From: Xanthocytophaga flava | Lineage (GTDB): Bacteria; Bacteroidota; Bacteroidia; Cytophagales; 172606-1 | Direction: 5' to 3' | Length of the DNA: 64,000 bases | NCBI GenBank assembly: GCA_030068525.1 | Contig: JASJOS010000011.1 | Coordinates: 248,001-312,000, forward strand | Shown here: one piece after another, positions 1 to 64,000 of the stretch | How the letters are laid out: every line of letters begins with the position of its first letter | How positions within the stretch are numbered: the stretch's first letter is position 1 | Translations under genes and position numbers: made by a program | The notes under the pieces: generated by a model | Databases searched by the model: none | Seen by the model: only the letters and a program-made list of their open reading frames with translations | What the model was told of the DNA's origin: nothing

Positions 1-208
1 CATCCGTAGCCAGCATATAGGCTGTATCTGTTTTGGCATAATTTATCTGATAAGCCAATTCAATTCTATAAATAATTGCCAGTGTATCTGTTAATGCAGG
101 ATTTCGTAACAAATGTTTGAGACTATCAATAGCAGCCGATTGACCATAGCACTGGAACAGCCATGACGAACACCAAAATATAACATGGATGACCCATCTC
201 CGCTTCAT
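1..208 (-). CDS. Secreted protein, N-terminal fragment (cut by window edge)
   Basis: An ATG at 208 opens a frame that runs off the left edge after 69 codons. The first 23 residues form a signal peptide (basic MKRRW, a hydrophobic stretch, then CYGQS). The mature part begins AAIDSLKHLLRNPALTDTLA and continues with a helical TPR-like pattern (IIYRIELAYQINYAKTDTAY). That opening is typical of Bacteroidota TPR-containing signalling proteins (periplasmic TPRs followed by a histidine kinase or HTH). The output domain lies outside the window, so the family is inferred only from the N-terminus. Confidence 0.6.
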   Translation of the reverse strand, partial: MKRRWVIHVIFWCSSWLFQCYGQSAAIDSLKHLLRNPALTDTLAIIYRIELAYQINYAKTDTAYMLATD

Positions 209-618
209 GTATTTCGTCTGGTATGCATGGAAAAAATTTTAGTTTCTGGATTGCCTATAGTACTACCAGCAGAGACTGATAGCTTAAACTTCTTTACTAG
301 TTATCTATCTTTGCATATCGTTCACGACAAGAAAACCTGCCGACAATAGCTTTATACACTCTACAAAGTACACCTATTCCAATTGCTAGAAAAGTGTAAA
401 ACTCGCGCAAAACTTAGTTGATTAGTTAAACCAAAAAAAGCGGAGTTCCTTTTCGTCTATACGAACATTTTTGTTTACAAGTTGCTTCAGTAGGTATTCT
501 GTATGTTGTATTTAAATGCAAAATGCCTCATATAGAGGCACTTTATGAAAAATAATTGTGAAATTTAAAGATAACCAATACGGAATATAATGCTTTAAGA
601 ATAGTATCAGAAGTCTTA
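209..618. other. Intergenic region with one hairpin
   Basis: AT-rich gap between two minus-strand genes. The only structure seen is a hairpin at 524-540 (TGCCTC, five-base loop, GAGGCA), followed on the minus strand by TTTTGCATTT. It is a weak candidate terminator for the ATPase gene ending at 619. No reading frame is convincing. Confidence 0.4.
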
Positions 619-1698
619 TTAAAGAGTGATTTCCTTACATGCCCTATAGAGGTCTTTATAGTCTTCCCGTGTCTTCAAAACAGTTTCCAGATACTCATTC
701 CATACTACTTTATCCTGTACGGGATCTTTAACTACTGCACCTACCAGACCCGCTGCCAGATCTTCTGCATTGAGTGTGCCATCTCCAAAATGTGCTGCCA
801 GGGCAAGTCCGCTGTTTACAACAGAAATCGCTTCAGCAGTACTCATAGTGCCTGTTGGAGTTTTTATTTTTGTTTTGCCATCTTGTGTAACTCCAGCCCG
901 AAGCTCACGGAAAACAGTTACTACCCGTTTGATTTCTTTCAGGGATGGTGCCTCTGCCGGCAATTCAAGCGTTTTGGAAAGGCTGGATACACGTCTTTGT
1001 ACAATGTCAATTTCCTCATCCATATTACCTGGCACAGGCAGGATTACTGTATTGAAACGTCGTTTTAAGGCTCCGGATAGTTCATTGACACCTTTGTCAC
1101 GATTGTTTGCCGTAGCAATGACATTGAATCCTTTGATAGCCTGAACCTCTGTATTTAACTCAGGGACAGGCATTGTTTTCTCTGACAGAATAGTAATTAA
1201 TGTGTCCTGTACATCGGCTGTGATACGGGTTAATTCTTCAATCCTGGCAATCTTTCCTTCTTTCATCGCCATCATCATAGGTGTTACCACCAATGCATTC
1301 TCAGATGGACCTTCTGCCAGCAATTTAGCATAGTTCCATCCATAACGAATGGCTTCTTCACCAGTGCCTGCTGTTCCCTGAATCAGTAATGTAGAGTTTC
1401 CGGATATAGCAGCAGATAAGTGTTCTGATACCCATGATTTGGCTGTTCCGGGTAAGCCATATAGCAATAAAGCACGATCTGTAGTAAGTGTAGCAACCGC
1501 AATTTCCATCAGACGGCGGGAACCAATATACTTAGGCGAAATCTCGAAGCCGTTTTTTAATTTGCCACCCACTAGGTATGTTACCACAGAAGCAGGCGAT
1601 AAATACCAGTTAGGAGGAAGTGTGCCTTTATCTTGTTTTTTTAATTCGGCGAGTTCTTCAGCAAATTGCTGCTCGGCATGCTGGCGAAGTACTGACAT
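619..1698 (-). CDS. MoxR-like AAA+ ATPase (AAA_5)
   Basis: A 359-residue AAA+ protein. Walker A is GLPGTAKS (residues 81-88), a Walker B-like acidic segment is at ARIEELTRI, sensor 1 is at NVIATANNRDKG, and an arginine finger is likely in ALKRRFN. MoxR-type ATPases act as chaperones that load metals or remodel partner proteins, usually beside VWA-domain genes. No VWA partner is visible here: the neighbours are a PBP on one side and a truncated secreted-protein gene on the other, so the substrate is unknown. The ATG at 1698 starts a helical lead (MSVLRQHAEQQ) that precedes the ATPase core. The ATPase assignment is sure, the biological role is not. Confidence 0.8.
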   Translation of the reverse strand: MSVLRQHAEQQFAEELAELKKQDKGTLPPNWYLSPASVVTYLVGGKLKNGFEISPKYIGSRRLMEIAVATLTTDRALLLYGLPGTAKSWVSEHLSAAISGNSTLLIQGTAGTGEEAIRYGWNYAKLLAEGPSENALVVTPMMMAMKEGKIARIEELTRITADVQDTLITILSEKTMPVPELNTEVQAIKGFNVIATANNRDKGVNELSGALKRRFNTVILPVPGNMDEEIDIVQRRVSSLSKTLELPAEAPSLKEIKRVVTVFRELRAGVTQDGKTKIKTPTGTMSTAEAISVVNSGLALAAHFGDGTLNAEDLAAGLVGAVVKDPVQDKVVWNEYLETVLKTREDYKDLYRACKEITL

Positions 1699-1760
1699 AA
1701 TAATAGATTGAGTTAGAATGATACAGACTATAAATCAGATAAACGTATACAGTGTGAATT

Positions 1761-4031
1761 TTACCGGAGAGATGGATCAAGCAACGAATCCGGTGTCGCA
1801 GTATTGACAGGATACTGGGTTGAGTCGACCTGATGCAGGGCTTCCGTATATTTCTGACAATCCAGTTCCGTATTTAATACTCTGGGTTTGGTAAATGGTT
1901 TTTTCTGAAGTCCTACAGATGGATCTGAAAACGCTTTTTCCATAAAGGTTGCAAAGATAGGTAAGGCTGTCTTGGAACCCGCTCCGCTACCATCTCTGAA
2001 GTGAATATTCATATCATCTCCTCCAAACCATACAGCTGCTGCCAGATCTTGCGTAATGCCTACTGTCCATCCGTCTGCATAGTTTTGGGTAGTACCGGTT
2101 TTTGCTCCTACTTCATTGCCATGAGAAAATTTGTATTGACGAATGGCCTGAGCCGAACCACCCTGCTCTTCTACACCGCCCCGCAACATATATGTCATCA
2201 GATACGCTGTCTCTTCGCCAATCACTTCCTGTTCCTGAGGGTGGAACTCTTCCAATACATTGCCATTGCGATCTTCTATACGTACCAGATATTGCGGTTT
2301 GTGCCATACTCCGGCAGCTGGGAAGGTTGCATAGGCACTCAGCAGCTCATACATACTCACTGATTCTGTGCCCAGACAAAGTGCAGGATAGGGTTTCAGT
2401 GGACTTTTTATACCTAAACGTTTGGCATATTCAACAATCATAGAAGCTCCGACTTTCTGGGTAAGGCGTGCGGGTATGGTATTCAGTGAACGGGCTAACG
2501 CATTTCGTAGGGTTACCAGTGAATCACTGAACGTACGGCTATAGTTGTCGGCTGTCCAACCATCAATTGTGATGGTACGGTCCCATTCGCGGTCACAAGG
2601 TTTGTATCCGGCATTGTCAATAGCAGCTGCATACAGAATAGGCTTAAATGTAGAGCCTGGCTGACGTTTTCCTTGTCTCACATGGTCATACTGAAAATGG
2701 CGAAAGTCTATTCCGCCTACCCACGCTCTGACTTGTCCTGTGCTAGGTTCGATAGCCAGTAAGCCAGTTTGCAGGAATTTCTTATGGTAGGCAATGGAAT
2801 CAAGGGAACTCATTACTGTATCTTTGTCTCCTTCCCATGAGAATACACTCATCCGAACAGGCGTACGTAATTCTGCCCATACAGAATCTTCATTGCCATT
2901 GTAATAGTCCAGTAACTGCTGGAAGCGTGGCATACGGGAGGCTATATTCTCTACATAATTTTTGATCTCTGCCCCTCCGGGTGTAGTCCATGGATTACGT
3001 TTTTTCCAGTAGGCAAAAAACTTTGCCTGTTGTTTTTTCATTTGCTCTGTTACCGCTTCTTCAGCATACCGTTGCAGACGGGAATCAATCGTAGTATAAA
3101 TGCGTAAGCCATCTGTATATAAATCTTTGTCGTGCTTGCGGGCAATCTGACGCAGTTCTTTTTCCAGTTCAGCCCGGAAATAGGTAGCAAGTCCACGGGT
3201 TGAGTTTTCCGGACGGAATTTCAGATTCAATGGCTCTGCTGCGAACTTGGCTAGCTGAGCTTCTGTAATAAAGCCATGTTCGGCTATTTTGGAGAGTACA
3301 AAGTTACGTTTACGTAATGCTCGTTCCGGATGGCGAACCGGACTAAAGAAAGATGGGTTATTGACCATCCCTACCAGCATGGCAGCCTGAGGAATCGTAA
3401 GTTTGGATGCGGTTGTCTGGAAGAAGGTTCGGGAAGCGGATTCTATACCAAATGCCCTACTACCAAAGTCAACTGTATTAAGATACATAGTTAGAATCTC
3501 CTCTTTGGTATAGCTGCGTTCCAGTTGTATGGCAGTGAGCCATTCTTTGGTTTTATCAATAACAATGTTGTTAATAGCACCCTGCATTTCTTCACGTCTC
3601 AACGGGAAAAGATTTCGGGCTACCTGTTGGGTTAACGTACTGGAACCTCTGCGTTTGCCAATGGCCAGATAAGGGACAATGGCTGAAACACCAATAAAGT
3701 CGATGCCTGAATGTTGTTCAAAACGAACGTCTTCAGTGGCAACCAACGCATGGATAATATTAGGAGAAAGCTGGTTGTAGTCAACTGAGTTCCTGTTTTC
3801 CTCACGGTAATAGGAACCCAAGGTAGTTCCGTCTATAGCATATACAACAGAGGCAAGGCTGCTTTTGGGGTTTTCAATAGACTTGAAACTGGGCAATTCG
3901 CCAAACAATCCAAATAGGTTACTACTGACAGCCCAGAGATAGAGAAGAAATAAAAAAAATCCGGCAAGGAAAAATATCCATAGTCTTACTACCCACTTAT
4001 AATACTTTCCTTTTTCAATTTGAATCTGCAT
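1761..4031 (-). CDS. Class A penicillin-binding protein (PBP1A-type transglycosylase/transpeptidase)
   Basis: A 756-residue bifunctional peptidoglycan synthase. A short cytoplasmic tail and one membrane helix (about 15-34) lead into a GT51 glycosyltransferase with catalytic Glu100 in ATEDVRFEQHSG. The transpeptidase domain has SxxK at Ser460 (GSTFK), an SLN motif and GAKTGTTQNYADGW. It polymerises and cross-links glycan strands on the periplasmic side. The length is normal for PBP1A/1C. It is the only gene between the MoxR ATPase and the divergent lpxH-like gene, so it is probably monocistronic. The exact subclass (mrcA versus pbpC) is not settled by eye. Confidence 0.93.
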   Translation of the reverse strand: MQIQIEKGKYYKWVVRLWIFFLAGFFLFLLYLWAVSSNLFGLFGELPSFKSIENPKSSLASVVYAIDGTTLGSYYREENRNSVDYNQLSPNIIHALVATEDVRFEQHSGIDFIGVSAIVPYLAIGKRRGSSTLTQQVARNLFPLRREEMQGAINNIVIDKTKEWLTAIQLERSYTKEEILTMYLNTVDFGSRAFGIESASRTFFQTTASKLTIPQAAMLVGMVNNPSFFSPVRHPERALRKRNFVLSKIAEHGFITEAQLAKFAAEPLNLKFRPENSTRGLATYFRAELEKELRQIARKHDKDLYTDGLRIYTTIDSRLQRYAEEAVTEQMKKQQAKFFAYWKKRNPWTTPGGAEIKNYVENIASRMPRFQQLLDYYNGNEDSVWAELRTPVRMSVFSWEGDKDTVMSSLDSIAYHKKFLQTGLLAIEPSTGQVRAWVGGIDFRHFQYDHVRQGKRQPGSTFKPILYAAAIDNAGYKPCDREWDRTITIDGWTADNYSRTFSDSLVTLRNALARSLNTIPARLTQKVGASMIVEYAKRLGIKSPLKPYPALCLGTESVSMYELLSAYATFPAAGVWHKPQYLVRIEDRNGNVLEEFHPQEQEVIGEETAYLMTYMLRGGVEEQGGSAQAIRQYKFSHGNEVGAKTGTTQNYADGWTVGITQDLAAAVWFGGDDMNIHFRDGSGAGSKTALPIFATFMEKAFSDPSVGLQKKPFTKPRVLNTELDCQKYTEALHQVDSTQYPVNTATPDSLLDPSLR

Positions 4032-4367
4032 AGTTTGTAATCAGTGAAGCTTTTTGATATAAAAGTGAACGATGGTCCAAAGATTTTGGAATTAAATAGA
4101 AACGACTATTTAAACGACAATTTTAAATCGGCGATCCAAAATACTATCTTTTTTTTATTCAAGATCTAAATTTTGAGAAATCTTCCCCTGTCAGCAGTTT
4201 CTGCCAATTACTAAGTGCCAGAAAAGACAAGCTTATTTGATTGTACAACGAGGCTTAACATTGATTTAACGAATCCCTATCATACAGGTAAAAAGTTAAA
4301 TATTTCATAAGTATCTGGTAACTTTTAAGTTATACTAAAAGTTTTACTTTGCAGCAAAAATCAGGCA
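4032..4367. promoter_or_regulatory. Divergent promoter region, PBP1A / LpxH-like gene
   Basis: 336 bp of AT-rich DNA between divergent genes. On the plus strand TTTTACTTTGC at about 4342-4352 resembles the Bacteroidota -7 element (TAnnTTTG, with one base fewer in the spacer) and sits 16 bases upstream of the TTG start at 4368. No other structure is evident. The promoter call is inferred from consensus resemblance. Confidence 0.35.
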
Positions 4368-5231
4368 TTGAAAACACATTTCAGAACTATTGTCATCTCG
4401 GATATCCATCTGGGTACATCTGGCTCTAAAGCCAAACAGGTAACTAACTTCCTGAAGCAGCATACCTGTGATAAGCTTATTCTTAATGGCGACATTATAG
4501 ATGGCTGGCAGCTAAAGAAATATGGCGCCTGGAAGCGTAAGCATACACGTTTCTTCAAGACCATTCTGAAAATGATGGAAGATTACAATACACAGGTTAT
4601 TTACCTGAGAGGTAATCATGATGATTTTTTGGATCAGATACTGCCTGTAAAGGTAGGTGGATTTTCTATCCAGCGTGATTACATACTGAAATCACATGGA
4701 CGGCGATTCTATATCACGCATGGCGATATCTTTGATTCGGTAACTACGCAGCTCAAGTGGATTGCACAGCTGGGAGATATTGGATATACATTTTTGCTGT
4801 GGGTGAATAAGCTATATAATAACTATCGTACAAATCGTGGCCTGCCTTACTATTCTTTATCGCAGGTAGTAAAGCAGAAAGTAAAATCAGCAGTAAGTTA
4901 TATCTCCGATTTTGAAACACAACTGGCTGAGCTGGCAAAGGTAAAACAGTGCGATGGTATCATCTGTGGTCATATTCACCAACCTGCCATCAAGCAGTAT
5001 GGAGATATTGTCTATATGAACTCCGGTGACTGGGTTGAATCGTTGAGTGCATTGACGGAAGATGAGTCAGGAGAGTGGAATCTGGTGTACTACAGTGAAA
5101 CCTCTAAGTCTGGTCTGAGCCACGATCTGGAAGATGCGGATCTGTCGGATCTGGAAGACGACGAAATTGCCGACCTGAAAGCCTTACAAGATCAGTTAGA
5201 ACTGGTGAGAGTGCTTAAGCAGGTAGGTTAA
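4368..5231 (+). CDS. UDP-2,3-diacylglucosamine diphosphatase-like metallophosphoesterase
   Basis: A 287-residue calcineurin-like phosphoesterase with metal ligands in SDIHLG (Asp12, His14), NGDIIDGW (Asp42), RGNHDD (Asn83, His84), a THGD segment, and GHIHQP near the C-terminus. This architecture matches the LpxH-type family that cleaves UDP-diacylglucosamine in lipid A synthesis, though broad UDP-2,3-diacylglucosamine family members also exist outside lipid A pathways. The start is TTG: the first in-frame ATG lies past the first two metal motifs. The C-terminal 35 residues are an acidic helical tail. A strong terminator follows at 5389. Confidence 0.8.
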   Translation: MKTHFRTIVISDIHLGTSGSKAKQVTNFLKQHTCDKLILNGDIIDGWQLKKYGAWKRKHTRFFKTILKMMEDYNTQVIYLRGNHDDFLDQILPVKVGGFSIQRDYILKSHGRRFYITHGDIFDSVTTQLKWIAQLGDIGYTFLLWVNKLYNNYRTNRGLPYYSLSQVVKQKVKSAVSYISDFETQLAELAKVKQCDGIICGHIHQPAIKQYGDIVYMNSGDWVESLSALTEDESGEWNLVYYSETSKSGLSHDLEDADLSDLEDDEIADLKALQDQLELVRVLKQVG

Positions 5232-5388
5232 TATGAATATGGGGAAAGGTCCACAAGCTAATAAATATACTTACTTTGATTTTTTACCTGTATTTTTTAT
5301 CAAAAGGCAAGAAATACTTACACAATACATAACTGTTTACAATGATCTTTCAGGGATAGCCTGAGACCTGAATTATTCTCATTTTTTT

Positions 5389-5420
5389 AGCCAGCCGATA
5401 GGGCTGGCTTTTTGTTTTTT
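5389..5420. terminator. Rho-independent terminator after the LpxH-like gene
   Basis: Stem AGCCAGCC (5389-5396) pairs with GGCTGGCT (5402-5409) around a five-base loop, followed by TTTTTGTTTTTT. A T-rich stretch on the other flank means it could work both ways. Confidence 0.85.
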
Positions 5421-5778
5421 AGTTGTACTTTATTTATGTTATGTTCTATATTTTATATTTAGTAAAATAGATACATATAAATTTATATTATTTCTTGGAC
5501 CAATATAGATTTCTGCCTGTTTTCTACCCCTAATAAGAGACAAGATATCGATATTGGGATAAAGCACTTGGGATGCCTGATATTTTATAGAGATGTCCGA
5601 AAAATAGTTTTTTGGCTAATATAATTGCTGTTTCAAAAATATTTTCTCATTGACGCAAAATAAAAGTCTAAAAAATAAAGAATTATAGCGGTGTAATTTT
5701 GTGTGGCAAAATGGTGATTGGTGAACATATATAGTTAGTAATTTTGAAAAAGTTTCAACCATTTTACTATCTGTATAT
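5421..5778. other. AT-rich intergenic region
   Basis: Lies between the terminator and the GAF/PAS sensor gene. It is very AT-rich. No reading frame, RNA gene or repeat was recognised. It presumably carries the sensor gene promoter. Confidence 0.5.
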
Positions 5779-7296
5779 ATGAAACAGACTAAGAAAACGA
5801 TGCCATTTGACATATCTTTGAAGCTTACATTCATTGTATTGTCAGGGACCCTAATATTCGTTGCCTTTCTACTATTTCAGGAATCGTATTTTGTAAGAGG
5901 AATTGTACTTATCATAGCTGCTTTACTTGGAGCAGGTCTTTATTGGTTGATTTATAGCCAGTTATTAAAACCCATAAAAGGACTTGGTTATGTCACTGAT
6001 CAGATTGTAAAAGGCAATCATATATCTACTTTCCACTTTAAAAGCATTCATACGGATTTGATGGGGTTGTTAAAGTCCATCGACTTCTTACGGGAAGAAC
6101 TACATCTCTCAGAGCAGATTATTACTAACATTGAGGCTGGTAACTTTGATACAAATACTTACACTGGAGATAAAAACAAGTATCGTCTGGTAGATGCTTT
6201 GCTTCGTATGCAAAACCAGATGAAAATGGTAGAAGAAGAAAGCCGTCGCAGACACTGGGCTACACAAGGCTTGGCTCATTTTTCAGAGATTCTCCGTAAC
6301 CATACATTAAACAGACAGGAGCTGGCTGATACTGTTCTTTCATCACTTATCAAATATCTTAATGCCAATCAGGGAGGTTTATTTATCGTCAATGAGCAGG
6401 ATACCAAGGATATTCATTTTGAACTAATCAGCAGCTATGCCTATGAACGCAAAAAATACCTGAAAAAGCGAATAGATATCGGAGAGGGGCTGGTAGGACA
6501 ACTGTATCTGGAAAAAGATACCATCTTTCTGACAGATATTCCATCCGATTATATCAGTATCACTTCAGGGTTGGGTAAAGCTAATCCCACATGCATTTTG
6601 CTGGTTCCTTTAAAAAACAATGATCAGGTGGAAGGAGCAATCGAAATCGCATCCTTTCAGGCTTTTGAACCCTATCAGATTGAGTTTGTCGAAAAGCTGG
6701 CTGAGAGTATTTCTTCTGCTATTGTTTCTGCCAAAGTAAGTGAACAAACAAAACGCTTACTGGAAGAAACCCGTCTGCAAACAGAGTTTCTAAAGGCCCA
6801 GGAAGAAGAGATGCGTCAGAATATGGAGGAGATGGCTGCCACTCAGGAAGAAATGCAACGAATGCAGAACGAGTTGTCGCACAAAGAATCTAATCTGCAG
6901 GCCGTAATCAATTGCACAGATGATTCAATGACAGCTATGGATACCAATTACCGTATTACCCTGATGAATGATGTCATTCGCCAGAGATATGCGAACTCTC
7001 AATTCAGCGATTTCAAAGAAGGAGCCAATGCGTTAGACTATCTGGGTAATGTGAGAGACGAATGGAAGCAACGGTATGATCGTGCTTTATCAGGAGAGAA
7101 GTTTGATTTTGTAGCCAAAAGCGTGGTTCAGGGTGAAGATTGTTATCGCCAGTATATTGTTGGCCCGATATTCACTGCCGAGCACAAGGTAAGAGGTATA
7201 TACGTGTTTTCAAGAGACATAACCCATATTAAAACCCTTGAAATTGCCTATGAAGAATTACTATCCAGGTTGGAGCTACAGGAAAGTGAGAGCTAG
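5779..7296 (+). CDS. Membrane sensor with HAMP-like, GAF and PAS domains, no output domain
   Basis: A 505-residue protein. Two membrane helices (about 14-34 and 39-62) with almost no periplasmic loop are followed by a HAMP-like linker, a GAF domain (about 165-320), a Gln/Glu-rich coiled coil (about 325-372, with repeated EEM..TQEEM) and a C-terminal PAS domain ending near residue 485. No histidine kinase, GGDEF or methyl-accepting signature follows: the frame stops just after the PAS helix. Such GAF-coiled-coil-PAS proteins are frequent in Cytophagales and probably signal by protein contact, as inferred from the missing output. The ligand is unknown. Confidence 0.75.
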   Translation: MKQTKKTMPFDISLKLTFIVLSGTLIFVAFLLFQESYFVRGIVLIIAALLGAGLYWLIYSQLLKPIKGLGYVTDQIVKGNHISTFHFKSIHTDLMGLLKSIDFLREELHLSEQIITNIEAGNFDTNTYTGDKNKYRLVDALLRMQNQMKMVEEESRRRHWATQGLAHFSEILRNHTLNRQELADTVLSSLIKYLNANQGGLFIVNEQDTKDIHFELISSYAYERKKYLKKRIDIGEGLVGQLYLEKDTIFLTDIPSDYISITSGLGKANPTCILLVPLKNNDQVEGAIEIASFQAFEPYQIEFVEKLAESISSAIVSAKVSEQTKRLLEETRLQTEFLKAQEEEMRQNMEEMAATQEEMQRMQNELSHKESNLQAVINCTDDSMTAMDTNYRITLMNDVIRQRYANSQFSDFKEGANALDYLGNVRDEWKQRYDRALSGEKFDFVAKSVVQGEDCYRQYIVGPIFTAEHKVRGIYVFSRDITHIKTLEIAYEELLSRLELQESES

Positions 7297-7586
7297 GTGT
7301 TGTGGAGATTTGGTAATTTGGTAGCAAACAATCGTAGTTGGTGAAATATAAGGGGTTTGTATAGCTTTGGTTGATAATATTTAAAATAGTGATATAGTGA
7401 TTTCTGCTAATTTTTAGGTTTTCATTTGATTATAGCAATATGTGGTTTTAGGGAGATAAAATGTATATCTATCTGATATAATATCTATTATTTTCAGTTA
7501 TAATTTATGGTTTATTAGTTGGTAAAATGTCAAATATTTTGTAAATTTATAACTAGATAATATAACACTGCTATTAATTGAGAACT

Positions 7587-8630
7587 ATGAAAAACGAAAC
7601 GAAAATGCTTGAGTCTTTATCTCTTTTTCAGGATATAGACAAGCAGGAAGAACAGGAGCAGGATACTTGGAAAAAGTCAATTCCTGCACAAGTGTTTCTA
7701 AATCACTTCTTTGGCATGCATTATCATATTCAACATGCTGAAAATGCCTATGATTTGGATATAATGCCTCAATTTATAAACTACAAGCCAGCCTTACAAA
7801 CAGCCACTATAGAAGAAGTTAAAAAGCTGTTGCTAAACTGCTGGAGTACAGAATATGCTTTGCGTTCAACGGCAGAGCTTGGGAATGAACAGTACCTGCG
7901 TAATGCGTTACACTGGACGTTTCCTCAGGCTTATTATAGTGTATTGTTTGGACTACGTGCTTTCCTGGCAACCTTTGGGATTGTACAGAACAACAATGAA
8001 CGTATAAAACGCGAAACCGGAATGCTAGTGGTAAAAGGATATTATCCGTTTCCGATAGCCTATTATGCCTCAGGAACCTATGATAACTTTATTGTGCACA
8101 GATTGCCTTTAGCCGCTCGTAAGCCTGGTTTGCAGCTAGCTACCGAATCTATGGAGGCTCAGGCACAGATTGGACAGTTTTTGCGTACTACACGAAAGCT
8201 ATATGCCAGAGCCATTCGTCAGCAGATGCAGAGCAATCCGCAGACGGCTTTGCGTAATAAGAAAGGGGAGATTCTGGATAAGTTTACAGCTCAGCACTGG
8301 CAGAAGATAAACTGGCGATTGGGATATACTACCTATTTTGATTTGCTGGAAAGATTAAGAATATCAACCCGTCATCGGGAGATAGAACGCTTCGTAGAGG
8401 CTGAGATTGATTTTAGTCTGTTTCATCAATGTTTGCTTGAGATTGTCAGCTATCTGAATCTGATTCATGAAAGTTACATTGCTAAAGCAGTAGGTCTGGA
8501 AACCTATGAGATGATTGTGAATCAATTGCCTGACTATATCAGTAAAGGATTTGTGAAAGATCGTCTGACACAAAAGATAGAACCCTTATTAAAGAAGACA
8601 GAAAAATCGCAGATACAACATGCGGCTTAA
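7587..8630 (+). CDS. Conserved hypothetical protein, alpha-helical
   Basis: A 347-residue soluble protein that I do not recognise. The likely start is the ATG at 7587 (MKNETKMLES), three codons after an in-frame TTG. It is predicted to be mostly helical and rich in Tyr, Gln and Arg, with an acidic N-terminus (QEEQEQD) and no signal peptide or membrane helix. The middle part (YYSVLFGLRAFLATFG) is weakly reminiscent of HEPN-like helical bundles, but no RxxxxH catalytic motif is visible. It stands alone between the sensor gene and the terminator at 8664. Confidence 0.6.
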   Translation: MKNETKMLESLSLFQDIDKQEEQEQDTWKKSIPAQVFLNHFFGMHYHIQHAENAYDLDIMPQFINYKPALQTATIEEVKKLLLNCWSTEYALRSTAELGNEQYLRNALHWTFPQAYYSVLFGLRAFLATFGIVQNNNERIKRETGMLVVKGYYPFPIAYYASGTYDNFIVHRLPLAARKPGLQLATESMEAQAQIGQFLRTTRKLYARAIRQQMQSNPQTALRNKKGEILDKFTAQHWQKINWRLGYTTYFDLLERLRISTRHREIERFVEAEIDFSLFHQCLLEIVSYLNLIHESYIAKAVGLETYEMIVNQLPDYISKGFVKDRLTQKIEPLLKKTEKSQIQHAA

Positions 8631-8663
8631 TAGAGAGACAATGGATTCTATTTCACTCAAAAC

Positions 8664-8700
8664 AAAACGGGCTACTTCATCAGTAGCCCGTTTTGTTTTA
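8664..8700. terminator. Bidirectional terminator
   Basis: A 12-bp perfect stem, AAAACGGGCTAC (8664-8675) with GTAGCCCGTTTT (8683-8694), and a seven-base loop. Because the arms begin and end in A/T runs it can terminate both the plus-strand gene ending at 8630 and recR, which ends at 8716 from the other side. Confidence 0.9.
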
Positions 8701-8715
8701 TAGCAGGAAATTCTC

Positions 8716-9321
8716 TTAACTTTCATAGGCTACACGAGTCATAATACTACGACCCAGCGTAATCTCATCTGCATACTCCAGTTCACCACCGATTGGAATA
8801 CCTCTGGCGATAGTACTTATCTTCAGATCAAAAGGTTTTAGCTTTTTCGTTAGGTAAAACGCTGTTGTATCTCCTTCCATAGTAGGACTCAGGGCAAGAA
8901 TCACTTCTTTGACATCTGAGTTAGGGATTCTGCGGATCAGGGAGTCAATATGAAGATCATTCGGGCCTACCCCTTCAATCGGAGAGATAATGCCACCCAG
9001 CACGTGATACAGTCCTTTGTATTGGGATGTATTCTCAATCGCCAATACATCACGGGTATCTTCCACCACACAGATAATAGACCGATCTCTCATAACATTG
9101 GCGCAAATGGCACATACTTCTGCATCAGAGATATTGTGGCAATTTCTGCAATATTTGATCTGGGTGCGTAGCTGGGTTAGCGATTCTGCCAGAGCCAGCG
9201 TGGTTTCTTCTTCTCGTTTCAACAAATGCAGAACAAGACGTAAAGCAGTTTTTTTTCCAATACCTGGTAACTTAGAGACTTCATTGACAGCGTTCTCTAT
9301 CAATTTGGATGGGTAGTTCAT
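8716..9321 (-). CDS. recR: Recombination mediator RecR
   Basis: A 201-residue protein of normal RecR length. It has an N-terminal helix-hairpin-helix ([13 protein letters not shown]), a zinc site with Cys58, Cys61, Cys70 and Cys73, and a Toprim domain (about 80-175) beginning [13 protein letters not shown], with the conserved GGxISP segment and a C-terminal [15 protein letters not shown]. RecR works with RecO/RecF to load RecA on gapped DNA. The next gene upstream on the same strand is clpS, 71 bp away. Confidence 0.97.
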
Positions 9322-9392
9322 CTACTGTTTTTCAGATTTTCAGATCCATACATTCACATAGCTACAATGTATAAATCGTGGTTTGTAATTTA

Positions 9393-9674
9393 CTAGAGTA
9401 CTTCTGCTGAGATACCCCGATTACAGATAGAGTTTCGCATAGAAGCAAGTTCGTCGAAGGATCCATTCTTAACGGTGCATTTGCCTTTAAAATGAATGAT
9501 CCAGGTACATTGTTCTGCCTGCTCAGGAGTGTGTTTACAAACCTCAATCAAGGCTTGAATCACATGCTCAAAGGTATTGACATCATCATTGAATACCACA
9601 AGTGCCCATTGTTCCTGTTCTACTGCGACGTCCTCTTCCAGTACTTCTACTTCTGTATCAAATAACGTTTGCAT
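9393..9674 (-). CDS. clpS: ATP-dependent Clp protease adaptor ClpS
   Basis: A 93-residue protein. An acidic N-terminal extension precedes the ClpS core (LVVFNDDVNTFEHVI, then the helix ending in HFKGKCTVKNG). ClpS delivers N-degron substrates to ClpA/ClpC. The Asn-Asp-Asp of the substrate pocket is present. ATG at 9674. It may be transcribed with recR. Confidence 0.9.
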   Translation of the reverse strand: MQTLFDTEVEVLEEDVAVEQEQWALVVFNDDVNTFEHVIQALIEVCKHTPEQAEQCTWIIHFKGKCTVKNGSFDELASMRNSICNRGISAEVL

Positions 9675-9884
9675 ACTGCTTTATGAAAGAAAAATCTGTT
9701 TAGAATAAAATTATTATCTTTCTTTACTGAATTTCAAAGGAGAATGTCTATAAAGATTAGTTAGCAAATTTATGAAAAAATATCCAATTTAACTGCGTTT
9801 TTCCTAGAAAAAAGAATACACTTTGTAGTAAATGAAAAGTGTCAATGTATTAAAAATCAGTCGATTATATTTTTGGCTTAACCC

Positions 9885-11351
9885 ATGAATCCCTACTTAG
9901 TTTTAACCATTCTTCTTATTTACTTTGGTGTATTGATTTTAATCTCCTACATCACCAGCCGGGGGGCTACCACACATACTTTTTTTACTGCTGGAAAAAG
10001 CTCGCCCTGGTATCTGGTGGCGTACAGTATGATTGGAACAGCTATCTCTGGTGTCACGTTTATATCCGTTCCGGGGGAAGTAGGTAACTCACAGTTTTCA
10101 TATCTTCAGTTTATCCTGGGAAACGTAGCAGGCTATATGGTTGTGGCATTGGTGCTTATGCCTGTCTATTACCGGATGAATCTGGTTTCAATTTATACCT
10201 ACCTGCAAAAGAGACTGGGTTTCTGGTCGTATAAAGCGGGAGCTGCGGCGTTTCTGGTTTCCCGGACCATCGGAGCCGCCTTTCGGTTATTTCTTACAGC
10301 CTCTGTATTGCAACTGGCGCTATTCGATGAATGGAATGTGCCTTTCGCTGTCAATGTGCTCATTACCATTGCTCTTATCTGGCTGATTACTTCCAAAGGT
10401 GGAATTAAAACCATTCTGTGGACGGATGCCTTTCAAACAACGTTCTTAATTGCCGCTTTGCTGCTGAGTGTGTATCTGATCAGTGAAGCTTTGGGGTTGT
10501 CTCTGGGTGGATTGATTGATACGGTAAGGGCTAGTGATTATTCAAAAGCATTCTTTTTTGATGATCCCAAGAGTAACAAGTTCTTCTACAAGCAGTTTTT
10601 TGCCGGATTATTTACCACTGTGGCTATGTTTGGACTGGACCAGGATCTGATGCAGAAAAACCTCACCTGCCGGAACCTACAGGATGCCCAGAAGAATATG
10701 TATACATTCAGTACTGTCTTCCTGTTTGTGAATATCCTGTTTCTGACACTGGGGGCTTTACTATATATCTACTCCAATCAGCAAAACATTCCTATCCCAG
10801 CCCATACCGATGATCTGTATCCTACCTTATTGCTAAAATTAAACAAGTTTGGCATTGTAGCAGGCGTATTCTTTTTGCTGGGCATTACCGCTTCATCCTA
10901 TGCCAGTGCCGACTCTGCTCTGGCTTCGTTAACTACATCATTCTGTATCGACTTTCTGGATTTTGAAAACCGTCCGGAAGAGAAGCGGAAACGGCTGAAA
11001 ACGATTGTGCATTTGTGTATGTCTATTGCGCTGCTGATTGTGATCCTGATTTTTAAAGCCATTAATGACCAGAGTGTGGTAAAGGCTGTATTCACAGTGG
11101 CTGGCTACACATATGGGCCTTTGCTGGGTTTGTTTTCTTTTGGGTTGCTGACCAAACTTTCTGTAAAAGATCGCTTTGTACCTGTAGTATGTATTCTGTC
11201 ACCTATTCTGTGTTATATCATCAATACCAACGCTAACACCTGGTTAAATGGATACAAGTTCGGCTTTGAGTTACTGATCCTAAACGGCGTATTAACGTTT
11301 TTGGGCTTATTACTGCTTTCACAGAAAAAAGTTTCAGGAACTACCTATTGA
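9885..11351 (+). CDS. Sodium:solute symporter (SSS family)
   Basis: A 488-residue integral membrane protein with about 13 hydrophobic segments. The SSS family signature is visible: a GKSSPWYLVAYSMIGTAISG segment in TM1-2, SRTIGAAFRLFLTA, WTDAFQT, MFGLDQDLMQKNLTCRN and TASSYASADSALASL. It uses the sodium gradient to import a small solute, and the substrate cannot be told from sequence. It starts at the ATG at 9885 directly before the first helix. It is followed by repeat A1 and a convergent outer-membrane protein gene. Confidence 0.9.
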   Translation: MNPYLVLTILLIYFGVLILISYITSRGATTHTFFTAGKSSPWYLVAYSMIGTAISGVTFISVPGEVGNSQFSYLQFILGNVAGYMVVALVLMPVYYRMNLVSIYTYLQKRLGFWSYKAGAAAFLVSRTIGAAFRLFLTASVLQLALFDEWNVPFAVNVLITIALIWLITSKGGIKTILWTDAFQTTFLIAALLLSVYLISEALGLSLGGLIDTVRASDYSKAFFFDDPKSNKFFYKQFFAGLFTTVAMFGLDQDLMQKNLTCRNLQDAQKNMYTFSTVFLFVNILFLTLGALLYIYSNQQNIPIPAHTDDLYPTLLLKLNKFGIVAGVFFLLGITASSYASADSALASLTTSFCIDFLDFENRPEEKRKRLKTIVHLCMSIALLIVILIFKAINDQSVVKAVFTVAGYTYGPLLGLFSFGLLTKLSVKDRFVPVVCILSPILCYIINTNANTWLNGYKFGFELLILNGVLTFLGLLLLSQKKVSGTTY

Positions 11352-11440
11352 TAGACTCAAAAAACACAAGAATTATCCCAAATTTTGATAAAAGAATGTC
11401 ATTGAGAAAGTAACAACAAATGTTACAAAGAGAGCAAAGG

Positions 11441-11582
11441 AAACTTCAATCGTGTAAGGTGGTATAGGTGCGTTGGCAATCTTTTCTCCGCGAGGTTGGC
11501 CTTTGGCCTTGCGGGGGGAAGGATCAGAGAAAAGTGCCCTTTTTTGCTTCGTTTTTTGGGCAAGCAAAAAATGAAGAAGCTA
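11441..11582 (+). repeat. Interspersed repeat family A, copy 1
   Basis: Shares with copies at 42.5, 52.1 and 61.6-61.9 kb an ACTTCAATCGTG lead, a long outer stem (here CTTTTCTC 11481-11488 with GAGAAAAG 11527-11534), inner CCGC/GCGG pairing, and a constant tail in which TTTTTTGCTT (11540-11549) pairs with AAGCAAAAAA (11562-11571). An alternative GCCC/GGGC pairing overlaps the last hairpin. The stem sequence differs between copies but stays paired, which points to a structured RNA or ssDNA element. The small reading frames through it, one encoding FFIFCLPKKRSKKG on the minus strand, are ghosts. Confidence 0.85.
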
Positions 11583-11773
11583 CAAGAAGAGTGAGGTAAG
11601 AGACAATAAACAAATGTAGATAGAGCGAACAAAGAAGAAAGAAGCCTATGAAAAAGATAGGTTCTGGACTATCAACCGACTCTAGATATCAGCAAGCAAA
11701 AAATGAACAGGTTAGTGGAAGAATAATGATCGGGACAATAAATCAACGCAGAAAGAGAGATTTATAAAAAATA

Positions 11774-11815
11774 AACCAAGCCCACATTTTTCAAAAACAT
11801 AGGCTTGGGTTTTAT
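11774..11815. terminator. Terminator hairpin of the conserved-loop type
   Basis: AACCAAGCC (11774-11782) pairs with GGCTTGGGTT (11802-11811) with one bulge, followed by TTTA. The loop matches those of hairpins at 52314, 61336 and 62061, whereas the stems differ. It lies between the symporter and the convergent gene ending at 11875. Confidence 0.7.
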
Positions 11816-11874
11816 TCACATCCAACATTCGGGTCCCTACTCAATGAATCTAACACTTCTGCTCAGATTAGGTG

Positions 11875-12552
11875 TTAGAATTCATATCCAACCGAAAATT
11901 TTATAGTACGGTTATAAGTATTAAAGCGTTTGTTTTCATCCAGGCGCTGGAATCCATAATCATAGGCAGCCATGATATTTACCCCATTTACGAAGCGATA
12001 GCCTATACCTGCCACACCACTGAAATCCCATTTCTGAAATCCGTTGTTAATATCCAGCGTACGGTTAAAGGCCGATATACCTAGCACACTGGCTCTCACG
12101 TGAACTTTATTGTCGACGAGGTAACTTACCTGCGGACCTGCAAACAAATGAAATCCTTCTGCCAGATATACTTTGGCTAAGATCGGCATCTCAATGTAGT
12201 GCGATTGTACCCGGAAAGTGGTGTTGACATTCAGAAAGTCGATTACCTGAGAATTTCCATTGAGTCTACCTGTTAGCTCCGTACCTTTGAGAGAGTACTG
12301 AAGGCCAGGCTCAAGTGTGAAGTAGTCGCTGAGTTTAATAGCTGCATAGCCACCGGCATGGAAGCCCACACGGGATTGGGTAGTAACCGCACCATCGGTT
12401 GCTCCTAACAGATCACTGATACTTTGCATAGTTTCACCTTGCCAGCTTGAAAGGTTCATACCCCCACGAATTCCATACCGAACTTCAACCTGGGCATAGG
12501 TACATACGAATACGCCTAAAAAGGCAATAAAAGAGAAAAGAATTTTTTTCAT
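11875..12552 (-). CDS. Small outer-membrane beta-barrel protein (PorT-like family)
   Basis: A 225-residue protein with a signal peptide (MKKILFSFIAFLGVFVCTYA-Q) followed by alternating beta strands: RYGIRGGMNLSSW, TLEPGLQYSLKG, SHYIEMPILAKV, FHLFAGPQVSYLV, and a terminal IKFSVGYEF ending in Phe. This is the outer_membrane_beta-barrel/PorT-like fold common in Bacteroidota. The function is unknown. A single barrel of eight or so strands is inferred. Confidence 0.8.
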   Translation of the reverse strand: MKKILFSFIAFLGVFVCTYAQVEVRYGIRGGMNLSSWQGETMQSISDLLGATDGAVTTQSRVGFHAGGYAAIKLSDYFTLEPGLQYSLKGTELTGRLNGNSQVIDFLNVNTTFRVQSHYIEMPILAKVYLAEGFHLFAGPQVSYLVDNKVHVRASVLGISAFNRTLDINNGFQKWDFSGVAGIGYRFVNGVNIMAAYDYGFQRLDENKRFNTYNRTIKFSVGYEF

Positions 12553-12724
12553 AGTTATAGTAGCTTGTGAAGCAGTATGTTGTACTGATCACACTCAATG
12601 CGAAACCCGTGCCAAAGTAATTTGGGGATGGCATATATTTTTACCGTGTACCGGATCTGGTCAAATCGGTTGGATACAGTAAACTCTTTTTTTATCTTGA
12701 AGGCGTTTTTTAACTTTCCCGGAC

Positions 12725-13357
12725 ATGAAAAGAAAGCTGACCTTTGTTGTTTTGATTCTGGTCTTTTTAGCTGGAGTGACTCTTGTGTGCAACTGGACTA
12801 TTACGCGCGAAACGAAATCCTATTTGTATACAGATGTACAGGCTATACCCCACCATAGGGTAGGGTTGGTACTGGGAACCTCCGAAAAGCTGGCAAGCGG
12901 ACAGGCTAATCCTTATTTTAGCTACAGGATTCAGGCTGCCTATAGCTTGTTTAAAAACAAGAAGGTCGACTATCTGCTGGTGAGTGGAGACAACAGTTCA
13001 AAAAACTACAATGAGCCACGGGATATGAAAGATGCACTGGTGAAGTTAGGAGTACCTGAAAACCGCATTTATCTGGATTATGCTGGTTTCCGGACGCTTG
13101 ATTCGGTAGTACGGGCCAAAGAAATATTCGGACAGGAGTCATTTACAGTTATCTCACAACCTTTTCATAACCAACGGGCCGTTTTCCTAGCCAGACACAA
13201 AGGTGTGGATGCTGTTGCCTACAATGCCCGAGACATTAAGGGAGCAAATGGCTATAAAACCCATACCCGCGAATGGCTGGCACGTGTGAAAGTATTCATA
13301 GACCTATACCTGAACAAAGAACCTCACTTTCTGGGCGAGCGGGTAAAGATTGGGTAA
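12725..13357 (+). CDS. SanA/YdcF-like DUF218 membrane-anchored protein
   Basis: A 210-residue protein. One N-terminal anchor helix (about 5-24) precedes a DUF218 domain: VGLVLGTSEKLASGQANPYF, YLLVSGDNSSKNYNEPRDMK, GVPENRIYLDYAGFRTLDSV and VISQPFHNQRAVFLARH. In Enterobacteria SanA affects envelope permeability to vancomycin. The enzymatic activity of the family is not settled. The ATG at 12725 places the anchor at the very N-terminus. It stands alone on the plus strand. Confidence 0.85.
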   Translation: MKRKLTFVVLILVFLAGVTLVCNWTITRETKSYLYTDVQAIPHHRVGLVLGTSEKLASGQANPYFSYRIQAAYSLFKNKKVDYLLVSGDNSSKNYNEPRDMKDALVKLGVPENRIYLDYAGFRTLDSVVRAKEIFGQESFTVISQPFHNQRAVFLARHKGVDAVAYNARDIKGANGYKTHTREWLARVKVFIDLYLNKEPHFLGERVKIG

Positions 13358-13507
13358 GATTTGGAAAGTATATACTGTCGTTACCTGTAAACAGGAAAAG
13401 AGGGCCTTTCGGAAGGGGAAAGTGCTTTTTTTTAAGTTGATAGTTAAGATTGCATATATCCTCTTTCTTGGTCCATCTATAGTAGTAGAAGAAAGTCCGA
13501 TCAGTTT

Positions 13508-14176
13508 CTATTTAACAAGCACTGTCCTTATTTCGTCCAGTATACCATCCAAGCCCTTTGGCTCAGGTTCAAACTCACCGGGAAACCCTCGATCACCAAA
13601 ATACTTCCACTTTTCCTCTCCGGAAACAGTTATTGCTTTCAGCTTTTCACTTTGGCACCGAACTTTGGTTTCCATGGAATAGATAAGAACATCATCCTGG
13701 TAAACTTCAAATATTTCACAAGGGAACGGCTCCTCTTCCGGAATCAGGTATTGATCATCCCATAGATAAAAGCACTTGCCTTCTATGTCTTCGATCAGAT
13801 AAAGCACACCTTCATCCTCATATTCTTCAAATGTAACAACCCTCTTAGCCTGTATCTTATTAACTCTGGCTACCTGTGATTGCTGAACAGCTTTCCAGGA
13901 TTCTAAAAGCTCAATCTTCTTTTTCCTGCCTTTGTATTTACTTTCAATTAGTATCCATATCCATATGGGACAAGAAACAACTAAGAACTTGGATGGAAAG
14001 GACCAATTTGACTTATCATAGTAATAAATGTGAGTTGCAAACAAGCCAGTTGCTATCACCAAACCAATAATAAGAGGCCAGTTCAATGGCTTATAAATAG
14101 TTTCCTCCAGCTCTTGTATACTTTTGGAGATCTTATCTGCTTCTTCTCTGTCTAGTTTCCGGGTCTCTGTATTCAT
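13508..14176 (-). CDS. Hypothetical two-helix membrane protein
   Basis: A 222-residue protein with a helical N-terminus, two membrane helices (about 33-51 and 66-80) and a C-terminal soluble part that is acidic and beta-rich (VVTFEEYEDEGVLYLIEDIE). It starts seven bases after the hxlR-like gene stops, so it is likely co-transcribed with that regulator. I know no family. Location in the inner membrane with a cytosolic C-terminal domain is inferred. Confidence 0.65.
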   Translation of the reverse strand: MNTETRKLDREEADKISKSIQELEETIYKPLNWPLIIGLVIATGLFATHIYYYDKSNWSFPSKFLVVSCPIWIWILIESKYKGRKKKIELLESWKAVQQSQVARVNKIQAKRVVTFEEYEDEGVLYLIEDIEGKCFYLWDDQYLIPEEEPFPCEIFEVYQDDVLIYSMETKVRCQSEKLKAITVSGEEKWKYFGDRGFPGEFEPEPKGLDGILDEIRTVLVK

Positions 14177-14182
14177 TTGATG

Positions 14183-14548
14183 TTATTTCGTACTGCCAAT
14201 TATACTTTTACGGTGTTCTAATCCCCATTCCAGCATAACATCCAGTACATGCTGGAAGGCATAGCCCGATTGGGTTAATTCATATTCGACAGTGACAGGA
14301 ATTGTGTCATGAACCGTTCGTACCACCATTCCGTTGGCTTCCAGATCCCGTAATTCTTTGGACAACATCCGGGGAGTGATTTTGGGGATTTCTTTTTGTA
14401 GCTCGCCATATCGTTTTTTACCGAACAACAAGGAAGAGATAATCGCAGCTTTCCATTTCCCGTGGATTACATTTATCGTGTCGTTAACTGCCAGAATATA
14501 ATTGCTGGAGCATTCCCGGATGCTCTCCATCTCTGATATCTTCTTCAT
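14183..14548 (-). CDS. HxlR-family (DUF24) transcriptional regulator
   Basis: A 121-residue winged-helix protein with the family pattern: an N-terminal Cys13 (RECSSNYILAVNDTINVI), then HGKWKAAIISSLLFGKKRYG, ITPRMLSKELRDLEANGMV and VEYELTQSGY. In DUF24 regulators such as YodB the N-terminal Cys senses quinones or diamide and controls a divergent azoreductase. The same arrangement is present here, with azoR on the other side of a palindrome-rich promoter region. Redox sensing by Cys13 is inferred by analogy. Confidence 0.9.
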   Translation of the reverse strand: MKKISEMESIRECSSNYILAVNDTINVIHGKWKAAIISSLLFGKKRYGELQKEIPKITPRMLSKELRDLEANGMVVRTVHDTIPVTVEYELTQSGYAFQHVLDVMLEWGLEHRKSIIGSTK

Positions 14549-14571
14549 AACTAATTGATTATGTTGAAACT

Positions 14572-14638
14572 ATAGTTTAGTATACTACTATACAAAAGTA
14601 TACGACTTACTTTTGAGTAGTAAAGGTATATAATTTTG
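14572..14638. promoter_or_regulatory. Divergent operator/promoter region hxlR-azoR
   Basis: Contains overlapping dyads built from GTATAC and TACTATAC: GTATACTACTATAC at about 14580-14593 and a second GTATAC at 14598-14603. TAATTTTG at 14631-14638 fits the TAnnTTTG -7 box for azoR, and TACTTTTG at about 14608-14615 is a second match. The dyads sit where a DUF24 repressor would block both promoters. Confidence 0.55.
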
Positions 14639-14665
14639 CTTTGTATCCATCTAAACTATTCGGAC

Positions 14666-15265
14666 ATGGCAAAAGTACTGCACATTATTTCCAGCACCCG
14701 CGGTGCTGAATCCTTAACGCTTACGTTAGGAAACGCTATTATTGACAGGATCAAAACAAAAGACCCTGACACAGTGGTTAAAGAAATTGACCTTTCCGCA
14801 AATCCCTATCCTCATTTGGGACCCATTCAGATCAGTTCGTTTTTTACTCCGGAAGAAAGCCGTACACCCGAACAAGAGCTTGCTGTAAGAAGGTCAGACG
14901 AGGCCGTTGCCGAACTCCAGGATGCAGATATTCTGGTGATTGGAGCACCTATGTACAACTACTCCATCACATCCAGCCTAAAAGCCTATTTTGATCACAT
15001 TGCAAGAGCACGTCTAACGTTTCGGTATAGTGAGAGTGGAGTGGAAGGATTGCTGAAAAACAAAAAAGCCTATATAGCTTTTGGCTCAGCGGGTGTTTTT
15101 GGCAATGAGCAGATGCAGGCCTACGACTTTGCTGTACCTTATATGAAACACTTCTTAGGATTTCTAGGCATTACAGACGTAAGTGTGTTTCGTGTGGAAG
15201 GAACAGGAATCCCCGGATTGCAGGAAACTGCGTTAGATAAGGCCCTTGAAAGCATAACTGTTTAG
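14666..15265 (+). CDS. azoR: FMN-dependent NADH-azoreductase
   Basis: A 199-residue flavodoxin-fold enzyme. The ATG at 14666 gives MAKVLHIISSTRGAES, the FMN phosphate-binding loop. An in-frame TTG ten codons earlier is less likely. Conserved segments are VIGAPMYNYSITSSLKAYFD (the family's PMYNF..P..LK region), SAGVFG and the C-terminal FLGITDV. It reduces azo compounds and quinones with NADH. It is divergent from an HxlR regulator, the classical arrangement for quinone stress response. A terminator follows at 15451. Confidence 0.92.
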   Translation: MAKVLHIISSTRGAESLTLTLGNAIIDRIKTKDPDTVVKEIDLSANPYPHLGPIQISSFFTPEESRTPEQELAVRRSDEAVAELQDADILVIGAPMYNYSITSSLKAYFDHIARARLTFRYSESGVEGLLKNKKAYIAFGSAGVFGNEQMQAYDFAVPYMKHFLGFLGITDVSVFRVEGTGIPGLQETALDKALESITV

Positions 15266-15450
15266 CTATTTGACGCTTTCTTCCAAAAACCGGATAGAAA
15301 GCATACATGTATGATAATGAACGTATTATGACTTTACAATTGATCTGATTGCAGTACCTTTGTAGTGTAAGTCAAGCAGACATATCCTCAGACAAAAAAT
15401 CTGATCATAGATATAAAAATAAAATTTAGGTTGTAAGTGGTTTGTTACTA

Positions 15451-15490
15451 AAATTCCCTGAAGGTTTCCTCCAGGGAATTTTTGTTTTAT
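15451..15490. terminator. Rho-independent terminator after azoR
   Basis: AAATTCCCTG (15451-15460) pairs with CAGGGAATTT (15472-15481), with an inner AGG/CCT pair, followed by TTGTTTTAT. It can also serve the minus-strand amidase gene that ends at 15553. Confidence 0.85.
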
Positions 15491-15552
15491 AGATCTGAAA
15501 GGGAGCATTCACTTTATAAAAAGATCTGGCAGAGAATCACAATCAATACACG

Positions 15553-16074
15553 TTACCGTTTCCAATTCTGTCTGAAATACCGTTCATAGCCAAACGGATC
15601 ACGCCATTCGATGTTGTGTTCCGGAATGCCTAGTTGCCTGAGCCAGGTGGGGACAAAGAAGCTCGGACAGCCTTTGTTGTCAAACTGGTTATGTCCGGCA
15701 ATCTTTACATTAGGAGCATAGCCCAACACCTCGCCGATAATATCCAGCATACACGAAATCTGCTGAGGGGTGCGACTGTCCAGTGGCATTTTATGGGAAG
15801 AGTCCAGACCACCTACATAACACAAATGTCGGGAGATAGCATTAATGCCAGCCACACCGTTTGTAATCTCGAAGGTGTCAATGATCTGGTCATTATTATG
15901 TTTGACAAACTGGTGACGGGAGCCATCAAGCAGAATCAGATCAGAGTAGCCGACTTGTTTCCAACCGTTGCCATAGGGTTTGGGTTTGGTGTGCCAGCGT
16001 TTGACATCTTCAGCGGAGATCCAGCGTCCGGCAGGAGTGGCGGTGCAGTGTATAATCAGGTATTGAAATTTCAT
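15553..16074 (-). CDS. N-acetylmuramoyl-L-alanine amidase (amidase_2 fold, endolysin-like)
   Basis: A 173-residue single-domain amidase without a signal peptide. The zinc ligands are likely His9 (FQYLIIHCTATPAG), His119-area (KIAGHNQFDNKGCPSFFVP, with His and Cys) and the RHLCYVGGLD segment. This form is typical of lysis amidases of Bacteroidota phages and phage-derived elements. It cleaves the MurNAc-L-Ala bond. Lack of an export signal and proximity to a one-helix membrane protein (16635) suggest a lysis cassette. Its DNA is GC-richer than the neighbouring island. Confidence 0.85.
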   Translation of the reverse strand: MKFQYLIIHCTATPAGRWISAEDVKRWHTKPKPYGNGWKQVGYSDLILLDGSRHQFVKHNNDQIIDTFEITNGVAGINAISRHLCYVGGLDSSHKMPLDSRTPQQISCMLDIIGEVLGYAPNVKIAGHNQFDNKGCPSFFVPTWLRQLGIPEHNIEWRDPFGYERYFRQNWKR

Positions 16075-16158
16075 AGGGGTAGAGATAAATAGAGAATATA
16101 GGACATTGTAATCTTCCTTGGTTTTACTAATCTAAACTATAGGAAACAGATCGTTGGT

Positions 16159-16245
16159 GAAAACGCACAACGACGGGAAAACCCGTGATTCAAACAAAAT
16201 AAACGGGGGAAAGATGTCGTTGGTGAATAACACCAACGACGGGAA
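16159..16245. repeat. Two related dyad repeats upstream of the amidase gene
   Basis: GTCGTTGGTG (16216-16225) pairs with CACCAACGAC (16231-16240). A second, imperfect copy (CGTTGGTG...CACAACG) lies at about 16152-16172, followed by ACGGGAAAACCCGT. Both units end in the same ACGACGGGAA. They sit between two minus-strand genes and could be a terminator plus leader structure, or simple repeats. Confidence 0.5.
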
Positions 16246-16298
16246 GAATGATAAGCCGGATCATACTATTTTTGATAGACGTATGTTCTGGTGTGTGA

Positions 16299-16589
16299 TT
16301 AGTCCTCCAACAGGTCGTTTACCGTTTCCGTCAGATCGGCGATTTCTTCCTGAAGTTCGTTGACTTCCATATGCAGGTCCTGGTTTTCGCCATCCAGTTC
16401 ATCGATTTGCTCTCTGAGCATTTCCATCTCCAGTTCTTTGTCACTAAGCAGATGCTGAAGGCGCAGGTTTTCGTTTTCGAGTAGTTTTTTCTCAAAAGCC
16501 AGTTGCTCATTGGTAAGAGTCAGACAGAGGTTTTCAATAATCAGGCTCTCGTCAGAAATTGATAGATCAGAAACAGATGTGATATTCAT
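16299..16589 (-). CDS. Hypothetical coiled-coil protein
   Basis: A 96-residue acidic protein that is almost entirely a heptad coiled coil from residue 25 onward (Leu/Ile at a/d, Glu-rich: LREQIDELDGENQDL and similar). There is no signal peptide or membrane helix. It lies between the membrane protein at 16635 and the amidase in the same orientation. The function is unknown. A structural or spanin-like partner role is conceivable from context only. Confidence 0.6.
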   Translation of the reverse strand: MNITSVSDLSISDESLIIENLCLTLTNEQLAFEKKLLENENLRLQHLLSDKELEMEMLREQIDELDGENQDLHMEVNELQEEIADLTETVNDLLED

Positions 16590-16634
16590 ATGAATAAGGT
16601 GTGTATAGAATGTTTAGAGTATTGACGATATGAA

Positions 16635-16820
16635 TTATTTAGGGTCACGCATCGAAAAGAAGCCAACCGTTGAAATAAAGGCCAGCAGCGAAACGAAAGA
16701 CTGTGTATCTATCCGATTGACCAGCCAGAGAATGTATCCTGAGAACGTAAACAAACCCAGGGTGGAGGTTTTCCAGTTGTTTAGCACAAACTGGATATAA
16801 TCATATATTGATTTTGCCAT
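16635..16820 (-). CDS. Small membrane protein, holin-like candidate
   Basis: 61 residues: MAKSIYDYIQFVLNNWKTST, then two short hydrophobic segments (LGLFTFSGYILWLV and FVSLLAFISTVGFFSM) separated by NRIDTQS, ending DPK. The size, two-helix hairpin and position beside an amidase are compatible with a holin. No family was recognised. Confidence 0.5.
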   Translation of the reverse strand: MAKSIYDYIQFVLNNWKTSTLGLFTFSGYILWLVNRIDTQSFVSLLAFISTVGFFSMRDPK

Positions 16821-16851
16821 GTGATGTTGGGGTTATATAATGAATGAGAAC

Positions 16852-17167
16852 TGTAGGGGCGATTGGTAGATCGCCCTGGTAGGCGCAAACTCGGTATGAA
16901 ACAATCCGGACCGATGTAGGGGCGAATCCACGTGTTCGCCCGGATCGTCGCAACGAATGTTTGTGATAATCCGACCATGTAGGGGCATCCCCTTGCGGGT
17001 GCCCTTGTTCGGTACAAACAATGTATGGTATCATCCGAAATGGTTGTTTCCTAAACGTAATCATTTGCGTTCGGAAACCGGGCGGGGGCGAGCCCCGCCC
17101 CTACAGGGTTTGGATTGTTACAAACGCGGTCTGTGGGAAACCGGGCACACAAAGGTGCGCCCCTACA
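16852..17167. repeat. REP-like array, family C (three direct plus two inverted units)
   Basis: Units start TGTAGGGGC at 16852, 16915 and 16979 (63 and 64 bp apart). Two inverted units end in GCCCCTACA at 17105 and 17167 (62 bp apart). Each has a hairpin whose stem varies between units: GGGCGAT/ATCGCCC, GGGCGAA/TTCGCCC, and GGGCA with TGCCC. Weaker shared sequence (AACAATCCGGACC-like) fills the spacers. It splits the small-gene cluster. Further units lie at 37701-37819. This explains the 392-bp gap. Confidence 0.8.
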
Positions 17168-17212
17168 TTGGATCGGATTATACCAGACATCGTCTGCGCC
17201 AATTAGGGTAAT

Positions 17213-17467
17213 TCACCGACCGTTACACGTATCCTTCACACAAAACACGGGGGCATACGTGAACTGGCGAACGTGCTTGATCTTCTCTACATCCAGTGGT
17301 TGTATCTGAGGGGCAACTGCGTGTTTAGCCACAATTGCCTCGATCTGGTTGTAATCAATTACCTCACAGGCATATACTTCCGTTGGGTTCAGGCGATGTT
17401 CTGTAAACACACCCAGAGCCACACCCGTCACAAAACACAAGGCCGATACCAGAATCAGGGTTTTCAT
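17213..17467 (-). CDS. Hypothetical signal-anchored small protein
   Basis: 84 residues. An N-terminal hydrophobic segment (MKTLILVSALCFVTGVALGV) is followed by a short soluble part with four Cys (YACEV, CVKDTC). It could be a membrane-anchored or periplasmic protein and is spanin-sized, but no lipobox is clear. Same strand and composition as its neighbours. Function unknown. Confidence 0.45.
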   Translation of the reverse strand: MKTLILVSALCFVTGVALGVFTEHRLNPTEVYACEVIDYNQIEAIVAKHAVAPQIQPLDVEKIKHVRQFTYAPVFCVKDTCNGR

Positions 17468-17558
17468 AAAGAATAAAGCGTATAGTGAAACAAATCCGAT
17501 AAAAAAGAAGCAGTAGACTGTGGTGCTACTGCTTCGTGGGCTACTTACCTGTACCGGA

Positions 17559-17978
17559 TTAGGTAGCAGGCAGGGTAGCTTTGTGAGTGGTTACCTCCGA
17601 CATTGAGCCGTCTATGACAAACAACCGTTGTTCGATTTCGTCCAGCTCTGACTCGTACAGGATCACGGCAGTAGTACCAAACTGGGCTTTGCGTTGCTGC
17701 AACGTAAACAGCCGATAGTCGGCACGTACTTTACGGTTTTCCATCTCCGTCTTGGTAGCACTTTCGGGAAGGGCTGCAATGATCGCAATCAGCGATTCCA
17801 CTTCGGCTTCGGCGGCTGCCAGGTCGGCATCGATGTCTGACGCCCGCTCGGATGCATTGTCTTTGCTACGGGTCAGGGAGATTTGCCGGAACTCCAGGTT
17901 TTCTTTGATGTCACTTAACTTGGTAAGAACCTTGTCACAGTCGGTTCTTGAGGTCAATAGGGCTATAGATAGTGCCAT
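17559..17978 (-). CDS. Hypothetical coiled-coil protein
   Basis: 139 residues, largely helical and Glu/Ala-rich (ASDIDADLAAAEAEVESLIA), with a predicted coiled coil from about 20 to 120 and no export signal. It is first in the surviving small-gene cluster. A truncated reading frame ends 24 bp upstream on the same strand, consistent with a once longer operon. Unrecognised family; phage structural origin is only suggested by context. Confidence 0.55.
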   Translation of the reverse strand: MALSIALLTSRTDCDKVLTKLSDIKENLEFRQISLTRSKDNASERASDIDADLAAAEAEVESLIAIIAALPESATKTEMENRKVRADYRLFTLQQRKAQFGTTAVILYESELDEIEQRLFVIDGSMSEVTTHKATLPAT

Positions 17979-18002
17979 AAATAAATCAGTTTGTGTAAGG
18001 GG

Positions 18003-18104
18003 TTATAGATAGAGAATGCTGTCATCAGACTCAGATTTTTCCCCGATCCACTCCCAGGGCGTGGCAAGCTTTTCGCGACAAGCTGGGGTTCTGGCTGATT
18101 GACT
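18003..18104 (-). pseudogene. Possible C-terminal gene remnant
   Basis: A 33-codon open stretch without a start (ending EWIGEKSESDDSILYL) terminates 24 bp upstream of the 17978 start, in the same strand. Upstream of it the composition falls abruptly to AT-rich non-coding DNA. It looks like the 3' end of a gene cut when the neighbouring island arrived, but it is short and could be chance. Confidence 0.25.
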
Positions 18105-18651
18105 TTACAAATATCGGCATTCTATATACACGAAACTGACCGTAGTTTTGATCAGCATAACAACGGTCAAACAGCATAGGATGCTTATGATTAGTTGGTT
18201 TTAGTTCAGTGGTATTGCACTTATGGGTGTAGCTTTTGGATAAATAGAATGGGAGGTAGTAAGTGTGGATGTTAAGATGGACTTTATAGGAAAAATAGAA
18301 TAGATAACTAGCGGTTAGAGCAGGTGTAGTAAATAGATGAGATTCATCTGGATAAAAGTTAAAAAATGCCTTATTAAAAAGGGTATTTTTCCCGTTTGAC
18401 TTTTTACGGGTTTTTACAGTAGCCAAAAGGTGATTAATTGCTTGTTAAAGGCTTAATGTATGTTTTCTACGGATTTTGTAATGTAGCATACTTTATTTGT
18501 AAAAACAAGCGGAAAAATGCATGTAATAGTCTGTTGTACAGCTTGTAATATTATTTATATTTTTCATTTTGGTAACAATTGATAAAAGTTACTTTTGAAT
18601 ATGTGTCTGAAATGCCCTATCAAATGATGGTTTTAGATATGTTATAACTAT

Positions 18652-18684
18652 CTCTTAGATAGATAAGAGCTGATACCTGGTATC
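18652..18684. promoter_or_regulatory. Dyads upstream of vsr, one containing CCTGG
   Basis: CTCTTA (18652-18657)/TAAGAG (18664-18669) is followed by the palindrome GATACCTGGTATC (18672-18684), 31 bp before the vsr ATG. CCTGG is the recognition site of Dcm-type enzymes. An autoregulatory site is plausible but unproven. Confidence 0.4.
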
Positions 18685-18715
18685 TCATTTGTACGTTTAT
18701 TATAAAAAACATTTT

Positions 18716-19129
18716 ATGACAGACGTACACGATAAAAAAACGAGAAGCTATAACATGAGTCGTATCCGGGGAAAAGATACCAAGCCGGAAATGATTGTCA
18801 GAAAGTTTTTATTTTCTAAGGGATATCGGTATCGGGTGCATGGCAAGAAATTGCCGGGAAAGCCAGATATAGTATTGCCAAAGTACAAAACGGTTATTTT
18901 TATTCATGGTTGTTTCTGGCATGGGCATGAAGGATGTAAATATTATGTAATTCCTAAAACCCGTACAGAGTGGTGGGTAGAGAAAATTACAGGTAATAAA
19001 AGGAAGGATGCCGAGAACGAAGAGAAATTAAGGGAGGCTAATTGGAGGATTTTAACGATATTTGAATGCGAACTTAAAGGAAAGCAGAAGGAAGAAACAC
19101 TTCAAAAACTTCTTGCTCAGCTACAGTAA
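18716..19129 (+). CDS. vsr: Very short patch repair endonuclease Vsr
   Basis: A 137-residue mismatch nickase. Conserved blocks are SYNMSRIRGKDTKPE, GYRYRVHGKKLPGKPDIVLP (catalytic Asp in PDIV), KTVIFIHGCFWHGHEGC (active-site His and zinc ligands) and KNxKRKxDAE...ANWRILTIFECEL. The ATG at 18716 is preferred over a TTG nine codons earlier. Vsr nicks T:G mismatches left by deamination of the methylated cytosine, so it protects the host from its own C5 methyltransferase, which is encoded 110 bp downstream. First gene of the defence operon. Confidence 0.95.
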   Translation: MTDVHDKKTRSYNMSRIRGKDTKPEMIVRKFLFSKGYRYRVHGKKLPGKPDIVLPKYKTVIFIHGCFWHGHEGCKYYVIPKTRTEWWVEKITGNKRKDAENEEKLREANWRILTIFECELKGKQKEETLQKLLAQLQ

Positions 19130-19150
19130 ATTGCAATAGTGAAAACACAC

Positions 19151-19168
19151 CTTTCTGATATCAGAAGG
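19151..19168. promoter_or_regulatory. Palindrome between vsr and dcm
   Basis: The 14-bp perfect palindrome centred on GATATC (19153-19166) extends to 18 bp with one G:T pair. It has no T-tract, so it is more likely an operator or a methylation site than a terminator. Confidence 0.4.
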
Positions 19169-19239
19169 TTTGTGATAGTTAGCTGATTACAACTTTGAGC
19201 CAGTATTGAATAATAATAACCCTCTTAATCTGACACCAC

Positions 19240-20892
19240 TTGACAATACCTATTATTGACATATTTGCAGGACCAGGTGGTCTGGGCGAAGGCTTCAGTG
19301 CATTGCTTAATGAAAAAAATGAGCGAATATTTAAAATAGCTTTATCTGTTGAAAAAGATAAATACGCTCATGAAACTCTTAAACTAAGAAGTTTCTTTCG
19401 CTACTTTCCTGCCGGAAAAGTAACACCGGATTATTACAGTTTTGTAAAAGGTGAAATAACACTAGCAAAATTATATGAAAGACATCCTGAAGCAGAAAAG
19501 GCAGCAGATGAAGAGGCTTGGCATGCAACTCTTGGAGATGGTGATGGTGCAGTTGCCCATGATGAAGTTGATAAAAGAATAGAAAAAGCATTAAATGGAA
19601 CCAAAGACTGGGTTTTAATTGGAGGTCCTCCCTGTCAGGCATATTCTGTTGTGGGGAGATCCAGAAGACAGGAGAAATTTTTGGATGAAGAAACAGATGA
19701 ACGTGTCGGCCTTTATAAACAGTATTTGAGAATACTGGCTGTTCACAATCCGTCAGTGTTTGTAATGGAAAATGTCAAAGGACTTCTATCTGCTAAAACA
19801 GCGCAAAATTCTATTTTTTCAAAGATTTTGAGTGATTTGTCCAAGCCCGTAGAAACCTACCAAAAAGATTTTGGTGATAAAGGGAAAATACTTAATTGTC
19901 CAGGATATAAAATTTATTCTCTGGTAGTAAAAAAAAGAGAAAGTCTGCTCGCAGAGTATCCGGAATTTGAGCCAACAGATTTTCTGATTGAAGCGGAAAA
20001 GTATGGAATCCCTCAAACCAGACACCGGGTAATTTTACTGGGTGTAAGAAATGACATTGATGTCGTTCCTTCAACTCTACGAAAAGAAAAGGAGGTACCA
20101 ATATCAAAAGTACTTAACGGATTACCCGGACTACGGGGTGGCCTGTCCAGAATTGAAGATACGGATGAAGCCTGGAAACGTACGATTGAGAATATCCGGA
20201 ATGCGGATTTTTTACAAACGATGAATGAACAGGTGAAACAGATGATGTTTCAGCAACTTGATAATTTGAAAGTATCAGAGTTCGGGACAGGAAAGGATTA
20301 TTTAAAATTTGAGAACACGCTTCCTGACTATAAGCCGGAGTGGTATAGCGATGAAAAGCTGGAAGGAGTATGCAATCATGCTTCCAAAATGCATATGGAA
20401 AGTGATCTGCTGAGATACTTCTTTGCTGCCTGTTTTGCCAGAGTTAAAGGGTTCTCGCCTAAACTTGATGATTTTCCTGTGGCCTTACTACCTGATCATA
20501 AAAACATAAAACAAGGAAGCAAGGAACAGAAGTTTGATGACCGATTTCGTGTGCAGCTGGAAGACAAACCAGCCAAGACCATAACTAGTCATATTTCAAA
20601 AGACGGTCATTATTACATTCATCCGGACCCATCACAGTGTAGAAGCTTTACTGTAAGGGAAGCGGCACGGATTCAGACGTTCCCAGATAATTATTATTTC
20701 TGTGGTCCTAGAACTCAACAATTTCATCAGGTAGGGAACGCAGTACCTCCATTATTAGCTAATAAAATTGCTGTAATAGTAAACAAAGTTTTCAGATCAT
20801 TTATGATTGATAAACAATGTAATTACACAAATCTAGATTTGAATAGGCCGGATGGAAAGATTTCAATGGAAGAGCAATTTTATATTGGGTAA
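19240..20892 (+). CDS. DNA (cytosine-5-)-methyltransferase
   Basis: A 550-residue C5 methyltransferase with all key motifs: I (DIFAGPGGLGEGF), IV (GGPPCQAYSVVGRSR, catalytic Cys), VI (FVMENVKGLL), VIII (QTRHRVILLG), IX (SFTVREAARIQTFP) and X (QVGNAVPP). The start is TTG at 19240: a TGA lies three codons upstream and motif I begins five codons in. The long target-recognition region (about 290-450) is unlike that of Dcm and leaves specificity unknown. It marks self DNA for the restriction genes downstream and is paired with vsr. Confidence 0.95.
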   Translation: MTIPIIDIFAGPGGLGEGFSALLNEKNERIFKIALSVEKDKYAHETLKLRSFFRYFPAGKVTPDYYSFVKGEITLAKLYERHPEAEKAADEEAWHATLGDGDGAVAHDEVDKRIEKALNGTKDWVLIGGPPCQAYSVVGRSRRQEKFLDEETDERVGLYKQYLRILAVHNPSVFVMENVKGLLSAKTAQNSIFSKILSDLSKPVETYQKDFGDKGKILNCPGYKIYSLVVKKRESLLAEYPEFEPTDFLIEAEKYGIPQTRHRVILLGVRNDIDVVPSTLRKEKEVPISKVLNGLPGLRGGLSRIEDTDEAWKRTIENIRNADFLQTMNEQVKQMMFQQLDNLKVSEFGTGKDYLKFENTLPDYKPEWYSDEKLEGVCNHASKMHMESDLLRYFFAACFARVKGFSPKLDDFPVALLPDHKNIKQGSKEQKFDDRFRVQLEDKPAKTITSHISKDGHYYIHPDPSQCRSFTVREAARIQTFPDNYYFCGPRTQQFHQVGNAVPPLLANKIAVIVNKVFRSFMIDKQCNYTNLDLNRPDGKISMEEQFYIG

Positions 20893-20942
20893 AAAATGGT
20901 AGTTATATATTTCAATTAGGTTTTATTAAGTAGGAAAAACTG

Positions 20943-23336
20943 ATGATTATAGATTTATTTAAGCATTTGGAAGATTCTCATTCTAAAAAGCTAACCTATC
21001 AGGTAGCAAATAGGAGTACTCTGACGATAGATGCATTAAGTCAATGGGAAATCTCTCCAACAGCTGTATTTGGTGGAGAAAAGGGAAACCTAATACTTAA
21101 TAATTCTTTAATTCATTATTATGTCAAAGAAGATGTGGTAGGAGATGATATCATCTATGTCCAGGGAAATAGTAAAAGTGGTCAGGAAATAATAAAGCTC
21201 GAAATACAGATTGTCAACACCTTCAGACCCAGAGCCAGAATCATTAAGATAATTGGACAGGAGTTAATATCTAATGATGTAATAGCTTTAGTAGAGCTTA
21301 TTAAAAATTCATATGATGCAGACGCCACAAATTTAACTGTTTCTCTGAATGATATATTTTCTGATGAAGGTAGTCTTATTATTAAAGATGATGGCATTGG
21401 CATGTCATATGAGAAAGTAACAAATGTATGGTTAGAGCCTGCTACCCCAGATAAAAAAAGTAAGGAAGAATATACTTACAGTCAATATTACCAAAGAAGA
21501 TTTTTAGGAGAGAAAGGTATTGGAAGGTTTGCCGCACATAGATTGGGAGAAAAAATAGAGTTAACAACAAGAGCTAAAAATAATGTGGGTGAATTACTTA
21601 ACTATGAGACTCAAGTAGAAATTGATTGGTCTGCTTTTACTGATGATAAGTATCTGACAGAAATACCCATTAAAGTAGAAAAACAAAATATTCCTCAAGT
21701 ATTCATTAATGGTTCTGGTACATTGATCAAAATAACCAGAATAAATCCTTGGAAAAATCTTAAAGCTGTAAGAGATGCAGTTCTAAGAATAAGAAGTTTG
21801 GAAAGCCCTATAAAGCCACTTAATACAGGTTTGGATAATGATGATACGATTAATGACCCTGGAATAAATATAAATATAGAGTCAAACGATCCTGCATTAA
21901 CCCAGAATATTAATGATATAAAGTCTTTAAAGGATCTGTTAGATACAGCATTTTATAAGTTCTCAGCAAGTGTTGATGAAAAAGGAATTATTTCTTACGA
22001 TTACTCATTTAACAGACCAGACTATCCAGATAAAAAACGTAATGAAGAATCTCTCTCTGCAGATTTAAAAGGCTTTAACATTAACTGGTTTGAAGAAAAT
22101 ACTTTAAATCCCGTAAATACTCCTGGTGCATTTCATATTGATTTCTTTGCTTGGGATTTGGAGACCAGTGCATTAAAAGTTGCAGGTCTTGCAAAATATT
22201 ATCGTGAAATAATTGGTCCTAATACTGGTGTAAGAATCTACAGAGATAATTTCAGGGTTTGGCCATATGGGGAAGATGATGATGACTGGTTAGAGCTTGA
22301 TCTTAATAGGCTGAATGCTCCAAAAGAAAGATCGGTCTCCCGGAATCAAGTTTTTGGTATTATACATATATCCTCAGTAAAAAATCCTTTTCTGGTTGAT
22401 CAATCAAATCGTGAAGGTCTGATTAATAATATACAATACCAGCATTTTTACAATCTGGTTAGTTCATCTATTACTCTTTTTGCCAAAGAAAGGAAAAAAG
22501 ACAAGATCAATCTTGAAAGGGTTTCACAAAAGAAAGTATTGAGTGATAGTGTTACAGATAGTATTAATTTATTAAGAGACCAGATTCATTTAAATGAACA
22601 TACGAATCTATATAAAGACTCGGTAAAGAAGATTGAATTATCTTATCGGGATAAGATTAACGATGTATTGGAAAGGTACATGATGGCAGCAGCCATTGGT
22701 ATTTCATATAGCCTTCCAATTCATGAAATGAAATTAAGATTAACATCTATAAAACATGTAGTTGAAGACATCGAGAAAAATCCTTTGCTACAAGATAAAT
22801 TTCTAAGAAAATTATATGATGACATTAAAGAAACTGAAGCTATTGTTAATGCAGTAACTTCTATAATGTCCCGACAGAAAAAACAGAAAGTAACTTTATT
22901 TAAAGTTGCTAACAATGTAAAGATTCTTAAAGAAAGAGAGTTAGAAAAATATCAAATAGATTTTGAGATTACCGGAGATAAAACTCTGGAGGTTGAAGCT
23001 GTTCCTGGTTTATTAAATACTGCTGTTTTAAATATTGTTGATAACGCTATTTATTGGCTTAGAGTGAAACAATTAGAGAGTCGGGAGCAACTAGCCGACT
23101 TCAAAGCGAAAATATCAATTCATATTGGTATTCATGTAGAAAAGCCATATATCTCTATAAAGGATAACGGAAATGGACTTGAGGATCCATTTGATCTGTT
23201 AGTGGAACCTTATTATAGTAGAAAAACCGATGGTTTAGGATTAGGCTTATATCTGGTGAATGAAATTATGATTCGATTTGGTGGTTATTTTGAAGGATAT
23301 AATGAAAATGGAGCTGTTTTTAATCTAATATTTTAA
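20943..23336 (+). CDS. Dual-GHKL protein: N-terminal MORC/Hsp90-like ATPase plus C-terminal histidine-kinase module
   Basis: 797 residues. After a beta-rich region (1-95), a first GHKL ATPase has N-box VELIKNSYDADA (118-128), G1 DDGIGM (149-154) and G2 GEKGIGRFAA (189-198). A central region (about 210-560) follows. The C-terminus looks like a kinase: an H-box-like GISYSLPIHEM with His594, then a second GHKL with N-box LNIVDNA (696-702), G1 DNGNGL (741-746), and a segment reading SRKTDGLGLGLYLV (G2). No membrane helix is present, so the sensor is cytosolic. The next gene, 10 bp away, encodes a receiver-like protein. A phosphorelay is inferred from this order. It is probably part of the restriction operon. 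Confidence 0.8.
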   Translation: MIIDLFKHLEDSHSKKLTYQVANRSTLTIDALSQWEISPTAVFGGEKGNLILNNSLIHYYVKEDVVGDDIIYVQGNSKSGQEIIKLEIQIVNTFRPRARIIKIIGQELISNDVIALVELIKNSYDADATNLTVSLNDIFSDEGSLIIKDDGIGMSYEKVTNVWLEPATPDKKSKEEYTYSQYYQRRFLGEKGIGRFAAHRLGEKIELTTRAKNNVGELLNYETQVEIDWSAFTDDKYLTEIPIKVEKQNIPQVFINGSGTLIKITRINPWKNLKAVRDAVLRIRSLESPIKPLNTGLDNDDTINDPGININIESNDPALTQNINDIKSLKDLLDTAFYKFSASVDEKGIISYDYSFNRPDYPDKKRNEESLSADLKGFNINWFEENTLNPVNTPGAFHIDFFAWDLETSALKVAGLAKYYREIIGPNTGVRIYRDNFRVWPYGEDDDDWLELDLNRLNAPKERSVSRNQVFGIIHISSVKNPFLVDQSNREGLINNIQYQHFYNLVSSSITLFAKERKKDKINLERVSQKKVLSDSVTDSINLLRDQIHLNEHTNLYKDSVKKIELSYRDKINDVLERYMMAAAIGISYSLPIHEMKLRLTSIKHVVEDIEKNPLLQDKFLRKLYDDIKETEAIVNAVTSIMSRQKKQKVTLFKVANNVKILKERELEKYQIDFEITGDKTLEVEAVPGLLNTAVLNIVDNAIYWLRVKQLESREQLADFKAKISIHIGIHVEKPYISIKDNGNGLEDPFDLLVEPYYSRKTDGLGLGLYLVNEIMIRFGGYFEGYNENGAVFNLIF

Positions 23337-23346
23337 ATATTATTCT

Positions 23347-24633
23347 ATGGCATACTTTCCTGGTAATATAATGATTATAGATGACCAGTTTGATCTTATC
23401 TATAACGCTGTACCGTCAGAAACAGAATTTCAGATACAATACAACTCCCTTCTTGGCATACGTAAATTTTCTGAAGACAATGGTATTCCTTTGATAGCTA
23501 TATCTGATACCCAAGATGTTGAAAGTTTAAAGAAGAAAATGGTAGCATATCGTAATGTTAGGCTACTGATTATAGACTTAGACTTAAATAATGATGGTAG
23601 CGTAAATGAAGAGGATGATTATCTGTTGATATATCTCATTCTGGAAACGGCAATAGAGCAATACGGATATTTTCTGTTAATGATAAATTCCGCACATTCT
23701 GAAGCTTGGGAAAGTATAAAAAGTAAGATGCCTGGAACCATAAACTCAAAATTGATTGATAATCTAACCCATGTTTATTCAAAGTCGGATGAAACAGCTG
23801 CATATAAGAGTATCGATTTAATTGGAAAAAATTTTTCCGCAGAATTGATCTATCATTTTGAGTGCACTCTCAATATGGCACGCGATAAGGCTTTTAGTAA
23901 TTTTCTGGATTTTGAAAAAGATAGCTGGAAGAAAATTTATCTTTCTTTTAAGAAGGAGACTGGCTTAATGGCTCATAATGATATATCAAATATTTTACTT
24001 GGTATTTTAAAGCAACATTTTATAGATACGACATATCCTGATATTGATGACGAAGGCTTTGATCATGATAGCGATCTTAGAAAGCTTATCTATAAAACGA
24101 TTAATTATACAGATAATCAGAAGGGAATACTTACTAAGCAACCTATATGGACGGGGAATTTGTATTATATAAACACAAATTCAGAAGATAGAAAATATGC
24201 ACTAATAATTACACCTGAATGTGATATAGCTCAAAACAAGCATATTTATTATAAAGCTATATATGGATTTGAAATAAATGATGTGACTTTTCCGGAATCG
24301 TATGAGAATAATAATATTACACAAGATCAAAAACCTCCATTGTATCCCTTTAGAGTCGGCAAAATACAAAACAATGGCAGACTAGATTGGGGGACAAAGA
24401 GGGCTCTAAAAAATAAGGTTGCAGAGTACAAGTCTTTTAATCAATACTTATTTCCACTACCTTATATAACTGAGAATTTAGTTTATCTTGATTTCAGAGA
24501 TATTGATTCTGTTTCTAGGGAAGATATAGTATTAAAGTGGAAATTATTATTAAGAATTAATGAACCAATGATTACTCATATAACAGATTCATATAGTAAC
24601 CTTGTAAATCGTAAAGGATTACTTCCTATTTAA
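23347..24633 (+). CDS. Receiver-like partner protein with EF-hand-type loop
   Basis: 428 residues. The first 120 look like a response-regulator receiver: acidic pair Asp12-Asp13 (IMIIDDQ), a candidate phosphoacceptor Asp77 at the end of a strand (RLLIIDLDL), and a later strand FLLMINSAHSE with Ser in the switch position. Directly after Asp77, residues 79-90 (DLNNDGSVNEED) match the calcium-loop consensus DxNxDGxVNxxD. The remaining 300 residues are not recognised. They include KYALIITPECDIAQNK, a strand-turn-CDI motif. There is no DNA-binding domain, so the output is probably protein contact. The receiver assignment is by pattern, not alignment. Confidence 0.6.
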   Translation: MAYFPGNIMIIDDQFDLIYNAVPSETEFQIQYNSLLGIRKFSEDNGIPLIAISDTQDVESLKKKMVAYRNVRLLIIDLDLNNDGSVNEEDDYLLIYLILETAIEQYGYFLLMINSAHSEAWESIKSKMPGTINSKLIDNLTHVYSKSDETAAYKSIDLIGKNFSAELIYHFECTLNMARDKAFSNFLDFEKDSWKKIYLSFKKETGLMAHNDISNILLGILKQHFIDTTYPDIDDEGFDHDSDLRKLIYKTINYTDNQKGILTKQPIWTGNLYYINTNSEDRKYALIITPECDIAQNKHIYYKAIYGFEINDVTFPESYENNNITQDQKPPLYPFRVGKIQNNGRLDWGTKRALKNKVAEYKSFNQYLFPLPYITENLVYLDFRDIDSVSREDIVLKWKLLLRINEPMITHITDSYSNLVNRKGLLPI

Positions 24634-24711
24634 AATAATTTAACAACATCATTCTCTAAACATATTTTCACAATTCGAATATAGAGGCTTGTAATCTGCT
24701 ATTTTAGAAAT

Positions 24712-24828
24712 ATGGAAAAAAGAGAGAGCAGGTATACTAATAAGTGTTTCAAGTTAAAAGATAATAGTATTGTAATTATTTCTTCTGTTACTATACTTCA
24801 TAAAGTCTATAAGCTACTACTTGATTAA
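24712..24828 (+). CDS. Possible small protein, 38 residues
   Basis: ATG at 24712, stop at 24826-24828, in the 205-bp gap before the MORC-like gene. The product (MEKRESRYTNKCFKLKDNSI...) is basic with a hydrophobic centre. No homology is known, and codon use in such AT-rich DNA gives no support. Listed only as a candidate. Confidence 0.2.
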   Translation: MEKRESRYTNKCFKLKDNSIVIISSVTILHKVYKLLLD

Positions 24829-24839
24829 ATTTCTTTCTA

Positions 24840-26318
24840 ATGGTTGAAAGTACAGTTTTATCACCTCATCCTGTTTTATTTATTAAATCAATTTCAGAAC
24901 AAGGATATTCACTTTCAACCGCCATAGCTGACCTTATAGATAATTCTATTGCTGCCAGAGCAACTCATATTGACATTTTGGCTGATGCCAGTCAGCAGTC
25001 TTTAAAAATATTCATTGCAGATAATGGATTGGGTATGGTTTCTGAAAGACTAACATCTGCTATGCGTTTTCCAAGTGCAGATGTAGATGATATCAGAGCC
25101 GGAAACGATCTTGGCCGTTTTGGTTTAGGCCTGAAGACTGCATCTTTTTCCCAGTCACGCAGTTTTACTGTAATTTCAAGAACAGATATATCAGATTATG
25201 CAGGACGAACATGGGATGTTGAGTATCTGAAAAAGACAGACAATTGGTCTCTTATAATAGAAAGCCAGAATCATATAGAAGAGTTATTGTCTGAATATAA
25301 ACAGATAAGCAACAATTTTCATGGGCAAAGGAAAGACTTTAATCTGAAGACTCTTATCATATGGAGAGATCTCTATAAACTTGAAAGATTAAGAAAAAGG
25401 GATGATATAAGTGATGAACTGGAAGACCTCCGTAGTCACATAGGTTTGGTGTTTCATCGGTTTATTCAATCTGGCAAAATTACTATTCGCTTGAATAATT
25501 CACTGATAGAGGCCTTTGATCCTTTCCCGCTTCATTGTTCTGATGTCCAAAAAGTATCTGAGAACTTCTGGAAGACAGGAGAAACCTATATTAGATTTGA
25601 AGGGATTATTCTTCCCAAAAGGTCTGCTCAGGAATCCAGAGAACCGAATTCAATCTGGGCTTCGGGTGGGAGGACTCTGGAAGAATTACAAGGTATATAT
25701 GTCTATCGTAATAAGCGCTTAATCAATTTTGGAGGATGGCTAAGGACAATCACAAAGTCATCCTATCTCCAGTTTGGAAGAATAAAGATCGATATTACAA
25801 ACATAAACGACAGTGAATTCCACCTTAATGTTGCAAAGTCATCTCTTAAAATTCCTTTCGAGCTCAAAAGGGCTATGACCACTATGGTTTCCCAGGTAGC
25901 AGAGCAAGCTACAAAAGAATACCGTGAAAGGCTTGCTTCAAACGTCATCAAACCATCAAGAAAGTCTAAAGGATTATCTCTGATAATAAAAGAAACAGGT
26001 GCTGCAGGGCCACGTTTAAAAATCAATCCTGACTTTGAGGTTTTAAGACAGTTGCAAACACAGATTGATCCGGAAAGCTCTGGCCGGCTGGATGTATTGC
26101 TGACGCTGATTGAAAGAAAGATGAACGAGCTGTGGAAGGGTGAAATAGGTTCAGACGATACAAGCATCATGTTGGATGAGGCTTTAAAACAAAGAATCAT
26201 AAAACTGAAGAAATATTATGAAGAGTCAGACTATTCATGGGAAGAAATAAAATTCCTGCTTCTGGATAGTTTTGGTCGGGATCATGAAACTGAATTATTT
26301 ATCACTTCATTAAAATAA
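24840..26318 (+). CDS. MORC-like GHKL ATPase (HATPase_c_3)
   Basis: A 492-residue protein with a GHKL fold at the N-terminus: N-box IADLIDNSIAA (Asp31/Asn35), G1 ADNGLGM (61-66), and G2 LGRFGLGLKTAS with Lys99. An S5-like domain with an IWRDL segment follows, then RINxxDSEFxLNVxKSS-type sequence. This is the MutL/MORC-related ATPase type that comparative genomics placed in restriction operons beside Z1 and nuclease genes. ATP-driven dimerisation and DNA clamping or looping is the family role. It sits 5 bp before the Z1 gene, so the two are surely co-translated. Confidence 0.88.
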   Translation: MVESTVLSPHPVLFIKSISEQGYSLSTAIADLIDNSIAARATHIDILADASQQSLKIFIADNGLGMVSERLTSAMRFPSADVDDIRAGNDLGRFGLGLKTASFSQSRSFTVISRTDISDYAGRTWDVEYLKKTDNWSLIIESQNHIEELLSEYKQISNNFHGQRKDFNLKTLIIWRDLYKLERLRKRDDISDELEDLRSHIGLVFHRFIQSGKITIRLNNSLIEAFDPFPLHCSDVQKVSENFWKTGETYIRFEGIILPKRSAQESREPNSIWASGGRTLEELQGIYVYRNKRLINFGGWLRTITKSSYLQFGRIKIDITNINDSEFHLNVAKSSLKIPFELKRAMTTMVSQVAEQATKEYRERLASNVIKPSRKSKGLSLIIKETGAAGPRLKINPDFEVLRQLQTQIDPESSGRLDVLLTLIERKMNELWKGEIGSDDTSIMLDEALKQRIIKLKKYYEESDYSWEEIKFLLLDSFGRDHETELFITSLK

Positions 26319-26323
26319 TATTC

Positions 26324-29300
26324 ATGGCTTGGGAAATTTTATCTGAAAATATCAGAATTAAAGCAGAAAAGATAAAAAAGAAACAGGGATCTATTACTGA
26401 GAATCAATTGAATACCTGTATTGTTTCTGAATTTAATCAACTAAAGAATTCCGGAGTTGTCGATTATTTATTTGAAGGTGTTGATGAAAGGACACTTCAG
26501 AACTGGGTATCTAATATCCAGACAAGGCTTAAATCTGTCATAATAACAACAATAGGTTCAGACAATACTATTGGGGACTCAACAGAATATGACCGATGGA
26601 TAGAAGAGCGATCTCCTTCACTGGTATGGAACTATTTCGACCGTTATGTTCAATATCTGCGAAGAATAGGAAGACCATCTGAAGTTATTCAGAGTACTGT
26701 AAGAAGTACCAGAGAAATTATTGAGAGATTAGGAGATCCAGCTAAAGAAATAGATCAACTACAGAAAGGTCTTGTATTAGGCTCTGTACAGTCAGGTAAG
26801 ACAGCTAACTTTAATGGAGTCATTAACCGGGCTATTGATGCTGGTTATGATATCATTATTGTTTTTTCCGGACTCATGGAAGACTTGCGATCTCAGACAC
26901 AAAAAAGAATAAATAATGATGTAATAGGGCTTGGGGAAATAGGAGGGCAAATAAACCAGGCAGTTGGAGTGGGAAATATTCAGCAATTTGGAAGAAATGG
27001 AGTCTATCAGATTACCTCTATAACATCAACCACTGCAGACTTTCGTAAGTCACTTGTTGACGTCAATTTTGACTTTTCCAATCAAAGGATTTTGGTTTGT
27101 AAAAAAAATGTTAGTGTACTTACAAATCTTATTTACTGGCTTAGATCCTCTATGCCTCAGGCTGATACCAGACTTTCCAGATCAGTACTGATTATCGATG
27201 ATGAAGCGGATAATGCTTCACTGAACAATCTGGGTTACAAAGGGGCTGAATATGCAAGTAAAGTAAATGGAAATATTCGAGCTTTGCTAAATCTGTTTAA
27301 ACGGCGATCTTATCTTGGATATACAGCAACCCCATTTGCCAATATCCTTCAGGATCAGCATGGGGAAGTCGATAGTGAAAGTGCCTGGAAAATTAAATTT
27401 CGCTATAATGGTGTAACTCGTGATTTGGATCTTAGTTTGTCTCCTGGTCTTTTTCCTGACAGGTTTATTTACAAACTCTCCACTCCATCTTCTTACCTGG
27501 GCCCAAGAAGGTTTTTTTCAAATGGTATGGAACAAGAAGGAGATAAAAAAATACCATTAATAGAAACCATTCCAGAGCCTGAGAAAGATGAAGACTTTCC
27601 TGTTGGGGATACTGGTCTTTCTTTAAAAAGATCTCTGATTGATGCTATTGATTGCTTTATACTTTCTATTGCACTTCGGGATTCCCGTAAATCCATACTC
27701 GAGTCTTTACCCGGATATACCAACCATCATACGATGCTTGTACATATCTCAAGACTGATAGTTGAGCAGAATGAGATAGCGAATAAAATAAAACGTTATG
27801 TTGAAATTGTTGAGAAAAGGATTAATGATGATAGTATTAATGATCCCCATGGAATTTATGAAAGATTGAGACTACAGTGGAACAGATACTTTGCCTATAA
27901 AGTCGCAAATATCCGGTCATATCTGCCCGGAGATTATAATACTGATGGACTGGAGCCCAAGACCTGGGATGATATTTCTGAACTTTTGCCTAACGCTGTC
28001 GGCAATATTTCTGTAAAAGCTGTAAACTCGCAAAAAGGTGATAAATTGGATTATTCCGGCCCAGTGAATAAAAAATATATTGCGGTTGGAGGAAACAGGC
28101 TTTCCAGAGGCTTTACTTTGGAAGGACTTACCATAAATTATTTTCTTCGTGATACTGATTATTATGATACTCTGCTTCAAATGGGGCGTTGGTTTGGTTA
28201 TAGACCAGGTTATATTGATGCATGTCGTCTCTTTATTGATTTTCCAACAGAGAGAAAATATAATTTTATTACGGCAGCTTTATGTGAACTAGAGGGGCAG
28301 ATTGAGAGTATGGAGCTTCAAAGAAAGACTCCTAAAGAGTTTGAGCTCAGAATCAGAAAAGATCCGGAGACTCTGCAAATTACACGTAATGTCATTCTGA
28401 AAAATGCTAAGGAAGTATATTTCTCATATCAGGATAATGTACAACAATCCACCCTGTTTGAAATAAAAAAGAATACTTTGGAAAGTGCCTGGAGTGGTTT
28501 CAAGGCTTTAACTGATAAGCTTGATTTTGTGAAATCAGATGAAGATCCTGGTTTCTATATTCTTGAAGGCGATAAAAATCTTCTTTACAACTTTCTGGAT
28601 TTGCCAAGATCATATAGAACTGGACCCGGATCTTTTGATATTAATAGTATAAAAGAGTATGTTGATCTTTGTGTAAGCAGAGGAAAGCTCACTAAATGGA
28701 CAATTGCAATAAAACATACAGGATCAGGACAATGGTTAAAAGAAGGCCTTAAAGAGGGTAAATATCCGGTACGGATGACAGTTCGTAGTGCACCAAAGAA
28801 AAAAGAGGAACTTAAGTATTATGAAATGTTGCTGAACGAACAATTATTTATTGCTTCTGGTAAATCAATGAACATTATGACTTCAGGTAGCGATGAAGCA
28901 GTAGGATTGTCAAAGGTGAACAAAGGACGTGCAATTGGTGAATTCAGAAATTTTAAAAAAGAGAAGTTTATTAAAGAGAATGAAGGGGCAACAGAAGAAG
29001 AAGCTATAGCAAAAACGAAGGATACTACTTTGCCAGGCTGGATCTTCAGAAAAAACCGTGCTGAAAGCGAAGGTTTATTATTGATCTACCTGATAGATAT
29101 GAAAGGTATATTCAATGATGATGTTTTAGACATTGTTGCAAAGGAGAAACAACTTAATACTGAGATACCGCTAATCGGATATGCATTGAGTTTTCCTCCA
29201 ATCAATGATGATCCCGGAGGCGTTTATCTGGCTAATGAAACTGTAACATCCACAGCCGAAATTGATCTTGAGTATGGAGATACAGAAGTACCGGAAGATT

Positions 29301-29329
29301 TGAACACGGAAATAAATGACATTGTTTAG
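26324..29329 (+). CDS. Z1 domain protein, superfamily-II-like ATPase
   Basis: 1001 residues. Walker A is GSVQSGKT (153-160), Walker B is VLIIDDEAD (288-296), motif III-like YTATPFAN is at 333-340, and a late SRGFTLEGLTINYFLR precedes QMGRWFGYR (likely arginine fingers). The region around 430-720 is the Z1 domain, found in restriction-associated helicase-like ATPases. The N-terminal 140 residues are helical. It probably translocates or remodels DNA for the nuclease encoded next: its stop codon (29327-29329) directly abuts that ATG. The family assignment is strong, the mechanism is inferred. Confidence 0.92.
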   Translation: MAWEILSENIRIKAEKIKKKQGSITENQLNTCIVSEFNQLKNSGVVDYLFEGVDERTLQNWVSNIQTRLKSVIITTIGSDNTIGDSTEYDRWIEERSPSLVWNYFDRYVQYLRRIGRPSEVIQSTVRSTREIIERLGDPAKEIDQLQKGLVLGSVQSGKTANFNGVINRAIDAGYDIIIVFSGLMEDLRSQTQKRINNDVIGLGEIGGQINQAVGVGNIQQFGRNGVYQITSITSTTADFRKSLVDVNFDFSNQRILVCKKNVSVLTNLIYWLRSSMPQADTRLSRSVLIIDDEADNASLNNLGYKGAEYASKVNGNIRALLNLFKRRSYLGYTATPFANILQDQHGEVDSESAWKIKFRYNGVTRDLDLSLSPGLFPDRFIYKLSTPSSYLGPRRFFSNGMEQEGDKKIPLIETIPEPEKDEDFPVGDTGLSLKRSLIDAIDCFILSIALRDSRKSILESLPGYTNHHTMLVHISRLIVEQNEIANKIKRYVEIVEKRINDDSINDPHGIYERLRLQWNRYFAYKVANIRSYLPGDYNTDGLEPKTWDDISELLPNAVGNISVKAVNSQKGDKLDYSGPVNKKYIAVGGNRLSRGFTLEGLTINYFLRDTDYYDTLLQMGRWFGYRPGYIDACRLFIDFPTERKYNFITAALCELEGQIESMELQRKTPKEFELRIRKDPETLQITRNVILKNAKEVYFSYQDNVQQSTLFEIKKNTLESAWSGFKALTDKLDFVKSDEDPGFYILEGDKNLLYNFLDLPRSYRTGPGSFDINSIKEYVDLCVSRGKLTKWTIAIKHTGSGQWLKEGLKEGKYPVRMTVRSAPKKKEELKYYEMLLNEQLFIASGKSMNIMTSGSDEAVGLSKVNKGRAIGEFRNFKKEKFIKENEGATEEEAIAKTKDTTLPGWIFRKNRAESEGLLLIYLIDMKGIFNDDVLDIVAKEKQLNTEIPLIGYALSFPPINDDPGGVYLANETVTSTAEIDLEYGDTEVPEDLNTEINDIV

Positions 29330-30289
29330 ATGAAGCTGTACTGGAATATATTACTGGCAGATGATTCTCAATTACCCAGGACGCTTTTTTTCGAAGATCT
29401 GCCTGATGACAGATTCAGATATGGGCTGAATGAGAAAAAACAATACTGCCTGTTCTTTCATTTTCCTTCTGATAAACATAATCATCTTATTGCTACACTG
29501 GCAATGGCTAATATTATATTGGAAGAAAAGAGAATGGAAGGGAAGGATACTCTGGTTCTGACTTTGTTAAATGAAGATTTTAAAGACCTGTTCACTGATC
29601 TTATCCTGAGTATTGTCAGAGAAGTAAAAGATACAGAAAGTGAAATAACAAAATCAGGGTTTATTCTGCTGTGTCGTAAATGGTTTGAATTCTTTGATCC
29701 ATTAAAAGGCCAGCTTACAGAAAGCGATCTGCAGGCAATTTATGCAGAATTGTCTTTTTTGAGATACCTGTTATCTGAGTCAGATTGCTCATATAATGAT
29801 ATATTGTTGTCATGGAAAGGACCTTTTGGGAATAAACATGATTTTGAGCTGGATACTGTTCACTTTGAAATAAAGAGTATACAGGATTACAAAGATATAG
29901 TTCAGATCTCCAGTGAACACCAACTTGATTTTATGGCAGATCAAAGTCTTTATCTTGTGGTCTGTCGGTTTTCAGATGATCATAAGGAAAAAAGAACTGT
30001 TAGTAATTTAAGCCAGGAAATAGTGGATCAGCTCCGATCTGTAACTGGTACAGATTTAAGTCTGTACTGGACTGCCCTACGCAAGTCTGGGTTAAATTTT
30101 TCCAATATTCATCAGTATGATCACTATCTCTTTAAATTATCCGAAGTTGAATATTATAATTGCAGTTCTGAAGATTTTCCTTCATTAAGAAGGTCATTTT
30201 TGCCTGACAGCCTACGTAATATAAAATATGATCTGGCATTAAGTGGAATAAGTCACTACAGAACAGAAGACATCTCTCTTTTAATATGA
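29330..30289 (+). CDS. PD-(D/E)XK motif protein (DUF4420-type restriction nuclease)
   Basis: 319 residues. The nuclease core is visible: helix Glu140 (AIYAELSFLRYLL), Asp171 in NKHDFELD and Glu180-x-Lys182 in HFEIKSIQDY. This matches the PD-(D/E)XK proteins that accompany Z1 and MORC-like genes, and it is the likely DNA-cleaving subunit of the island. It starts with no gap after the Z1 stop and overlaps the AIPR gene by four bases (ATGA), so translation is coupled across three genes. Confidence 0.85.
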   Translation: MKLYWNILLADDSQLPRTLFFEDLPDDRFRYGLNEKKQYCLFFHFPSDKHNHLIATLAMANIILEEKRMEGKDTLVLTLLNEDFKDLFTDLILSIVREVKDTESEITKSGFILLCRKWFEFFDPLKGQLTESDLQAIYAELSFLRYLLSESDCSYNDILLSWKGPFGNKHDFELDTVHFEIKSIQDYKDIVQISSEHQLDFMADQSLYLVVCRFSDDHKEKRTVSNLSQEIVDQLRSVTGTDLSLYWTALRKSGLNFSNIHQYDHYLFKLSEVEYYNCSSEDFPSLRRSFLPDSLRNIKYDLALSGISHYRTEDISLLI

Positions 30290-32658
30290 CATTAAACGAG
30301 CTTACCTCATTCTTTGATACACTCATAAAGAACATTACCTCTGAGGACAATAACATCAATCGTACAGCTCTGCTGGACTATGTTCTTCCTGCACTCAATC
30401 TCGCCAGATTAACAGAGTCTGAACAAATAGATTATAGTTATTATCGCCTTGATAAAGAGAATGTTGAGATTGATGGATATTTGGTTAATGAGTCAGGTGA
30501 ACGGTTACAACTCTTCCTTTCAAATCTGATTTTGCCTGATAGTCCGGATATACAGATATCCAGAAAAGATTATTATGAATCACTCTTTAGCAAAGTAAAA
30601 AACTTTGTTACAAAATCCGTAAAGAAAAGTCTGACAGAGGTACAGACAGGAGATCCTGCATCTGTTCTGATCAACTATCTGGCAGGAGAGGAATTTAAAA
30701 CAAATATTGATGTTATTGAAGTTTTTCTCGTTGCCAACAATATTTCTATTGAGAAAAGAGGCCAGATGTCTCCCAGAACCTTTACATTCACTGATGATGA
30801 GCTTAAGGTTACTTTTCCTGCAAAGTCAGTTCAGAAATCAAAGGTTATACTAATTAAATACCAGTTAATAGATCTGAACAGGATTTATAATTTTGAGGTT
30901 GCGGAAGGAAATGCAGAACCTATTATTATTACTTTTGACCCTCCTTTAACAGCTATAAGGGCAGTTGGTGATACAAGCTTGTTTGAATCCTATCTGGCAG
31001 TTATACCAGCCAGATTACTGGTTGATTTTTATCATACATATAGCTCCCGTCTGCTTGAAAGAAACGTTCGTTCATTTCTTCAGTTCAAAGGTGTAAATAA
31101 GCAACTAAAAGAGACAATAAGTGAGGAACCTGAAAAATTTATAGCTTATAACAATGGTTTGACCATTACAGCTACAGCTTCTGAAATCCGGCAATCTGAC
31201 GGTATTTCTTTGATACAGACATTAACTGATTTCCAGATTGTAAATGGTGGTCAGACCACAGCCTCCATTTACTTTTCAAATAAAGAAGGTCTTGATATAT
31301 CAAAAGTCAATGTGACTGCCAAAATTAATGTTGTTTCTTCTGAAAGCAGAGAAGACTTGGATGATCTGATTTCAAACATATCCAAATACTCAAACTCTCA
31401 GACCCGTGTGTCTGTTGTTGATCTTAATTCACGTAGTCCCTATCTGATTAAAATTAAAAGGCTGTCTGATAGTATTACAGACCCTTCCGGAGTCAAGTGG
31501 TTCTTTGAAAGAATCCGTGGTGAATTCAATACTCTTCTGAGGATCAACCCTAAACAGAAAAGCCAGATTGAAAAGGCGTATCCGAAACAAAAGCGTTTAA
31601 GTACAGAACAACTTGCCAAGTATTATGTTGCATGGGGAACCAAGCCTTATCTTGTCAGAAAAGGAGGAGAAAAGGTCTTTAAAGACTTTATGGAATTTGT
31701 TAAGAAGGGACCTGATGAAAAAACGCTGGAAGCAGACCAACTGGGTAGGTCATTTTATGAAGATATGATTGCGAAGGCAATTTTATTTAAAGAGTTTGAG
31801 AATTTGTACGGAAGTGGAAACAAATCTATTGGTCAGATCAGATCAACAGTGGTCCCTTATACACTTTCAATACTTTACAGATTAACACTTGTTAAAAAGA
31901 TAAATTACTTCAATTTAGGAGCTATCTGGGTAGCTCAGTCTTTGCCGGAAGATCTGAAGAAATTCGCATATGAGCTCCTGCAACGAGTTCATGAACTTTG
32001 CAAAAAATATAGTAAAAGTGATGATGTTGGAGAATATGCCAAGAAAGAAGATTTGTGGAATGATATTTTGCAAAGTGAAGAATATCGTTTGCTTGAAATG
32101 AGCGAACAGACAATCACGATTTTGAATAAGTACAGGCTTTCAGAATCGGATTTTAAGAAACGTTACACTTATACAAATTTGTTTGACTTTTCTTTAATCA
32201 ATGATACTTGCCGAATTCATTCCAATGGTACAGCTTTCTATAAAGCTTTACTTTCTCATTTTTTTAATGAGTTTACTACAAATGAAAAGCGAAAGCTGGA
32301 AGAACTAATCCAGAAAGTTCAGATAAGACATAACTTCTCTGAAGATGTAATTGAATTTGAAAAACAAATAGTTGGTCAGCTACAAAAGCAAGACCCTGAC
32401 TGGTTTTTATCTCAGAATACCGAAGCCGCAAACCTGACAGAGGCAATAACCTATATTTCTAATATTTACAATAAAAATTTAACAAGGATAAAGGAGGCTT
32501 TTGAGGCGGAAACAAAGAAAGCGATCAATAAAGGTGCTGCTGAAGCCAAAGCCAATGGGTTTAAACATATTGGCAAAAATTTAACAGAAAACAAAGAACC
32601 ATTAATGGCGGATATTTATAAGGTAGAAGAAGTATTAAGAATGAATAGACAAAAATAA
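30286..32658 (+). CDS. AIPR family (abortive infection phage resistance) protein
   Basis: 790 residues. The AIPR core is at about 230-470, with YSSRLLERNVRSFLQFKG, FIAYNNGLTITATASEI, DFQIVNGGQTTASIYF and SNSQTRVSVVDL. AIPR proteins occur in abortive phage-resistance loci and beside restriction genes. The N-terminal 120 residues are an accessory region that could hold a nuclease-like fold, but no metal motif is clear. The C-terminus is helical and Lys-rich. Last gene of the operon, overlapping DUF4420 by 4 bp. Whether it acts as an effector is not known. Confidence 0.9.
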   Translation: MTLNELTSFFDTLIKNITSEDNNINRTALLDYVLPALNLARLTESEQIDYSYYRLDKENVEIDGYLVNESGERLQLFLSNLILPDSPDIQISRKDYYESLFSKVKNFVTKSVKKSLTEVQTGDPASVLINYLAGEEFKTNIDVIEVFLVANNISIEKRGQMSPRTFTFTDDELKVTFPAKSVQKSKVILIKYQLIDLNRIYNFEVAEGNAEPIIITFDPPLTAIRAVGDTSLFESYLAVIPARLLVDFYHTYSSRLLERNVRSFLQFKGVNKQLKETISEEPEKFIAYNNGLTITATASEIRQSDGISLIQTLTDFQIVNGGQTTASIYFSNKEGLDISKVNVTAKINVVSSESREDLDDLISNISKYSNSQTRVSVVDLNSRSPYLIKIKRLSDSITDPSGVKWFFERIRGEFNTLLRINPKQKSQIEKAYPKQKRLSTEQLAKYYVAWGTKPYLVRKGGEKVFKDFMEFVKKGPDEKTLEADQLGRSFYEDMIAKAILFKEFENLYGSGNKSIGQIRSTVVPYTLSILYRLTLVKKINYFNLGAIWVAQSLPEDLKKFAYELLQRVHELCKKYSKSDDVGEYAKKEDLWNDILQSEEYRLLEMSEQTITILNKYRLSESDFKKRYTYTNLFDFSLINDTCRIHSNGTAFYKALLSHFFNEFTTNEKRKLEELIQKVQIRHNFSEDVIEFEKQIVGQLQKQDPDWFLSQNTEAANLTEAITYISNIYNKNLTRIKEAFEAETKKAINKGAAEAKANGFKHIGKNLTENKEPLMADIYKVEEVLRMNRQK

Positions 32659-32839
32659 TTAGTTTCCTACTTGATAATCTATAGCTGCATTTCTTTGGAT
32701 AATAGAATATCCTCAATTTGTAGCACTTATGAAAGTGTAAAGATAAGGAGAATGGAAAAGGCACCATAATCGTTATTGTATGTACTATCAATCAGTGAAA
32801 ACCAGTTTAGAATTGATTTAATTATTGGTTTGTAGTATC

Positions 32840-33409
32840 TTAATCTAAACTATTAATAAGTATATATCGATTCTTAGTAGTGGCAAAATGGCCAATGTCT
32901 ATAGCTTGAGAAGATTGCAAGTTCAGGATCCAAAAAGCGGTTTCTGTAGAATCTTTCGGATTGTGTACTGCTAAAAGCTGAATAGAGTCAGTGCATCTTG
33001 AGATATTGCTTTTTTCGTCGATTGAGCATAATTTAATCAAAGTGCCTTCTCGAACCAGGTTATTAAGTAATATCTCCTCTTTATTTAGTCGAAGTAACCA
33101 TACTAAAGAATTCTTTTCAGTTATTTTAGGAAAAGTGCTAACATCTAAAGAACGAATTATGTCACCTTCTTTTTTCTCTCTTAATAAGTGATGGCCAATC
33201 AAACTATCTAAAGACTTGCTCTTTTCATCCATAGTTACTGTTGGATTACTTAAAGTTAAATCGTTTTTTTCCAATTGATGCAATGCTTGAAGTTTCTTAT
33301 TGGCCTTCCAGCATAATTCAATGGGGGGAATCTTTGGAGTATAATAGCATTTTAAGCATATAGATACGACCACAATAAATTCCCATATAATATATAACGT
33401 CTTTTTCAT
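32840..33409 (-). CDS. SAF-domain-like, signal-anchored protein
   Basis: 189 residues with an N-terminal membrane anchor (about 4-21). Residues 34-93 read like a SAF/CpaB pattern: a lead strand, LEKNDLTLSNPTV, then DSLIGHHLLREKKEGDIIRSLDV. SAF domains bind polymers or sugars and occur in pilus protein CpaB and antifreeze-like enzymes. The rest is beta-rich (VWLLRLNKEEILLNNLV, then LIKLCSIDE). Its start overlaps the stop of the 4-TM gene upstream by four bases. Final gene of a three-gene operon. The SAF assignment is by eye. Confidence 0.5.
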   Translation of the reverse strand: MKKTLYIIWEFIVVVSICLKCYYTPKIPPIELCWKANKKLQALHQLEKNDLTLSNPTVTMDEKSKSLDSLIGHHLLREKKEGDIIRSLDVSTFPKITEKNSLVWLLRLNKEEILLNNLVREGTLIKLCSIDEKSNISRCTDSIQLLAVHNPKDSTETAFWILNLQSSQAIDIGHFATTKNRYILINSLD

Positions 33410-34671
33410 TTAAACCCGAACCATTTTTTTAGTCTCACTTTGAAAGAAGGAACATTTTCTTCAAGAGCTGGTTTTGCTACTGGAGCTGAATAAATAAAGG
33501 AAGGTCGCTCTTCAAGAAAACTCCTCCATATTTCACGCTCGGTATGCGAACTGTCTGGTGTTGATATATGCAATAAATCTAGCAGTTTAAATCTATTTAG
33601 GTCAATAGCACTACGAACTACTTCTGTAAACCTGCGATAGCTTTGAATAGCAATTTTATACGAAATAGAGACAATAATAGGGCCTAGTAAGATTACTAAG
33701 ACAAAAGGCCAAGTAGAAATAGCCCACCAACTTATAGGTATCCAGATCGCTGTTGTTATAGCAAATACTGAAGTAATGGCAATACTAAAGTCCAATTGAA
33801 TTTTAGCCTCTTCTAGCATTGGATAAAAGTCTGTATCTCCACGAATTATCTTGAGAAGATGCATCCAAAATCGTTCAATATCCATTCCATAACGCACTAA
33901 CCCGTAATCACGATGTGCTTCGGCGAAATTAGACATAGTTGTTGGTCCAATACGACCAATATCATTTGGAAAACGTTGGCGTATATTAGATTGTAGGCGA
34001 TCGTAGGTGTATTCATAATAGGATAATGATTCTTGGAATAATTGAACAAAGTCAATATGTATCTGGTCTAGTTTACTTCCATCTGCTGGTTTATTTTCTA
34101 ATTCTGCTTTTAACAATTCATATACATTTTTGATATCATCGATAGGGATGAGCCCGAAAGAAGAATTCATCGCTTTCAATGAGTTATAATCCTGAGCCAG
34201 TTTAGTGCTAATACTTCCAGAAGGTTTTGATGCACCTTTTTCTCTTGCAGATGACAACTCGTTTTCCAGAACTTCATGAAGTTCCCGATAAGAATTTAGC
34301 TTATTTGCTATTGATTTCCGTTCTTCAGTTAATTCTCTAAATTGTTTTGAGTACTCATTACTTAATAGAAGCCTTACAGAATTAGGCAGGTAGCTACCTT
34401 CCCAAAATTGGCGAAGCCAAGGATTAATATTCCAAATAATAAGACTCCCAACAAAAAGAATAGTCAAAGTTTTAACCCAATAAAGTGAATTTTCCTGTTT
34501 AGGGGGTAAGATTATAGAAGACCAATGAGCATAAATATTGGGATATATATATAATACAAGTCCCCAATTTATAAAGAACAATAAGATAAAAGGTACCAAT
34601 CCGCCCAGCAAAAACCCCTTGCTTAAAAGCCCCTGTAATTTATCAAGAAGTGATCCGATATTTGAAAACAT
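33406..34671 (-). CDS. Four-helix membrane protein with cytosolic coiled-coil domain
   Basis: 421 residues. Two membrane helices are near the N-terminus (about 20-42 and 64-82), then a 190-residue soluble domain with coiled coil (FRELTEERKSIANKLNSYRE), then two more helices (about 283-335) and a C-terminal tail. The topology resembles a channel or sensor unit. No family was recognised. It is translated 11 bp after the Cys-rich gene and overlaps the SAF-like gene by 4 bp, so the three products probably form one complex. The operon converges with the end of the defence island. Confidence 0.6.
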   Translation of the reverse strand: MFSNIGSLLDKLQGLLSKGFLLGGLVPFILLFFINWGLVLYIYPNIYAHWSSIILPPKQENSLYWVKTLTILFVGSLIIWNINPWLRQFWEGSYLPNSVRLLLSNEYSKQFRELTEERKSIANKLNSYRELHEVLENELSSAREKGASKPSGSISTKLAQDYNSLKAMNSSFGLIPIDDIKNVYELLKAELENKPADGSKLDQIHIDFVQLFQESLSYYEYTYDRLQSNIRQRFPNDIGRIGPTTMSNFAEAHRDYGLVRYGMDIERFWMHLLKIIRGDTDFYPMLEEAKIQLDFSIAITSVFAITTAIWIPISWWAISTWPFVLVILLGPIIVSISYKIAIQSYRRFTEVVRSAIDLNRFKLLDLLHISTPDSSHTEREIWRSFLEERPSFIYSAPVAKPALEENVPSFKVRLKKWFGFK

Positions 34672-34682
34672 ACAGGCTTGAT

Positions 34683-35204
34683 TTAATGACTAGTTGTACA
34701 TTTGTAAAGCTTACGGCAAGTCCTGCACTTTTGACCATCCAAAGCTAAATCGCCTTCGACAAGATGCCGGCCTGGCCCGGTACATACACAAATCACGTTG
34801 GTTCCTGAAATTAGTGTTTTATAAATCTCATCCCTTGTTATAATGAAGGATAGGCTTTTCCCCTCACTTTCTGTTGAAGTTACGGTTGCATAGTCGAACC
34901 TTCCTCGATCCATTATTTTTTCGGTACTTGTTCTTTGTCTAAAATCTACTAAAAGATCTTGAATATTACGATTTGTTATATTTAACTTATTAATATCCAA
35001 TAATGGGATTCCAAGGTTTATGTCAAGCTGATTACAGAAATCCAATCCTGCACTATATCCTCTGAAAACAACTTTACTAGTGTATAGAAGTTTCTGTTGT
35101 TCAAGGACAATCATAATAGCAAAACTTTGTGATTCATGCATTATTTGGATTACAGATAAAATCGTGTCATTTCCGTTAAAGTATGGTACTATAAAGATTT
35201 CCAT
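34683..35204 (-). CDS. Hypothetical protein with C-terminal Cys cluster
   Basis: 173 residues, soluble, first gene of the three-gene membrane operon. The C-terminal 35 residues hold CVC, a GPGRHLVEGDLALDGQKC segment, CRTCRKLYKC and HSTT-like ends: a CxC...CxxC...C arrangement suitable for zinc or iron-sulfur binding. The N-terminal part has alternating strands (IFIVPYFNGNDTILSVI, FAIMIVLEQQKLLYTSKVV). I know no family for it. Confidence 0.55.
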   Translation of the reverse strand: MEIFIVPYFNGNDTILSVIQIMHESQSFAIMIVLEQQKLLYTSKVVFRGYSAGLDFCNQLDINLGIPLLDINKLNITNRNIQDLLVDFRQRTSTEKIMDRGRFDYATVTSTESEGKSLSFIITRDEIYKTLISGTNVICVCTGPGRHLVEGDLALDGQKCRTCRKLYKCTTSH

Positions 35205-35408
35205 GCTTAATGATATTTGATGTAAATAACAATTCAGTTTTAATTACTTGATTTAATAAAGTCAATTATATTGCTTAATATGCTTGAAGAGGATAGTTTA
35301 CAACTAAAAGTATTTAGTTGACATTTATTATAGAGGTTGAATAGGATTCAAAATGCGTTGATCTCCTGTATGCTGCCGTGTTAACAAAAGCTGGCTAGCA
35401 GTTGAAGA

Positions 35409-36320
35409 TTAAAAGAATTGAAGGAATGTTGTTCCAAACTTTACTGTAATCATTCCTCCATATTCTACCTTGTTAAAGTCATCTGTCCCTATAGTTCTTA
35501 TACTCAGGAAAGGAGATATGCCAATTTTTACATTCGGATTATCTTTAACTAAAGGATAGAAAAATACCCAGCTTTCAATTCTTAGCCTATTCACATTGCC
35601 AAAAGGATTGTTAGTACCCTTTTTACCTGTAAAATCGTAATAAATTGTTGGGGAATAACTAAAGCTGTTCTTTCCAGGGTAGATTTGTAAGGAAAATGCA
35701 GGTGAAAATATTGGCTTTACGCTTGGTGCATCAATTATTATGTTTGTAGTTGAAATCACACCATTACTATTTGGAGGATTTACAACTCCAACCTCATTTG
35801 CTGCCTTCCAATCGTATGAATACCTGAGTCTAAATTGTGGAGAAAACTGCTTAGCTGCACTTTCGCCTTTTGTAAAGAAACCTATGTACTTTAATTCAAA
35901 ACCATAGGAAGTATTTGTGTTTTTAAGTTCATTTGCTTTTGTGCCTGTTGGATAATATTTAAACTGGCTTGAGCCATATTCGAATTGTCCACTTATTGAA
36001 TGTCTTCTGATACTGCCAGTTTCAGAAGTGTTATCCTTGGTGTATTGAATTGTAAGTATTCCACGCCAAGTAGATGAAAATCTGTCTAATTGTAAAACAT
36101 TATCAGATTTCGTTGTCAATGGCATTCTTACAGTAGGCCTAATGACAAATAGCTTTCCTTTCTTTGCATTTTCCCAGTTGAATTCAGGTCCAGCTTCTAT
36201 TTGCCCATCTTTTATGGAAGTTGCTGCATTCATGAAGGGCATAACTTCAAATTTAATGTCTTGTGAAAATCCAATAGTCGGCAGAAACAATATAATGCTA
36301 TAAAGTAATTTCTGTTTCAT
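35409..36320 (-). CDS. Outer-membrane beta-barrel-like protein (module 1)
   Basis: A 303-residue protein with a signal peptide (MKQKLLYSIILFLPTIGFSQ) and amphipathic strands to the end (YGGMITVKFGTTFLQFF, terminal Phe). No named family was recognised. Its start overlaps the stop of a 104-residue small gene by 23 bp. The same order (small beta protein, then barrel) recurs at 46923-45617, so the pair appears to be a functional module. Strand-rich segments include RPTVRMPLTTKSDN and FSLQIYPGKNSFSYSPTIYY. Confidence 0.6.
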   Translation of the reverse strand: MKQKLLYSIILFLPTIGFSQDIKFEVMPFMNAATSIKDGQIEAGPEFNWENAKKGKLFVIRPTVRMPLTTKSDNVLQLDRFSSTWRGILTIQYTKDNTSETGSIRRHSISGQFEYGSSQFKYYPTGTKANELKNTNTSYGFELKYIGFFTKGESAAKQFSPQFRLRYSYDWKAANEVGVVNPPNSNGVISTTNIIIDAPSVKPIFSPAFSLQIYPGKNSFSYSPTIYYDFTGKKGTNNPFGNVNRLRIESWVFFYPLVKDNPNVKIGISPFLSIRTIGTDDFNKVEYGGMITVKFGTTFLQFF

Positions 36321-36612
36321 AGTAACCTTCCTGTAGTTTTAAAGTCAAACTTTGGTCATCTGCAGTTCCGGGTAAGTCTATTCCGAATTTAAAAGAAGCG
36401 TTATCAATACCAACTACTCTGATTTTGATTCTGACTTGTGCGTCTGGTATTTTTCCAGACCAAGTTCTTTTTTTTGTTGCGTCCGATTGGATTACCTTAA
36501 CCCCGTTAATAAATGCATAAAACATTGTCAGTCCACCACTCACAGGTTCAAGTGACAATGTAAAGTCTCTCGTGACTTCCATTGAAAGTGTGACTTTTTT
36601 TTCCTTTGCCAT
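36298..36612 (-). CDS. Small beta-sandwich-like protein (module 1)
   Basis: 104 residues without a signal peptide, predicted to be all beta (VTLSMEVTRDFTLSLEPVSG, FYAFINGVKVIQSD, VRIKIRVVGID, ETEITL). It is comparable in size and pattern to the 86-residue protein at 46663 (WVKVYINGDKVLHGSG): both have a short Gly-rich xxxINGxKV turn. It overlaps the outer-membrane protein gene by 23 bp. The role is unknown, probably a partner of that barrel. Confidence 0.55.
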   Translation of the reverse strand: MAKEKKVTLSMEVTRDFTLSLEPVSGGLTMFYAFINGVKVIQSDATKKRTWSGKIPDAQVRIKIRVVGIDNASFKFGIDLPGTADDQSLTLKLQEGYYETEITL

Positions 36613-36778
36613 ATTATTTTACTTTCAGGTGGTGTTGTTCAGTTCATATTACAGATTAAATTACATTTGTTTTCGCTTTTGGCACCTTCATTGGTGTTTT
36701 AACAACATATCTTTAGACTCTCAATACTAACTTATTTTTCTACACTCTTCAATACCTCATTTGAGGTATATTTATTCG

Positions 36779-37021
36779 TCAAGGAGAAGAATAAACTTTT
36801 AAATTAACTTCTCCGCCTCCGGTCATGAGCCAGTTCAGGTTTACATTGTAAGTGATGTGCAGGCTGTAGAGGAAAAAACAGCTGGGGAGCGACTGGCCTT
36901 TTTCCAGGGCTGAGATGTTGCTTTGGCCCAGGCCCATTCGCTGCACAAACTCGCGTTGGGAAAGTCCTGTGATTTCGGTACGTACATAGCGAATGCGTTC
37001 GCCGATTTGTTGTAGGTTCAT
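36779..37021 (-). CDS. XRE-family helix-turn-helix regulator
   Basis: 80 residues from the ATG at 37021 (MNLQQIGERIRYVRTEITGL). A longer reading from a GTG at 37078 adds a Thr/Lys-rich stretch without structure and is less likely. The HTH_3 core is GLSQREFVQRMGLGQSNISA with LEKGQSLPS. The C-terminus (LNWLMTGGGE) is typical of CI-like regulators of Bacteroidota mobile elements. Tandem repeats just upstream may be its operators. Confidence 0.85.
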   Translation of the reverse strand: MNLQQIGERIRYVRTEITGLSQREFVQRMGLGQSNISALEKGQSLPSCFFLYSLHITYNVNLNWLMTGGGEVNLKVYSSP

Positions 37022-37065
37022 AGTATATGGGTTAAGGGTTGTTGTATTTTTTTGTCTTCTTGTCT

Positions 37066-37267
37066 GCGCATAGTTCACTGCAAAAGTTTTTTTCGCAAAG
37101 GCAAGGCAGTCTTATCACTTGGCCGGGAGATTGCAGTTTATTCACAGCAGTTTTGCTTTTGACCGTAACTCCAATCACTTTTTTGTTTGTGCATAACTCA
37201 CGGCAAAAACTTTTTTGACCGGAACTCCGATCACTTTTTCGTCTTGCGCATAGTTCACCGCAAAAAC
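37066..37267. repeat. Tandem repeats upstream of the XRE gene
   Basis: GCGCATAGTTCAC(T/C)GCAAAA occurs at 37066 and 37246, with a variant GTGCATAACTCACGGCAAAA at 37189. Another unit, GACCGtAACTCCaATCACTT, occurs at 37161 and 37217 (period 56 bp). Partial forms (GAATTCACCGCAAG, GTGAATTCGGCGCAAG) continue to about 37352. They begin 45 bp from the XRE start, so operator function is plausible. Confidence 0.6.
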
Positions 37268-37460
37268 AAAATCTGATCGGAATTCACCGCAAGCGCCTGG
37301 CTGCTGTGAATAATGCGCATGGATGATTTTTACAGTGAATTCGGCGCAAGGGACAAGGAGTTCATCGCCTCTTGCCCTCCTGAAAGTAATGCTCTCCCTT
37401 TTTTATCCTCTGAAGAGGATCGTTCTTTCTTGTTGTCCCTCTGAAAGGCTCTCTCCATTG

Positions 37461-37595
37461 TTGTCCTCCTGAAAGGAACTTGTGGCAAGACCGGCGGCCT
37501 TTCCAACTGGAGTGTTTTTTTCTTTCACAAACCAAGCATGGCTCTATTTGTCACACCTGTCCCGCCGTGGCGGGAAGATTCTTTCAGAAGGACAA
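37461..37595. repeat. MITE-like repeat family B, copy 1
   Basis: Ends TTGTCCTCCTGAAAGGAACT (37461-37480) and an imperfect inverted AGATTCTTTCAGAAGGACAA (37576-37595). The interior (GGCAAGACCGGCGGCCTTTCC, GCATGGCTCTATTTG, CCCGCCGTGGCGGG) is closely shared with copy 2. Partial end units (CCTCCTGAAAG) are also scattered at 37378-37450. No gene inside. Confidence 0.75.
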
Positions 37596-37700
37596 CGGGG
37601 AAGCCCTTATAAGAGACTGTGTGTTTCTTTCAGGAAAACAGGGAGATCGTTTTTTCTTTATGTACAAACCACTTTTCCAGAAAAGTGATCGGACACGATA

Positions 37701-37819
37701 AGCCCCTTGCGGGTGCCCTGATTCCTAACGTGAAAGGTTAGGCGTTATCAGACATTCTTTCGGATTGATCCCAGACCGGTTTGTACCTAACATGGGTACC
37801 CGCAAGGGGCACCCCTACA
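37701..37819. repeat. REP-like family C, inverted pair
   Basis: CCCCTTGCGGGTGCCC at about 37703-37718 and an inverted unit with CCCGCAAGGGGCACCCCTACA at about 37799-37819 flank 80 bp. The second unit matches 16979-17004 in its TGTAGGGG end and stem type. Confidence 0.65.
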
Positions 37820-37970
37820 ATTTCCTGATGTTAGTTTACAAGCCCAATCGCGGTTTGTGTCAGGGTGATTCATAGTAATGCTGGTCAGATTGTCAGTAAA
37901 AGCGGTTGTATAATGCATAGGTGATGGTTTGTTATTGTAATGTCTTTCTGTTGTGGTTTTGGTTTATTTA

Positions 37971-38196
37971 TTGGTTCATTTACCGGATCACAGTGAACCA
38001 ATGATTTGATTGGTTCGCATTGGTTCATATTGGCTCGCCATCTATTTTGAATACAATTGCAATGAGCTTTATTTCAGTGCTTTATAAGCCATCATTGGTT
38101 CATTTATTGGTTCACTGTTGGCTCAAAAGGCAGGGATAAGATTTATTGGTTCATTGGTTCACTCTCCTATAGGAGAGTGAACCAATGAACCAATAA
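37971..38196. repeat. TTGGTTCA iteron-like array
   Basis: Exact TTGGTTCA or its complement occurs at 37971, 37994 (inverted), 38020, 38095, 38107, 38146, 38154, 38178 (inverted) and 38186 (inverted). Near matches are at 38010, 38030 and 38118. The spacing is irregular, so it is not CRISPR. It lies immediately beyond the stop of a RepA-like ATPase gene, as iterons of a replication origin might. Confidence 0.75.
38143..38196. terminator. Perfect 54-bp palindrome after the RepA-like gene
   Basis: Two perfect 27-bp arms centred between 38169 and 38170 (core CTCTCCTATAGGAGAG), with no loop. Each arm carries two abutting TTGGTTCA copies. It begins a few bases past the gene stop at 38200, so it may act as a terminator, a cruciform origin element, or a resolution site. 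Confidence 0.7.
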
Positions 38197-38199
38197 TCC

Positions 38200-39363
38200 C
38201 TAGGGTAATTTATCAAGATGATAAATGGCATTTCGTCTGTCACCACTCACCCGTACATAGCCAAAGTCAACGGCATCGGCTATCATGCGTTTTACCTTAC
38301 TTTCGTTTTCACCTGAGGCTTCGAGAATAAGCTTTTTAAACTCTACAGCTGGTATTTCAGTAGTCATTCGTCTTGCAAATACTTTTTCAATGAGAATCTG
38401 CAATCTGGGCGAATGGTTGGGATTGGGTTTGGAGGCTGTGACTACAGGATCTTGGACAGGCATAAAGAAATGCTGCTCTTTGTCCCAGAAGAAATACTGG
38501 TTTACTGCTTCCGAACTATGCGACAGCTTGCCCATCTCAAAGTCGGAAGTGAGCACACGCAGACCATTCATATTCGGTACTTTCTTCACCAGCAGAAAGG
38601 CCCGGCTCCATCGATGCAGAAACGTTCCGAAGTGTCCGGCTGCTGTTTCGCTTTGCTTATTAGGGTGTAGGGTACAGATTGTAGCCAGGTTAAACTCTGC
38701 TGTCAGCGTACGTATCCAGCGAACAGCCTCTGGGGCTCCTTCCGGGTCGTTCATGTTGGTAGTCAGATCCAGACAGCCGTCCAGTATCAGGTAGTCGTAT
38801 GGCTGGCCTTTGTCGGCAGCTTCCTTCAAAAACAGGCGAATGTCGTTGCGTTTCTCTTCCAGGGTTTGCAGTTCCAGCTGCGAGAGAATCTTCACATTAT
38901 AGAATTGATTGTCCTTGATCAATGCTTCGTTCATACCTGTCCGCCTGAATATACGGCCTAACGACTTGGCTACATCGTCAGTAGACCGTTCGAAGTCAAA
39001 CACTACAAGCCGGCTCTGTGGAGTTGCCGATTCATACTGAAAGCCAATCAGCGGATGGGGATACGGTGTATGTGTGATATGCGATACAAAACCTGCCACA
39101 ATGTCTTCTACCAGATTAGACTTACCCGAACTCGGAGCCCCAATCACAGACAGGATCTCGCCTTTGCTGATTAGTTCGGTATCGCCAATGCATATAGCAG
39201 GCTTGCGGTTGCGAGCCTGGTAGGTAAAGTCAATGGCAATGCTTCGCTTGGGACGAATCGTATACGCAGGCATAGTACTAGTGGGTATTACTGGTCGGCT
39301 ATCCTGCCGAAACTGGTTTACCAGCCGGTCATATTCATTGTTTGAGGTTTGTTCTTTTGTCAT
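38200..39363 (-). CDS. RepA-like AAA ATPase (AAA_25) of a mobile element
   Basis: About 387 residues from the ATG at 39363 (an ATG four codons earlier, at 39375, is also possible). Counting from 39375, Walker A is GAPSSGKSN (79-87), with Walker B YLILDGCLDL and a LHPNK sensor segment. This is the RecA-fold, RepA/DnaB-like ATPase common in Bacteroidota integrative elements and plasmids. A winged-helix-like tail (about 340-391) follows. It overlaps the 135-residue gene and is the last gene of a four-gene operon with an AlpA-like HTH. No integrase is present in the window. Confidence 0.85.
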   Translation of the reverse strand: MTKEQTSNNEYDRLVNQFRQDSRPVIPTSTMPAYTIRPKRSIAIDFTYQARNRKPAICIGDTELISKGEILSVIGAPSSGKSNLVEDIVAGFVSHITHTPYPHPLIGFQYESATPQSRLVVFDFERSTDDVAKSLGRIFRRTGMNEALIKDNQFYNVKILSQLELQTLEEKRNDIRLFLKEAADKGQPYDYLILDGCLDLTTNMNDPEGAPEAVRWIRTLTAEFNLATICTLHPNKQSETAAGHFGTFLHRWSRAFLLVKKVPNMNGLRVLTSDFEMGKLSHSSEAVNQYFFWDKEQHFFMPVQDPVVTASKPNPNHSPRLQILIEKVFARRMTTEIPAVEFKKLILEASGENESKVKRMIADAVDFGYVRVSGDRRNAIYHLDKLP

Positions 39364-39742
39364 ACGTGTTCTCATAGTGGTTTAGCAATAGATCGGTTAG
39401 TATATCATTGGCTTCCTCCAGGCGTTGGTTGTGTCGCGTCAGCTCTGCATTGGCAATCCACAGGCGGCAATATTGTTGCAACCGCGGACCTTGAGTCAGT
39501 ATTTCACAAATTGCCTCAATGACAAGCTCGGCTGTAGTTACAAAGTCAATAAGCACACCGACTTCTGCCCGGATAGCCGCATACTTTCGAAACGTATCCG
39601 GATCATCTGTAAAGTCGCTTTCTTCGAGTTCCTGAAGTTGCTTGAGTTTGCCCGTTAGTCGCTGCTTGATCGGATTGGATGCCAGTTCAAAATCATCTAC
39701 AGCCAATTGTACTGCCAGAGGCAGACTGGGTGGTATATTCAT
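39335..39742 (-). CDS. Hypothetical mobile-element protein
   Basis: 135 residues from the ATG at 39742 (MNIPPSLPLAVQLAVDDFEL). The longer frame from 39775 overlaps the preceding small gene. Helical, charged, no known domain. Its start overlaps the stop of the 52-residue gene by four bases (ATGA), and its end overlaps the RepA-like gene, showing translational coupling. Confidence 0.65.
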   Translation of the reverse strand: MNIPPSLPLAVQLAVDDFELASNPIKQRLTGKLKQLQELEESDFTDDPDTFRKYAAIRAEVGVLIDFVTTAELVIEAICEILTQGPRLQQYCRLWIANAELTRHNQRLEEANDILTDLLLNHYENTYDKRTNLKQ

Positions 39743-39897
39743 AGCCCACCTCCTTTCGGATAGGCTTGTAGCCAATAGTCTATCCCTCCCAGACAGTAGC
39801 CTCTCTGTTGATGCATCGCTATCGCCATTACCTTTTGTACAGGCAAAGCTTCGCCATTCACGCCATTGGCGTGTGTTACAAACACAGTCTGTTGCAT
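39739..39897 (-). CDS. Small mobile-element protein, 52 residues
   Basis: ATG at 39897, TGA at 39739-39741. It starts three bases after the stop of the HTH gene and ends in an ATGA overlap with the next gene, so the spacing argues for a real gene. The product (MQQTVFVTHANGVNGEALPV...) has no recognised domain. Confidence 0.6.
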   Translation of the reverse strand: MQQTVFVTHANGVNGEALPVQKVMAIAMHQQRGYCLGGIDYWLQAYPKGGGL

Positions 39898-39900
39898 AGG

Positions 39901-40254
39901 CTAGCTGTTTTGGGGTTGAGGTAACAGAGATCTGTTGAGTTCGTCAGGTTGATAATTTGGCATTGATTGCAGGTTGTGAAGCAATTGCGGTTTCCCTTCT
40001 CTGATCCAGTTTTCGAGTTCGGTATAGCTGAAATAGAGCTTCTTGCCTCGCTTCATATGCGGTATGCGTCCTTCCGAAGCCAGATTGTAAATAGTAGACT
40101 TTGCCAGCCCGGTCACCTGTATAGCCAGGTCTATGCCACCGAGACGTTCTTTTTCCTGAAGTGCTTTAGCTGGAGCAATAATAGAGAGCACATCATACAG
40201 CAGTGTTTCCACCCGTATCAGACGAGCCTGAAGTTCCTCAAAAGGATTAAACAT
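39901..40254 (-). CDS. AlpA/excisionase-like helix-turn-helix protein
   Basis: 117 residues from the ATG at 40254 (MFNPFEELQARLIRVETLLY). A longer frame to 40398 codes for an implausible leader. An N-terminal coiled-coil helix precedes an HTH_17 domain (LAIQVTGLAKSTIYNLASEG, RIPHMKRGKKLYF, ELENWIREGK). Such proteins act as excisionases or regulators beside RepA-like ATPases. First gene of the element operon. Confidence 0.85.
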   Translation of the reverse strand: MFNPFEELQARLIRVETLLYDVLSIIAPAKALQEKERLGGIDLAIQVTGLAKSTIYNLASEGRIPHMKRGKKLYFSYTELENWIREGKPQLLHNLQSMPNYQPDELNRSLLPQPQNS

Positions 40255-41247
40255 AAAAATTAGAGTTAGGGTGAATAACTGATTACACCAAAACCCCACC
40301 ATGAGAACACCTGAAAACGATACAGACAGGCAAAAGATAACAGTATGTAATGCAGTAAAATAATCTTTGGCTTTTCGACGAAAACCGTAAAAAACCATTT
40401 ATGGATATTTACTTTTATTTACTTTTTGTTACCTTTGTTTATGATTTATTGCTTTCTGTAGCAAAAACAAAGCCTCCGCTGTCATATAGTAGTTAACAGA
40501 TTCAGTTTATATCTCTACAGAATCACACAAAGCAGTTTACCTTTTTTGTATCATTTCCGATAAAAATAAAAAACAGCCTTTCTGCATAGCAGAATAGTTG
40601 TTCATTAGTCCAGATGTAGTTGGTCGCCAAACTTTCCTACATACTGGCATTAAGGGGGGATCTCATTTCAAAGTGGGATTCCTTATTTTTTCTAAATAGA
40701 CCTCTTTCTTGTCTAAGAAGTATCCTTCTTTCTAAGAAAATCTGTAAGGCTCTACCCAGAGTCAATAGGGTTGTAAAGGTACGCCAATAATCATAAACTG
40801 GCAATAAAATTATTGGCAATTATACTGATTTGGTTTAGATATTTTTTTTGTGTAAATTCATTCTTATATACTTGCATTTAACCTGTTTTTGACTGGTATA
40901 TCAAATAGAAATATTCTTCTATCTAATACTACTTCTTATAGGATAATAAATAGTATTGCCTGTATTTATTTCAATTACACCATTTCATTCACCTATTCAA
41001 CCTAAACACTACGGTCTCATTGATAGAGTGTCTTGTCATTTCCGATGATGGGTATGAGCGTTTTACATAGGTTTATCTACAAAATACAATGTGTTGATAA
41101 TCAGTATTTATACTTTATAGTTATAGAGTATAGTAAGGCAGAGCCTCTATTCTCACACCTCCAATTTGGCTACAACTAAACACGGTTTGGCAACACCTGC
41201 GTAGTAAACTCTCCGGATCTTTGCATTCAGAACAAACGAACACAGTT
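40255..41247. other. Non-coding region between mobile element and hydrolase gene
   Basis: About 1 kb of AT-rich DNA without a supported gene. Seen in it: GCCAATAAT (40783-40791) with ATTATTGGC (40809-40817), a TTCTGC/GCAGAA hairpin at 40580-40594, and TACCTTTG at about 40429-40436, which fits a -7 box but has no gene after it. An element end or attachment site could lie here; none was identified. Confidence 0.45.
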
Positions 41248-42156
41248 ATGCAAAAAGCAGTAGAATTTAAAAACAGAAACTGGCAGGTTGCTGCCATTCT
41301 TCATTTACCAGAACAGTTCAATGAAAAGAGCACCTATCCGGCCATTGTATGTGTGCATCCCGGAAGCAGTGTGAAAGAACAAACAGCAGGACTCTATGCC
41401 GAAAAGCTGGCAGCAGCCGGATTTGTGGCGCTAGCCTTTGATGCCTCTTTTCAGGGCGAGAGTGGTGGAGAGCCTCGTTACCTTGAAGACCCTGCTACCC
41501 GTGTGGAAGACATCCGGTGTGCAGTAGATTATCTGACTACGTTGACTTTTATCGATGAGAATCGTATTGGAGTGCTGGGCATCTGTGCAGGTGGTGGCTA
41601 TGCTGCCAATGCCGCCTTGACCGAGAAGCGCATTAAGGCTGTAGGTACGGTGGTAGCCTCAAATTTTTCCAGAGCGTATGGAGAGCTTAATGCACTGCAG
41701 ATTCTGGAAGCTGTAGGCAAGCAACGCACAGCCGAAGCCAGAGGTGCCGACGCATTAATTGTTCCTTGGACTCCTGCCTCTCTGGAAGAAGCCGAAAAGA
41801 ATGGGCCTGTAGAACATGATATGGCAGAGGCAATAGACTACTACAGAACACCCAGAGGCGAACACCCCAGATCCAGCAACAAGCTCCTCTTTATAAGTAT
41901 GGGTGCCGCAATAGCGTTTGACGCCTTCCACCTGGCCGAAAAGTTGCTCACCCAACCGCTATATGTGATAGTAGGAGACAGGGTTGGTGCATTTGGTTCC
42001 TACAGAGATGGCTTCGAACTCTACAACAAAGCCGTGTCTACAAACAAAAGTATCCATGTAGTAAAAGGAGCAGGGCATTATGATTTATACGACCAACCCG
42101 AAGCAACCACCGAAGCCCTAAGCAAACTGGTACCCTTTTTTAAGACGTATCTGTAA
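41248..42156 (+). CDS. Dienelactone-hydrolase-like alpha/beta hydrolase
   Basis: 302 residues from the ATG at 41248 (MQKAVEFKNRNWQVAAILHL). A TTG nine codons earlier is less likely. The nucleophile elbow is GICAGGG, a Cys in the Ser position as in dienelactone hydrolases, with the preceding FIDENRIGVL. The late His is in KGAGHYDLYD, and the acid is likely in VIVGDRVGAF. YcjY/DLH-like proteins hydrolyse small esters, but the substrate is unknown. Followed by repeats B2 and A2, then an AraC gene. Confidence 0.85.
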   Translation: MQKAVEFKNRNWQVAAILHLPEQFNEKSTYPAIVCVHPGSSVKEQTAGLYAEKLAAAGFVALAFDASFQGESGGEPRYLEDPATRVEDIRCAVDYLTTLTFIDENRIGVLGICAGGGYAANAALTEKRIKAVGTVVASNFSRAYGELNALQILEAVGKQRTAEARGADALIVPWTPASLEEAEKNGPVEHDMAEAIDYYRTPRGEHPRSSNKLLFISMGAAIAFDAFHLAEKLLTQPLYVIVGDRVGAFGSYRDGFELYNKAVSTNKSIHVVKGAGHYDLYDQPEATTEALSKLVPFFKTYL

Positions 42157-42168
42157 GCAAAACACTCT

Positions 42169-42310
42169 CCCTGTCCTCCTGAAAGGAACTTCCCGCCGTT
42201 GTCGGGACAGGCGTGGCAAATAGAGCCATGCTTGGTGTTGGAGCGAAAAAAATATACTCCAGTTGGAAAGGCCGCCGGTCTTGCCACGAGTTCCTTTCAG
42301 GAGGACAGGG
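42169..42310. repeat. MITE-like repeat family B, copy 2 with perfect terminal inverted repeats
   Basis: 142 bp bounded by 22-bp perfect inverted repeats (42169-42190 and 42289-42310; ends CCCTGTCCTCCTGAAAGG). The interior matches copy 1 in inverse orientation and includes a CCCGCCGTTGTCGGG hairpin and ATAGAGCCATGCTTGG. No coding capacity. It starts 13 bp after the hydrolase stop. Confidence 0.85.
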
Positions 42311-42478
42311 ATGGAGGGAGGACAAAGGGATACAAGTAGGATGAGAGTCCCAAGGGAGATTATTTTCGAAATGTTTTTTCTTTATTCTCAAGTCCTGTTT
42401 TTGCAAAATATATAGGCCAAGATAAGACACATGTCTTTTCTGAAAATGAAGGAAATAAGCTACAAAGAGAGCCAAGAT

Positions 42479-42622
42479 GACTTCAATCGTGTATGGTCGT
42501 ATAGGTGCGTTGGCATTCTTTTCTCCGCGAGGTTGGCCTTTGGCCTGTGGGTGGAAGGATCGGAGAAAAGTGCCCTTTTTTGCTTCGTTTTTTGGGCAAG
42601 CAAAAAATGAAGGAGCCACAGG
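42479..42622 (+). repeat. Interspersed repeat family A, copy 2
   Basis: Outer stem CTTTTCTCC (42518-42526) with GGAGAAAAG (42562-42570), then TTTTTTGCTT (42576-42585) with AAGCAAAAAA (42598-42607). Closest to copy 1. Unlike the other four copies it has no conserved-loop hairpin downstream. Confidence 0.85.
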
Positions 42623-42723
42623 AAGAGTGAAGAAAGGGACTTTAAACAAACTCAGGAAGAGAGTTATCTAAAAAAGTTATCCAGCGTCTATAATCTCAGG
42701 TTCACTAGTGTAAATTACATCTC

Positions 42724-43635
42724 ATGAAAACCATCAACTCCATATCTCACTTTCATCGTTTGCTATCCCTACCCGAACCCTTGCATCCATTAATCAGTGT
42801 GATTCATGTAGAGGATATCCGACTAACAGAAGAATTTTCTTCCGAGAACTTTCTTTTCAACTTTTATAGCGTGTCGCTAAAAAGAGACGTACAGGCGAAA
42901 ATAAAATACGGGCACCAATATTTTGATTTTGATAAGGGAGTCATGAGCTTTATTGCTCCCAAACAAATCCAGTCCGTTGAAGTGATGGATCTGGCTTTGG
43001 AAAGCCAGCAATCAGGCAAAGGTTATGCCCTACTGTTTCACCCCGACTTTCTTTACGGCCATCCACTTGCCACCACTATCAAACAGTATGGCTTCTTTTC
43101 CTATACAGTCAATGAAGCATTGCACCTTTCAGAAAAGGAGGAAACAGACGTGGTAGATATCTTTCAACGAATGGAACGGGAGTGCCAGCATATTGATCGC
43201 CATACCCAGGATATTTTGATTGCACAGCTGGATTTATTGCTGAAATACAGCAACCGTTTTTACGAAAGGCAATTCCTGGTTCGGAAGTCCGTAAACAACC
43301 ACTTGCTTACCAGAATGGAAACCTTGCTCCAGGACTACTTTGACAGCGAAGAAACATTAAAAAACGGACTTCCTACGGTTGACTATCTGGCAGGTGAATT
43401 AAACGTCTCCCCACATTACCTGAGCGACATGTTGCGTACATTAACCGGACAAAGTGCCCAGCAGCATATTCACGAAAAGCTGATTGAGAAAGCCAAGCAA
43501 TACCTGGCAACGAGTAATTTAACTGTGGCTGAAATTGCGTATGAGTTAGGCTTCGGTCACCCTCAATCGTTCAATAAGTTATTCAAGAAAAAAACAAACA
43601 TGTCCCCACTGGAATTCCGTCAGGGCTTTAACTGA
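42724..43635 (+). CDS. AraC-family transcriptional regulator
   Basis: 303 residues. A cupin-like N-terminal sensing domain (about 20-180) is followed by a C-terminal AraC double HTH (about 205-303): DYLAGELNVSPHYLSDMLRT and LTVAEIAYELGFGHPQSFNK, then LFKKKTNMSPLEFRQ. It binds DNA as an activator or repressor responding to a small molecule. The likely target is its own surroundings, for example the hydrolase upstream, but that is only suggested by position. Confidence 0.92.
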   Translation: MKTINSISHFHRLLSLPEPLHPLISVIHVEDIRLTEEFSSENFLFNFYSVSLKRDVQAKIKYGHQYFDFDKGVMSFIAPKQIQSVEVMDLALESQQSGKGYALLFHPDFLYGHPLATTIKQYGFFSYTVNEALHLSEKEETDVVDIFQRMERECQHIDRHTQDILIAQLDLLLKYSNRFYERQFLVRKSVNNHLLTRMETLLQDYFDSEETLKNGLPTVDYLAGELNVSPHYLSDMLRTLTGQSAQQHIHEKLIEKAKQYLATSNLTVAEIAYELGFGHPQSFNKLFKKKTNMSPLEFRQGFN

Positions 43636-43757
43636 TGCGATAAGCTCCAACTCTCACAATCACAAAGAGAATATGCCTATTACTTTGTGATATGGATTCG
43701 TTAATAAGTCATCTAATGTTCAACAAATGTTTTGTTTGATAGCAGATTAGAAAGGTA

Positions 43758-44231
43758 TTACTTAGTAGTAGCTGGAGGTAATTCTCGGTCCGTTAACTCG
43801 ACATCAAATGGATTCATTCCTTTACTATTCTGATATATCAAACTTCGAGTAATCATAGTATTGAATATGATACTTTCTACTTGTCTGGGAGAAACACAAA
43901 AAACAGTATCTCGTTTGTCTCGCATTGTATACAATACAATTTTAACTTTGATGAGACTATCGTCACTACAATATCTTCCAGTAGCCAGGTATCGATGTTC
44001 AGTACTGGAAAAAGGTAATAAACGGGAAATAGTATCAGCCTCAAAAGTCTGATCAATGAGTAAAGACTCATTCACATATGCCTGTACATAATTGCCCTCT
44101 GCTGCTGAATATAAATTAATATCAACTGCATACCCCTGATATCGAGCCCTGATTAGAAAACCAACGTATGCAATAACAATAATTACAACAATGCCTATAA
44201 TTAACTTTTTCTTTGCTAAAATCATAAACAC
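43758..44231 (-). CDS. Hypothetical membrane-anchored protein, paralogue 1
   Basis: 157 residues. One N-terminal membrane helix (about 8-27) precedes a beta-rich extracytoplasmic domain. Shared with the gene at 44384: VDINLYSAAEGNYVQAYVNE, FEADTI, RYCSDDSLIKVKI, DTVFC and NPFDV. The two are clear tandem paralogues. Function unknown. Confidence 0.6.
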   Translation of the reverse strand: MFMILAKKKLIIGIVVIIVIAYVGFLIRARYQGYAVDINLYSAAEGNYVQAYVNESLLIDQTFEADTISRLLPFSSTEHRYLATGRYCSDDSLIKVKIVLYTMRDKRDTVFCVSPRQVESIIFNTMITRSLIYQNSKGMNPFDVELTDRELPPATTK

Positions 44232-44383
44232 ATTCGTAGTAAAGTATAGCGTCAGTAAATTACTATTTCAAAATGATTTTATAGAAGGATTTCTATTAGT
44301 GGGAGCACCAAAGAATTAATGACTATTCTATGCAAAGACCACAATATATCGCTATAATAACTTACACGAAAACTTTCTCTGTT

Positions 44384-44839
44384 TCATTCAGGATTAAGAT
44401 AGTCCATAATTTTTCTACCATACGAATCAACCGTAAATGGATTTGTACCCTCATAAGGCATCCCTCTTACAGCTGAGATAATTACAATTTTGATGGAATC
44501 AGGACGATAATAAAAGACTGTATCAAACTTGGAATTCCAGTTAAGTCTTATTTTAATCAAACTGTCTGTAGTACAATACCGTTCTGACGCTATAAATATG
44601 TACTTCCTATGATGCGTTTGCGCAATAGTATCTGTTTCAAACTCTTTTTTAATCAATAGCTCTTCATTAACAAAAACCTGAATGGTATCTCCTTTCATTC
44701 CTCCATACAGATCAAACTCCATCTTTTTTCCTGGACATCTGTTCGTATAAAACCAATAGATTCCAAATCCTGTCAAACATAGAAAAGCAGTAAGTCCAAA
44801 CTTTTTTAGTAAAGAATGCATAGATTCATCTTTAGGCAA
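44384..44839 (-). CDS. Hypothetical membrane-anchored protein, paralogue 2
   Basis: 151 residues with one membrane helix (about 13-30). It aligns by eye with the 43758 product over the whole soluble part: MEFDLYGGMKGDTIQVFVNE, FETDTI, RYCTTDSLIKIRL, DTVFYY, NPFTV. Same strand, 152 bp apart. No known family. Confidence 0.6.
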   Translation of the reverse strand: MPKDESMHSLLKKFGLTAFLCLTGFGIYWFYTNRCPGKKMEFDLYGGMKGDTIQVFVNEELLIKKEFETDTIAQTHHRKYIFIASERYCTTDSLIKIRLNWNSKFDTVFYYRPDSIKIVIISAVRGMPYEGTNPFTVDSYGRKIMDYLNPE

Positions 44840-44924
44840 TGTCTACACATGAAGCAATTGTGCAGAAAGGCATGCTTCATGGAAAACAGGGAATTAGCAA
44901 GAGTATGAAGATATAGGTTGATTC

Positions 44925-45449
44925 TTAGGAATTATCCTCGAATAATCTTATTAATCGGTTTTCTACAAACCCTGATCCTCCTAGTCCATCTTCATGATAA
45001 AGGGATAAATTAGTTCCCTCAGATACTTCTTCGCTTTTTACTTCCTCTAAATCCTGATTATAATATACAAACTGAGGCGGAGACAGGTTTAGTCTTCTTA
45101 AAAAAATAGGTATAGGCCATTCTTTTATCTCAAATGGATCAAGCTTGCCTATAATGGGCCATGAGCCATCGTCAAATCCCTGTATTCCAAACTTCTTCAC
45201 CAGGATTACATTCTCCTTGCGGATAATCTTTCTATCTATAGCAGGAACTTTCTTATACAGTTTCTTAAAAAAACAGCCCAGTGGTACTCTAAGGCGAGGA
45301 TGTATATGGGTAATCAGTCCCAGGCAATATCCCTTTTCTTCTAAGGGTACACAAAACACATCTCCTATAGAATATCTGCGTTTTTTTAATAGGCTAATCT
45401 TTGTCATAAGGGGAATATTGTCAAACTGTTTCTTGTTTCTGGAATCCAT
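44925..45449 (-). CDS. Imm26-like immunity family protein
   Basis: 174 residues. The RRYSIGDVFCVPLEEKGYCLG segment and the following strand IITHIHPRL resemble the Imm26 pattern (a GDIFxIPL-type beginning) of polymorphic-toxin immunity proteins. The rest (IGKLDPFEIKEWPIPIFLRR) is also family-like. The start may be 45449 or the Met at 45407. No toxin is seen nearby, so it could be an orphan immunity gene or a housekeeping relative. Confidence 0.5.
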   Translation of the reverse strand: MDSRNKKQFDNIPLMTKISLLKKRRYSIGDVFCVPLEEKGYCLGLITHIHPRLRVPLGCFFKKLYKKVPAIDRKIIRKENVILVKKFGIQGFDDGSWPIIGKLDPFEIKEWPIPIFLRRLNLSPPQFVYYNQDLEEVKSEEVSEGTNLSLYHEDGLGGSGFVENRLIRLFEDNS

Positions 45450-45616
45450 GAGCCTTAGAAATGCGTTCGTTACTTTTGTTCTATAATCTGATTCCGATTG
45501 AAAGATACATATAAACTGACTATATTATTTTGGAAATAAAGACCAGAACTCTTATCTCTGTCCCTAAGTATGTCTCTATACAAAGATTATAACGAAAAAA
45601 TGGGTGTTTGTCTTAA

Positions 45617-46651
45617 TTATTGAAATAGGTTTGTGAAGTTTGCTCCAAGAAAAACGCCTAATACAAAGTTGTTTTTGTCAGTATTAAATGCAAATCCTTT
45701 ATCACTTACATAGCCTGTAAATATTCCTCCATTGAAGTTAGCCCGTTCTTTGTCTGAAGTCAGGAAGTAAACCGGAAACTCAAATGAAAAAAGTTCCTGG
45801 TTAAGATCCAGATTGATATTGGGATTTATTCGCAACAATTTTCCGTGGTATCCACTTGAAAGATATTCGATCCGTACTCTATTGCTTGTTTGTCGTGTAG
45901 GAGCAGACGAACTCAGGTTTTTTTCAACAAGGACACCTGTACTATTTACCGGCACATAATACTTGATAGGATCGTCTGTCTGATACCCTGCCGTATGCGT
46001 AAATGACAATGCAAAAATGCCTATACTGGTTAATGCCCCTACAGTAGCTGTGAGTTTTACAGCCGCTTTAGAGTCTGTTTGGGACAGAAACGATGTTGTG
46101 TCTGTAATATATTCAAAATCCTGTTGTTCAACTCCGAATTTAAGCCCTCCATACCAGGCAACTCCCCACTGTATCTTAGCCTTTCGGTCAAATATCCGTT
46201 GTTCTTCAGGTGTCAGATCATCGTACTTAAAATCAGCCATATCCTTCCCAACGGCTTTGATCGCCTCATTGTATTTTTTGGCATCATAGGCAAAGCCAGT
46301 GCCCCACCATATTTTTTGAGTTCCGATAGTGAAAGAGCTATTATTGGACAAACCCGCAATTGTCAGGGGCTTTACCCGCTGTGTTTTACTGGCAACAGGG
46401 GTTGAAATACTGGTATTGAGATTCCATGAGCTTTTTATCCTGTAGTTGATATTGCCTTCTGCAATCAATCCGTCATTCGTAGCACTTAGTTTTGTGAAAC
46501 TATTATACGACTGAAACCCTGAAGCTGGGGACGACTGAAGCGTCAGTGAAGGTTGAGTGGTTTTTACGCTGTCAGTTGTTTTATCAGAAAGTTGACAGTA
46601 AGAACTGAGCACCTTACCAAAAAGTAAAAGAGTAAAGATGATTTTTTGCAT
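45617..46651 (-). CDS. Outer-membrane beta-barrel-like protein (module 2)
   Basis: 344 residues with a signal peptide (MQKIIFTLLLFGKVLSSYCQ). A Thr/Ser-rich linker is followed by amphipathic strands: GLIAEGNINYRIKSSWNLNT, FTIGTQKIWWGTGFAYD, SNRVRIEYLSSGYHGKLLRI. A helical insertion (DLTPEEQRIFDRKAKI) probably forms a plug or loop. It is preceded by a small beta protein gene 11 bp away and a membrane protein gene. It parallels module 1 at 35409-36612. Function unknown. Confidence 0.6.
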   Translation of the reverse strand: MQKIIFTLLLFGKVLSSYCQLSDKTTDSVKTTQPSLTLQSSPASGFQSYNSFTKLSATNDGLIAEGNINYRIKSSWNLNTSISTPVASKTQRVKPLTIAGLSNNSSFTIGTQKIWWGTGFAYDAKKYNEAIKAVGKDMADFKYDDLTPEEQRIFDRKAKIQWGVAWYGGLKFGVEQQDFEYITDTTSFLSQTDSKAAVKLTATVGALTSIGIFALSFTHTAGYQTDDPIKYYVPVNSTGVLVEKNLSSSAPTRQTSNRVRIEYLSSGYHGKLLRINPNINLDLNQELFSFEFPVYFLTSDKERANFNGGIFTGYVSDKGFAFNTDKNNFVLGVFLGANFTNLFQ

Positions 46652-46662
46652 GAGCGCTGGAC

Positions 46663-46923
46663 TTAAATAGTAATACCGTGTTGGCCTGTAGTATGATTTA
46701 ATTTTAAGTTACCCTTCACTGCCCATAATTCAGCAGGCGGATCGACAATGGCAACACTATAGTTGTCGCCTGGTAAGCCTTGCACAAAATAGGTGAGAAA
46801 GTGAATTCCGTTGTCCAGTTCGATAGTTGCTGTACCGGAACCATGAAGTACTTTGTCTCCATTGATATATACTTTCACCCAACCAGAATCTGAGAATGCG
46901 GAAATAGTAATGGGAGTTGCCAT
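46663..46923 (-). CDS. Small beta-sandwich-like protein (module 2)
   Basis: 86 residues without a signal peptide: MATPITISAFSDSGWVKVYI, NGDKVLHGSG, then FLTYFVQGLPGDNYSVAIVD. All-beta, comparable to the 104-residue protein of module 1 (INGVKV turn). It lies between a membrane protein gene (45 bp upstream) and the barrel gene (11 bp downstream). Role unknown. Confidence 0.55.
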   Translation of the reverse strand: MATPITISAFSDSGWVKVYINGDKVLHGSGTATIELDNGIHFLTYFVQGLPGDNYSVAIVDPPAELWAVKGNLKLNHTTGQHGITI

Positions 46924-46968
46924 ATTTCTGAATCAAAAAAGTGAATAGTAGTTTGACAAAACTGCGTT

Positions 46969-48006
46969 TTATGATTGGTTCTGCTGTTGCTGCTGTGAAG
47001 TAGGAGCAGGACTTACTTTATCTTTATTTTCATTGACCTTAAGTGCTGCATACGTACTGGCACTGATACCCATCAACGTAAGTATAGTGTCACTGAAAAC
47101 AGGCATTTCCAGGTCTTTATATACTTGTACCCAGAAGATAAAACCCAGGATCAGGGTAAACAACAGGTTTTGAAAACGATGGATGCTGATTCCGCTTTCA
47201 TCTGCGAGCAGATCTTCTATCAATCCCGCACTTCTTTTGTGTTGCAGCGCATGAGTTGAATCTTGTCGTTCCTGGTTGTTGCTGATGATCGTGCCAGACA
47301 GGGCAGTACCTGCGCTGATGCCAAGAAGTATGAGAGCTGTACTGTTCAGGGAGTTATAGTCATCTTTGATGATCCAGATGTAGATATAGGAACTGACAAT
47401 AAGAAAAGTCCAGAACGCCAGTTGAAAACGTGCCAGACTATAGGGAGGGTCAGAACTTTTATTAGGATGTTTGATCAGGCGGGTATATTTGCCCAATAGT
47501 ATAAAACCTATCAGTAAAAGAATGATTACCCCCAAAGCCCCTCTCAGCCAGTAGGTATCATAGAACACAATGGTGAAATTATTTGGCTGAACTACGGGTA
47601 ATGGATTTTCTCCCCGTACCCCTGCACTAATGGTAACTGTTCGCTTCGACTCTCCCCGTGTGTAAAAGAGATTCCATAGTGTTTCAGTCGTTGTCTTCTC
47701 GTTTAGATTAAATATCAGATCCTGACGATTTTTGACATTGGGACGTGCTTCACAACTATCGATAGGAATATTGTTGATGAACAAAATAATGTGTTCATTT
47801 TTTTGCAATAACTCTGATGTACCTTTGGTTTTAACTAAAATCTTTTGATTCAGATAGGCTTGTTTGATAGTCAGCTCAGGCCACCGCCCAACATTGATTA
47901 CAGAATCCGGCACTGGTTTCTCCTTAGGTGACTGGGAAGTTGTATCGGTCTGTGCCTGAACCGTAGTGATACATACTGCAATCAGAGAATAGATAGCATT
48001 TTTCAT
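46969..48006 (-). CDS. Multi-helix membrane protein with periplasmic N-domain
   Basis: 345 residues. A signal peptide (MKNAIYSLIAVCITTVQA-Q) is followed by a 130-residue beta-rich extracytoplasmic domain and about five membrane helices from residue 150 (GVIILLLIGFILLGKY, LAFWTFLIVSSYIYIWII, LILLGISAGTALSGTIIS, LLFTLILGFIFWV, LTLMGISASTYAAL). The C-terminus is Gln-rich. First gene of module 2. No family was recognised; a channel or energy-coupling role is guesswork. Confidence 0.6.
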   Translation of the reverse strand: MKNAIYSLIAVCITTVQAQTDTTSQSPKEKPVPDSVINVGRWPELTIKQAYLNQKILVKTKGTSELLQKNEHIILFINNIPIDSCEARPNVKNRQDLIFNLNEKTTTETLWNLFYTRGESKRTVTISAGVRGENPLPVVQPNNFTIVFYDTYWLRGALGVIILLLIGFILLGKYTRLIKHPNKSSDPPYSLARFQLAFWTFLIVSSYIYIWIIKDDYNSLNSTALILLGISAGTALSGTIISNNQERQDSTHALQHKRSAGLIEDLLADESGISIHRFQNLLFTLILGFIFWVQVYKDLEMPVFSDTILTLMGISASTYAALKVNENKDKVSPAPTSQQQQQNQS

Positions 48007-48282
48007 AAGGATGACAATAGAAATTCAGATGATGCCTTTCTAAACAGTTCAGGATGTATACTATACACAGTAGTAGGAACTTTATAGTACGTATACAGAA
48101 AAAATGCCATTTATAGTGGTGCAAATGGCGCTTTGGTATATAAATATAACTTAATTAAGGGAAAATACCTGACAGTTTTTTGAAATTATTTCTTCATAAC
48201 TATCAGGTTAAGAATGGAGTAGTGGTTAAACTTATCGACATAACCATCTAGTAACAGGAGATTGTCTCGCTGTAAAATAATT

Positions 48283-48810
48283 CTATTTTTTAGCCTTTGT
48301 TACAGCTTCGTGGCTAGTATATATTTCTAATCCCAACAGCAATTCACTCCACTTTTCTTTTCCTTTTTTATTGAGTTGCCCCCTTGCAGCCCGATTTTCT
48401 GGCTTAAAGAAAACTTCATGGCATGTTGGACTTATTTCAATAACTGCAACAATTGAATTATTAGCATTATAAAATAGCAGACCTCCTATGATAAATACCG
48501 TTGAGCAATCTCCTATATAGTAATTTTTGGTGTTATTTACAACGCTGAGCAGTTTATCTATTGTACTTCTATCTTCTATGGTTTTAAAAAAAGCAAAGTA
48601 CTTGGATATTTCCTGTTTCTCAATAGATGCAAGCTCTCCAGGTTGCAGAGGGCTATACATTTCTTTCCTTATTTCTTCATATCGGAGAGTATCGATCAAA
48701 TAGACCTTTACATAACTAAAGTCTTGGTATGGGAATTTCCGTTTTTCTTGTCCGCTCACTGTATATACAATCAGGAAGCAACATAAGGCGGAAGTAATAA
48801 TTTTTAACAT
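48283..48810 (-). CDS. Hypothetical secreted protein
   Basis: 175 residues with a signal peptide (MLKIITSALCCFLIVYTVSG-Q). The mature part is mixed alpha/beta: FSYVKVYLIDTLRYEEI, KYFAFFKTIEDRSTIDKLL, YYIGDCSTVFIIGGLLFY. Two Cys (GDCS, PTCHE) could form a disulfide. Divergent from the Rpn gene. Not recognised. Confidence 0.55.
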   Translation of the reverse strand: MLKIITSALCCFLIVYTVSGQEKRKFPYQDFSYVKVYLIDTLRYEEIRKEMYSPLQPGELASIEKQEISKYFAFFKTIEDRSTIDKLLSVVNNTKNYYIGDCSTVFIIGGLLFYNANNSIVAVIEISPTCHEVFFKPENRAARGQLNKKGKEKWSELLLGLEIYTSHEAVTKAKK

Positions 48811-48928
48811 GACCGGATGGATATTTTATGCAATTTACTTCCTTTTTATAAGCTTCCTTTTTGCCTGCTTTACATATTTTTATTGTTCATTAGTTACTTT
48901 CGCACTCTGTTTATTTTTCTATCCATAT

Positions 48929-49756
48929 ATGAGCAACAAAAAAGAAGGGAATCAATATGATAAAATATTTAAAGAAAACCTGGAGTCAGTTACTCTGGCC
49001 CTGATTGAAAAGGTACTTCAGATCCAAGTAGCTTCCTATGAAAAAATGCCTCAGGAACTACAACGGACTTTGGAGCGCAAACCAGACCAGTTGCTGAAAA
49101 TAACCGACAAACAAGGACATACATTTTTGCTGCAACTTGAATTCCAACTCGCTGATGAGGAGAAGATGGTGGATCGCATGCATGAGTACAGAGGTATTCT
49201 TAGACGAAAGTATGGATTGGTAGTCCGACAGTATGTATTGTTTCTATCGGATGAGGAACCTGCTATGTCTACTCAGATTGAGGAAGAAAATCTTACGTTT
49301 TCATTCTATCTGATTCAGCTCTCACAAATTGACTATGAGTTATTTCTATCTTCCGACAAAGGTGATGAAGTGGTCTTTGCTGTATTGGCTAACTTTGGTA
49401 CTACCACTCCTGAAACTGCGGCTAGTCTGATTGTACAACGATTAAACCAGACTTCAACCAGTAAAGTAGAGCGAGATAGACACTTGCAACAATTACGTGT
49501 ATTAGCTAACTTGCGTAAACTAACACCTTTTGTAGAAATCATGATAGAATCTATTTCTCAATACATCAAAGAAGAAGATGACTTTCTTTTTAAGAAAGGC
49601 CAACTAAAAGGAAAAGAAGAAGGCATTGAGCAAAAGACTCGTGAAACTATTTTGAAATTCCTGAAAGATGGAGTCTTAACTACTCAGCAGTTGGCTTCCT
49701 ATTTTGATGTGACCGAAGAGTTTGTCGAAGACCTGCGTAAAAGTCTGAATCAATAG
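48929..49756 (+). CDS. Rpn-family PD-(D/E)XK nuclease, copy 1
   Basis: 275 residues from the ATG at 48929 (MSNKKEGNQYDKIFKENLES). Upstream in-frame sequence codes for a hydrophobic stretch, but the copy at 57279 starts at the same point. The nuclease core: EGNQYDKIFKENL, KPDQLLKITDKQG, then HTFLLQLEFQL (Glu-x-Gln in place of ExK, normal for Rpn proteins). The C-terminus has a helical, Lys/Glu-rich region ending TEEFVEDLRKSLNQ. Rpn proteins (recombination-promoting nuclease, transposase_31-like) cut DNA and raise RecA-independent recombination. A 207-bp block (49417-49623) is shared with copy 2. Confidence 0.85.
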   Translation: MSNKKEGNQYDKIFKENLESVTLALIEKVLQIQVASYEKMPQELQRTLERKPDQLLKITDKQGHTFLLQLEFQLADEEKMVDRMHEYRGILRRKYGLVVRQYVLFLSDEEPAMSTQIEEENLTFSFYLIQLSQIDYELFLSSDKGDEVVFAVLANFGTTTPETAASLIVQRLNQTSTSKVERDRHLQQLRVLANLRKLTPFVEIMIESISQYIKEEDDFLFKKGQLKGKEEGIEQKTRETILKFLKDGVLTTQQLASYFDVTEEFVEDLRKSLNQ

Positions 49757-49870
49757 ATTATCCTTTATAAAAGAAAGATAGCATAAGTCCGAATTTTATC
49801 TTTGGCTTATGCTATGCTCATTACAAAGGTAATATGCTTCTACTATCTGATATGGGTTGTTAAATACTTC

Positions 49871-51121
49871 TTATCCTCCATTATTTTTTCGGGAAGCTTC
49901 TTCACATTTCTGTAGCCACTCTTCAATAGACATCGGAGGCATCTTGACGATTTCATATTTGGTACCGCTGGAAAATCCAGGCCGTCCATCCCTGTGTACA
50001 CTATTAAACTGCCTATGCATATAAAGCCCTAGCCGATAGATATATCTCCATTCGTCGTCTTCAATACTATTTTTGACGTTCTTTAACAACTCAAGGTCAT
50101 CCGTTAGAAAATCTACAATACAAGGATGTACACGTTGCCAGTACCCTCCATTGCCTTTTCCCGGGATCAAATCGCCCTGAACCTTATCTGCATTACCAAA
50201 TGAGTTGGCAGTGATCAGCTTCTGGTTTTTTTGAAGTTTGTAGGTTGTTACAAAGTGGGCAGGGAACTCCAGCATTACCACACAATCAAGGTCACTGTTA
50301 TATGCCGCAATTCTCAATGGGTTAACTTCAATCACTACAGCTCCATGGATGGTTCCAAATTGAATGACTTCACTGATATATTTGCGGTGATCTGCTCCGT
50401 TAAAATTATTTTTAGCGCATTCCACATCATATACATACTCTTCTGATGAATTGCCAAATATGCGACTAAGAACTCCTTTTCTAACAGGTTTATAGTATTC
50501 CGGAAAAAGATAACGAAACTTCCTGTCAGAAAGAGTAAAGGGTTTGGAGTTGGTTGCTACCGTATTGGTATCCATATAGTTAATCTCCTCATTCTTATAC
50601 CGATCCTCCATAAACTCATCCATATTCTTGGGTGAAACTTTATAGCGGTATGCTTTGGCATCGTTCGGAAAGTCAGCCAGTACCTGCCCTGACTTGTCTT
50701 TGATAAATTGGGCCAGTATATCCCATACAGGATCTTTTCCTGCTTCAGTAGTGAGATAGCTGTTTGTACTCTGCACTTCACCTGTTGTGCAGTCCATATG
50801 AAACTCCCCGGTAACTGTTCCGTTATTGCTTCCCCAGAAAGAATGATTGTCTTTACTGATTTTAAATCGTATGCCTTCTTCCAGAGTCCCTGCCAACGTA
50901 TGAAAGCGGAGTCCATCTATCAGGTTCTCATCTGCCAGAAAAAAGGTCAGTCGGCCTGCAAAGAAAATATCAATGGTATTAGGTCGTTTAGCTGACTTTA
51001 AAAATAAATCATACGTAATTTCTTCAGGCGTTGAAAATTTGCATTCTAACGGAATTTCAATGTCTGAAATAATACTCTGCAGATTTCTGTTGATAACAAA
51101 TCCATTCAAGGGATAGCGCAT
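49871..51121 (-). CDS. Conserved hypothetical protein
   Basis: 416 residues, soluble, no signal peptide. Long strands and charged helices: IDIFFAGRLTFFLADENLID, FGTIHGAVVIEVNPLRIAAY, CVVMLEFPAHFVTTYKL. The C-terminal part contains WRYIYRLGLYMHRQFNSVHR and SIEEWLQKCEEASRKNNGG. It starts at the ATG at 51121. I do not recognise a family. It is flanked by an Rpn gene and a lipoprotein gene, in a lineage-specific stretch. Confidence 0.55.
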   Translation of the reverse strand: MRYPLNGFVINRNLQSIISDIEIPLECKFSTPEEITYDLFLKSAKRPNTIDIFFAGRLTFFLADENLIDGLRFHTLAGTLEEGIRFKISKDNHSFWGSNNGTVTGEFHMDCTTGEVQSTNSYLTTEAGKDPVWDILAQFIKDKSGQVLADFPNDAKAYRYKVSPKNMDEFMEDRYKNEEINYMDTNTVATNSKPFTLSDRKFRYLFPEYYKPVRKGVLSRIFGNSSEEYVYDVECAKNNFNGADHRKYISEVIQFGTIHGAVVIEVNPLRIAAYNSDLDCVVMLEFPAHFVTTYKLQKNQKLITANSFGNADKVQGDLIPGKGNGGYWQRVHPCIVDFLTDDLELLKNVKNSIEDDEWRYIYRLGLYMHRQFNSVHRDGRPGFSSGTKYEIVKMPPMSIEEWLQKCEEASRKNNGG

Positions 51122-51404
51122 AGCGATTTGAGGGTTGCGTTTCGGATGCTTTTTCTGGTGATGGTATCACAAACCAAAACTATCATTTCCCAATAAGATC
51201 ACCCTTTGCTATTTACTATAATACCTACAATGTATTATCCTGCTAAAATCTGCTATACTTGTATGAAAACAGGAAATACACCCGTTACTTTGTAATCTGG
51301 AATGACTAGTGAGAACACATTCTTTTCAGTGGAGAGAATCTGGCTGAATCACAGGGTTCCCTATCACAAATAGAAGTTAACTTGTATAAACTAACACTTG
51401 TACA

Positions 51405-51842
51405 ATGAAAACAAAGCTCTATATATTCTGTTTTCTGATGTTTTCTGCATGTAACTCAATAGAAACCAATGATACGTTGAGTAAATCCGATATTGACTAT
51501 ATCAGAAGTCTTAACTTACTGGATAAGGACGAACAAATTCACAGGTTTTATTCTGAATATAAAAAGAGAGTAGCTGGCAATTTTTTTACGGATAAAAGGA
51601 TGGCAAAGTATTGGATTGATGAACGCGACTCGAAAAAGAATAGTATTCACTCTGCCTTTTACAATGAAATTCAAGCAATTGATACCGTCTATTATGCAGG
51701 AGCTACCTATTCTCCTTATATGATGATTACCAAAACGGATGGTAAACAATTTAAAGTTTGTGCTGATGGAAAACGGGAAGAGATTAAAGCTTTCTTTGAA
51801 GAGGCAATACATTTATGGAGACAGAAGAAAGCGGCTAACTAA
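51405..51842 (+). CDS. Putative lipoprotein
   Basis: 145 residues with a lipobox (LMFSAC, Cys16). The mature part is helical with a beta middle: KSDIDYIRSLNLLDKDEQIH, AIDTVYYAGATYSPYMMITK, EEIKAFFEEAIHLWRQKK. Anchored to a membrane by lipidation at Cys16 (inferred). Not recognised. Repeat B3 starts 33 bp past its stop. Confidence 0.6.
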   Translation: MKTKLYIFCFLMFSACNSIETNDTLSKSDIDYIRSLNLLDKDEQIHRFYSEYKKRVAGNFFTDKRMAKYWIDERDSKKNSIHSAFYNEIQAIDTVYYAGATYSPYMMITKTDGKQFKVCADGKREEIKAFFEEAIHLWRQKKAAN

Positions 51843-51874
51843 TTCCTGCACTATGTCTTCTGATTTTTACTTTC

Positions 51875-52024
51875 CTGTTAACTGAAAGGACCTTTCCTCC
51901 ACGCTTGTCACGCTTAGCGTGAGTGGGACAGGTGTGACAAATAGAGCCATGTTTGGATTATGAAAGAAAAAAACACTCCAAAAATAAAGGCCGCTAACCT
52001 TGTCACAAGATTCTTTCAGAAACA
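51875..52024. repeat. MITE-like repeat family B, copy 3 (degenerate)
   Basis: Shares TGACAAATAGAGCCATG, GAAAAAAACACTCCA, AAAGGCCGC and a CTTTCAG end with copies 1 and 2, but terminal repeats are eroded and the dyad has changed to CACGCTTAGCGTG. Followed 95 bp later by A3, the same B-then-A order as at 42 kb. Confidence 0.65.
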
Positions 52025-52118
52025 CAAAAGGGGGATGGCAAGGATGGAGAGTTTTTTCATTTCCATGCCCTTTTTCCTGGAAACAAAGAAAATTCTGGTA
52101 CAAAGAGAAGTTATATTC

Positions 52119-52260
52119 ACTTCAATCGTGAGTGGTAGTGTAGGTGCGTAGGAATAAAAATTCCGCGTGCCTAGCGTTAGCCCTGCGGGGCGAAGCTTTG
52201 GAATTTTTTGCCCTTTTTTGCTTCGTTTTTTGGGCAAGCAAAAAATGAAGAAGCTTGTGG
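52119..52260 (+). repeat. Interspersed repeat family A, copy 3
   Basis: Outer stem AAAAATTCC (52156-52164) with GGAATTTTT (52200-52208), different in sequence from copies 1, 2 and 4 but still perfectly paired. Tail hairpin TTTTTTGCTT (52214-52223) with AAGCAAAAAA (52236-52245). Terminator-like hairpin follows at 52314. Confidence 0.85.
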
Positions 52261-52313
52261 AAGAACAATGGAAGGGACAATAAAGAAACGAAGAAAGGGG
52301 GATCGCAAAAATT

Positions 52314-52356
52314 AACCCAAGCCCACATTTCTCAAAAGTATAGGCTTGGGTTTTAC
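52314..52356. terminator. Terminator hairpin of the conserved-loop type
   Basis: AACCCAAGCC (52314-52323) with GGCTTGGGTT (52343-52352), then TTTA. On the minus strand the loop region reads TATACTTTTGAGAAATGTG. It lies between convergent genes (lipoprotein and TonB receptor). Confidence 0.8.
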
Positions 52357-52414
52357 TCTCATCCAAAATTAAGCATGACTTATGTTTTCATTAACCTGGC
52401 ATACCAACCTCCGC

Positions 52415-55400
52415 TTAGTTCATAAACTGATCAAACAATATAGATACATAGTACATGCCTCCAAACGTTGGATTGCCCCAGGATTGAGTATAGCCCTTAT
52501 TCAGAATGTTTGATCCTCCGAGTTTAATAATAGATTTAATTGCAGTGACTTTATAGTTCACCTGTGCATCCAGCGTTCCATAAGCAGGTACTATACTCTT
52601 GTTCTGCCCTCTGATGACCCCTCCAACAAAGCTGGATTGCCACACAAACTGATCCTGCCAGCGCCATGTCAGGCTAAATCCAAGGTTTTTAATCACATTC
52701 CGATTGCCAAACGATAAATTATAACGGTACTCCGGTGTGTTAAAAGCTGTTTCAAATCCTGCTGGCAGCTTGTCTGTGTTTAGAAGTTTGTTGTAGGATA
52801 CATTGCCGCCCACTGTGAAGTTCTTAGGTAGCAGGTAATCAATGCCAAGTGCCCAGCCGTGATTGTTTAGATTCTGAGTGACATTGACAGGAAAGCTGTA
52901 TACACTGCGGGTAGTAGAGCTAAGCAGGGAGATAGGAGAGGACACACCATCATTCGGAATATCCTGAACCACTACCTGACCACCATCAAAATTGACAAAG
53001 GTGTTATAGTAATAATAGGCATCTATGAAAAGGCGATTGGAAATCAAACCTTTGTAACCAACTTCGACAGTACGCACCCGCTCAGGCTGGTAGTCCTGGA
53101 ATATGTGTTGTTGTAACAATGAAGCGGCCTGCTGAGGGTTTTGTCCCTGTTGTACAGCTGCTCCGAAGGCTTGTACAGACTGGAGTGTGTAGACAGGATT
53201 GTTGACCATATTGTATCGTTCCCGAAAAATGGGCAGACCACCCAGGATGCGCGACTGCGGTGTCAGCAGGTCAATATATTGAGCTTGTGTAGTAGGAATA
53301 CGAAAGCCTGTCTGAAAGGAAGCGCGAATATTGTGCACCTTAGCCAAAGTAAGTACGGCAGAAGCTCTGGGGTTAAACTGGCCTTTGAAGTTCTGGTTTT
53401 TGTCATAACGTACAGACGCAGTCAGTTTTAATTTGTCTTCCAATAGCTTCTTACCACCCTGTATATATCCCCCATATTCGTGAATCTTGAATTCGTTGCC
53501 ATTATCATCTGTGGCAAAAAGTGTCTTATTGGAGTTTAGTGTGTATAGTCTATAGTTTCCACCCACAATGATTTCCACCATAGAAGGACTAAGAAGCTTG
53601 TTAAAGTTGTACATGCCCTCCACATGGTACATATTGGTTTTGTCTGTAAACCGGGCTCCGACTCCTTCTGAGTTTCCGGGGATAGGCCGTGACTTAATAG
53701 CTGAGACAGCGTCGTTAAAAGCTGTGGTGCCGGGAACCAGCCGTCCCTGATCTGCTACACCACGTGCCTGATTGTGAATGGTGCCGGCGTTACTACCTGC
53801 CGCTGCCTGAGCTGCCGCAATGGCATTTTCTCCGGATTGTCCACTTGCCAGAGCCACCAGTAATGCTGTTGCATAGGTCTGAAATGCGCCAGTGGCATAG
53901 GCACCGAAATATTGAGGGAACCAGGTAGTACTCGGTTTCCATGCTTCATTTACTCCAGAGCCCAATACTCCTATAGCATACGAATCACCGGAATTTTCCT
54001 GAGTAGTATAGGTACGTACAAAAAAGTTAGACCCTCGAACTTCCGCTTTGTATTGACCCAAATTAAAATTAGCCAGCGAATAGCGGTCTGAGCCTGTATA
54101 TACAGTGGTTCCTGTACCATAATTAGCCTGCAGAATAGCTTCTACACCTTCAGTAATACGCCAGTGCAACGCACCACTCAACTTTAAGCTATGTGTGTTG
54201 TAGTTAGCCAGATCTCTTTCTGCATAGCCTGTACGTGAGACGGCTACATTAGGAATCATCTGGTTAAATAGTTGCTGAGGGGTAAGCCCTGTGAGTTCGG
54301 GTAGCGTTTTGTTGCCTGCCTGTGGAATCTGAGTAGTAGCAATAGCTCCCAGAAACTGAGAGGTCCCACCAGCACCCGTACCTGGTTGTCCATTGCCATA
54401 CAAACTTGTATAGAGGTTAACATTGGTTTCATCACCATAGGTATTTATGCCGTTGTATCCAGGATTCGTTTGCTGGGTACTGCTTAAGGAGGAACCATTC
54501 AGCAAACTTTGATCGCGGGTATCCGTAGCCTGCCAGTCTTTGGCAGTCAGGTAATTGATATTTATCTTAAATGCTATTTTGTCATTGAACGCTTTGGCAT
54601 ACCGGAGTGCAAAGTCATAAAAAGGCGTAGTAGCCTCAGAACGGTTGGATTCGTTCATAATACCTGCCTTTGCATAGCCACTGAGCCCCTGGTATTGGAA
54701 GGGGTTTTTGCTATTCATCAGAATAATGCCATTGATTGCATTGGGACCATATAACGCTGAAGCTGCTCCTGGCAACATTTCTACACTTTCCAGATCCAGT
54801 TCCGAAATGCCTACCACATTGCCTACTGCAAAGTTCAATCCTGGTGCCTGGTTATCCATTCCATCAATCAATTGTACTACCCGGGTATTACCATTGGAAT
54901 TAAATCCACGGGTATTGATAGAGCGGAATAATAAGCTTTGAGAACTCATTTCAACTCCTTTCAGATTGATAAGAGCATCAAAGAAGCTGGGGGTAGCTGC
55001 ATAGCGTATTGAACGTAAATCGAGTTTTTCTATGGTAACAGGAGACTGCATTACGGATTCTTCCACACGGGATGCAGCTACCACCACTTCCTGACCCAGA
55101 ATAACCTGCTCTGTCATCTCTATGGTAAGATCTGATTTACTACTGGTAATTTCTTGTTCCAGGGTTTTATAGCCTACCGAAGAAATAGTGAGTATAAAGG
55201 GAGGTGGAGTATTGGTAGTCAGAAGAAAGTTGCCTTTGGTATCCGTAGTGGTACCGAGCACTTTTCCTTTAACAGTAATACTTACACCTGCTAAAGGTGC
55301 TTTGGTTAGCGAGTCTGTGATAGTTCCGGAAACTGTCACAGATTGTGCCTCTGTCTGAGTGAGGATTCCTATAAGGAAAGATAGAGCCAGAAAAATTTTC

Positions 55401-55420
55401 TTTGTAGAAAATGGTCTCAT
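52415..55420 (-). CDS. TonB-dependent receptor with CarboxypepD_reg-like N-terminal domain
   Basis: 1001 residues. A signal peptide (about 1-25) is followed by a carboxypeptidase-regulatory-like domain (about 26-110: VTVSGTITDSLTKAPLAGVS), plug (IEKLDLRSIRYAATPSFFDA, RGFNSNGNTRVVQLIDGMDN, ASALYGPNAINGIILMNSKN) and a long 22-strand barrel ending YYVSILFDQFMN. This SusC-like type imports oligosaccharides, siderophores or other ligands with TonB energy. No SusD gene follows, so it is a stand-alone receptor. Its ligand is unknown. Confidence 0.93.
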   Translation of the reverse strand: MRPFSTKKIFLALSFLIGILTQTEAQSVTVSGTITDSLTKAPLAGVSITVKGKVLGTTTDTKGNFLLTTNTPPPFILTISSVGYKTLEQEITSSKSDLTIEMTEQVILGQEVVVAASRVEESVMQSPVTIEKLDLRSIRYAATPSFFDALINLKGVEMSSQSLLFRSINTRGFNSNGNTRVVQLIDGMDNQAPGLNFAVGNVVGISELDLESVEMLPGAASALYGPNAINGIILMNSKNPFQYQGLSGYAKAGIMNESNRSEATTPFYDFALRYAKAFNDKIAFKININYLTAKDWQATDTRDQSLLNGSSLSSTQQTNPGYNGINTYGDETNVNLYTSLYGNGQPGTGAGGTSQFLGAIATTQIPQAGNKTLPELTGLTPQQLFNQMIPNVAVSRTGYAERDLANYNTHSLKLSGALHWRITEGVEAILQANYGTGTTVYTGSDRYSLANFNLGQYKAEVRGSNFFVRTYTTQENSGDSYAIGVLGSGVNEAWKPSTTWFPQYFGAYATGAFQTYATALLVALASGQSGENAIAAAQAAAGSNAGTIHNQARGVADQGRLVPGTTAFNDAVSAIKSRPIPGNSEGVGARFTDKTNMYHVEGMYNFNKLLSPSMVEIIVGGNYRLYTLNSNKTLFATDDNGNEFKIHEYGGYIQGGKKLLEDKLKLTASVRYDKNQNFKGQFNPRASAVLTLAKVHNIRASFQTGFRIPTTQAQYIDLLTPQSRILGGLPIFRERYNMVNNPVYTLQSVQAFGAAVQQGQNPQQAASLLQQHIFQDYQPERVRTVEVGYKGLISNRLFIDAYYYYNTFVNFDGGQVVVQDIPNDGVSSPISLLSSTTRSVYSFPVNVTQNLNNHGWALGIDYLLPKNFTVGGNVSYNKLLNTDKLPAGFETAFNTPEYRYNLSFGNRNVIKNLGFSLTWRWQDQFVWQSSFVGGVIRGQNKSIVPAYGTLDAQVNYKVTAIKSIIKLGGSNILNKGYTQSWGNPTFGGMYYVSILFDQFMN

Positions 55421-55869
55421 AAACAGATTGTTATGGTGCTATAGATAATGAATCTATAAGAAATATATTATTTAATTTAAAGAATATGTGCGTTTTGTTA
55501 TATTTTATTTTTGGGATTTTTTCTGACTATATTTAATATCCAGTAATGCCCTGAAAATGAGACTTTTGTGCTTTGGTTTTATCTGAGGATAGAGTGTTTT
55601 ATCAAGGTTTCCATGTATGTGTACATTGAAATACAGGGTGTTCTGTTAAAATGTATACTAACCAAATTGGCTAAAAAGGTTTTTCGTGAAAAACAAAACT
55701 TGCTTCCCGCTTTGGTTTCTTTTTTCACTTATCTCATTTATAATTGCAAAAAAGAGAAATACCAGAAATAGATATAGTAGATGATAGCAGCCAGGTCATT
55801 TGCTCCATTTACGATTTTTACTGTTTACAGATCATATATCCTTTGTTAACGTTAACCTAGTCAATACTC
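55421..55869. other. Divergent intergenic region
   Basis: AT-rich DNA between the TonB receptor and the oxidoreductase, carrying both promoters by position. A 67-codon frame at 55568-55771 has no start context or motif and is not supported. Confidence 0.45.
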
Positions 55870-57027
55870 ATGAATAGAAAGATGCGAATGGGAATGGTAG
55901 GAGGGGGAATCGGAGCTTTTATCGGAGCCGTACATCGTATGGCCGCTGCCATAGATAATGAAATAGAACTTGTATGCGGTGCGTTCAGCAGTGATCCTGA
56001 ACGTTCCAAACAGTCAGGTGAAATGTTATACCTGCCGGAAGAGCGGGTATATCCGGATTATCGTACGATGATTCTGGAAGAAAAGAAGCTGCCAGAAGGT
56101 CAGCGGATGGACTTTGTGGCTATTGTAACGCCTAACCATATGCACTTTGGACCAGCTAAGATGGCATTGGAAAACGGGTTTCATGTAGTGCTGGACAAAC
56201 CCATGACCTTAAATACAGAAGAAGCAAAAGAGCTGAAAGAGGTAATTGAGAAGTCCGGATTGCTGTTTTGTCTGACACATAACTATACCGGCTATCCGAT
56301 GGTAAAAGAAGCCCGTAGCATTATTGCATCAGGAAAGTTGGGCAAGATCCGCAAAGTGGTAGTAGAGTATCCACAAGGCTGGCTCAATGCACTGGTCGAG
56401 GCTAGTGGCAACAAACAGGCTGAATGGCGTACAGACCCTGCACGTTCAGGTGCTGCGGGTTGTATTGGAGACATTGGTACTCACGCCTTTAACCTTGCCG
56501 AATACATCACGGGTCTGAAAGTAACTGAAATCTGTGCTGACCTGACTACCTTTGTAGAGGGACGTAAGCTGGAAGATGATGCCAATCTTTTACTGCATTT
56601 TGAAAATGGAGCAAAAGGAGTCCTGCATTCCAGCCAGATCTCAGTAGGAGAGGAGAATAATTTTAACATCCGTATCTACGGAGAAGTGGGTGGGCTGTGG
56701 TGGCATCAGATGGAGCCTAATACATTGGAATATACACAACCTGGCAAGCCTAAACAACTGCTGCGTACAGGAGTGGGTGAACTATCCAATGCCTCTAAAA
56801 TCAGTACCCGCATCCCGGCAGGGCACCCTGAAGGCTATATCGAAGCTTTTGCGATTCTATACCGCAACTTCGCCAAAACACTGCGCAGCCGTCTGAAAGG
56901 CGAGACACCCGATCCGGCCTATCTGGATTTCCCTGGACTGGAAGCAGGTTTGCGTGGTATGTTGTTTATTGACACTGTAATAAAGTCCAACCAGAGCAAT
57001 GAGAAGTGGACTAAAATGTTGGAGTAA
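55870..57027 (+). CDS. Gfo/Idh/MocA-family oxidoreductase
   Basis: 385 residues. The N-terminal Rossmann fold starts with [19 protein letters not shown], which binds NAD(P). Also visible are [19 protein letters not shown] (EKP variant, Lys active-site) and the C-terminal alpha/beta domain with [14 protein letters not shown]-like [12 protein letters not shown] (the conserved His of GxHxxD). The family oxidises sugars or inositols. A divergent TonB receptor suggests uptake and conversion of a carbohydrate, but this is inference. A strong terminator follows. Confidence 0.92.
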
Positions 57028-57160
57028 TTTGGTCGCTTAGTATAAAGTAGCTATAATAAATTTTAATTTGAGGCTATAGCTTTCAGAATGGCGTAAAATT
57101 ATTTTAAGAGTAGACAGTAATTAATGCTGTCATTTTTATACCTCCATCTATGTTGTTTGG

Positions 57161-57205
57161 AAAAGGAGTGTTCCAACGTTTGTGGAATACTCCTTTTCGG
57201 TTTTT
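57161..57205 (+). terminator. Rho-independent terminator
   Basis: AAAAGGAGTGTTCCA (57161-57175) pairs with TGGAATACTCCTTTT (57182-57196) with one mismatch, then TTTTT shortly after. Ends the oxidoreductase transcript. Confidence 0.85.
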
Positions 57206-57278
57206 ATTACCAGATTGACTTCTTTATTTTGACGATTTATTGTTTACTTTCACGCTCTGTTCACTTTTTTATCCTTTT

Positions 57279-58154
57279 ATGAGCACCAAAAAAGAAGGTA
57301 ATCAATATGATAAAATATTTAAAGAAAACCTGGAAGCTGTTACTCTGGCACTCATTGAAAAAGTGCTTCAGATTCAGATTGCATCTTATGAAAGACTGCC
57401 ACAAGAGTTGCAACGGACTCTGGAGCGCAAACCAGATCAGTTGCTGAAAATAACCAACAAACAAGGAGATACGTTTTTACTACAACTCGAGTTTCAGTTG
57501 ATGGATGAAGAAGAAATGATCTACCGGATGCTGGAATATATAGGATTACTCTGGCGAAAATACAAGCTACCAGTCAAACAGTATGTGATTTTTCTTTCAG
57601 ATCAGGAGCCTAGGATGCAAACGAAGATTGAAAAGGAAAATCTTATGTTTTCCTTTTATCTGGTCCAATTTTCTACGATTAGTTATGAGTTATTTCTCTC
57701 TTCTGATAAAGGTGACGAAGTGGTTTTTGCTGTATTAGGCAACTTTGGCAATACCACTCCTGAAAATGCGGCTAGTCTGATTGTACAACGATTAAATCAG
57801 ACTTCAACCAGTAAAGTAGAGCGAGATAGACACTTGCAACAATTACGTGTATTAGCTAACTTGCGTAAACTAACACCTTTTGTAGAAATCATGATAGAAT
57901 CTATTTCTCAATACATCAAAGAAGAAGATGACTTTCTTTTTAAGAAAGGCCAACTAAAAGGAAAAGAAGAAGGAAAACTGGAAGGTAGGTTGGAAGGAAA
58001 GCAAGAAGGTAAGCAGGAAGGAATCGAGCAAACAAAGCGAGACACGATTTTGAAGTTCCTCAAAGATGGCGTCTTAACCACTCAACAGCTGGCTTCTTAT
58101 TTTGATGTAACCGAAGAGTTTGTTGAAGATCTGCGTAAAAACCTGAATCAATAG
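57279..58154 (+). CDS. Rpn-family PD-(D/E)XK nuclease, copy 2
   Basis: 291 residues from the ATG at 57279 (MSTKKEGNQYDKIFKENLEA). Same core as copy 1 (TFLLQLEFQL with Glu-x-Gln). The N-terminal half differs at many residues, while 57767-57973 is identical to copy 1 in 206 of 207 bases. After that block a low-complexity insert of four-residue repeats (GKLE GRLE GKQE GKQE) encoded by 12-bp units is present only in this copy. A terminator lies at 58242. Confidence 0.85.
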   Translation: MSTKKEGNQYDKIFKENLEAVTLALIEKVLQIQIASYERLPQELQRTLERKPDQLLKITNKQGDTFLLQLEFQLMDEEEMIYRMLEYIGLLWRKYKLPVKQYVIFLSDQEPRMQTKIEKENLMFSFYLVQFSTISYELFLSSDKGDEVVFAVLGNFGNTTPENAASLIVQRLNQTSTSKVERDRHLQQLRVLANLRKLTPFVEIMIESISQYIKEEDDFLFKKGQLKGKEEGKLEGRLEGKQEGKQEGIEQTKRDTILKFLKDGVLTTQQLASYFDVTEEFVEDLRKNLNQ

Positions 58155-58241
58155 ATTTATTTTTCTAAAAGAAAGATAAACCTGGCTTGGATATTCGTTT
58201 ATACCAAGTTTATGGAACATGCTATAATTATAATAGGCCAG

Positions 58242-58272
58242 ACCGATACAAGTCATTGTATCGGTTTTTTGT
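58242..58272 (+). terminator. Rho-independent terminator
   Basis: ACCGATACA (58242-58250) with TGTATCGGT (58257-58265) and a six-base loop, followed by TTTTTGTTTTA. Ends Rpn copy 2. Confidence 0.9.
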
Positions 58273-58379
58273 TTTACTAAAGTTAAATACCTTTGGTTAA
58301 AAGGTTACTTTCTGGAAAGAGGCTCATAAATTCAAACGTGTGTCCTAAACACATTTGTTATTACCTAACCTGCAATCGT

Positions 58380-59156
58380 ATGTATACAGAACCTGTCATT
58401 ACTGTTTCGCACCTGTCCAAGAGTTATGAAAAGCCGGTGTTGAATGATATCAATTTTACAATTACTCCTGGTCAGATCATTGGGTATCTGGGACCGAATG
58501 GAGCTGGAAAAAGCACAACCATTAAAGTGTTGTCGGGTATGATTACCGATTTTACAGGAGAGGTACAAATTATGGGGATGGATGTACGCAAAGACCCTAT
58601 TGAAGTAAAACGACGTATTGGATATATACCTGAGAACGCCCTGCTATATGATACGCTTACACCTATGGAATACCTGCGTTTTATAGGATTGCTTCATAAG
58701 ATGGAGTCTGCACGAATTGAGAAAAAGTCACTGGATCTGTTGCGTATCTTTGATCTTCAGGCTAAAGCCGATACCCGCATGACTGCCTTCTCCAAAGGTA
58801 TGCGACAAAAGGTGTTGCTTATTGCAGGTTTACTGCATAATCCGGATATTATTTTTTTGGATGAACCTCTCTCCGGATTGGATGCCAATGCGGTGATTCT
58901 GGTAAAAGAAATTCTCTCCAAGCTGGCATTAGAGGGCAAAACGCTGTTTTACAGTTCGCATATCATGGATGTGGTAGAGAAGTTTGCTCACCGGATTATG
59001 ATTCTGCATCAGGGAAAGATTATTGCCGATGGCACCTTTGCTGAATTACAGGAACGGGAAAAAACGGAATCTCTGGAGCAGATTTTCACAGAACTTACCG
59101 GCAATCATGCCCATCAGTCTCAGGCAGGTGAGTTTATAGAGGCACTGCGCGGGTAA
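58380..59156 (+). CDS. ABC transporter ATP-binding protein
   Basis: 258 residues from the ATG at 58380 (MYTEPVITVSHLSKSYEKPV), preferred over an in-frame TTG 29 codons earlier. Walker A GPNGAGKS, Q-loop region, signature AFSKGMRQKV (degenerate, as in ABC-2 type exporters), Walker B DIIFLDEPLSGLD, H-loop SSHIMD. It pairs with the permease gene 37 bp downstream to form an exporter, substrate unknown. Confidence 0.92.
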   Translation: MYTEPVITVSHLSKSYEKPVLNDINFTITPGQIIGYLGPNGAGKSTTIKVLSGMITDFTGEVQIMGMDVRKDPIEVKRRIGYIPENALLYDTLTPMEYLRFIGLLHKMESARIEKKSLDLLRIFDLQAKADTRMTAFSKGMRQKVLLIAGLLHNPDIIFLDEPLSGLDANAVILVKEILSKLALEGKTLFYSSHIMDVVEKFAHRIMILHQGKIIADGTFAELQEREKTESLEQIFTELTGNHAHQSQAGEFIEALRG

Positions 59157-59193
59157 TATGAGATGTTTTTCTATCAACAAATCACATTAAAAC

Positions 59194-60861
59194 ATGAGTA
59201 AAATTGTACTGTTTATTCTGGATCTGTTAAAGGGCGTATTTCAATCTTTACACATTGACTATAGCCAGTTGCGGGCCATTCTGGAGATAAAGCTGCTGAT
59301 GGACAAACGTCGTAAACCTGCAGCTTTTGCAAATCAGCCCAGTAAGTCAGATGCTAACACGAAGTATCAGTACTGGATAGCCATTTTTATGTATGCTATA
59401 TTGGGTGGCCTGGTAGGAAGCCTCATTTTTGCCATGCCTAATGTATACTGGGCTACCACCATTGTGTTTGCCTATATTATGGTGATGACAATTATGACAC
59501 TGATTACAGACTTTGCCTCTGTAGTAATGGATACCACCGATTATGCTATTCTGTCGCCTCGTCCTGTGGATAGTCGTACGGTATGGATGGCTCGATTGAT
59601 CCATGTGGTAGTGTATGTGCTTACACTTACTTTCTCGGTGGCATTGCTACCTATTGTTTTTGTAGGAATTAAATATGGATTGGGTGCCTTGCTTTTGTTT
59701 GTGGTGTTGGTAATTCTGTCTGCTTTATTTGCCGTTTTTCTGACCAATCTGCTGTATATGTTGTTAATACGGTTTACCAGTGAAGCTCGTTTAAAGCAGA
59801 TTATTGCTTATGTGCAAATTGGCTTTACTATGGTCTTTGTGTCTGGCTATCAGATACTACCCCGGCTTATCAAAGTAGAGATGTTGCAGAGTATCTCTCT
59901 GGAAGTTGTGTGGTGGCAATATCTGGTACCGCCTTTCTGGATGGGAGGGATTATGGAGGCATTTGTCAGCAGGCATTTTGAGACTCCCTATATCATTTTC
60001 ACGCTGCTGGCTGTCACTTTGCCTGTGGGAATTATTTACCTGATGAATAGTGCTGTCTCTAAAAGCTTTAGCCGGAAATTGCTGGAGATGAATGACGCTT
60101 CTGGTGATAAAAACGAAACAGGTACGACAGAGGATAGAAGTAAAAAGCCTCTTTCTGAGAGACTATCAGCAATCTTTACCCGCCATCCGCTGGAGAAAAT
60201 GGGTTTTGAACTTACCTGGAAAATTACCAGCCGGGATCAGAAGTTCAAGATGCGTACCTATCCGACACTGGGTGTAATGATTCCTACTATTTTTGTATTT
60301 CTGAGAGGGCAACAACTAGGGCAAAGCGACTGGCAATACATTCTGATTTTATATGCCATGTCATTTGCTATCAACGCCTTTTATACAAACATCCAGTTCT
60401 CGGATGATTATAAAGCTACCTGGTTTTATGGCTCTGTACCTGCTGACCCGCCAGGGTATATTCTATCCGGTGCGCTAAAAGCTGTATTCATCAAGTTTAT
60501 TCTTCCGGTTTATGCATTCCTGATCGCCGCTATCTTCTGGTTTTGGGGAGTAGATGCACTGGCCAATGTAATTCTGGCGTTGTTCAATAACATGCTGTTT
60601 ATCTGCATTTTTGCATTGATCTCTCCGAAGCGGTTTCCTTTCTCACAGGCTCCTGCTGAGGCACAACAGGCTTCCAGTATAGGTATTGCGTTACTAATGA
60701 TGATGGTAAGTACCATGATAGGATTTGCCCACTATGGATTAGCTCGTTTTCCGACTGGTATCTGGATTGCCATAGCCATTGTAGGTGGTACAGTATTTTA
60801 TTTTCTACGATTATATAGTCAGACCACCTGGAGCCAGATACGGGCGTCTGTGATAGATTGA
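59194..60861 (+). CDS. ABC transporter permease
   Basis: 555 residues with about ten membrane segments in two clusters and a charged cytosolic loop (about 300-350: DASGDKNETGTTEDRSKKPL). It fits the large ABC-2 type permeases beside GMRQK-type ATPases. Probably a homodimer or two-half fusion with the ATPase above. Substrate not known. Confidence 0.85.
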   Translation: MSKIVLFILDLLKGVFQSLHIDYSQLRAILEIKLLMDKRRKPAAFANQPSKSDANTKYQYWIAIFMYAILGGLVGSLIFAMPNVYWATTIVFAYIMVMTIMTLITDFASVVMDTTDYAILSPRPVDSRTVWMARLIHVVVYVLTLTFSVALLPIVFVGIKYGLGALLLFVVLVILSALFAVFLTNLLYMLLIRFTSEARLKQIIAYVQIGFTMVFVSGYQILPRLIKVEMLQSISLEVVWWQYLVPPFWMGGIMEAFVSRHFETPYIIFTLLAVTLPVGIIYLMNSAVSKSFSRKLLEMNDASGDKNETGTTEDRSKKPLSERLSAIFTRHPLEKMGFELTWKITSRDQKFKMRTYPTLGVMIPTIFVFLRGQQLGQSDWQYILILYAMSFAINAFYTNIQFSDDYKATWFYGSVPADPPGYILSGALKAVFIKFILPVYAFLIAAIFWFWGVDALANVILALFNNMLFICIFALISPKRFPFSQAPAEAQQASSIGIALLMMMVSTMIGFAHYGLARFPTGIWIAIAIVGGTVFYFLRLYSQTTWSQIRASVID

Positions 60862-60944
60862 ACCAGACGGCCTGACTTTTATGTTACCATGTTACAACAG
60901 CAAAAGACTCAATCAGGGTCTTTTTGATAAATAAACTGGAAGTT

Positions 60945-61307
60945 ATGAAAAAACGTACCTTGGTGGTAGGTGCTTCAGACAATCCTACCCGATATGCTTA
61001 CAAAGCCGCAACCATGTTGAATGAATATGGTCATCCAATTGAGTTGCTGGGATTAAAGACAGGACAAGTAGCAGGTGCTGCTATCCAACGTGGAGAGCCG
61101 GATCTGGACTCCATCGATACGGTTACCTTGTATGTGGGCACACGCAACCAGCCACCTTTGTATGATTATCTGCTGAAACTAAAGCCTAAGCGGATTATTT
61201 TCAATCCAGGAACAGAAAATCCGGAATTTGCCCAGAAAGCCCGACAGCAGGGCATTGAGACTGTGCAGGGTTGTACACTGGTAATGCTTGCTACAGGACA
61301 GTTTTAG
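60945..61307 (+). CDS. CoA-binding protein (YccU-like, CoA_binding_2)
   Basis: 120 residues from the ATG at 60945 (MKKRTLVVGASDNPTRYAYK). Rossmann fold: VVGASDNP, GLKTGQVAG, IDTVTLYVGTRNQPPLYDYL and IIFNPGTENPEFAQKARQQG. The fold binds CoA or nucleotide. The role is not established. It is separated by 83 bp from the permease gene and may be transcribed with it. Confidence 0.88.
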   Translation: MKKRTLVVGASDNPTRYAYKAATMLNEYGHPIELLGLKTGQVAGAAIQRGEPDLDSIDTVTLYVGTRNQPPLYDYLLKLKPKRIIFNPGTENPEFAQKARQQGIETVQGCTLVMLATGQF

Positions 61308-61335
61308 GGTATTTATATAGTTTGGATGTGAGATC

Positions 61336-61373
61336 AGAGCCTATACTTTTTGAGAAGTGTGTAGGCTCTGTTT
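61336..61373. terminator. Terminator hairpin of the conserved-loop type
   Basis: AGAGCCTA (61336-61343) with TAGGCTCT (61362-61369) and loop TACTTTTTGAGAAGTGTG, followed by GTTTAG. Ends the CoA-binding gene and lies on the outer flank of repeat A4. Confidence 0.75.
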
Positions 61374-61539
61374 AGTTATTTGAGAAATTCCTCTTTCTTC
61401 AATTTCCTTACAACCTCTACTTTTCATGTTTGTATCCAAAGTTTGTTTATAGTCCAGAACATATTTCTTCTTATCGCCCTGTCACTTTTTTGCTTGCCTT
61501 TTCCTAAGTTGGTTTATGGTCACTTACTTTTCTCTTCCA

Positions 61540-61665
61540 TAGGCTTCTTCATTTTTTGCTTGCCCAAAAAACGAAGCAAAAAAGGGCACTTTTTGCCGAA
61601 CCTCCCACCCGCAAAGCCAGGGGCTTTCCTCGCGGCAAAAAGATTGCCAACCCACAGCTACAACG
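61540..61665 (-). repeat. Interspersed repeat family A, copy 4 (inverted)
   Basis: Minus-strand copy. Stem CTTTTTGCCG (61589-61598) with CGGCAAAAAG (61633-61642), 10 bp and distinct from all other copies. Tail GCTTGCCCAAAAAACGAAGC is constant. Head-to-head with copy 5, 100 bp apart. Confidence 0.85.
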
Positions 61666-61771
61666 GTTCGCGATTTAAGGAATCTTTACTCTCTTTGTCC
61701 CACCTAATAGATGCTCCTAGATTAGCTATTCCTTATAAATTCAAACAGCACATAATACAAAAACTAATGGT

Positions 61772-61950
61772 AACTTCAATCGTGGATGGTAGTGTAGGTG
61801 CGTAGGGATAAAAATTCCGCGGGCCTAGCGTTAGCCTTGTGGGGCGAAGCTTTGGAATTTTTTGCCCTTTTCTGCACACGCACAAATCTGGCTCACCAAA
61901 CTCTCGTTTGGCGCCCTGTTTTTTGGGCAAGCAAAAAATGAAGAAGCTAG
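61772..61950 (+). repeat. Interspersed repeat family A, copy 5 with internal insert
   Basis: Stem AAAAATTCC (61810-61818) with GGAATTTTT (61854-61862). About 50 bp unlike the other copies (61872-61920, with a GGCTCACCAAACTCTCG segment) interrupts the tail hairpin. The rest of the tail, TTTTTTGGGCAAGCAAAAAA, is intact. Confidence 0.85.
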
Positions 61951-62060
61951 TGGAAGAACAATGTAAGGGACTATAAACAAATTCTAGAAGAGACAAGCAA
62001 AAGTGAAGAAATCATGAGAAGAATCTTAGAAAACAAAGAAAGGTAGCTTTCTCAAAATCT

Positions 62061-62104
62061 AACCAGCATCTATACTCTTTCAAAAGCATGGATGCTGGTT
62101 TTTT
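62061..62104. terminator. Terminator hairpin of the conserved-loop type
   Basis: AACCAGCATC (62061-62070) with GATGCTGGTT (62091-62100), then TTTT. The loop (minus strand CATGCTTTTGAAAGAGTATA) is related to the other members. Thirty bases from the Nudix stop. Confidence 0.8.
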
Positions 62105-62133
62105 AACAGACTCACATTCAAATTTGGGATAAC

Positions 62134-62775
62134 TCATGTGCTTTTCTTTAAAACTTCGATCAGTTCACTGAGCATCATGGCTGTGGCACCCCACACAGTT
62201 TGCCCTTCCAGATCGAAATACGGAGCCCAGAGAGAAAATCCCCGTACCTGTATTTCTTTGGCAGAGCGGCGGTTGTCATCCAACAGGTCGGGGAGAGGTA
62301 CTTCAATAATTTTAGCTACTTCTCGTGAATCAGGTATAAACACAGGAGCTTCGGAAGTGATGCCCACAAACGGATGTACCATAAAGTTGCTGGCTATTAC
62401 CAGCAAGGGCGTTAATGCACCAAGTATCTGCACAGAGTCAGTAGGCACACCTATCTCTTCGTGCATTTCCCGCAGGGCTGTTGCTACATAGGTAGGATCG
62501 GTTTCTTCTACTTTTCCTCCTGGAAAAGCTACTTGTCCACTGTGTGTCCCGTCATATTCCGGCCTTACAATCAGTGGCAGATGCCATATATCCTGCTTCT
62601 GATAAAACAATATACACACTGCCCCCTGACGTGTTTTCCCGTCGGTTTTAAAGTTGAGCTGACCTGCATTTCGCAGAGAGCTTGCCATCTTTTGCTGTGC
62701 AGCTTCGCCTGGTAATACATCTGTCAGGCGTTCATGCAGATGATCAGCTAGTTGAGAGTATGTATATTGTATCAC
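62134..62775 (-). CDS. CoA-type Nudix hydrolase
   Basis: 213 residues. The Nudix box is GKVEETDPTYVATALREMHE followed by EIGV, preceded by the CoA-pyrophosphatase hallmark VRPEYDGTHSGQVAFPGG. It hydrolyses CoA derivatives or related nucleoside diphosphates with Mg. Minus strand, start at 62775, 30 bp from tgt. Confidence 0.9.
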   Translation of the reverse strand: MIQYTYSQLADHLHERLTDVLPGEAAQQKMASSLRNAGQLNFKTDGKTRQGAVCILFYQKQDIWHLPLIVRPEYDGTHSGQVAFPGGKVEETDPTYVATALREMHEEIGVPTDSVQILGALTPLLVIASNFMVHPFVGITSEAPVFIPDSREVAKIIEVPLPDLLDDNRRSAKEIQVRGFSLWAPYFDLEGQTVWGATAMMLSELIEVLKKST

Positions 62776-62805
62776 TGATTGTCTCCTGATAGATAAAGAT
62801 GTTTA

Positions 62806-63936
62806 TTATAACCTCTGAGAAACCTGCTTTACCATCTGGTTTTTCCATTCTGTAAAGGTTCCTTCTTTGATCTTTTCACGTGCCTGGCCTACCAGCCACA
62901 GATAAAACGTCAGGTTGTGTACACTAGCAATCTGTGCTGCCAGGTATTCCTGACTAATCAGTAAGTGACGCAGATAGGCCTTGCTATGGAATGTACTTAC
63001 ATATCCTCCGAGTGTTTCATCAATGGGAGAGAAATCATCTTTCCATTTTTCATTCTTGATATTGATGATTCCCTGAGTGGTAAATAACAATCCATGTCTT
63101 GCATTCCGGGTAGGCATTACACAATCAAACATATCCACTCCTAATGCGATACTTTTCAGGATGTTGGCAGGGGTACCTACTCCCATCAGGTAACGTGGTT
63201 TGTCCTTAGGAAGAATGTCACATACCAGTTCGGTCATTTCGTACATCATCTCGGCAGGCTCTCCTACAGACAATCCTCCAATGGCATTCCCTTCCCGTTC
63301 AAAGGAGGTAATTACCTCGGCAGACTGCTTGCGGAGATCTTTGTATACACTACCTTGTACAATTGGAAACAATGTTTGTTGATAGCCATATAGCCCTTCT
63401 GTGCTGTCAAAACGATCACAACAGCGACGTAGCCAGCGATGGGTCATATCCAGACTCTTACGGGCATATCCATATTCGCAAGGGTAGGGAGTACATTCGT
63501 CAAACGCCATAATGATGTCAGCTCCAATGATGCGCTGAATATCCATTACATACTCCGGACTAAAGATATGTTTGGAGCCATCTATGTGACTACGGAAGGT
63601 AACGCCCTCTTCCTTGATCTTACGGGTATTGGCCAAGGAGTAGACCTGATACCCTCCACTATCTGTCAGGATAGGGTGATTCCATCCATTGAATTTATGC
63701 AAACCTCCAGCTTTCTGAAGTACATTCAGTCCAGGACGTAAATACAAATGGTAGGTGTTGCCCAGAATAATCTGAGCCTTAATGTCGTTTTCTAGTTCCC
63801 GCTGGTGTACTGCCTTCACAGAACCTACAGTTCCTACAGGCATAAAGATAGGGGTTTGAATAATGCCATGATCAGTGGTAATCTCTCCTGCACGGGCATT
63901 GCTCTGGGAATCGGTTGCTTGTATATCAAACTTCAT
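62806..63936 (-). CDS. tgt: tRNA-guanine transglycosylase (queuine/preQ1 insertion)
   Basis: 376 residues. Conserved segments include TDSGGYQVYSL with the catalytic Asp, QGSVYKDLRKQSAE, GGLSVGEP, and VDMFDCVMPTRNARHG with the nucleophile region. It exchanges guanine 34 for preQ1 in tRNAs of Asp, Asn, His and Tyr. The C-terminal zinc motif, usually CxCxxC, is replaced by ETLGGYVSTFHSKAY (307-321), as in other Bacteroidota Tgt proteins as far as I recall. The downstream His is kept (ASVHNL). Confidence 0.95.
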   Translation of the reverse strand: MKFDIQATDSQSNARAGEITTDHGIIQTPIFMPVGTVGSVKAVHQRELENDIKAQIILGNTYHLYLRPGLNVLQKAGGLHKFNGWNHPILTDSGGYQVYSLANTRKIKEEGVTFRSHIDGSKHIFSPEYVMDIQRIIGADIIMAFDECTPYPCEYGYARKSLDMTHRWLRRCCDRFDSTEGLYGYQQTLFPIVQGSVYKDLRKQSAEVITSFEREGNAIGGLSVGEPAEMMYEMTELVCDILPKDKPRYLMGVGTPANILKSIALGVDMFDCVMPTRNARHGLLFTTQGIINIKNEKWKDDFSPIDETLGGYVSTFHSKAYLRHLLISQEYLAAQIASVHNLTFYLWLVGQAREKIKEGTFTEWKNQMVKQVSQRL

Positions 63937-64000
63937 GTAAAATCCTTAAAAAGAGTGCAAAAATAGCATCTTTTAGAGGCATATCCTAGAGTAGTGGGAA

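Follow-up and report, generated by a model that had tools for sequence, protein, structure and literature searches.

A multicopy intergenic repeat with a covarying hairpin-pseudoknot core in the slots of terminator-type hairpins

Five copies of an intergenic repeat in the 64-kb window (the whole stretch of DNA analysed here) raise the question of what selects for a fold within a dispersed, non-coding sequence. The copies reported in the initial annotation are present where it placed them and with the stem arms it gave (Table 1): the arms of the outer hairpin P1 are CTTTTCTC/GAGAAAAG in W1 (the next pair being C.A), CTTTTCTCC/GGAGAAAAG in W2, AAAAATTCC/GGAATTTTT in W3 and W5, and CTTTTTGCCG/CGGCAAAAAG in W4 on the minus strand. 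The ORF map likewise bore out that all five lie between long ORFs, with convergent genes at three of the four sites. The tail, which had been described as constant, is not so in W5, where it contains approximately 38 additional bases. Plain folding energy of single copies was weak evidence for structure, with z values of −1.9 (W1), −1.9 (W2), −3.8 (W3), −0.7 (W4) and −1.0 (W5, trimmed to 150 bases).

Table 1. Coordinates of the repeat copies and related features in the window.
Feature	Position	Strand	Remark
W1 conserved core (P1 hairpin and pseudoknot tail)	11438..11583	+	
W2 core	42475..42619	+	
W3 core, AAAAATTCC stem	52114..52257	+	
W4 core, CTTTTTGCCG stem	61536..61681	-	inner stem AAAGCC/GGCTTT
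W5 core	61768..61950	+	tail with additional palindrome-derived bases
W1 P1 5' arm CTTTTCTCC	11481..11489	+	
W1 P1 3' arm (A)GAGAAAAG	11526..11534	+	
W1 pseudoknot strand S1a TGCCC	11535..11539	+	
W1 loop L1 TTTTTTG	11540..11546	+	possible triplex third strand
W1 tail hairpin P3 5' arm CTTCGTTTTTT	11547..11557	+	
W1 P3 loop GGGCAAGC	11558..11565	+	pseudoknot strand S1b is GGGCA
W1 P3 3' arm AAAAAATGAAG	11566..11576	+	
W1 unit-borne 3' terminator-like hairpin	11776..11808	-	scan: 1 vs shuffle mean of 0.6
W1 whole unit, degenerate terminal inverted repeats ATTATCCCAAATTTTGA ... CATTCGGG	11372..11833	+	by eye
W3 3' hairpin CCCAAGCC...GGCTTGGG	52316..52350	+	by eye; no call in the terminator scan
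Segment with most of W4 and W5	61498..62085		inverted in sister species G002
Terminator-type hairpin	8661..8699		5' half replaced by the G002 copy of the element (partial)

The core is approximately 145 nt long and combines P1 with an H-type pseudoknot downstream of it. Its structure is under selection in single-stranded form. Among 34 copies, 98.2% of the cells were paired and 15 of the 32 pairs showed two-sided changes, values that none of 500 shuffles reached; on four of five covariation measures no shuffle out of 500 scored as high, and on the fifth one did. When 62 copies (93 strings minus 31 fragments, insert-bearing or odd-length forms) were compared with a tree-aware null, pairs of P1 and P3 ranked at the top of approximately 10,000 column pairs and five true pairs were found at E<0.05, in a test run with our own script and 60 simulations, which assumes a tree although the copies recombine. 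The outer-stem covariation noted initially is therefore real in both the shuffles and the tree-aware test, and the proposed selection for a folded single strand holds within the genus and also in Chitinophagaceae, where the stem sequences are different and 13 copies showed two-sided changes in seven of eight P1 pairs. On the strand given, G.U cells outnumbered A.C cells (68 vs 14), which favours folding of this strand by itself, and an RNA fold over a DNA cruciform. Broken stems exist (P1 in the G002 copies L114 and L135, P3 in L022 of the window's genome). A further helix drawn by RNAalifold (P0, AGG.GCG/TGYCCT) showed one-sided changes only and was not adopted.

In the initial annotation GCCC/GGGC had been taken as one of two mutually exclusive pairings of the tail. 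It does not exclude the tail hairpin, GCCC/GGGC being the second stem (S1) of the pseudoknot and compatible with P3. S1 covaries within the genus (TGCCC/GGGCA and TGTCC/GGACA); in the tree-aware comparison the pseudoknot column by itself came no lower than E=0.32. Read by eye, S1 is CGCCC/GGGCG in a Nitrospirae MAG, CTGC/GCAG (five copies) or CCGC/GCGG (one copy) in Taibaiella soli, and TGCA/TGCA in one copy of a Latescibacterota MAG; for the latter two genomes the pseudoknot statements are based on this reading, the tail parser having resolved 30 of the 38 copies in T. soli and five of the eight in Latescibacterota, some with the wrong strand.

The window belongs to a genome of 9.49 Mb (G000) that has 40 copies or more, 40 being the number scored among 113 first-look candidates (55 matches were obtained including fragments). 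Searching other genomes, we found many copies in the sister species (G002) as well, and the same multi-copy layout in Chitinophagaceae and in two further phyla, represented by the Nitrospirae MAG and the Latescibacterota MAG, with P1 arms of unrelated letters that are still complementary. Seven other genomes gave 39 (T. soli), 28, 37, 15, 11, 3 and 3 matches. The exact tail is rare, since a scan of 395 genomes from the phylum for its 20-base pattern gave 48 matches in the element's own genome, two in one other and none in the rest; the other phyla were located via an exact tail pattern, so the identity of their tails is partly a selection effect. A simple stem finder scored 29 of 30 tails from other taxa above the mean of 20 shuffles and nine above the shuffle maximum, with several copies mis-scored and the wrong stem chosen in one of these nine. 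No matches were obtained in viral contigs (exact 22-base pattern), in plasmids (blastn) or, at gathering score, between the window and Rfam; the W1 region gave only below-gathering Rfam matches, none of them credible, and eight loci from other taxa gave tRNA and rRNA only. Literature searches found no description of the sequence or structure of the repeat. The repeat is thus a strongly covarying structured family absent from Rfam, with members in Bacteroidota and in one MAG each of Nitrospirae and Latescibacterota.

A full unit spans approximately 340-460 bp, with inverted repeats AACATGAGTCATCCCGAATTTTGAG ... TTCGGGATGACTCATGTT at its ends (the repeats bounding units are also given as AACATGAGTCATCCC) and another hairpin towards its 3' end. 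The sister species differ in which sites carry a copy, and element units stand in slots that hold terminator-type hairpins in the other species, a comparison that is unpolarised. G002 lacks the element at 10 of the 30 compared places that match G000 copies, and at seven of these 10 a terminator-type hairpin was found: at L006, L012, L015, L024 and L088 the alignment covers both flanks and the hairpin has the same slot as the unit (base-close at L012, L024 and L088), at L027 the left flank alone aligned, and at L007 the hairpin is retained beside the element. The other three sites (L017, L084, L086) had no clear terminator and showed other modules, nothing clear or an unjudgeable sequence, as did four of the six G000 sites at which the element is absent. 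In this reverse direction, two terminator-slot cases were found among 11 G002 copies, plus the partial one in the window (Table 1). Both flanks aligned at seven sites in total, and the element there is usually bounded by the inverted repeats. Nine of the hairpins had folding energies of −20 to −31 kcal/mol (z of −7 to −11). A query of four outgroup genomes was informative at L007 only, where two genomes of another genus have, as judged by eye, hairpins after the left gene. An insertion with subsequent loss of the original hairpin would have the same appearance as a swap. Such empty and filled site pairs from two sister species, at which the element and terminator-type hairpins trade places, make testable whether terminator hairpins are hot spots of replication-linked sequence replacement, and the family likewise allows the question of what selects for structure within non-autonomous intergenic repeats to be tested.

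Other copies also overwrite resident ones, one module at a time. The G002 site orthologous to W3 carries a CTTTCTGCC-type core instead of the AAAAATTCC stem, and among 17 comparable orthologous cores the P1 type differs at two and the tail insert at seven. Copying of one repeat from another, which had been named as a possible explanation of the paired stems, thus does happen, as these orthologous sites with different stem types show, but it cannot explain the stems in other taxa.

Of the 44 sites in G000, 39 follow the 3' end of one gene or more, 21 are between convergent and five between divergent genes, counts that rest on a crude ORF caller. The two orientations of the element within co-directional gene pairs numbered 10 and 8 in G000, 5 and 7 in G002, and 8 and 3 in other taxa; the latter showed no enrichment of convergent genes (three of 19 sites). 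The search for a mobilising enzyme covered Y1 transposases, reverse transcriptases, GIY-YIG nucleases and shared ORFs, and within this scope none was found: Y1 transposases (PF01797) were absent from both G000 and G002 (the control was positive in five of 14), each of the two genomes has one reverse transcriptase, retron-like by eye, and no intron reverse transcriptase, and ORFs shared near 27 stretches from other taxa comprised only repeat translations and a few unrelated-looking gene pairs. GIY-YIG nucleases (three matches in G000, four in G002), one of which lies in a different repeat module, were rejected as mobilisers.

We cautiously favour the reading that the repeat is a dispersed, non-coding, mobile-like element with a single-strand fold that spreads via replacement of terminator hairpins and gene conversion. 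Its active strand would probably be RNA, and the terminator swap may proceed by hairpin-directed exchange, no dedicated transposase having been seen; the simplest route would be ectopic template switching or gene conversion, with palindromes bordered by A and T tracts as the partners. The core structure would then serve the spread of the element and not the regulation of adjacent genes. It is doubtful that the counterparts form one cross-phylum selfish non-coding class whose active form is a single strand with a hairpin and a U.A-U triple-helix pseudoknot, and which spreads by hairpin-for-hairpin terminator swap with no DDE or Y1 transposase of its own. An ordinary MITE, non-autonomous, with terminal inverted repeats (TIRs) and dependent on a DDE transposase acting in trans, with an internal structure that is incidental or aids termination, appears unlikely. 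The unit size, the presence and absence between sisters and the TIR search (56 matches at up to three mismatches vs 0 for the reversed control) agree with it, whereas the empty sites inspected by eye, five in G002 and two in G000, showed a replaced hairpin and no target-site duplication, several full cores lack TIRs (e.g. L002, L003, L029 and L030), and among 16 TIR loci, read over 560 bases each, 15 hold the core unit and L108 a lone TIR, none of them looking autonomous. A MITE would also leave unexplained a covarying core found in three phyla, the copies from the other phyla, as read, being without this terminal repeat.

Similarly improbable is a host-kept 3'-UTR or terminator RNA element, whose fold protects or ends neighbouring transcripts and whose copying is a by-product. 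The predominance of sites downstream of genes in G000, the location in terminator slots, the 3' hairpin and the G.U-rich strand signature suggestive of RNA speak for it; it is countered by the lack of a strand preference relative to the adjoining gene, by the sister species doing without the element at the same genes, and by terminator scans of W1, W3 and W4/W5, in which hits (one on the minus strand in W1, one weak in W3, none in W4/W5) were not above shuffles. Least credible of all is the cis-acting switch or attenuator proposed initially. One can draw two helices that exclude each other, the alternative pairing TTTTTTGCTT/AAGCAAAAAA being paired in 95% of cells with one invariant G-C pair, but this helix has no covarying pairs, the other pairing fits with P3 as a pseudoknot, and the G000 copies, mostly at gene 3' ends and facing either way, make a cis attenuator unlikely.

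As far as one account of REP/REPIN sequences describes them, these are multi-copy intergenic palindromes with compensatory stem sub-families, presumed to move in trans via a RAYT (Y1) transposase, the REPs being 20-40 bp long with a terminal GTAG or CGTC adjoining the stem (PMC3733652). Compared with that account, our element is also multi-copy and intergenic with compensatory stem types, but differs in its longer core with a pseudoknot, in the absence of a Y1 transposase from the genome, and in that GTAG lies approximately 14 nt upstream of P1 in G000 and is variable (GTAG/ATAG/GCAG). With regard to size, TIRs, intergenic location and the lack of evident coding, the element resembles ERIC and Correia, MITE-type repeats that have TIRs, are intergenic and show no evident coding capacity; it differs from them in having no target duplication that we could see, in standing in terminator-hairpin slots, and in a covarying core with cross-phylum counterparts. 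Group IIC introns, which have intron RNA domains and encode a reverse transcriptase, target intrinsic terminator hairpins and insert beside them. Terminator hairpins serve as sites in both cases, but the window has no Rfam intron match and the only reverse transcriptase in the genome is retron-like.

Telomerase RNA contains a triple-helix H-type pseudoknot in which loop 1 is U-rich and adjoins a stem 2 rich in U-A. In our element L1 TTTTTT likewise sits beside P3 TTTTTT/AAAAAA, and a possible triple helix in the pseudoknot is weakly supported; the element differs in being bacterial and repeated, with no known partner. In nine copies a G lies inside the A-run: c92, L279, L283 and L284 fit better with a parallel third strand, in c37, c39, c55 and c71 an antiparallel third strand fits over one more base, and for the chimeric c29 (L022) the antiparallel arrangement alone fits.

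Five copies of the repeat had been placed in the window by the initial annotation, and all were borne out on the sequence, with the outer stem P1 reading as described there; the copies are intergenic, three of the four sites lying between convergent ORFs. In the genome to which the window belongs (G000; 9,485,478 bases, 63 contigs), a 171-base query gave 55 matches, fragments included, an exact 20-base tail pattern occurred 48 times, and a 23-base terminal inverted repeat pattern matched 56 times at ≤3 mismatches and its reverse not once. Forty of the 113 first-look G000 candidates were scored.

Coordinates of the copies and of other features (window positions unless a locus is named; G002, sister-species genome)
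Feature	Coordinates	Strand	Observation
Copy W1	at 11441		
Copy W2	at 42479		GIY-YIG-associated module also lies 5'
Copy W3	at 52119		GIY-YIG-associated module also lies 5'
Copy W4	at 61540	minus	
Copy W5	at 61772		
Terminator-type hairpin	8661-8699		further but partial case of a slot shared with the element, which G002 has here
GIY-YIG insert site	13377-13427 (L075:1432-1713)		~730 bp insert in G002: small GIY-YIG nuclease ORF inside inverted repeats (TGTCCT..TGAAAG..CTTGTGACAAATAG)
Short hairpin repeats	16142-16245		TCGTTGGTGA..CCAACGACGGGAA; like ones beside some G000 copies (L030, L084)
18-kb block	18407-36808		lacks any match >250 bases within the 80 kb of syntenic sequence compared from G002
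GIY-YIG-associated module	37449-37564		inverted
W4/W5 segment	61498-62085		holds most of oppositely oriented W4 and W5; inverted in G002
Retron-type reverse transcriptase ORF	L169:1090-2685		lone, 531 aa; one match also in G002

The copies share a core whose folded structure is under selection. RNAalifold analysis of a 34-copy alignment resolved P1, a GGCC/GGCC inner hairpin and, in the tail, the hairpin P3 with variable arms (CTTCGTTTTTT/AAAAAATGAAG, TTACTTTTTT/AAAAAAGTAA and others) and the loop GGGCAAGC. TGCCC, directly after P1, complements GGGCA of the P3 loop, and where one strand of this pseudoknot reads TGTCC the other is usually GGACA. In the 34 copies, the model of pseudoknot, P1 and P3 paired 98.2% of 1085 cells and had two-sided changes in 15 of its 32 pairs, values each reached by 0 of 500 shuffles; sliding the pseudoknot partner by 1–3 columns lowered pairing to 46–63%. 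Because the copies are related, all column pairs of 62 G000 and G002 copies were also compared with random substitutions on a FastTree tree, using our own script, which assumes a tree (60 simulations; 31 of the 93 collected strings, namely fragments, insert-bearing and odd-length forms, were excluded). Five column pairs reached E<0.05, every one a true P1 or P3 pair, followed by two off-by-one P3 column pairs (E 0.07–0.08), and the best pseudoknot pair ranked ninth (E=0.32). By eye, the hairpin near the 3' end of the full unit also carried paired changes (AAGCC/GGCTT, GAGCC/GGCTC-like, GCGCC/GGCGC) across L008, L013, L024 and other loci.

On the given strand, G.U cells outnumbered A.C cells in P1 (16:5), P3 (37:3) and the pseudoknot (15:6), 24 of these cells coming from one P3 pair. 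A DNA cruciform would require equally good folding of both strands; the counts favour folding as a single strand, as RNA rather than DNA. The loop L1 is rich in T, and P3, rich in T and A, has a G inside its A-run in nine copies. In c92, L279, L283 and L284 a parallel third strand suits L1 better than antiparallel pairing does (10 vs 9 in one, 6 vs 5 in the others; the Nitrospirae copies, three of the four, may be one event), both orientations fit in c37, c39, c55 and c71, with antiparallel longer by one base, and only antiparallel pairing suits the chimeric c29 (L022). On these fits a triple-helix pseudoknot in the core is no more than possible.

Flank alignments with the sister species, 90–97% identical to the window across syntenic blocks, show that the element is present or absent between the two and exchanges slots with terminator-type hairpins. 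Left flanks of 40 G000 copies were located in G002, and among the 30 places stored and compared the element was absent from 10, inverted at L083 and truncated at L020. Seven of the element-free places had a terminator-type hairpin (L006, L007, L012, L015, L024, L027, L088). Both flanks aligned at L006, L012, L015, L024 and L088, where hairpin and unit occupy one slot with A-rich and T-rich flanks, base-close at L012, L024 and L088 and with some 15–25 unmatched bases on the right at L006 and L015. At L027 only the left flank aligned, and at L007 the old hairpin is retained and an inverted copy of it comes after the element. L017, L084 and L086 had other modules or unrelated sequence in G002. 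In the reverse comparison, the core was absent from 6 of the 11 G000 places looked up: L201 and L202 had a terminator-type hairpin in the slot (L202 with ~50 unmatched bases on the right), L197 and L203 other modules and L194 nothing clear, and L196 was not judgeable. The nine hairpins of all swap cases but L007 folded at −20 to −31 kcal/mol (z −7 to −11).

Overwriting between copies is likewise shown by orthologous comparison. Among 17 comparable cores (13 of the 30 G000/G002 pairs were not comparable on these points), 2 had a different type of P1 and 7 differed in the W5-type tail insert, and the W3 site in G002 shares its 3' flank with W3 and has a different type of stem. In G002 L131 and L129 the insert is a full palindrome inside the element tail (arms ~28 bp, GCTCACACACAAATCTGGCTCACCAAAC...), of which other copies have shorter chimeric forms; the W5 insert resembles half of a palindrome, rejoined at GGTGCCC. 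The W4/W5 segment is inverted as if by recombination between these copies, and broken stems (P1 of L114 and L135, P3 of L022) were perhaps caused by copying or overwriting.

The same layout was found in other taxa. In a set of 84,980 genomes, an exact 24-base pattern from the tail gave 27 stretches, from Chitinophagaceae and other Bacteroidetes (Taibaiella, Ferruginibacter, MAGs), a Nitrospirae MAG (JdFR-86) and a Latescibacterota MAG, most having by eye a stem immediately 5' of (G)TGCC, then Ts, then P3. A simple stem finder, which overlooked P1 of L167, scored 29 of 30 tails above the mean of 20 shuffles and just 9 above the shuffle maximum, one with the wrong stem. P1 letters vary among taxa (for example CCTGAAATCG/CGATTTCAGG, CCGACAAACG/CGTTTGTCGG, GCCTAAACCA/TGGTTTAGGC), with two-sided changes in 7 of 8 P1 pairs across 13 Chitinophagaceae copies. 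A covariance model of these 13 gave 39, 28, 37, 15, 11, 3 and 3 matches in seven genomes (E≤0.001), with ≥10 of the 37 Nitrospirae matches and ≥3 of the 15 Latescibacterota matches being tail-only. By eye, the two pseudoknot strands varied in concert, in further combinations: CGCCC/GGGCG alongside TGCCC/GGGCA in the Nitrospirae MAG, CTGC/GCAG (L258, L259, L261, L265, L268) and, in one copy, CCGC/GCGG (L256) in T. soli, and TGCA/TGCA in one Latescibacterota copy (L288); L282 and L289 paired poorly, L263 had a mismatch, and a longer insert replaces the loop in several T. soli copies (L260, L262, L266, L267, L269, L270). G055 (same order, other family) and G305 (same phylum) had this layout too, each with a P1 of its own. 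Clustered repeats in G039, from another family of the order (C1 ~1.13–1.18 Mb; L034, L066), combine the P3 stem CTTCGTTTTTT/AAAAAATGAAG with another loop (CAGCAATGG), for which no pseudoknot partner is evident. Rfam had no match, and full-text literature searches found no description of the element. It belongs in kind with MITE/REP-like repeats; a core with a pseudoknot, an occurrence across phyla and the replacement of terminators are, as far as checked, new among such repeats.

A switch or attenuator had been proposed from two mutually exclusive tail pairings. The alternative pairing, TTTTTTGCTT/AAGCAAAAAA, had no covarying pair and stayed at the level of its own shuffles. Site orientation, from a crude ORF caller and for pattern-recognised copies (W4 not included), was convergent at 21, same-direction at 18 (10 and 8 by sense) and divergent at 5 of 44 G000 sites, with 10, 12 (5 and 7) and 5 in G002 and 3, 11 (8 and 3) and 5 in other taxa. 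The convergent excess is present within the genus and absent in other taxa. No clear strand preference relative to genes was seen, which disfavours both a cis-acting attenuator and a 3'-UTR element that is read in a single orientation.

The simplest route of spread without an enzyme of the element's own would be template switching or gene conversion that exchanges palindromes lying between A and T tracts. No Y1 transposase was present, G000 and G002 each have a single, retron-like reverse transcriptase, and no ORF common to the stretches from other taxa adjoins the element. A DDE transposase may instead act on the element's ends. The GIY-YIG-associated module appears to be a second, separate repeat family, with the nuclease a possible part of it.
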